Shown in pieces: positions 1-32,218 of a stretch of DNA of 32,218 nt. The stretch comes from Sulfurospirillum sp. (GTDB lineage: Bacteria > Campylobacterota > Campylobacteria > Campylobacterales > Sulfurospirillaceae): NCBI GenBank assembly GCA_021206415.1, contig JAJOKG010000182.1, positions 1 to 32,218 of the forward strand, in the 5' to 3' direction. Made by a program: the position numbers and the translations under genes. The notes beneath the pieces are model-generated. The model saw nothing but the letters and a program-made list of their open reading frames with translations. It ran no database searches and had not been told where the DNA came from. The stretch's first letter is position 1; each line of letters begins with the position of its first letter.

Positions 1-267
1 TTCTTCTTTATCATGACTGGTGGCTCTTAAAAGTCCATCCACAACATGTTCTACTGCTTTAGGTGTTTTGAGCTCTTCATCATGAAGTACTTTGCAGTAA
101 AGTTCGAACAATTCACCAATACGGTTTTGGATACTTTTTTCATCCTTGAGTCGCTGTATTTTTTTACGTGAGAGTTCAAAACTCATTTCTTGAATTAGTT
201 TTAGTAACTGAGGGTTTTCTTTGTTTTCTTTAAGCGTTGCTGAAAAAATATGTTGTATAGACTCCAT
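1..267 (-). CDS. Hypothetical protein, C-terminus cut by the window edge
   Basis: Open minus-strand frame from ATG at 267-265 (MESIQHIFSATLKENKENPQLLKLIQEMSFELSRKKIQRLKDEKS...) running off the window; no family recognised. Confidence 0.6.
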   Translation of the reverse strand, partial: MESIQHIFSATLKENKENPQLLKLIQEMSFELSRKKIQRLKDEKSIQNRIGELFELYCKVLHDEELKTPKAVEHVVDGLLRATSHDKEE

Positions 268-279
268 GAGTGTCTCCTT

Positions 280-549
280 TTAAAGTACAAATTTAATGGA
301 TTGATGCTGTTTTAAGAGGTGAAAAAGTGTTTTTCTATCATCAGCATTGTGTACTAATACCCGTAGGGTGTAGCTGGTATAATTACCCTTTGTGCTATTT
401 TGTGATTTTCGTATTTCGTGGATACGTTCTTCTAAAATTTCTTGCACAATAGTTGTTACATTGTGCTCACTGCTCAAAACCAGTTTGTATTCCCAGTGGC
501 AAGGATAATCTAGTTTAAGTTCGGGAGTAGTTTCCACTTTTCCCCCCAC
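280..549 (-). CDS. DUF493 / HP0495-family (YbeD-like) small protein
   Basis: 89-aa ORF with DUF493-like pattern ([10 protein letters not shown]...[32 protein letters not shown]). Confidence 0.7.
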
Positions 550-987
550 TTTTTGATTCTAATTGAATGTTATTAAGAATCATTGACTTATCAATGGCTT
601 TTGACATATCGTAAATGGTTAACAGCCCAATACTTACACCCATAAGTGCTTCCATTTCAACGCCTGTTTGTCCAGTGAGTTTTGCGGTAACAGTTAATTT
701 AAATCCTGGCAGTTTTGGAAGCTCTTCTACATCACAATTGACTGAAGTAAGCATCAAAGGGTGACACATAGGAATAAGATCACTGGTTTTTTGGTTCCCA
801 TAATCGCAGCGATCACAGCTGTTTGAAGAACAGGCCCCTTTTTTGTTTGTTGTGAGATAATGGTATCAAAAGCACGTTGACTCATGGTAATTGTACCACT
901 CGCAACAGCGACACGGAAGGAATCATCTTTATCACTTACGTCGACCATTTTAGGTCGGTCTTTTTCATCTAAATGGGTTAGTTGCAT
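515..987 (-). CDS. moaC: Cyclic pyranopterin monophosphate synthase MoaC (frameshifted)
   Basis: Two ORFs join as [20 protein letters not shown]...[22 protein letters not shown]...[32 protein letters not shown]...SKSGGKSG; break at the T6 run 787-792, where one more base restores the frame. Confidence 0.9.
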
Positions 988-1214
988 TCTTACCTCGTTC
1001 TATGACATAGTTGAATTTATTATAGCACTATTTCTCTTAAGCTCTGCGTGATAAGAGTGTGTCATTTTTTCTCATTTTGAGTAAAAAGGCGCTTATCTCA
1101 GTATGGAAATGTTTATTATTATGCTACAATGATTTCATAAAGTCATTAATGTTTCCTTATAGGTAACGTGTTTACGGGCAAACGGTAACATTTTTTGATT
1201 TAAAAAAGAGGAGT

Positions 1215-1514
1215 ATGTCCACGATGAATATTTATGTAGGTAATGTCAAGTATGAGATGACAGGCGATGAGTTAAAAGAGATGTTCTCTGTGTATGGTGA
1301 GGTTTCGAGTGCAAGAATCATCAGTGATAGAGATACCGGTCGTTCTAAAGGTTTTGGTTTCGTTGAAATGCCAAATGATTCAGAAGCAAAAGCTGCTATT
1401 GAAGCAACGAATGAAAAAGAGATTGGTGGAAGAACACTAAAAGTGAATGAAGCTAGACCTAGAGAAGAACGTCCAAGAGACGATAGAACAAGAAGATCTT
1501 CTAGAGATTTTTAA
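1215..1514 (+). CDS. RRM-domain RNA-binding protein with Arg-rich tail
   Basis: RNP motifs IYVGNV and KGFGFVEM; C-terminal RPREERPRDDRTRRSSRDF. Confidence 0.9.
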   Translation: MSTMNIYVGNVKYEMTGDELKEMFSVYGEVSSARIISDRDTGRSKGFGFVEMPNDSEAKAAIEATNEKEIGGRTLKVNEARPREERPRDDRTRRSSRDF

Positions 1515-1530
1515 TACAAGCTTACATGTA

Positions 1531-1556
1531 AAAAGACCCACAAAAGAGGGTCTTTT
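1531..1556. terminator. Bidirectional hairpin between convergent RRM gene and pldA
   Basis: AAAAGACCC-acaaaaga-GGGTCTTTT; A/T tracts on both sides. Confidence 0.8.
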
Positions 1557-1565
1557 AAATATTTT

Positions 1566-2612
1566 TTAGCGTGAAAGCGCGAAACCTATGCCAATGCGGT
1601 CACTGCGTTTGTTGTAGTCAATAAGACTTTCTGCATAACCACTATAAAATTGCAAATAACCAAAAAGATTTTCTTCCCATAGCGGAAATGTCCAGTCGAG
1701 TTGCACTGCGCCTTTGTTATCCGAATCAAAGTGTAAATTATTACGCACTAAGAGTTTAAATGTATGTTTTTTCCATGGATAAATAAGTTCCAAATCGCCA
1801 TTGCCCAAGTATTCATCGATGTCAGGATTGTCATCGCTGGATGCTTTTTCTTTTATTCGGTACCAAATTCGTGGCGCTATAATCATATCTCCTGCTTGAA
1901 AAAAAGCCTTTGCATAGAGGCGGTTCCACGAACGTGATTTTTCTTCATCTTTTCCATTTGATTCATGAACAATACCAAATTGGTAGGCTTTAATAAAACT
2001 TTCACGCTCAACGTGTGGCATAATCACAAACAATTCAGGTTGGTAATTTGTCTCACGGAAGGGCGCAGAATCTTCAGCTGTTTGCCACCATGCTGTATGA
2101 GTGTAGGCTAAAACTATACTCTCATGCAGTCCTAAAAGATTATCCACAAGGTCTTTTTGAAAACTGAGTTGAAATTTTGTTTCTTGATGTTTTCTATTGT
2201 CATGTGAAACTTTATCGTACGTCATAGGAAGCAGGTAATTCATTTTATAAGGAGCAATATCAAAAGCTTGGGTAATCATTTGCTTCATGGAAGTATAGGT
2301 GTCTGTGTCATTATAGTTTTCTAAAAAAGAGCTATAAACTGCTTCGGTACGTTCGATTTTGTGTAAGCGCTCTGCAATGGTACTTTCAAGTGCTTTTGTT
2401 TGTGCGGATTTTTTTTCTAAACTTAACATGGCAGCTTGTTTGTACCACAAGAATGCGCGTTCTTTGTCATCTTCTTCTTCATAATAAAGTGCTAAGGTAT
2501 ACGCTGCTTCCGCATCGCCATAACGTGCTTTTTCTTCGAGTGCGGTTGTGTCTATGGCCAAAAGTAGCAGGGGCATGCAGACTAAGGAAAGCAAAAAAGA
2601 GACTTTTTTCAT
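1566..2612 (-). CDS. pldA: Phospholipase A1 (OMPLA family) with N-terminal Sel1/TPR-like segment
   Basis: Signal peptide; YGDAEAAYTLALYYEEEDDKERAFLWYKQAA (Sel1-like); C-terminal FGIVHESNGKDEEKSRSWNRLYAK active-site-like motif and beta-rich end. Confidence 0.8.
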   Translation of the reverse strand: MKKVSFLLSLVCMPLLLLAIDTTALEEKARYGDAEAAYTLALYYEEEDDKERAFLWYKQAAMLSLEKKSAQTKALESTIAERLHKIERTEAVYSSFLENYNDTDTYTSMKQMITQAFDIAPYKMNYLLPMTYDKVSHDNRKHQETKFQLSFQKDLVDNLLGLHESIVLAYTHTAWWQTAEDSAPFRETNYQPELFVIMPHVERESFIKAYQFGIVHESNGKDEEKSRSWNRLYAKAFFQAGDMIIAPRIWYRIKEKASSDDNPDIDEYLGNGDLELIYPWKKHTFKLLVRNNLHFDSDNKGAVQLDWTFPLWEENLFGYLQFYSGYAESLIDYNKRSDRIGIGFALSR

Positions 2613-2630
2613 CTGTTTACTTTTGGAAGA

Positions 2631-2918
2631 TTAATATTCATAGTCAACGACTTTTGTGAGGGTGTGAATGGATTTTAAAAATTCGAGTACTTTTACATGT
2701 AAAGGGTGAATGGCGTAAGCAAGCAAGTCTTCTTTGTTCTTAAAATCAGTTATGAGCGCGAGATCAAACGCTCTCTCTTCTGGGGAAAAATTAAGCCCAA
2801 CTTCCATATGAACCAGCACATCAATTTGATCTTTTAAGCTCATGATGCGTTCTTTGACGATGTGTTTGTTTGCTTCTGAATTGTCTTCCAGTTTTAAAAA
2901 TACAATATGTTTAACCAT
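2631..2918 (-). CDS. Dabb (stress-responsive A/B barrel) domain protein
   Basis: MVKHIVFLKLEDNSEANKHIVKERIMSLKDQIDVLVHMEVGLNF...; start at 2918. The longer track ORF is produced by the upstream frameshift. Confidence 0.75.
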   Translation of the reverse strand: MVKHIVFLKLEDNSEANKHIVKERIMSLKDQIDVLVHMEVGLNFSPEERAFDLALITDFKNKEDLLAYAIHPLHVKVLEFLKSIHTLTKVVDYEY

Positions 2919-2941
2919 AGAGAAAATTCCTTTAATGTGAT

Positions 2942-4111
2942 TTAATCTAATGCGTGTGGTTGATCGATGATATAGCCTTGAAAAAAAATCAAATGCAAGG
3001 GCATGCACCGTTTCAAGGGTTGCGTTTGAATTAATATGGGTTGCAACAGTTTTTATTTTTTTTGTTTGACATATTTCTAAAATCTTTTTACATGTAAAAA
3101 GAGCGTGTTCATCAACACAAAGATTGCGGATGAGGTTTCCGTGTACTTTGATGCTATCAAGCATTCCTTCATCAAAGTGATGCAACAGTTCACTCTCTTG
3201 TACGTTATCAAGTGCAATGAAAATATGAGATTCTTTGAGCTTAGTAATGGCATTTTTAAAAAGAGATATAGGGGTTTTAGGTTGATATTCAATCTCTAGG
3301 ATAATAGGTTTATTTTTAAGTTCTTTTTCAAAAAATGCGATGCGTTCATTGTCGATAAGGTCTTCAGAAGAGAGATTGAGCGCAATGACAATATTTTTTG
3401 CAGAAGCCAATTCAACTGCTTTTTTTGTGATACTATGCAACAAAAGATCATAGAAATGGCGTTTTTTAGCAATTTTGAGAAAGAGTTTTGGTGATTGTAG
3501 GGTTTGGTGATAGCTAAACGCAAAAGTGCTTCATAGCAAAAAGGTTGATCTTTTTTGTCTAAAATGGATTGAAAATGAAGAACAATTTGGCCTTCTTCAA
3601 TCGCTGTTTTCATCATTGTCTCAATAGCTTCTTCATTTTCATTCATTAAGACATTGGCAAATTCTGAGTAGGTAACAAAGAGTTGATTTTCAGCCTTGGC
3701 GACTAATAGCGCTTTTTGTGCTTTTTCAAGTGCATCAAAATGGTCAAAACTAATGCCAATGTGAACAGTGTATGTAATCGTTTGATGAGCATACGTCGTG
3801 GATAAGTTTTCCATGGCACTGCTTAAAGCACCAATGAGGTTTTCCATTTTTGTGAGTTCAAAAGGGATGTCGATGAGCAGAATAAATGTATCATCGCAAA
3901 GATGAAAAACCTCCATTTCATGAGTGGTGGCAAAGGAAGAAAGGGTTGTAAAAAATGAAGAAAGAACATGGCATCCACCCTCGTCACCATAGCCTAGTAC
4001 GATAGATTGAAACTGCTTAATGTCGATGAGAAAGAGTTTTGGGCTTTTACATGTAAGGATTCGTGATTCAAACATATCTCGCGAGGGAAAGTGGTTTACA
4101 TTTTCAATCAT
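2942..4111 (-). CDS. Degenerate GGDEF-EAL protein (frameshifted)
   Basis: Two ORFs join: ...EVFHLCDDTFILL... (GGDEF position) and HFQSILDKK...YEALLRLA...ALNLSSEDL...EIEYQ...; breaks near ~3516 and in the A8 run 2981-2988; restored C-terminus ...ALAFDFFQGYIIDQPHALD*. Confidence 0.75.
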
Positions 4112-4683
4112 AGGCGCTCCTTAGCTTCTTCATATTCTGCAGGATGATTCACGTTTAAAAAAGGTTCATCCTTCTCAAACGGAGTGTATTGCGTATGGCT
4201 CTGGTTTAAGAGTAGACGAATTTTATGTTCATTGTTTGCCAGCAGGATGCGAATGTTATCTAAAATAGAAGGTTTATAGATGGCACACAACTGATGGGAT
4301 GAACAAGGTGACGTTGCGATGATAGCATCATCATCTTCACGCATCTTTTGGTAGAGTGTCTCAAAAATTTCAGGGGTAACAAAGGGTGTATCAACGCTTA
4401 GAACGCATACGGGTGTTTTGAAATATTCCAAAATAGAGAGCAGAGCCACAAGCGGCGAATGCTCTTGGTAGGTCGTATTGTCTTCAATAAAAGAGGCATC
4501 AAAATCAAACTTCTCACGCTTTTTGGTACTTACATGTAAACTTTCAAAAAAGGGTTGAAGCCTTGCTAGTTGGTATTCAGTGAGCGTTTTAAACCCACCA
4601 AAGGGAAGCAAAGCTTTATCGCTTCCCATACGTGAACTTTTCCCGCCAGCAACAATGACTAAAGGGAGCGGGATAAACGTCAT
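4108..4683 (-). CDS. mobA: Molybdenum cofactor guanylyltransferase
   Basis: LVIVAGGKSSRMGSDKALLPFGG nucleotidyltransferase signature. Confidence 0.85.
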   Translation of the reverse strand: MTFIPLPLVIVAGGKSSRMGSDKALLPFGGFKTLTEYQLARLQPFFESLHVSTKKREKFDFDASFIEDNTTYQEHSPLVALLSILEYFKTPVCVLSVDTPFVTPEIFETLYQKMREDDDAIIATSPCSSHQLCAIYKPSILDNIRILLANNEHKIRLLLNQSHTQYTPFEKDEPFLNVNHPAEYEEAKERL

Positions 4684-5954
4684 TACAGTGTTCTTGGATC
4701 GGTGATTTTGCCCATAACGGCACTGGCAGCTGCTACGGCTGAATTGGCAAGGTAAATTTCACTGGTGCGATCCCCCATGCGTCCGACAAAGTTACGGTTG
4801 GTGGTCGCTACACAGCGTTCCCCTTTTCCTAAAATACCCATGTAGCCACCTAAACATGCACCACAGGTTGGGTTACTAAAGACAGCGCCTGCTTCCACAA
4901 AAATTTCCACTAAGCCCTCTTTTTGCGCTTGTAAGGAGATTTTTTGTGTTGCTGGGGTGATAATCAAACGGGTTTTGCGTGCGACTTTGCGACCTTTAAG
5001 AATGCTCGCTGCAATACGCAAATCTTCCAAACGACCGTTGGTGCAACTGCCAATAAAGACTTGGTCAATCGCCAAATCGTCCTGAACCGCTTGGTTAATC
5101 GACTTTCCATTTGATGGCAAGAAAGGATAGGCAATGACAGGGTCAAGATTGGCGACATCAATGTGAAGCACTTGAACATACGAAGCATCCACATCAGAGT
5201 AGAAAAATTTAGGTTCTCGTGCAAGGTTTTTGTCACTTAAAAAGGCTTTGGTGATCTCATCAACAGCGACAATACCGCTTTTAGCCCCCGCTTCAATTGC
5301 CATGTTACAGAGTGAAAAACGATCATCCATGCTGAGGTGTGCGATGGTATCTCCTGTAAATTCTAAGGTGCGGTACAAAGCTCCATCCACCCCTAAAAGG
5401 CGAATCACTTCAAGAATCAAATCTTTACCGTAAACATGTTGTTTGGGTTTGCCACTGAAAACCACTTTGATGGATTCAGGCACTTTAAACCAGTTCTCAC
5501 CCGTAATCATCGCAAACGCTAAGTCGGTGGAGCCCATACCCGTTGCAAATGCACCAAGCGCACCATGCGTACAGGTGTGAGAATCCGCACCAATAATCAC
5601 ATCGCCTGAAACAACAAGCCCTTTCTCAGGCAACAACGCATGTTCAATACCCATGTCTTTTTCATCAAAATAGTGTTTGAGATCATGTTTGTAAACAAAT
5701 TCACGGCTAATTTTTGCTTGATTCGCACTGGCAATATCTTTGGCTGGAATGTAGTGATCCATGACGATACTAAAGCCATCAGGATTGGCAAGTTTTGTCG
5801 CACCACTCTCTTCAAACGCTTTAATTGAAATAGGAGTGGTAATGTCGTTACCAATGACCATGTCAATCTTACTTTTGACAATTTCACCTGCAAAAACGAG
5901 ATGACCAACATGATCGCTAAAAATCTTTTCAGTAATAGTTTGTCCCATAATCAT
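4683..5954 (-). CDS. leuC: 3-isopropylmalate dehydratase large subunit
   Basis: Aconitase-family motifs: VIGADSHTCTHGALGAFATGMGSTDLA, FIGSCTNGRLEDLR, NPTCGACLGGYMG. Confidence 0.92.
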   Translation of the reverse strand: MIMGQTITEKIFSDHVGHLVFAGEIVKSKIDMVIGNDITTPISIKAFEESGATKLANPDGFSIVMDHYIPAKDIASANQAKISREFVYKHDLKHYFDEKDMGIEHALLPEKGLVVSGDVIIGADSHTCTHGALGAFATGMGSTDLAFAMITGENWFKVPESIKVVFSGKPKQHVYGKDLILEVIRLLGVDGALYRTLEFTGDTIAHLSMDDRFSLCNMAIEAGAKSGIVAVDEITKAFLSDKNLAREPKFFYSDVDASYVQVLHIDVANLDPVIAYPFLPSNGKSINQAVQDDLAIDQVFIGSCTNGRLEDLRIAASILKGRKVARKTRLIITPATQKISLQAQKEGLVEIFVEAGAVFSNPTCGACLGGYMGILGKGERCVATTNRNFVGRMGDRTSEIYLANSAVAAASAVMGKITDPRTL

Positions 5955-6056
5955 ACACCTTACATAGTAAATTAGGGTATTTTATCAAAAAATGGTTTAA
6001 GCGAAGAAAAGAGGGGTCGTGAGAAGAAAAACTTCCTCCTCACTCTGTTTGGATAC

Positions 6057-6284
6057 TTATCGTCCGCAGCCACATCCTCCGCCACCACATGTATTTGAAT
6101 CATCATTTTTAGAGGTGTCTAAGTTAAAAGGAAGATAAGCTGGGCAAAAACGAATAATGGCAGTCGCCAAAAGAACAACACCAATCAGTCCAAACCAACT
6201 GTTATAAATGACGCCTAAAATAGCGATTAAAATCCCCGCAATCATACGAATCATTTTGTCTGTTTTTCCAACATTACATTTCAT
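6057..6284 (-). CDS. DUF2892 (YgaP-like) membrane protein with Cys/Gly-rich tail
   Basis: MKCNVGKTDKMIRMIAGILIAILG...GLIGVVLLATAIIRFCPAYLPF...CGGGGCGCGR. Confidence 0.8.
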   Translation of the reverse strand: MKCNVGKTDKMIRMIAGILIAILGVIYNSWFGLIGVVLLATAIIRFCPAYLPFNLDTSKNDDSNTCGGGGCGCGR

Positions 6285-6368
6285 AATAAACTCCTTGTAG
6301 TTAAATTGGAGTTATTATATCCTATTTTAAAGAAAATCAATTCTTTTACTAAATGATAAAAATTACTA

Positions 6369-6397
6369 TTGACAAATATTTATTCTTTTGTTAGAAT
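6369..6397 (+). promoter_or_regulatory. Sigma70-type promoter of the peroxiredoxin gene
   Basis: TTGACA (6369-6374), 17-nt spacer, TAGAAT (6392-6397); SD aaggag upstream of ATG 6436. Confidence 0.7.
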
Positions 6398-6435
6398 GTC
6401 ATCATCAAAACAAATTAAAACGATAAGGAGTTATT

Positions 6436-7143
6436 ATGGCATGTGATACCAATACAGTCGAAGCAAAAGCTTCTCAACCTAATACAGAAAATCAAAATTC
6501 AGAAATGAAAGTACAGGAGAAAAAATCAATGAGTTCATCTTTAGTTTTACAAAAAGCCCCAGAATTTAAAATGGATGCGTACGACGCAAAAACAGGTCAC
6601 TATACAACCGTAAACAGTGAAGATTATAAGGGTAAATGGCATGTCGTTTGTTTCTATCCAGCAGATTTTACGTTTGTATGCCCAACGGAAATTGCCGCAA
6701 TGAACGCTAAATACGATGAGTTTCAAGAACTCGGCGTTGAAATCTTAGCGGTTTCTACAGATACTAAGTTTTCACACAAACGTTTTGTTGAGACAGAGCC
6801 TATTTTAGCAGGTCTAAAATTGACCATTGGTGCAGATCCAACAGGTACAGTCAGTCGTGCGTTTGGCGTTATGATTGAAGATGAGGGCGTTGCGCTTCGT
6901 GGACGTTTCCTTATCAATCCAGAAGGGGTATGTGTCGCACAAGAAGTTCAAGCACCAATGGTTGGAAGAAACGTAAATGAATTTTTACGCCAAGTGCGAG
7001 CATGGCAACATGCGAGTAAAACAGGTGAGGTATGTCCAGCAGGTTGGAGACCAGGTAAGAAAACATTGCCAGTAGCGACGGATGTTGAGAAAATGACAGG
7101 TCGTGTAGGTGATTATATTACCATCGAAGAGATTCTATCGTAA
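6436..7143 (+). CDS. ahpC: 2-Cys peroxiredoxin (AhpC/Prx family)
   Basis: FYPADFTFVCPTEIAAM and GEVCPAGWRPGKKT motifs. Confidence 0.92.
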   Translation: MACDTNTVEAKASQPNTENQNSEMKVQEKKSMSSSLVLQKAPEFKMDAYDAKTGHYTTVNSEDYKGKWHVVCFYPADFTFVCPTEIAAMNAKYDEFQELGVEILAVSTDTKFSHKRFVETEPILAGLKLTIGADPTGTVSRAFGVMIEDEGVALRGRFLINPEGVCVAQEVQAPMVGRNVNEFLRQVRAWQHASKTGEVCPAGWRPGKKTLPVATDVEKMTGRVGDYITIEEILS

Positions 7144-7540
7144 GAATCCCTTATATCCTTCTAAAAAGGATTGGATGCCCTCTTGTGCAAAGAGGGCGTC
7201 ATTCCATACTTTGCTATCAATTAAATCATAATAAGCTTCTTTTAGCACATACGTGTAGGCGTTAATTTTTTTTGTTTTCCACCAGAAGCTCCACCTCTTT
7301 ACGCTCGTAATACTCGCCTTCAAAAGTATCAAGGATAACCAAATCTTCGTCTGAAATTTCATAATAGACACGACCTTCAACCCACTCATTGGCTTCAAAA
7401 ATGACAGGATAGACATCATTTTTAATCGCACGGCGTGCGTAGCCTTGCAAGGTGGCTTTTTGCGAAAGGTAGTGTCCTCTCACCAGTCTGTGCCAAACAT
7501 CTTCAAACATCAATGATCCATACGTAAAGAGGTGTTTCAT
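7135..7540 (-). CDS. Gamma-glutamylcyclotransferase/AIG2-like protein (frameshifted)
   Basis: MKHLFTYGSLMFEDVWHRLV...VELLVENKK|INAYTYVLKEAYYDLIDSKVWNDALFAQEGIQSFLEGYKGFLR; break in the T8 run 7266-7273. Confidence 0.8.
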
Positions 7541-7654
7541 GCGTGCTCCTTGAAAAAAAATCATATCACAGTATGATACACTATGGTTGCTCAAAAAAAT
7601 GTGCAAATAAAGATATAATAAGCATCAAATCCTCTTTACATGTAAAGGTTAAAT

Positions 7655-8110
7655 ATGGTGAAGTGCACGTTTGAATCTCCTTTGGGGTTATTACTAGCAC
7701 AGGCGAATGCGCAGGGAATTTGCGTATTAGATTTTACATGTAAGGATGAAAAACACGCCGAAGAGAATGGGCATATTATTCAGCTTAGAAGAGAGTTGGA
7801 TGCCTATTTTGAGGGAAAATTAAAGCAGTTTTTAGTACCTTTGGTGCCCATGGGAACACCGTTTCAAAGAGGTGTTTGGGAGGTTTTGCGAGCGATTCCT
7901 TACGGCAAGACCATCTCGTATAGCCGTGAAGCGGAGCTTTTGAAACACCCAAAGGCCGTGCGTGCGGTTGCCAATGCCAATGGCAAAAATCCCATTGCAA
8001 TTCTTATCCCGTGTCATCGGGTGATTGCCAAAGATGGAAGTATGGGTGGGTACAGCAGTGGGGTGTGGCGTAAAGAGTATCTTTTAAATTTGGAGCAACA
8101 GTATCGATGA
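7655..8110 (+). CDS. ogt: Methylated-DNA--protein-cysteine methyltransferase
   Basis: IPCHRVIAKDGSMGGYSSGVWRKEYLL; FQRGVWEVLRAIPYGKTISY. Confidence 0.93.
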   Translation: MVKCTFESPLGLLLAQANAQGICVLDFTCKDEKHAEENGHIIQLRRELDAYFEGKLKQFLVPLVPMGTPFQRGVWEVLRAIPYGKTISYSREAELLKHPKAVRAVANANGKNPIAILIPCHRVIAKDGSMGGYSSGVWRKEYLLNLEQQYR

Positions 8111-9249
8111 AAGTCGTCATAGCAATTGATTCGTATAAAGGGTGTGCAAGTTCGCAAGAGCTTTCAGGATGGATAGCAGAGGGTATTCGAAACGTCTACG
8201 CAGAAGCCGAGATTCAGGCCTGTTATATTGCCGATGGTGGCGAGGGAATGCTTCATGCCTTAATGCAAAATAGCGATGGTAAAATTATTACATGTAACGT
8301 ACATAACCCGTTGATGCAAGTCATTGAAGCGCAGTATGGTATCTTAAGTGACGGCATCACGGCGGTGATAGAAATGGCGCAAGCCTCAGGGCTTCCGTTA
8401 GTGCCTAAAGAGCAACGCAACCCATTAAAAACCACCACCTATGGCGTGGGAGAGTTGATAAAAGACGCACTTGGGAGAGGATGTCGCAAATTTATTGTGG
8501 GTATTGGTGGCAGTGCGACCAATGATGCGGGACTTGGGATGCTTCAAGCATTGGGGTACCGATTTTTAGATGAAAATGGTGATGTTTTGGGGTACGGTGG
8601 TGAGATTTTAGAGAGCATTGCGAGTGTGGATGTCTCAGATGTTGAGCCTTTGCTAGAGCAGTGTGAATTTAGCGTGGCGTGTGATGTGGACAATGTGATG
8701 TATGGCACCAAAGGGTGTGCGCAGGTCTATGCGCCACAAAAGGGGGCTGATGCGTTGATGGTGGAGCGTTTGGATGCGGGCATGGTGCATTTTTGTACTC
8801 TGCTTGAAAAAGCGTATGGCAAAGCCATAGCGCATGTAGCAGGTTCAGGTGCCGCTGGCGGTATGGGCGGAGGAATGCTGGCATTTTTAAACAATACCTC
8901 ACTTCGCTCGGGCATTGAGATTATCTTAGATGCCATGCATTTTGATGAAGCGCTTAAGGGTGCTAATCTTGTTATCACAGGTGAGGGGCGCATTGATACG
9001 CAATCACTCATGGGAAAAGTCTTAAGCGGGGTTTCCAAACGTGCGCATAAAGCGGGTGTGCCTTTGATCGCCTTAGGGGGTGGCATTGCTGATGATTTGG
9101 AGGTGCATGAGGGGATTGACGCCCTTTTTTCCATTATGCGCTACCCCATTGGTTTGGAAGAGGCGATGGAGAAAGAGCGCACCAAAATGCTGGTGATTAA
9201 AAGTACGACAGAGATTTTTAGATTGATTCGTGCTATTTTACGAAAGTGA
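8107..9249 (+). CDS. glxK: Glycerate kinase
   Basis: KVVIAIDSYKGCASSQE...IADGGEGM...VGIGGSATNDAGLGMLQALGYRF; overlaps ogt stop (ATGA). Confidence 0.88.
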   Translation: MKVVIAIDSYKGCASSQELSGWIAEGIRNVYAEAEIQACYIADGGEGMLHALMQNSDGKIITCNVHNPLMQVIEAQYGILSDGITAVIEMAQASGLPLVPKEQRNPLKTTTYGVGELIKDALGRGCRKFIVGIGGSATNDAGLGMLQALGYRFLDENGDVLGYGGEILESIASVDVSDVEPLLEQCEFSVACDVDNVMYGTKGCAQVYAPQKGADALMVERLDAGMVHFCTLLEKAYGKAIAHVAGSGAAGGMGGGMLAFLNNTSLRSGIEIILDAMHFDEALKGANLVITGEGRIDTQSLMGKVLSGVSKRAHKAGVPLIALGGGIADDLEVHEGIDALFSIMRYPIGLEEAMEKERTKMLVIKSTTEIFRLIRAILRK

Positions 9250-9252
9250 TAA

Positions 9253-10579
9253 ATGAAACATAAAGAACTGATTTTAATTAACGATTTTTTACACCAATAC
9301 CACAAAATTTCCTCGATTTACCGTGTGGACGATAATGTCTTACGCATTGTGTTTGAAGCAGGGGAAGCGCTTTTTATTGACCTCTCACGCAATGATTCGT
9401 ACCTGTTTTACAAGAGCGATTTTAAACAATCCAAACGCTATAACGCTCCTTTTGACGTGCTCTTAAACAAACGCTTTGCTAATGCGAAAATTCTCTCCAT
9501 GAAGGTAGAAGAAAATAACCGTATTTGGCGCATCTGTGTGCTTTCAAGCTCAAGTTACAAAGCCTTTGAGACCACCTTACAACTGGAATTTACAGGGCGC
9601 AATACCAATGCGATTATCTTAGATGAAGACGAAGTAGTGTTGGAAGCTTTGCGTCACATTGATGCGAGTGTGAGCTTTCGCAGTGTCAAAGTGGGCGAGG
9701 TGTTAGAGCCTTTGCCACCTAAAGAGCTCAAAGAGAAGCCTTTTGAGATGGAAGGAAGCGTTGAGGATTATTTGCATGCAAGCTATGAAAAACGCTTACA
9801 TGTAAAGCTTCGTGAACTCAAAAATCAAAAAAAAAGCGGCTCTGGAGCGAAAGAGTGAAAAGCTTACCGAAGCGATGAATGCCCTAGAAAATGAGGAAGA
9901 ACTTTTAGCCAAAAGTGAGCAAGCGCACAAAGAGGCAACGCTGGTGTTAGCGCATTTGTATAGCATTAAAAATTATCAAGAGCGTGTGGAGCTTTATGAT
10001 TTTGATGGAGAACTTGTGAGCATTGCGTTACCTCTGGCGCATTCGCCTCAACACGCCGCTAATCTGCTCTATAAGAAGTCTAAAAAATTGCGTCAAAAAG
10101 CCTTTTCGATTCACAGACAGCGGGAAAATCTAGAAGAGAAACGCCTCTTTTTGGAGCGGATGATGGGGGTGATTGAAGGGGCAAGGGATTTGGAAGAGAT
10201 ACACATCTTAACGCCCAAAGTTACCAAGCAGAAGCAAAAGGGCGAAGATAACAATTATGAAACCTTTTGGCTGGAGGGGTACCGCATTTTGTTGGGTAAA
10301 AACGAGAAGGGAAATATCGCACTGTTGCAAGAGGCAAAAAAGAGCGACATTTGGTTACATGTAAAAGATTTACCTTCATCGCATGTGATTATTTGCACCG
10401 AAAAACAGAGCGTGCCTGAGCCTATTTTGATTTTTGCAGCGAAGTTGTGCGTGGATTTTAGCCTCTCTCAAAAAGGTGGCTATTTGGTCGATTATACCCA
10501 ACGTAAAAACGTGAAGCCCTTTGATGGAGCGAATGTTGCTTATGAGACGTATCAGACGCTCAAAATCTACAAAGAATAA
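9253..10579 (+). CDS. NFACT-family (RqcH-like) protein (frameshifted)
   Basis: N-terminal NFACT-N-like ORF joined to ...YETFWLEGYRILLGKNEKGN...SDIWLHVKDLPSSHVII (NFACT-R); break in the A9 run 9827-9835. Confidence 0.8.
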
Positions 10580-10604
10580 GTCTTACATGTAAAAGGAGGA
10601 GAGT

Positions 10605-10928
10605 ATGGCAGTAGGTCCTATTGGTAGTGTGGTGTATGCGAATCAAATGATGCCAGCACAATCAGCAAAGCAGATGGATTATCAAAACAGTGTTCAAATG
10701 CAAAACGCACTTGCCGCTGCCATGCAATCTGAAAAAGAAGATGAGGTGCAAGAGGTACGACCACCCGAGGAGAGTTATAAAATAGACCCTGAAAATGAGC
10801 ACGAACGTCATAAACACGATGAAGAAGAGCGTGAGGCGTCTCATGAAAACAAAAAAGAGGATGAGATTCAAGAAGAGGGTGAAGAGGTGGTTATTGTACA
10901 AAAGGGGCACTTGGATATTAAAGCTTAA
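10605..10928 (+). CDS. Hypothetical protein with very charged Glu/Lys/His-rich C-terminal half
   Basis: 107-aa ORF with strong SD (aaggagg). Confidence 0.65.
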   Translation: MAVGPIGSVVYANQMMPAQSAKQMDYQNSVQMQNALAAAMQSEKEDEVQEVRPPEESYKIDPENEHERHKHDEEEREASHENKKEDEIQEEGEEVVIVQKGHLDIKA

Positions 10929-10989
10929 CCTCACCTTTGGTTTGCTATCATTGTCTCTTACTTAAAATACTATCATAAAAGAGTTCCTT

Positions 10990-11754
10990 ATGAATTTTAA
11001 AACACTCTATGAATCCAATAAGCAACGTGTTCTTACAGGTCTTGTCATGTTGGGTTTTGCGTCATTGCTTGCTTTTTTAGATAACCTTATTTTGACATGG
11101 CTGGTTTTAGGGGTTGTCTATTTGTTCGCTTTTCATGAAGCGATGAATCTTTTTGATGTACGAGATGTTAAGCTTTATGTGTATGCTATTGTATTGTGGT
11201 TAGTGGCGTATATTTATCCTAATCCTGATGATTTGATTTATCTTGCGTTAATCGTGATGTTAGCGATTATGTCTTATACCAAAAAAGTAGATTACAAGCT
11301 GCTTGCACCTTTCTTTTATCCTTCGATTTCCATGCTCTTTTTATACGCACTTTACCATGATTTTGGCATGTCTGTATTGGTGTGGTTAGTGTTGGTTGTT
11401 GCCCTCACCGATACAGGTGCGTATTTTGTAGGAAAGAGTTTCGGTAAAACCTCTTTTTCTCCTTCTTCTCCCAATAAAACACTCGAAGGTGTTGCAGGGG
11501 GAATTGTCATAGGAAGTGTTGTGGGTGCTATGTATGGCACTTTCTTTATTCCTCTATGGCTCTCTGCTTTGATCGCATTTGCAAGTTCAGTAGCTTCCGT
11601 TTTTGGTGATTTGTTTGAGAGTTATTTGAAACGTGAGGCAGGAGTGAAAGACAGTGGCTCACTCTTCCCAGGGCATGGCGGTATGCTTGATAGACTTGAT
11701 GGTTATTTGTTTGGCGGTGTTGTGATGGTGATTTTACTGCGAGGATTGGCGTAA
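10990..11754 (+). CDS. cdsA: Phosphatidate cytidylyltransferase
   Basis: C-terminal CdsA signature: SVFGDLFESYLKREAGVKDSGSLFPGHGGMLDRLDGYLF. Confidence 0.92.
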   Translation: MNFKTLYESNKQRVLTGLVMLGFASLLAFLDNLILTWLVLGVVYLFAFHEAMNLFDVRDVKLYVYAIVLWLVAYIYPNPDDLIYLALIVMLAIMSYTKKVDYKLLAPFFYPSISMLFLYALYHDFGMSVLVWLVLVVALTDTGAYFVGKSFGKTSFSPSSPNKTLEGVAGGIVIGSVVGAMYGTFFIPLWLSALIAFASSVASVFGDLFESYLKREAGVKDSGSLFPGHGGMLDRLDGYLFGGVVMVILLRGLA

Positions 11755-12823
11755 GTGATTATTTTAGGCTCAACAGGCTCTATTGGTGTCAATGCGCTGA
11801 TTATTGCCAAGCGTTTTGGTATGGAAATTGAGGCATTAGTCGCTGGTAAAAACATAGCACTTTTAAATGAGCAAATCAAAGAGCATCATCCTAAATATGT
11901 TGCTATTTCTGATGAAAAAGATCGTCATTTGGTGAAACACAGTGAAGTGTTTGTGGGTAAAGAGGGTATTTTAGAGCTTTTACAAAAGACACAAAGCTTT
12001 TTGGTAGTCAATGCGCTTGTGGGTTTTGTGGGACTCGCACCCAGTATTGAAGCACTGCGTTTAGGTAAACGCCTTGCCTTAGCCAATAAAGAGTCGTTAG
12101 TTGTGGCAGGACATCTTTTGGATACTTCTCGTATTACTCCCATTGATAGTGAACACTTTGGTTTATGGTATTTGTTGGGGAATCGTCCTGTTTTGGGGAT
12201 GACTATTACCGCAAGCGGTGGTGCTTTTAGAGACACACCTTTAACAGAGCTTCCTCATATGTCGTTTCAAGATGCGCTCAAACATCCTAACTGGAGCATG
12301 GGGGCTAAAATAACCATTGATAGTGCAACCATGACCAATAAACTTTTTGAACTTTTAGAAGCGAGGTGGCTTTTTGGGTGTGAAAAGTTGGATGCGATTA
12401 TTGAACCACAATCCATTATTCATGCATTTGTTCACTTTCAAGATGGAAGTACAACGGCGCATTTAGCCAAAGCTGATATGAAGCTTCCCATTGCATTTGC
12501 CCTTAGAGGAGAAATTGAAGAGGCTATTTTGCCTTCTATTGATTTATCTGAAATTGGCTCTTTCTCTTTTCAAAAAAATTGATAAAGAGCGTTATCCGAT
12601 TTGGGAAATCAAGGATGAAATACTCGCACATCCCACACGGGGTGTTGTGATTAATGCGGCCAATGAGGTAGGCATTGCTAAATTTTACAATCGTGAAATC
12701 TCTATTTTAGATCTTGCACGTTTAACCTTAAAGGCGTATCGATTTTTTGAAAATGTTAATCCTAAAAGTTTGGATGAGGTTTTTGAAATTGATCGTGAAG
12801 TGCGTCAGTATTGCTTAAAATAA
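11755..12823 (+). CDS. dxr: 1-deoxy-D-xylulose 5-phosphate reductoisomerase (GTG start; frameshifted)
   Basis: ILGSTGSIGVNAL...ALANKESLV...ITASGGAFRDTPL...HPNWSMGAKITIDSATMTNK; break in the A7 run 12572-12578. Confidence 0.9.
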
Positions 12824-12860
12824 AAGCAGTTCACTTACATTTTTTGTTTCATTTGTAGAT

Positions 12861-12890
12861 TATAATTAGGCTTCAGGTATTTGAAGCCTA
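12861..12890 (+). promoter_or_regulatory. TATAAT box followed immediately by a perfect inverted repeat, upstream of the NCS2 permease
   Basis: TATAAT 12861-12866 after a T-rich stretch; TAGGCTTCA-ggtatt-TGAAGCCTA 12867-12890. Confidence 0.6.
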
Positions 12891-12921
12891 AAGAACGATA
12901 TTTCATTTTAAAGAGGTTTGA

Positions 12922-14171
12922 ATGCTCCATCGTACCGATTATGTTCTTCGCTTAAAGGACAGTATTATAGGGTTGCAATTTTTATTTGTTGCTTTTGGTG
13001 CATTGGTATTGGTGCCGATGCTTACAGGATTAGATTCTAATGTTGCGCTGTTTACCGCAGGGGCTGGAACACTGATATTTCAATTGGTAACACGTAAACT
13101 ATTCCTCCTGTTTTTTTAGCTTCCTCTTTTGCTTTTATCGCACCTATCTTGTATGGCGTGAAAACATGGGGTATTGCAGGAACGATGAGTGGATTGGTTG
13201 CGGCGGGTTTGTTTTATGTGCTTTTGAGCATCTTAATTCATCTTCGAGGGAGTGGTTTTATTCATAAACTTTTACCGCCTGTGGTCACGGGTCCTGTTAT
13301 TATGACTATTGGTTTAATTCTCTCTCCTGTGGCAGTCAATATGGCAATGGGCAAAACGGGCGATGGAAGCATCGTGTTGGTACCATTCCATCATGCGATT
13401 GCTATCTCATTGTCTGCGTTAATTATCACGATGTTGATTACGCTTTTAGGTAAGGGTGTCTTTCGTTTATTGCCTATTATGTTCGGCATTATGGGTGGGT
13501 ACAGCATTGCCCTTGCTTTAGGAGTTGTGAATTTTGATGCCGTCATGAATGCTCCATGGTTTGCGATCCCTTCTTTTGTAACACCTGAATTAAATTGGGA
13601 AGCTATTTTATACATTTTACCCATTGCTATTGCACCTGCTGTTGAGCATGTGGGGGATATGTTAGCGATTAGTAATGTGACTAAACGGGATTATTTGGAA
13701 AAACCTGGTTTGAAGAAAACGTTATTAGGAGATGGACTTGCTACGAGTTTTGCCGCTTTTCTAGGAGGCCCTCCCAATACAACATACTCAGAAGTCACAG
13801 GCGCTGTCACCATTACAAAAGCGTATAATCCTGCTATTATGACATGGGCGGCGTTGTGTGCCATTGTATTAGCGTTTGTAGGAAAATTGGGCGGATTTTT
13901 AGCCACAATCCCTGTGCCTGTTATGGGGGGTATTTTATTGTTATTATTCGGGTTAATTGCATCTATTGGTATGGAAACGTTGATTAAAGGCAAAGTCGAT
14001 ATGGCTGATCCTCGTAATATGATTATTGTTTCGATTATTTTAGTGTTTGCTATTGGTGGTATGAGTTTTGATTTGGGCGGTGTGAAGTTTAGTGGCATTG
14101 GATTAGGTGCTATCGTTGGTATTGTGTTAAATTTTGTATTACCAAAAACACGCCATTTTGATGGCTATTAA
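12922..14171 (+). CDS. Uracil/xanthine (NCS2 family) permease (frameshifted)
   Basis: MLHRTDYVLRLKDSIIGLQFLFVAFGALVLVPMLTGLDSN...LLPPVVTGPVIMTIGLILSPVAVNMA; break near 13097. Confidence 0.85.
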
Positions 14172-14183
14172 AAAGGAGTTTGC

Positions 14184-15512
14184 ATGGAGTTATTAGAAGG
14201 ATTGATTTCTAGCCTTTCATCCATTATTTGGGGTCCTCCAATGTTGATTTTACTCGTAGGTACGGGTATTTATTTAACCATTGTATTGAAGGGAATGCAG
14301 TTTTGGGCATTGCCTCATGCCTTAAAGCTCATTTTTCATAAAGAGCATGATGGAGAGGGTGAAATCAGCCATTTTGCCGCCCTTATGACCGCACTTGCTG
14401 CAACCGTGGGTATTGGTAATATCGTAGGTGTTGCTACGGCGATTACGTTGGGTGGACCTGGGGCTATTTTTTGGATGTGGGTCACAGGACTTGTTGGTAT
14501 GGCAACAAAATACTCCGAAGCAGTTCTTGCGGTTAAATACCGTCAAAAAGGGCATCATGGGTTTAAAGGTGGACCAATGTACTACTTAACGTATGGTTTA
14601 AATATGCCTCGTCTTGGTATGGCATTTGCTGTTTTTACAGCACTGGCTGCATTTGGTATCGGCAATATGACACAAGCTAACGCTGTGGCACAAATTTTAC
14701 ATACCCAAATGGCTATTCCAACATGGGTAAGTGGTATTGTACTTTTAACCTTAACAGCGATTGTTATTTTGGGAGGTATTAAATCGATTGGTCGCTTTAC
14801 TTCTTTTTTAGTTCCGTTTATGATTTTGGTGTATGTTGCTGTAGCTTTGGTGATTTTGTTGATGAACGTCGATAAAATTGGTGGTGCTTTTGGTCTTATT
14901 TTTTACCACGCCTTCAATCCGATTGCAGCAGGCGGTGGTTTTATTGGCGCAACGATGGCCGCTGCGATTCGTTATGGTGTGGCACGGGGTGTCTTTTCTA
15001 ATGAATCAGGTTTAGGCTCTGCACCGATTGCTGCTGCTGCTGCTAAAACCAATGATCCTGTACGTCAAGCACTTGTGAGTATGACACAGACGTTCATTGA
15101 TACCTTAGTTGTATGTACAATGACCGCATTGATTATTTTGATTTCACCGTTTTGGGAACAAGGGGTGAGTGCTGGAACGTTAACGATGCAAAGTTTTCAG
15201 CTTCACTTGGGTTCATTTGGGAGTATTGTCGTGGTGCTCTCGACGGTTTTGTTTGCTTATTCAACCATTTTAGGATGGAGTTATTATGGTGAAAAAGCGT
15301 TTGAGTATATTTTTGGAGAGCGTTTTGTTCGTTTATACCGTGTTTTATTTATTGCAGGTGTAATGGTGGGTTCTATGATGAAGCTAGAATTTGTGTGGAA
15401 CTTCTCTGACTTAACCAATGGATTGATGGCGATTCCAAACTTAATTGCGTTGATTTTACTGGCTAAAGTTGTCTCCAGCGAGAGCAAGCGTTATTTTGAG
15501 ACACTAAAATAA
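14184..15512 (+). CDS. Alanine/glycine:cation symporter (AGCS family)
   Basis: ATVGIGNIVGVATAITLGGPGAIFWMW; GVARGVFSNESGLGSAPIAAAAAKT. Confidence 0.92.
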   Translation: MELLEGLISSLSSIIWGPPMLILLVGTGIYLTIVLKGMQFWALPHALKLIFHKEHDGEGEISHFAALMTALAATVGIGNIVGVATAITLGGPGAIFWMWVTGLVGMATKYSEAVLAVKYRQKGHHGFKGGPMYYLTYGLNMPRLGMAFAVFTALAAFGIGNMTQANAVAQILHTQMAIPTWVSGIVLLTLTAIVILGGIKSIGRFTSFLVPFMILVYVAVALVILLMNVDKIGGAFGLIFYHAFNPIAAGGGFIGATMAAAIRYGVARGVFSNESGLGSAPIAAAAAKTNDPVRQALVSMTQTFIDTLVVCTMTALIILISPFWEQGVSAGTLTMQSFQLHLGSFGSIVVVLSTVLFAYSTILGWSYYGEKAFEYIFGERFVRLYRVLFIAGVMVGSMMKLEFVWNFSDLTNGLMAIPNLIALILLAKVVSSESKRYFETLK

Positions 15513-15518
15513 ACGACC

Positions 15519-16639
15519 ATGTTTCGCCTCTCTTTTGCTCTGGTTGCGATTGCTGTTTTATCGCTCATTAATTATTATGCGTACAGACGCTTTTTGAAGC
15601 GTCTGGATTTTTTAGTGGGGTATCAGCTTTGGATTAAAGGGGTCATGTTTTTGATGACCCTTTGTGAAATTGGCTATTTTTTAGTATTACGTTTAGATAG
15701 TTTAGATCCTTTTTTATATGCGCTTTTTTCTTCGATGATTGGTGTTTCATTTATGCTTTTTTGTGTGGCATTGCTCTACGATTTGTTTCATCTTCCCTAT
15801 GCCAAAATTCCGCATGATTACTCCAGACGACTTTTTCTCAAAATGGTTTTTGATGTCACGATGCTGGTTTTAGCATTTTCATATATGATTAAAGGGTTTT
15901 TCAATGGTATGAAATCGCCGTTGATCAAAGAGGTGGATGTTGTCATTGAGGGCTTGGATGAAGGGTTGAGCATTGTGCAGATTAGTGATGTGCACATTGG
16001 TAAAGTTTTAGGCAAAGCGTTTATGGATGAGATTGTGCAAAAAATCAATACATTAAACGCCGATGTAGTTGTTATTACGGGCGATTTGGTGGATATGCCT
16101 GTGGCTCAAATTGGGAATACCCTAGACGCCCTACGTGAGATAAAAAGCCATTTAGGTGTCTTTTTTGTACCAGGGAATCATGAGTATTTTTACGGAGTTC
16201 ACACGATTATGGATTTTCTTAAAACACGGGGTGTTCAGGTGTTAGAGAATGATTCTGTGGTCATTAACGAGCGTATCAATTTAGTGGGAGTGACGGATAT
16301 GATGGGCAAACGCTTTGATTTCTTACCGCCGGATTTAACAAAAGCCTTTTTACATGTAAGGATGATTTACCCACGATTTTACTCTCCCATCAACCTAAAA
16401 TTGTCAAAGAGCTTAAGGGTGAAAAGATAGATTTAATTCTCAGCGGTCATACGCATGGTGGACAAATTTTCCCCTTTGGGCTTTTAGTGCTTCTTGACCA
16501 GCCATATTTGAGCGGACTTTATCAGCACTCTAAACGCACACAGATTTTTGTGAGCAATGGTGCTGGGTATTGGGGGCCTGCGGTTCGGGTGATGGCACCT
16601 AGTGAAATTGTAAAACTCAATCTTAAGCCTAAAGCATGA
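15519..16639 (+). CDS. Membrane-anchored metallophosphoesterase (frameshifted)
   Basis: IVQISDVHIGK, VVITGDLVD, FVPGNHEYFYG, then in another frame ILLSHQPKIVKEL...LILSGHTHGGQIFPFG; break near 16358. Confidence 0.87.
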
Positions 16640-17178
16640 AATCATTTTATGTACTATTTCTTATCGCCCTACTTTTTACAGGATGCAGTGTTAAGCAAGA
16701 ATCTTTACATGTAAAAAGAGAGGGCTTAGAAAAACTCACCAACGATTTGATGCTTTTGGGTGAGAATGTGCGTTACGATGAAGCACGTTTATTTGCCTAT
16801 GAAGCACTGAATTATCCGCATGTTTTAGCGACACGCTATGCGCTTGTGAGTCCACCTACATTTCATAATTTTCTCATTAACACAGGGCTTAAAGAGCGAG
16901 GGCTTTGTTATGAATGGAGTGAAGATATGATGGCACATCTTAAAAAAGCACGCTATAAGAGTTTTGATTTACGTTGGGGGGTTGCGAATAAAGGTGAATT
17001 TGATGAGCATAACAGTGTCGTGGTTGTGGCAAAAGGGGCACCGTTTCACAGTGGTATTTTAATAGATCCATGGCGTAATTCAGGAGAATTGTATTGGGTA
17101 AAATTAGACGAAGATGCCACATACCATTGGGTTGAAAATTTAGAGAGAAGCCGTTATTTTGGAACCCTTCATCCTTAA
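16636..17178 (+). CDS. Putative lipoprotein
   Basis: Signal peptide with lipobox (LLFTGC). Confidence 0.7.
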   Translation: MKSFYVLFLIALLFTGCSVKQESLHVKREGLEKLTNDLMLLGENVRYDEARLFAYEALNYPHVLATRYALVSPPTFHNFLINTGLKERGLCYEWSEDMMAHLKKARYKSFDLRWGVANKGEFDEHNSVVVVAKGAPFHSGILIDPWRNSGELYWVKLDEDATYHWVENLERSRYFGTLHP

Positions 17179-17787
17179 CTATTTTTTTCTAATATCACCC
17201 GAATCACGCTTCCTTCTCCTTGATGCTTTTCTCCTTCATTGAGCATAATAATTTCTTGAGCAAGTTTATGGATGGTGCAAGGAAGTGTTTTTTAACATTT
17301 GGCTAATATCATCAATACTATAGAGCAAGGTTTCTTCTTTAGGCCCTCCACTTTTAAATTGCAGTTGGCTTTTGCTGAAAAATTCCCCTATAAAAAATCC
17401 TTTTTCTTTCAGGGCATACAATGATTTTTCAAAAAGGATTTTCTGCTCTGTTTTGGGTACATGCAAATAGGTACAGACGATGGCATCATACAAAGAAGCT
17501 TGGGGATTCCAGTAGTTAAGGAGTGTATGGCGAATCGCAATAAAAACATAGCGCTCTTTGGCATAATGCCTGAGTTTGGAGAGGGCGACAAATGAGGCAT
17601 CTAACGCTTCAACGTGCGCGATACCTTGTTCGGCTAAAAAAAAGAGCATTACGACCCTCTCCTTCTCCTAAACAGAGAATACTTTGAGCTTTTTCGAGTC
17701 GTTCAAAATTTCTTCAATAAAAGCGTTAGGCGCCTCACCGTAGAGAAAATTAGCTTCTTTAAATTTTTGATCCCACATTTTTTGCAT
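17175..17787 (-). CDS. Class I SAM-dependent methyltransferase, TehB-like (multiply frameshifted)
   Basis: MQKMWDQKFKEANFLYGEAPNAFIEEI|ERLEKAQSILCLGEGEGRNAL|FLAEQGIAHVEALDAS...; C-terminus ...KTLPCTIHKLAQEIIMLNEGEKHQGEGSVIRVILEKNS after a further shift. Confidence 0.75.
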
Positions 17788-17875
17788 CTTATCCCTTTGC
17801 AATTTATTGACGAATTAAATCAAGGAAATCATCTTTTTATTGTACTACAATGTGAAAAAACTGCAAGGAAAAATG

Positions 17876-18470
17876 ATGAATTATCCAACTTTTTTTTGAT
17901 CACACAGAAACCATAATCCTTTATGACCCACTTTCAGAGATTTTAGGTGCATTTGAAGAGGGAAAAATTTGCTTTACGTATGTGGATGTGGTGAAAAGTG
18001 CGGGGCATAGTTGTCCTACGATAGCAGGGGCTTATTTGATGGTAAGAGAAGGACTTAAAATACTTTATCCAGATAGCTTACCTGTACGAGGAGAGATTGA
18101 AGTTTTCTTTAAAGAGCCACAAGAAGAGGGAACAACAGGTGTAATTGCCAATGTTTTTTCACTCATCACAGGCGCAACCGATTGCTCTGGATTTAAGGGC
18201 TTACAGGGTCATTTTTCACGCACGAACCTGCTGCATTTTAATGAGGAAATATCTTTACATGTAAAGATGAAACGACGTGATAATGGCAAAGAAGTGCATG
18301 TGGCGTATGATCCAACGTGCATTGCCATCAATCCTTCTATGCAAGCATACATGCCTAAACTCTTTACAGGGTTACTCACATGCGAAGAAAAGAAACTTTT
18401 TGCCAATATGTGGCAAGAAAGGGTGGCGCAAATTTTAGAAAATTTTGATAAAGTAATAACTCTACATTAA
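17876..18470 (+). CDS. FmdE-like domain protein (frameshifted at 5' end)
   Basis: MNYPTFF|DHTETIILYDPLSEILGAFEEGKICFTYVDVVKSAGHSCPTIAGAYLMVREGLK...; break in the T8 run 17890-17897. Confidence 0.65.
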
Positions 18471-18487
18471 CTTTTCTGGAGCGGACA

Positions 18488-21376
18488 TTGTTAAGTGCAA
18501 AAAAAACAAAGTATTGTTAAATGGATTGTTTTTGTTGCCCGTATTGGCCGTTTTACTCACTTTTGCCATTATTCTAACTATGGTTATTTCTATGGAGCAA
18601 GATGATTATAAAAAATCTTTAGAGCAAGCACGAATCTCTTATGTCAAGCGGTCTAAGATTCAAGCGCAAGAGCGGATTGATAAACTTATTGATTATATTA
18701 ATGTCAATGAACAACTTTTGCGTGAAGAAGCCGAAGAAGAGATCGCCAATATGGTCGATTTGGCACATAGAATCATGGTAGATATTTACAATGAAAACCC
18801 AACATTGCCTCGTGAAAAAATCATCCAAAAAATCAAAGATAAACTCAAAGATGTTCGATTTTTCAATGACTTGAGTGGGTATTATGCTTTGTTTGATTTT
18901 GAGGGAAAATGTGTCATGCATGGACTCGATGAGTCACTTGAGGGTAAAAATATGCTCAATTACCAAGATAGCGATGGTTATTTTTTCATTCAAGAGATGA
19001 TTGCGCATCTTAAAGAGAGTGCTTCGTATGCCATGACATGGCGTTGGAAAAATCCGCGCGATGTGACGTATCGTAAAAAAAATAGGCTATGGGAAACGCG
19101 TTGAGCCTTTAAATCTTTTTATTGTAAGTGGTCGCTATGAAGATACCATTTTAGATAAAATCAAAAAAGAGACACAAAAGGTACTTTTAAATACCAAATA
19201 CGGGGAGTATGGTTATATCTTTGCTTATGATTATGCAGGTAATACTATTTCGCATGGGGATCACTCCTTAGTGGGTAAAAATCGATTGGATGTGGTGAGT
19301 AACCATCAGTTTATTATTCGAGATATTGTGGTGGGTGGCAAGCTTAATGTTGAGGGCTTTTTTATGAACTACACCGCTTCGTACCATCCCATTGACAATG
19401 ACAGGCAAAAAGTCTCATTTATTCGTCCGATTCCTCAGTTTGAATGGGTAGTCGGGACAGGAACCTATTTGTTAGAAGAGAATAATGCTTTTTTAGAGCG
19501 AGAGAAGATGCTCAAAGCAAAAATGCAAACGACCATTGCCAATTTAGTGCTGATTTCTTTGGTTATTATGTGTTTAATTATGGCGATGATGTTTATTATT
19601 TCCATTAAATTACGCTCCCTTTTAGATCGTTATGAGAACCACTTACTTCTGAATAATAAGCAAATTAAAGAGCAAAAAAGGGTCTTTGAAACGCTGTACC
19701 AAAAATCAGCAGATGGTATTTGGCTTCTTAAAGAAGGGCTTTTTATTGATTGTAATGAAGCCATTATGAAAATGTTTAAAACAGAGCATAAAAAGCGACT
19801 GATTAATGTAACATTAGTGGATTTATCGCCAGAGTTTCAGCCTGATGGGCAAAGTTCTTTTGAAAAATCACAATGGATGAATTCTATTGCTTCTAAAGAG
19901 GGTGTGCATAAGTTTGAGTGGTATGCTAAAGCCTGTGATGGAAGTCTTTTGTGGATTAGTGTGGTGATGACGACGATTATTATGAATAAGGGTCAAATTC
20001 AGCACTGCTCTGTGCGAGATATTACGGTACGAAAAGCGTTAGAAGAAGAAAACAAAAAACAGAAAAAACTCTTGATGCATCAGGTTGAACATGACATTTT
20101 AACAGGACTTCCTAACCGTAATTTACTTCAAGACAGACTGACCCAAGCGATGAAAAAAGCAAGTCGTGATGGCAGAGTTTTGGGAGTTATGTTTGTCGAT
20201 ATTGATAAATTTAAAAATATTAATGACTCTTTAGGCCATGATGCAGGTGATATTCTTTTAAAAGTGATTGCTAAACGGATGCAAAATAGTATTCGAGAAA
20301 CCGATACGGTCGCGCGTTTAAGTGGCGATGAATTTATTGTGCTTTTAGATGGATGCAAGGATGTGAATGATATTTTCACCGCCATTAAAAAATTAGTAGC
20401 ATCCTTTCAGGAACCTTTTGTAATAGGGAATGAGAGTTTTAAAATTACAATGAGTATTGGGGTGAGCGTTTATCCTAATGATGGTGAATTGGCAAGTAAG
20501 CTCCTTAAAAATGCAGATATTGCAATGTATAAAGCAAAAGCTCAAGGGCGCAATCGCTACATCTTTTTTGATCAAGCGATGAACCAAGAGACAAATGAAC
20601 ATCTAGAAATCGAAAAGAGTTTACATAAGGCATTAGAAAATAAAGAGTTTGTGGTTTATTATCAACCCCAAGTAAACTTGAAATCGGGAAAAATTGTAGG
20701 ATTTGAAGCTTTGCTTCGTTGGAACCATCCTACAAAAGGCTTGACCTCCCCTGCTTATTTTATTCATATTGCTGAAGAGAGTGAATTGATTATTGAGATT
20801 GGCAATTGGGTGATTCGTGAAGTGATGAATCAGTTTAAAATTTGGCACGATAAAGGACTTTATCCAGGGAAAGTGGCAATTAATATCGCGGGTAAACAGT
20901 TAGAATCCAACCATTTGATTTCATTTATGCTTCAAAGTCTTAAAGAGAGTGGTTGTAAGGCTGAGTGGATTGAGTTAGAAATTGTGGAGCGGTTTATTAT
21001 GAAAGACACCTCCAAATCCATAGCCCTTTTAAAGCGCTTTCGTGAGCTAGGTCTTGACATTTCTATTGATGATTTTGGTACAGGACACTCCTCTTTGGCG
21101 TATCTTAAACAGTTGCCTATTACGAAGTTAAAAATTGATCAAAGTTTTGTTCAAAATTTAGAAAACAGTAGTGAAGATCGAGCCATTGCTCGAACGATTA
21201 TTGAGTTAGGTCGAGGTTTGGGGTTGGTTGTTTTAGCCGAAGGGGTTGAGAGCAAAGCACAAAAAGAATTTATTTACAGTAGCGGTTGTGAACTGATACA
21301 AGGGTATGTGTTTAGTAAACCTGTGGATGCTAATAGTGTTGAAGAGATGTTGAGAAATCAATCTCACATGCTATAA
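18488..21376 (+). CDS. Cache-PAS-GGDEF-EAL cyclic-di-GMP signalling protein (frameshifted)
   Basis: N-terminal TM and periplasmic sensor-like region; HDILTGLPNRNLL...ARLSGDEFIVLLDG; FEALLRWNHP, SIDDFGTGHSSLAYLKQLP, KIDQSFV, VLAEGVES; break in the A8 run near 19075-19082; start codon uncertain (TTG?). Confidence 0.85.
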
Positions 21377-21407
21377 TCATATAAAGAAATCATTACATAG
21401 GGTTTTT

Positions 21408-22154
21408 ATGCAACGAAGGGATTTTTTAGGTGTTTTGGGTGTCGGGCTTTTGGGCAGTATGGCACGGGCTGATACACTCACATCGGGTGATATTTGGGTC
21501 AAAGAGGAACATAAACTTCTATTTGCTTCTGTGCTTAAAAAACTCAATTTGGTTGAGAGCATTGTAGGGCATGCCAATTTTAATCTCATCTCTTTGGATG
21601 AAACCCTTAAAATTGCAAAAGGGTATTCAAAGGTTGAGCCATTTACCGCAGCAGAACTTGCGTATATTGAAGAGGTTTTTTATACAGACCCACGTATTTA
21701 TGGCTTTAATGGTAAAAAAAACAATTGAACGGATTAGTGCTACCATTAATAAAAAGATGTGATTAAAATTAGTGGCACAGGGCATTATGTTTTTTGGCGA
21801 TTACGCACCCCTCTTAGAGCGTCTTGTAAAAGATGTTGGAGAGTCTCTATTTTAACCTCAGGTGTTCGAAGTATGGTGAAACAACTTTGTTTGCATCTTG
21901 AAAAAATTGAGAGTGAGAAGGGCAACATTACGGTAGCTTCACGTTCCCTCGTTCCTCCTGCATATTCTTACCACTCCATAGGTGATTTTGATGTCGGTAA
22001 AAAAGGATGGGGTCATCAAAATTTTACGGCAAATTTTGCACGTACAGAGGAATTTTGGCAGTTGCAAAAACTCTCCTATGTCTCCATGCGTTATACCATC
22101 GGTAATGGTGATGGGGTACGTTTTGAGCCGTGGCATATAAAGATTGTTTCATGA
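21408..22154 (+). CDS. M15-family (VanY-like) D-Ala-D-Ala carboxypeptidase with Tat-like signal (multiply frameshifted)
   Basis: MQRRDFLGVLGVGLLGSMARA; LTSGVRSMVKQ; YSYHSIGDFDVG; VRFEPWHIKIV; at least four indels by hand translation. Confidence 0.75.
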
Positions 22155-23158
22155 TTTTAAGTATTGAAAGTAGCTGTGATGATAGCTCCATTGCCATCAC
22201 ACGCATTGAGGATAAAAAAACTACTCTTTCATAAAAAAAATTTCCCAAGATGAAGAGCACGCAAAATACGGTGGGGTTGTTCCAGAACTGGCTGCGCGTC
22301 TTCATGCCGTGACTTTGCCAAAAATTTTAGAAGAGACAAAGCCTTATTTTGAGACACTTAAAGCGATTGCCGTGACGAATGAGCCAGGCCTTTCGGTGAG
22401 CCTTGTTGAAGGCGTGAGCATGGCAAAAGCACTGAGTATTGCGCTAAATCTCCCTTTACTAGGGATTAATCATCTAAAAGGGCACATTTGTTCTTTATTT
22501 ATTGAAGATGAAATACGTTTTCCCATGGACATTCTTTTGGTTTCTGGCGGACACACACAGCTTTTACATGTAAAGAGTTTGGAGCAGATTGAGTTGATTG
22601 CCACAACGATGGATGATAGCTTTGGTGAGAGTTTTGATAAAGTGGGAAAAATGTTAGGACTTGCTTATCCTGCTGGAGCAATGATTGAAACATATGCTCA
22701 AAAAGGGGATGCGAAGCGCTTTGATTTTACCATTCCTTTGCAAGGAACCTCTTCCTCCATGCTTGCGTTTAGCTATTCAGGTCTTAAAAATCAAGTCAGA
22801 CTTTGCATTGAAGCTCAAGGAAATTTGGATGAGCAAACGCTATGCGATATTTGCGCTTCGTTTCAGCGTGTCGCCGTAGCCCATGTGATGCAAAAAATAA
22901 AAAAAGCCTATAAAGAGCGAAAAGTAGAACACTTTGGTGTGGTAGGCGGTGCGAGTGCGAACGGTTATTTAAGGGGTGAACTTGAAGCGTTTTGCAAAAC
23001 AAAAAAAAGCGACTCTGCACATGGCTAAAATGGAATTTTGTTCTGATAATGCGGCTATGATAGGTAGGTGTGCGGTGGAAGCTTACACGCAAGGGATATT
23101 TGTTGATATGGCGGATTTAAAGGTGCGTAGTTCCTCTAAAGATATGTTTTACATGTAA
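22151..23158 (+). CDS. tsaD: tRNA N6-adenosine threonylcarbamoyltransferase (frameshifted)
   Basis: [17 protein letters not shown]...[13 protein letters not shown]...[10 protein letters not shown]...[17 protein letters not shown]...[14 protein letters not shown]. Confidence 0.92.
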
Positions 23159-23161
23159 GCA

Positions 23162-23936
23162 TTAGAGGATAATAATTTCCTCTTCGAGTTTTATGCCAAA
23201 GCGTTTTAAAACCTCTGCTTTGACTTCCGTGATGAGCGCAAATGCTTCTTCAAATGTTCCCCCTCCTGTATTGACCAAAAAGTTGGCGTGCACAGGGCTG
23301 AACATCATTGCTCCCACCCGTTTGCCTTTAAAGCCAGCCTCTTCAATAAGTTTACCAGCATAGTGTCCCACAGGGTTTTTAAAACAGCTTCCAGCACTCG
23401 CTTCTTTGGGTTGATTATCCCGCATTTTTTTTAAACATAGCAAGGAGATTTTCATCAAATCCCTCTTTACATGTAAAGGTAGCTTCATACACAACCCCTT
23501 CAATGTCCGCAAAGCGGTAGCCATAGTTTATCTTTGATTTTTCTATCCAGCCATTTTCGGTGCGAATGGCGATAAGATGGTTAAATACTTCCCACTCTTT
23601 AAGCCCCGCATTCATAGCAACCATACCGCCTAGCGTTCCTGGGAGTTTTTGCATTAATTCAAAGCCAGAGAGGTTGTGCTTTCTAGCAAAAGAGAGTATT
23701 TTACCACTAGGAGTGGCTCCTCCTACATGTAATACATGACCCTCTTGATAGATAAAATCAAACGCTTTATCCAGCATAGCAAGTGGCGGAGGTGTTGGGC
23801 TTACAAGAAGGTTATTTGCTCCACCGATGATGATGTGCTTTTCTGGAAGTGGCTTGGGTGTTTCAAGGAGAAAAACATCCACACTTGGGCCAATTTTTAT
23901 GCTGGAATAGCTTGAAAAATGAATAGTTTTTGTCAT
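23162..23936 (-). CDS. murB: UDP-N-acetylenolpyruvoylglucosamine reductase (frameshifted)
   Basis: IIGGANNLLVS...LPGTLGGMVAMNAG...|KEASAGSCFKNPVGHYAGKLIEEAGFKGKRVGA; break in the T8 run near 23425-23432. Confidence 0.9.
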
Positions 23937-24203
23937 TTAAAATACAAAACTTGGAATCATGTCAAAAAGACGGGTGGTAAACTCTATCATCATGTTCATC
24001 ATCCATGGCATAGTGAATATGGCAACCACAATGGTAATTAAAATCTTCGGAACAAAACTGAGTGTGGATTCGTTGATTTGGGTAACGGCTTGAAAAATAC
24101 TAATAGCAAGACCTGCTATCATACCTGCAAGAAGCATTGGCAAGGAGAGATAGAGCGCAATTTTAAAAGTTTCAACACCTAATCCGATCAGTTTTGCTTC
24201 CAT
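23937..24203 (-). CDS. fliQ: Flagellar export protein FliQ
   Basis: 88 aa: LPMLLAGMIAGLAISIFQAVTQINESTLSFVPKIL. Confidence 0.92.
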   Translation of the reverse strand: MEAKLIGLGVETFKIALYLSLPMLLAGMIAGLAISIFQAVTQINESTLSFVPKILITIVVAIFTMPWMMNMMIEFTTRLFDMIPSFVF

Positions 24204-25069
24204 TAGCTCATCCTAAGGGTTTCATACTCGTGAGGAATAAGATAATCTTGTGCTTGAATGCATTGCTCATAAAAACCATGTTTATAGCCAAGTTCAAACA
24301 GGGTATTAATGGCTTCATATTGCACATCGCTCATCTCGATAGAGTGTGCGTTGGCATAGAGTCCCAAATAGGTTTTAAGGGTCGTATCATCCACTCTAAC
24401 AAGGTTCCGCTCAATGAGCATTTTAGAGAGAAGGTGTTGATGGGTATGGGCAACATCGACTGCTTTAATGAGGCTTTTTTCACAGGTAATGGCTTGTAAT
24501 AATGGCATAGAACGGCGCAGCGCCATACCGCCAAGTGGGAGAGGAAGCTCTTTACCTTGCGTTAAGCTTTTCCAAATATCCCAAATCTCACGTTCCACAA
24601 CCAGCATCTCACTAAAATTGAGGATACTTTCATGAATTAATACTCCTGCATCGACTTCGCCACTCAAAACGGCATTTTCAATCTCTAAAAAGTTTTTATA
24701 GACAATGCGTGCTTCAGGATAAGCGATTTTAAACAAAAGGGCGTTGGTCGTGTGCGTACCACTGAGCGCTACTTTAAAATTGCGTTTGAGTTTGCTCTCT
24801 TTTTTCTTGACCAGTTTGGGACCATACCCTTCACCAAAACTCACCGCCGTGCGCAAAAGAGCATAATCGTTTCGAATTTTAGGGTACAACGCAAAGCTAA
24901 TTGCACTGATATCATAGGTGGTTTTCAAGGCTTCAACGTTGAGGGTTTCAATGTCTAAGGCGATATTTTCAAAGCAGACATCGCCTGTGTCCACCCAGCC
25001 AAATTTGATGGCATAATACATGAAAATATCATCGGCATCAGGGGAGTGTGCTACGCTAATTGTTCTCAC
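24203..25069 (-). CDS. mqnD: MqnD-like menaquinone (futalosine pathway) biosynthesis protein
   Basis: MRTISVAHSPDADDIFMYYAIKFGW...; start reassigned to GTG 25069-25067 with AAGGA 5 nt upstream. Confidence 0.65.
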   Translation of the reverse strand: MRTISVAHSPDADDIFMYYAIKFGWVDTGDVCFENIALDIETLNVEALKTTYDISAISFALYPKIRNDYALLRTAVSFGEGYGPKLVKKKESKLKRNFKVALSGTHTTNALLFKIAYPEARIVYKNFLEIENAVLSGEVDAGVLIHESILNFSEMLVVEREIWDIWKSLTQGKELPLPLGGMALRRSMPLLQAITCEKSLIKAVDVAHTHQHLLSKMLIERNLVRVDDTTLKTYLGLYANAHSIEMSDVQYEAINTLFELGYKHGFYEQCIQAQDYLIPHEYETLRMS

Positions 25070-25220
25070 AAAAATCCTTACATGTAAATCTTTTGGCATT
25101 GTAACATATTGCAGATTGAAATATTTTGAGCCTCTTTTTTGATTTTTGACTACAATCGCTTCAAAGGGCTTTTTCAAGCTCGAGATGATAAAATAATAAC
25201 ACTATGAAATGAGGGGTCAC

Positions 25221-26264
25221 ATGCAAATCGATGAAAATAAGAAAAAGGCACTCGAACTTGCGATAAAACAGATTGATAAAGCGTTTGGTAAGGGTGCGCT
25301 TATCAGGCTTGGCGATAAAGTGGTTGAACCCATTGCTGCGATTAGTACAGGTTCTATTGGTTTAGATTTGGCTCTTGGCATTGGTGGAATTCCACAAGGG
25401 CGTATCATTGAAGTTTATGGCCCTGAGAGTTCGGGTAAAACGACATTGTCGCTTCAAATTATTGCAGAAGCGCAAGCAAAGGGAAGTGTGTGTGCGTTTG
25501 TGGACGCTGAACACGCCTTGGATGTTAAATATGCGGGAAATTTAGGGGTTGATATTGAAAACCTATTGGTTTCTCAACCTGATTTTGGTGAACAGGCTTT
25601 AGATATCGTTGAAACGCTTGCACGCAGTGGCGCTGTGGATGTGATTGTTATTGACTCCGTGGCTGCTCTTACACCGAAGAGTGAAATTGAAGGCGATATG
25701 GGCGATACCCATGTAGGACTTCAAGCGAGGCTTATGAGTCAAGCGCTTCGTAAGCTGACCGCTGTTGTACACAAAATGAATACGACGGTGATTTTTATTA
25801 ACCAAATTCGTATGAAAATTGGAACGATGGGCTATGGTTCGCCTGAAACCACCACAGGTGGAAATGCGTTGAAATTTTATGCTTCTGTGCGTATTGATGT
25901 GCGTAAAATTGCGACTTTAAAGCAAGGTGAAGAGCAAATTGGTAACAGAGTTAAAGCCAAAGTCATTAAAAACAAAGTCGCTCCTCCGTTTCGTCAAGCA
26001 GAGTTTGATATTATGTTTGGCGAAGGCATTTCCAAAGAGGGTGAAATTGTTGATTATGGCGTAAAGCTCGATATCATCGATAAAAGCGGTGCGTGGTTTA
26101 GCTATAATGAGACTAAATTGGGGCAAGGACGTGAAAATGTCAAAGCCTTTTTGAAAGAAAATAAAGCACTTGCTTTAGAAATTGAAGAAAAAATCAAACA
26201 AGCCATCAGTGGCAATGCCATGGTGATGGCATGTGGCGTTGATGATATAAAGGAAGATGAATGA
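25221..26264 (+). CDS. recA: Recombinase A
   Basis: [53 protein letters not shown]. Confidence 0.98.
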
Positions 26265-27532
26265 TCTATATCGAAGATATAAGCGCAGATGAGGTACTCG
26301 ATAGTCGTGGAAACCCAACCGTTCGAGCACGTGTCAGTTTAAGTGATGGTACGGTTGCAAGTGCCATTGTTCCTAGTGGTGCCAGTACCGGTAAGCGAGA
26401 AGCTTTGGAGCTTAGAGATGCGGACAGTCGTTATATGGGCAAAGGTGTCTTAAAAGCATGTGAAAATGTCAATACGGAGATTTCCGATGAGCTCATCGGT
26501 TTAAGTCCATTTAATCAAGCATTCATTGATGAAGCAATGAAAAAACTTGATGGCACTGAAAATTATGGCCGCTTAGGTGCCAATGCCGTTTTAGGTGTTT
26601 CTATGGCAGTGGCTCGTGCGGCAGCTCAGAGTTTAGGTGTGCCTTTGTATCGCTATTTAGGTGGCGCAAATGCGATGACACTTCCCACCCCGATGTTTAA
26701 CATCATTAACGGTGGAAGCCATGCGAATAACAGCGTTGATTTTCAAGAGTACATGATTATGCCTCTAAACTTTGAGACTTTTTCTGAAGCCTTGCGTGCG
26801 GCAACAGAAGTGTATCACCACTTGAAAAAAATTATTGCTTCTATGGGTGAGAGTACCGCTTTGGGTGATGAGGGTGGTTTTGCTCCTAATCTTAAAGACA
26901 ATGAAGAACCGATTAAAGTTATTATGGAAGCGATTGCAAAAGCAGGTTATACCGCAGGTAAAGATATAGCGATTGCCCTTGATGTCGCAAGCAGTGAATT
27001 GGTGTGCGAGGGTGGCTATAAACTTGACTCTGAAGGTAGAACACTAAGCAGTGCAGAACTTGTAGCATATTATGAAAACCTCTGTGCAAAATACCCTATT
27101 GTTTCGATTGAAGATGGTTTGAGCGAAGATGACTGGGATGGCTGGAAACTATTAACTGAAAAATTGGGCTCAAAAGTACAACTCGTCGGTGATGATTTAT
27201 TTGTAACCAATAAGAAAATTTTGAGTGAGGGTATTGTTAAAGGTGTTGGTAATGCCATTTTGATTAAACCAAATCAAATTGGAACCGTTACAGAGACGAT
27301 GCAAACCGTTCGTCTTGCTCAACGCAATAATTATAAATGTGTGATGAGCCATAGAAGCGGTGAGAGTGAAGATGCGTTTATCGCTGATTTTGCTGTAGCA
27401 CTCAATACCGGTGAAATCAAAACAGGCGCAACCGCACGTGGTGAGCGAACTGCAAAATATAACCGTTTATTAGATATTGAAAATGAAGTCGTCTATGGCG
27501 AGTATGTGGGAACAAAACTTTTTGCTAAATGA
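26261..27532 (+). CDS. eno: Enolase
   Basis: [49 protein letters not shown]. Confidence 0.98.
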
Positions 27533-27804
27533 GCGATGTTTTAGACGAATTTGACCAAGAAAAAAAAGAGGGTACAGAAAGTTCTGCCCTCTTTTATTTG
27601 AAACTTATCTCACTTATTATAGCTGTTGTAGGTTTTGGTTTGTATCTAGGAGATGTTCTTTTTGGAAAAAGTTCTTTAGATGTTCTCTTGAATCTTCAAG
27701 CCGACAAAGATACCTTAACACAAAAAATTCAAAGCCTTAAAGAAGAGAATGCCGTTTTGCAAAAAGAGTATTTTGAGTTGCGGCAACTAGATCCCGATCG
27801 ATAA
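27529..27804 (+). CDS. FtsB/DivIC-like septum formation protein
   Basis: Short protein, one TM helix plus coiled coil; overlaps eno stop. Confidence 0.6.
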
Positions 27805-27818
27805 ACTAAGGAGTATCC

Positions 27819-28516
27819 ATGAGGAAGATTTTTTGGCTTTTTCTGTCACTTATCATCAGTATAGAGGCAAGAGAAAATCCTTTTGAAACAACAAATGCTC
27901 CAGAAGTTGTTGGAAAGACAACCCAAATTGAAGAGAAAAGAAGTGATTTTAAGAGTACATCGATTACATTTCCAAGCAGTGCACGTATTTTAAAAAGTGT
28001 TACGCTAACGTTTCAAAATCTTGATGGCTCCATTGAGGAAGAACACCAAAATATTGACCAAAACATTGATTGGCATCATCCTCTTTTATTATCGCCGCAA
28101 GGTGTTGAAAAATCTACGCCTCCTCCTGCACCTGTTCCACCTCTTACAAAAAAAAAAATATTGAAGTAAAAGATCTAAAGAGTGTACCCAGTATGCCATC
28201 TGTTAAAACAAAGAGTGAAGAGCGTGTAAAACTTGTTGAGAATATTTTTTTATTGGCAGAAGGGAATGAAATTAAAATTTTTACTAAAGATTTGAAGATT
28301 CGTGATTTTCTAGTAGCCGATCCTTATAAAATAGTTCTTGATTTTAAAAGAACACGTTCGTTTGCAACAAAAACGGTTGATTTAAAAAAGAATCCTTTTG
28401 TTTTAGCAACATTGGGAGAGCATAAAGATTTCTATAGGATTGCTATTTTATTAGATGGACACTATCGTTATGATTTGCAAACTTTTGAGGGTGGATACAG
28501 TATAAAACTGAAGTAA
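27819..28516 (+). CDS. AMIN-domain periplasmic protein (frameshifted)
   Basis: Signal peptide ORF plus ...NEIKIFTKDLKIRDFLVADPYKIVLDFKRTRSF... (AMIN-like); break in the A11 run near 28148-28158. Confidence 0.7.
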
Positions 28517-28520
28517 GATG

Positions 28521-28556
28521 TTTTTACATGTAAGGAGAAATCCTTACATGTAAAAA
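28521..28556. terminator. Perfect 16-bp-stem bidirectional terminator built from two TTACATGTAA copies
   Basis: TTTTTACATGTAAGGA-GAAA-TCCTTACATGTAAAAA between the convergent AMIN gene and gltA. Confidence 0.85.
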
Positions 28557-28559
28557 ATA

Positions 28560-29852
28560 TTAAAGCTCAAATTTTGGTGTTCGTTCGACAGGTCCAATGT
28601 AGTGTTGACGAGGACGTGCGATTTTCATATCGGGTTGTTCTTTGAGTTCAATCCACTGCGCAACCCAACCAGGGGTTCTTCCAATCACAAAAATAACAGC
28701 AAACATCTCTTTTGGAATTTTAAGCGCTTGTAAAATAAGCCCTGAGTAAAAGTCAATGTTAGGGTAGAGCTTACGTTTAATGAAATACTCATCATTTAAA
28801 GCAATTTCCTCAATACGGTGTGCAACAGCCATAAGTTCAGTATCAATTGAGAGTTCATTGACCAATTTCTTTTGAAGATTTTTCAAAATGGTTGCGCGTG
28901 GATCAAAGTTTTTATACACCCTGTGCCCAAATCCCATCAGTCTGAAAGGATCATTTGGGTCTTTGGCTTTGGCAATATATTTATCAACATTATCAACCGT
29001 ACCAATTAATTCTAATTGACGAATGACGGATTCGTTCGCTCCACCATGCGCTCGTCCCCAAAGCGCACCAATACCCGCACTAATCGCTGCATAAGGGTGA
29101 GCATGGGTTGAAGCCACAACACGCACGGAGGTCGTAGACGCATTTTGTTCATGATCGGCATGGAGCGTAAAAATGGTATCGAGTGCTTGAACTTCAATAG
29201 GTTTTAAATCAATATGGTGGTGCGGATAGCCTCGTAACATATACAAAAAGTTTTCTGTAAAGCCTTTATCCAAATCAGGATAAATAATAGGTAATCCCTG
29301 AGAATAACGATAGGAAAATGCTGCAATCGTAGGAATTTTTGCGACAATGCGATGCGCCATCTCTTTAGCTTCTTCGGGTGAATCCATATCCAAATGGTCA
29401 AAATAAAACGTAGAAAGCGCAGAAACCGCCGCTGATAAAATAGCCATAGGATGTGCGTTATCAGGGAACGCATCAAAGAGTTTACGCATACTTTCGTGGA
29501 TAAAAGAGCGTTTTTTGAGTTCCGCTAAAAAGTTTTTATACTGCTCTTTGGTCGGTAATTCTTTGTGCAAGAGTAAATAGGCCGTATCTAAAAATGATTT
29601 TTTCGTTGCAAGATAGGCGATATCATAACCTCGATACATCAATTTGCCAATATTGCCATCAATGTAGGTGATTTGAGAGCGACAACTTGCCGTTGAGGTA
29701 AAACCACGATCTAAAGTAAACATGCCTGTATTGGCATAAAATGAAGATATATCAACGACATCAGAACCAAGAGTTGCTTTGAGAATAGGAAACTCAAATT
29801 CCTCTCCTGTGCGATTATCAATAAGGGTAACAGTATCTTTACTCATACACAT
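28560..29852 (-). CDS. gltA: Citrate synthase
   Basis: YIDGNIGKLMYRGYDI; GFGHRVYKNFDPRA; IGRTPGWVAQWIE. Confidence 0.97.
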   Translation of the reverse strand: MCMSKDTVTLIDNRTGEEFEFPILKATLGSDVVDISSFYANTGMFTLDRGFTSTASCRSQITYIDGNIGKLMYRGYDIAYLATKKSFLDTAYLLLHKELPTKEQYKNFLAELKKRSFIHESMRKLFDAFPDNAHPMAILSAAVSALSTFYFDHLDMDSPEEAKEMAHRIVAKIPTIAAFSYRYSQGLPIIYPDLDKGFTENFLYMLRGYPHHHIDLKPIEVQALDTIFTLHADHEQNASTTSVRVVASTHAHPYAAISAGIGALWGRAHGGANESVIRQLELIGTVDNVDKYIAKAKDPNDPFRLMGFGHRVYKNFDPRATILKNLQKKLVNELSIDTELMAVAHRIEEIALNDEYFIKRKLYPNIDFYSGLILQALKIPKEMFAVIFVIGRTPGWVAQWIELKEQPDMKIARPRQHYIGPVERTPKFEL

Positions 29853-29924
29853 CCTTTACTAAAACAGTTAAACTCATAATGGCATTTATTATAGCAAATT
29901 TCTTTTCGTTCAAATGAAGAATAA

Positions 29925-30777
29925 TTAGACTACGTGATGACAGATGCTTGCGACACTGTATCCTAATTTCTCAATCATTTCTCTATCACGGTTAGGCGCT
30001 TCCCCTTTGGTCGTCAAATAATCTCCGACAATAATCGAATCCGCCCCTGCTACAAAAATATCACACGTTGGACTAAAGGTTTGCTCACGTCCTCCTGCTA
30101 TCATTAAAACACTCTCTTTAGGAAGTTTGGCTTTAAATGTTTTAATAATTTCAAGTGCTTCTGCTTCGCTTAAAGGGTTTGCTTTGAGTGGCAAGGCAGG
30201 ATTTGAGATATAAAAATTAAGAGGAACGGTTTCAGGGGAAAGTTCGCAAATACTTTGGAGTAAAGAGGCTCTATCCGCTTCACTCTCTCCTAGACCGACA
30301 ATGCCTCCTGTAAATAAAAAGAGTCCTGCTTCTTTTGCATTCAAACAGGTTTGGTAACGCCCTTCCCATGTATGCGTGGTACAGATATGAGGGTAAAACT
30401 CTTTGGAACTCTCTAAATTATGGTTATACGCATTTACACCCGCTTCTTTGAGGGCTTTGAGTTGCTCAATACTCGCCGTTCCATTACACGCGATTAAAAG
30501 AAGATGTGGAAGTTCGCTTTTTACCGCACGAGCCGCTTCACAGACGAAGGAGAGTTTTTTATCATCCAGTCCAAGACCTGATGTGACCAAACAAAAACCA
30601 AGCGCACCGTTTTGTGAAGCGCATTTGGCTTCGTGAACAATCTGCTCAATGGCTTTGTATTTGTAGCGTTCAATATCAGCGTTATGGTGCGCACTTTGGG
30701 TACAAAATCCGCAATCCTCCGCACAACTTCCGCTGGAAATATTGCAAATAGAACATAAAAAAAATAGGTTTTTTCAT
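29925..30777 (-). CDS. bioB: Biotin synthase (frameshifted near the start)
   Basis: FLCSICNISSGSCAEDCGFCTQSAHHNADIERYKYKAIEQIVHEA...GFCLVTSGLG; break in the A8 run near 30757-30764. Confidence 0.92.
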
Positions 30778-30837
30778 TAGGTATTTTTCCTTACATGTAA
30801 AGATAGGTGAGATGGTTTTGGAAGAGAAGAAGAGTGC

Positions 30838-32218
30838 TTACGCCTCTTCTTTGTGTTTGCATTTAATGCATTCATATATCTCTTTTTTACGCAGTTCTCG
30901 TTTTGCATAATGTAGCTACATTCTGGGCATTTTTTATCGGTGGGTTCGTAATTGGAGATAAATTTACATTTGGGGTAATTGCCACAGCCGAAGAATTTTC
31001 CCCTACGTGAGCTTCGCTCAATAATCTCTCCCCCACATTCAGGACAAGGAACTGCTAGTGTAATCTTCTCTTTAGGTTCTTGCGTGGTTGTTTTTTTTGA
31101 AGTTTTGAGTGTATTTACATGTAGGATAGGTACTGCACGCAATAAACTCACCAAAACGCCCTTTTCGTCGTACCAGCTCTTTGCCACACTCAGGGCACAT
31201 TTCGCCTGTGAAAACGATGACCTTTTGGCTTTGAATATCCGTTTTTCCTTTGGCAACTTGCGCATCAAAAGGCTCATAAAAATTCCATAAAATTGCCTGC
31301 CAATCCTCTTTATCCTCCGCAATTAAATCCAGACGCTCTTCCATAGTTGAGGTAAAAGAGGAGTCCACAATTTGCGGAAAGTGTTGTTCTAAAAGCTCCG
31401 TGACTTGAAACGCCACTTCGGTAGGAACAATCTGTTTCTTTTCAATATTAATGTAATCCCTAGCACTTAAAACTGAAATCGTCGGTGCATACGTGGAAGG
31501 TCTGCCAATGCCTAGGCTTTCTAGTTTTTTAATCAAACTGGCTTCTGAGTAGCGAGAAGGTGGCTCTGTAAAGTGTTGATTGGCATCGAGTTTACTTAAG
31601 TTTACCTCTTGTTTGAGCGCTAAATCAGGAAGCAATTTATCCTTATCGTTGTCGCCATAGACTTTGTAAAAGCCATCAAAGAGGAGTTTTCGACCACTGG
31701 CTTTAAATTTACCGCTCTGGCTTTCAAAGATAAGCGTTTGGCTCTCAAAACGAGCATTGTTCATTTGTGAGGCTAAAAAGCGGTTGTAAATGAGTGCGTA
31801 GAGTTTAAGCTCATCTGGGGCTAAGTACGCACTGGCAATGGCTGGTGTAAACTCTAAAATGGTTGGGCGAATCGCTTCGTGTGCCTCTTGAGCACCTTTG
31901 CTTTTGTTGGCATAAAAACGTGCTTTTTCAGGCAAATAGGTTTTGCCGTATTGGCTTAAAATTTGCTCACGTGCCGCTTCAATCGCCTCTTTAGAAACGT
32001 TTAAAGAGTCCGTTCGCATATAGGTAATAACCCCTTGCACTCCTTGATGGGTTTTAACACCCTCGTATAAAGTCTGTGCGAGCACCATCGTTTTTTTTAG
32101 GTGAATACCCCAAAGCGCTTGAGGCACTTTGTTGTAATGTTGAGGTCATAAAAGCAGGACTTGGGGAGCTTTCACGCTCTTTTTTTCTCCAAAAGTGCGA
32201 CATGAAAGGCTTCTTTTA
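30838..32218 (-). CDS. topA: DNA topoisomerase I, N-terminus beyond the window (frameshifted)
   Basis: SPAFMTSTLQQSASSALGYSPKKTMVLAQTLYEG...YMRTDSLNVS...LGIGRPSTYAPTI; C-terminal four-Cys zinc motifs; breaks at 31091-31098, 32091-32098, ~32180 and ~30885. Confidence 0.93.

What the first reader, a model, noticed from the sequence alone, without database searches (positions are those of the whole stretch)
1522..30800. Hyper-abundant dispersed palindrome TTACATGTAA, a candidate undescribed genome-wide DNA word
Seen: 21 exact copies in 32.2 kb, about one per 1.5 kb. With an assumed ~40% GC, independent bases predict about 0.08 copies (0.3^8 x 0.2^2 x 32218), so enrichment is over 200-fold. Of about 26 ACATGT hexamers I found, 21 carry the full TT/AA flanks and two more miss by one base. 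Only three (near 44, 5443, 6086) lie outside the motif, so the bare hexamer is not common. Knowledge: comparable per-genome words are HIP1 of cyanobacteria, DUS of Neisseriaceae and USS of Pasteurellaceae; one per 1-2 kb is in the USS/DUS density range. Inference: a site for an abundant DNA-binding, methylation, uptake or segregation system. I recall no description of this word in Campylobacterota, but I cannot search.
Basis: partly seen in the sequence, partly recalled or inferred. Interest (0 to 1): 0.9.

Follow-up and report, generated by a model that had tools for sequence, protein, structure and literature searches.

The report
Genome-wide palindrome tied to DNA methylation
Bacteria of the genus Sulfurospirillum carry about one copy of the ten-letter palindrome TTACATGTAA per 2,000 DNA letters, kept exact by strong selection and usually paired with a stand-alone DNA-methylating enzyme, which makes it a close counterpart of the unexplained HIP1 word of cyanobacteria and possibly a 'self DNA' mark.

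Summary
TTACATGTAA occurs 21 times in the window (shuffles 0.05), 1,035 times in its 2.09-Mb genome (reversed control 10), and 600-1,500 times in most Sulfurospirillum species. Spread along the chromosome is Poisson-like. Sites are held exact: 69 of 69 aligned sites are intact in a 93%-identical relative (control about 0.6), 55 of 73 at 83% identity (control 0.15-0.3). Inner one-letter variants sit near chance. The word has imprinted proteins (LHV 189 against 24-42 for its permutations). Close pairs form hairpins, mostly between convergent genes. A+T phased at 11 bp flanks the dyad for at least 60 bp. A genome of another family carries a CATG-cored alternative, TATCATGATA (1,549 copies), imprinting YHD.

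In the genus, words are dense in all 15 genomes with a lone D12 adenine methyltransferase of the HpyIM (CATG) family and sparse in 6 of the 7 near-complete genomes without that ortholog, over 3-4 independent losses. MutL is absent, so the mismatch-repair model for HIP1 does not fit.

Best reading: a HIP/uptake-word-like, methylation-linked word, most likely a self-DNA mark for uptake (inferred, about 40%); a nucleoid or gyrase site is the main rival.

The parts
1522..1531 (.). word, intergenic (between convergent ORFs, 8 bp after a stop)
2693..2702 (.). word in ORF 2631-3443(-), LHV frame
3088..3097 (.). word in ORF 2631-3443(-), xTC frame
4047..4056 (.). word in ORF 3296-4111(-), xTC frame
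4530..4539 (.). word in ORF 4108-4683(-), LHV frame
7636..7645 (.). word, intergenic, 9 bp before the start of ORF 7655-8110(+)
7734..7743 (.). word in ORF 7655-8110(+), xTC frame
8288..8297 (.). word in glycerate kinase ORF 8107-9249(+), xTC frame
9796..9805 (.). word in ORF 9253-9858(+), LHV frame
10355..10364 (.). word in ORF 9812-10579(+), LHV frame
10583..10592 (.). word, intergenic, just before the AAAGGAGG of ORF 10605-10928(+)
16350..16359 (.). word in phosphoesterase ORF 15519-16430(+), LHV frame
16705..16714 (.). word in ORF 16636-17178(+), LHV frame
18255..18264 (.). word in ORF 17982-18470(+), LHV frame
22564..22573 (.). word in ORF 22309-23028(+), LHV frame
23149..23158 (.). word, intergenic between convergent ORFs
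23467..23476 (.). word in overlapping ORFs 23162-23524(-) and 23415-23936(-)
25078..25087 (.). word in ORF 24203-25177(-), LHV frame
28524..28553 (.). word pair (28524-28533 and 28544-28553) forming a hairpin of 13-bp word stem and GAAA loop between convergent genes; position conserved in the genus; terminator-like
30791..30800 (.). word in ORF 30777-31322(-), LHV frame (this ORF overlaps the topoisomerase ORF and may not be a gene)
23723..23732 (.). end-base variant CTACATGTAA
31115..31124 (.). end-base variant TTACATGTAG

Best explanation
TTACATGTAA (core TACATGTA, ends relaxed to Y/R) is a hyper-abundant, methylation-linked genome word of Sulfurospirillum and relatives, a counterpart of cyanobacterial HIP1 and of DNA-uptake words. 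Shown: it is genome-wide and evenly spread; it is kept exact by selection or biased transmission strong enough to rewrite protein sequence; it sits in DNA with 11-bp phased A+T; close pairs form hairpins; another lineage uses another CATG-cored palindrome; and within the genus it is dense wherever an orphan D12 adenine methyltransferase of the HpyIM (CATG) family is present and sparse in most lineages lacking it. Inferred: the enzyme methylates the CATG core, and a protein reads the methylated, bent word. Most likely reader (inferred, not shown): the DNA-uptake apparatus, preferring DNA that bears the methylated word as 'self', as CtsM-methylated RAATTY does in Campylobacter jejuni. Preferred uptake would spread the word by transmission drive; loss of the enzyme ends the drive and the words decay.
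For: Counts; exact conservation 69/69 and 55/73 against controls; inner one-off variants near chance; LHV and YHD imprint; phased flanks in coding and intergenic sites alike; alternative CATG word; methyltransferase covariation in the genus and in family f17; HpyIM annotation of homologs and HpyIM = CATG; methylation-dependent uptake in C. jejuni; ComEC in all 26 genomes tested; fewer exact words on a plasmid, 0.10 per kb; hairpin pairs.
Against: No uptake or methylation data. Uptake words known to me are not palindromic and have many one-off copies. Phasing extends beyond what is known for USS. The enzyme is not strictly coupled: G017, G025, G027, G029, G037, G161 bear words without a full-length homolog; G076, G090, G335 have a homolog and no word. 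Only 3-4 independent losses, not significant after phylogenetic correction. ComEC is also in word-poor genomes, so it does not discriminate. The plasmid's 8-mer core is still raised (14 TACATGTA in 39.9 kb).
Confidence: 0.4

Rival explanations
1. Chromosome-architecture site: a nucleoid protein or DNA gyrase binds the (possibly methylated) word at the centre of about 120 bp or more of phased, bent DNA and wraps it; more than 1,000 evenly spread sites organise or supercoil the chromosome.
For: Dyad-locked 11-bp A+T phasing in all site classes, like the 10.75-bp periodic arms of the E. coli gyrase motif; even spread; purifying conservation.
Against: Does not by itself explain the methyltransferase link, an alternative word in relatives, or loss in close relatives. 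The gyrase motif is degenerate and its periodicity lies outside a central 36 bp, whereas here the core is exact and the phase runs from the dyad. Phasing is weaker at TATCATGATA in G083 and not seen at 23 sites of G139.
Confidence: 0.27
2. Methylation-biased repair or mutation creates and keeps the word without any function (Elhai's model for HIP1: methyl-directed mismatch repair).
For: Methyltransferase link and deviations at the end bases, as described for HIP1.
Against: MutL found in none of 14 genomes, in 11 of 14 controls. Would not explain phased flanks to 60 bp or imprinting of amino-acid sequence. A MutL-independent repair bias is not excluded.
Confidence: 0.1
3. The word is the site of a restriction-modification system and merely tolerated because it is methylated.
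For: D12 enzymes of this family often belong to type II systems.
Against: No endonuclease beside the enzyme; protection does not raise a site to 500-fold excess.
Confidence: 0.03
4. The word is a regulatory or terminator element.
For: Hairpin pairs between convergent genes, fourfold intergenic enrichment.
Against: About 70% of sites are single and inside genes; pairs account for about 5% of words.
Confidence: 0.03
5. The word is a mobile repeat.
For: Dispersed palindrome.
Against: No conserved sequence beyond about 14 bp; orthologous sites conserved in place.
Confidence: 0.01

Closest known systems
HIP1 (GCGATCGC) and alternate HIPs of cyanobacteria (Elhai 2015, PMC4390886)
   Same: Exact palindrome, hundreds to over a thousand per genome, in coding and non-coding DNA; orphan methyltransferase for an internal sequence; low where the enzyme is missing; replaced by other palindromes in some lineages; deviations at the end bases.
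   Different: Another phylum, AT-rich (HIPs are GC-rich), CATG core, density about half, MutL absent, 11-bp phased flanks, hairpin pairs.
DNA uptake sequences (DUS of Neisseriaceae, USS of Pasteurellaceae)
   Same: Density, sharp core, peptide imprint, close pairs as hairpins, helically spaced A/T flanks, variants between relatives (features of DUS/USS from my own knowledge).
   Different: Palindromic; few inner one-off copies; linked to a methyltransferase; no uptake evidence.
CtsM/RAATTY methylation-dependent uptake of Campylobacter jejuni (PMC10046745, PMC8627207)
   Same: Same phylum; orphan adenine methyltransferase marks DNA for uptake.
   Different: RAATTY is a short, very frequent site (28,482 in one C. 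coli genome), not a hyper-abundant 10-bp word; the enzymes were not compared.
E. coli DNA gyrase motif (PMC6379681)
   Same: Dyad-symmetric A+T phasing near 11 bp over about 130 bp.
   Different: Degenerate, no exact core; no methylation link.

Membership tests
HIP (highly iterated palindrome) | Palindrome over-represented genome-wide far above Markov expectation | tested here: met
HIP (highly iterated palindrome) | Methyltransferase predicted for an internal sequence present when the word is abundant | tested here: inconclusive
   Met in Sulfurospirillum with one exception among near-complete genomes; exceptions in other genera and in f17
HIP (highly iterated palindrome) | Replacement by another palindrome where the first is low | tested here: met
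   TATCATGATA in G026 and G083
HIP (highly iterated palindrome) | One-letter deviations concentrated at the end bases | tested here: met
HIP (highly iterated palindrome) | GC-rich sequence, cyanobacterial host | tested here: not met
   20% GC word in Campylobacterota; so not filed as HIP1 itself
DNA uptake sequence (DUS/USS) | Preferential uptake of DNA bearing the word | not testable with these tools
   needs transformation assays
DNA uptake sequence (DUS/USS) | Competence channel gene ComEC present | tested here: met
   26 of 26 genomes, but word-poor ones too
DNA uptake sequence (DUS/USS) | Non-palindromic core | tested here: not met
   perfect palindrome; this lowers membership, not similarity of working
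HpyIM/NlaIII-type CATG methyltransferase (the linked enzyme) | D12 adenine methyltransferase with motifs FxGxG and DPPY, homologous to HpyIM | tested here: met
   Pfam D12, sequence, phage homologs annotated as ulcer-associated methyltransferase
HpyIM/NlaIII-type CATG methyltransferase (the linked enzyme) | Methylates CATG | not testable with these tools
   needs methylation calls or digestion assays
Gyrase site | Periodic arms to about 63 bp either side, and cleavage in vivo | tested here: inconclusive
   Periodicity present; cleavage not testable

The most novel reading that the evidence does not exclude
The word is a methylation-gated, sequence-specific DNA-wrapping site: a protein reads methylated TTACATGTAA at the centre of 120 bp or more of 11-bp-phased DNA, giving a bacterial chromosome over 1,000 evenly spread, nucleosome-like anchoring points whose word is switched by acquiring another methyltransferase.
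Probability: 0.18. Interest if true: 0.95.

Novelty: new variant of a known kind. Interest (0 to 1): 0.8.

Why it matters
HIP1 has been unexplained for decades. Here is an independent case in a culturable genus, with several losses and an alternative word in other lineages, in organisms where the mismatch-repair model for HIP1 lacks its MutL. It gives sharp predictions (methylation, binding partner, uptake) and a word that visibly rewrites proteins, a strong example of DNA-level transmission or selection overriding protein sequence. If the uptake reading holds, it would be the first abundant uptake word in Campylobacterota that I know of, and a methylated one.

Tried and rejected
Artefact or local repeat: rejected by genome-wide counts. 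Ori/ter or segregation word: counts per 20 kb are Poisson-like. MutL-dependent repair: MutL absent. Mobile repeat: no conserved flank beyond about 14 bp, and orthologous sites are shared. Coding (alpha-helix) origin of the 11-bp phasing: rejected, because intergenic, LHV-frame and TC-frame sites show the same phase and amplitude. ComEC as discriminator: present everywhere. Preferential retention of hairpin pairs in word-poor genomes: only weak. Active purge of words in G008 (0 of 22 intact): not claimed, because sites gained in G019 bias that count. Depletion of inner one-off variants, suspected from an early count: not borne out, they are near chance. First enolase tree was spoiled by mixed strands and redone. 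No solved structure matched the enzyme by sequence.
Full report
OBSERVATION. TTACATGTAA occurs 21 times in the window exactly where stated; dinucleotide shuffles give 0.05, and no other 10-bp palindrome exceeds two copies. The window's own genome (G000, 2.09 Mb, 185 contigs) holds 1,035 copies against 10 of the reversed control. In the 23 other species of its genus the count is 605-1,496 in 18 and 49-412 in five. Related genera of the family carry 6-733; almost all other families of the order carry 0-6. The core is TACATGTA with ends T/c and A/g; searched as an 8-mer it is also raised in scattered genomes of a second family, f17: G139 608, G161 611, G211 848, G315 368, G230 221.

IDENTITY. The genus is Sulfurospirillum: a second copy of the enzyme described below lies on contig C2 of G016 at the same coordinates as on the S. 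diekertiae plasmid NZ_CP059996.1.

ANATOMY. In 400 kb of G019, 116 of 163 words are inside predicted genes and 46 between them, where about 7% of the DNA is intergenic, a fourfold enrichment. In genes the word is read mostly as Leu-His-Val (77) or x-Thr-Cys (35); the third frame has a stop. Counts per 20 kb over the whole chromosome have variance/mean 1.08, so there is no ori/ter bias. Relative to a Markov model on masked sequence, 800 kb of G019 has 358 words (0.57 expected), 68 variants at the two end bases (2.4 expected) and 33 at the eight inner positions (21 expected): the word is nearly all-or-none.

SELECTION OR DRIVE. Aligning the same region of relatives: G007 (93% identical) has 69 of 69 words intact, against 60-65% for control 10-mers; G023 (83%) has 55 of 73, against 15-32%; G008, a word-poor species (80%), 0 of 22 (the last figure is inflated by sites gained in G019). 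The tripeptide LHV is found 189 times in 239,155 residues against 24-42 for its permutations; in the first 400 kb, of 54 LHV[KN], where composition predicts 2.2, 53 are spelled by the word. In word-poor G008 LHV is ordinary (4 against 2-6). So the force acts on DNA and overrides protein sequence.

FLANKS. A+T content oscillates around the word with a period near 11 bp, in phase with the dyad, amplitude 0.042 over 8-63 bp, against 0.006 mean and 0.009 maximum for random positions and 0.005 for matched TT......AA controls. Intergenic, LHV-frame and TC-frame sites behave alike, so coding structure is not the cause. A second, independent 400 kb gives 0.044, and the 21 window sites alone give 0.042 against a null maximum of 0.037 in 300 draws. 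The genome as a whole has a weaker 11-bp A+T autocorrelation, so words sit in, or have phased, bent DNA. Phasing is weaker around TATCATGATA in G083 (0.016) and not seen in the 23 G139 sites.

PAIRS. Words 20-23 bp apart are in excess and fold as hairpins, mostly between convergent genes with stop codons a few bases away. The window's 28524/28544 pair is one (fold -20.5 kcal/mol), and both sites are present in 17 of 19 genus members with that locus, the window's genome included, and in G027 of another genus. Whole genomes hold 23-41 such pairs in species with the enzyme and 2-23 in those without. These look like terminators built from the word, a secondary use.

AN ALTERNATIVE WORD. In 60 kb of G026 (genus g4, same family) the most over-represented 10-mer is TATCATGATA; it has 166 copies in that genome and 1,549 in G083 of family f7, against about 0-39 elsewhere. 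It imprints Tyr-His-Asp: YHD 85 against 1 and 1 for DHY and HDY. Both words have a CATG core.

THE METHYLTRANSFERASE. A search for D12 adenine methyltransferases found an approximately 325-aa protein at a conserved locus in word-rich Sulfurospirillum; in G000 it is at C56:31942-32907, outside the window. It has FxGxG and DPPY motifs and no endonuclease beside it; the neighbours identified are a transglutaminase-like protein, a response regulator and an amidase. Related phage proteins are annotated 'ulcer associated adenine specific DNA methyltransferase', that is HpyIM, which methylates CATG (PMC4450513). Within the genus, 15 genomes with this ortholog have 362-520 words/Mb; nine without it, or with only a more distant homolog, have 19, 60, 85, 152, 153, 233, 276, 389 and 467, where the 276 and 467 are incomplete genomes (Mann-Whitney p = 7e-4, or 7e-5 without three genomes under 90% complete). 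In G002, G008, G009, G010, G018, G020 and G021 the neighbouring gene was found but no methyltransferase in the stretch held beside it. On an enolase-region tree this is four changes, with 3-4 independent pairs, none opposed; too few for significance alone. In family f17, 4 of 7 genomes with a homolog and 2 of 26 without have the core raised (p = 0.011; grouping mine); one of the two, G315, has only a stop-interrupted fragment scoring below the family cut-off. Exceptions: G017, G025, G027, G029, G037 and G161 are word-bearing without a full-length homolog; G076, G090 and G335 have a homolog without the word. The enzyme is therefore linked to the word but not proven to be its cause, and other enzymes may do the same job.

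MECHANISM. The pattern (exact palindrome, orphan methyltransferase, replacement, end-base deviations) is that of HIP1 (PMC4390886). Elhai's proposal for HIP1, methylation-directed mismatch repair, does not fit here: MutL was found in none of 14 genomes while 11 of 14 control genomes had it. What remains is a reader of the methylated word. I favour DNA uptake, because C. jejuni, of the same phylum, imports only DNA methylated by CtsM at RAATTY (PMC10046745, PMC8627207), because uptake drive explains imprinting of proteins and decay after loss of the enzyme, and because hairpin pairs and helically spaced A/T flanks are features of USS/DUS as I remember them. A plasmid of S. diekertiae has 0.10 exact words per kb, though its 8-mer core is also raised. 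Against it: palindromy, no excess of inner one-off copies, the length of phasing, and no uptake data. The main rival is a wrapped nucleoid or gyrase site, since the E. coli gyrase motif has dyad-symmetric 10.75-bp periodic arms over 130 bp (PMC6379681).

LIMITS. Genomes are anonymous apart from the inference above; genome sizes of relatives are rounded, so words/Mb are approximate; gene calls in sampled DNA are simple ORFs; the library holds open-licence papers only, so absence of a description is not proof of novelty. A 2018 Nucleic Acids Research paper on HIP1 selection and periodicity, known to me from memory, was not held. G000's comEC region reads in several frames, but a neighbouring gene does too, so assembly errors are likely and no conclusion is drawn.

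Noticed in passing
L054 (Helicobacter magdeburgensis), L062 (Helicobacteraceae MAG), weaker in L060 and L072: AGATTCTA (with its complement) occurs 45 times in 21 kb of L054 and 32 in L062; the palindrome TAGANTCTA 15 and 12 times. A possible further genome word, this one centred on GANTC, another known adenine-methylation target.
   Followed up: partly
L032, L057, L071 (Campylobacterota MAGs): The same TACATGTA core with other ends, CTACATGTAG, 2-4 copies in 12-17 kb each.
   Followed up: no
L043 (Helicobacteraceae MAG): TTGATCAA eight times in 19 kb, a possible GATC-cored word.
   Followed up: no
window; also G026 (L108-L110): GATC is strongly avoided outside the word: 0.40 of expectation in the window and 0.34 in G026, 0.64-0.86 in other relatives sampled.
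   Followed up: no
L298 (pSDCE1), L299 (pSDIE1): S. diekertiae plasmids carry a second, more distant HpyIM-like methylase; TACATGTA is raised tenfold there but mostly without the TT/AA ends, and clusters in the methylase gene and the LexA-like gene.
   Followed up: partly
L018:12900 to L019:14150 (G019 352.9-374.1 kb): The longest word-free gap (21 kb) in the 400 kb holds two phage-type integrases next to a nos (nitrous oxide reductase) cluster, which suggests recently acquired DNA.
   Followed up: partly
L186, L187, L191, L193 (G139, G211, G230, G191): In family f17 the methylase sits between tsaD and dxr-like genes with variable neighbours (in G211 an Eco57I-type methylase), as at an insertion hot spot.
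   Followed up: no
window 7636, 10583 and similar intergenic sites: Several intergenic words abut a purine-rich ribosome-binding site (TTACATGTAAAAGGAGG), so the word may sit in mRNA leaders.
   Followed up: no
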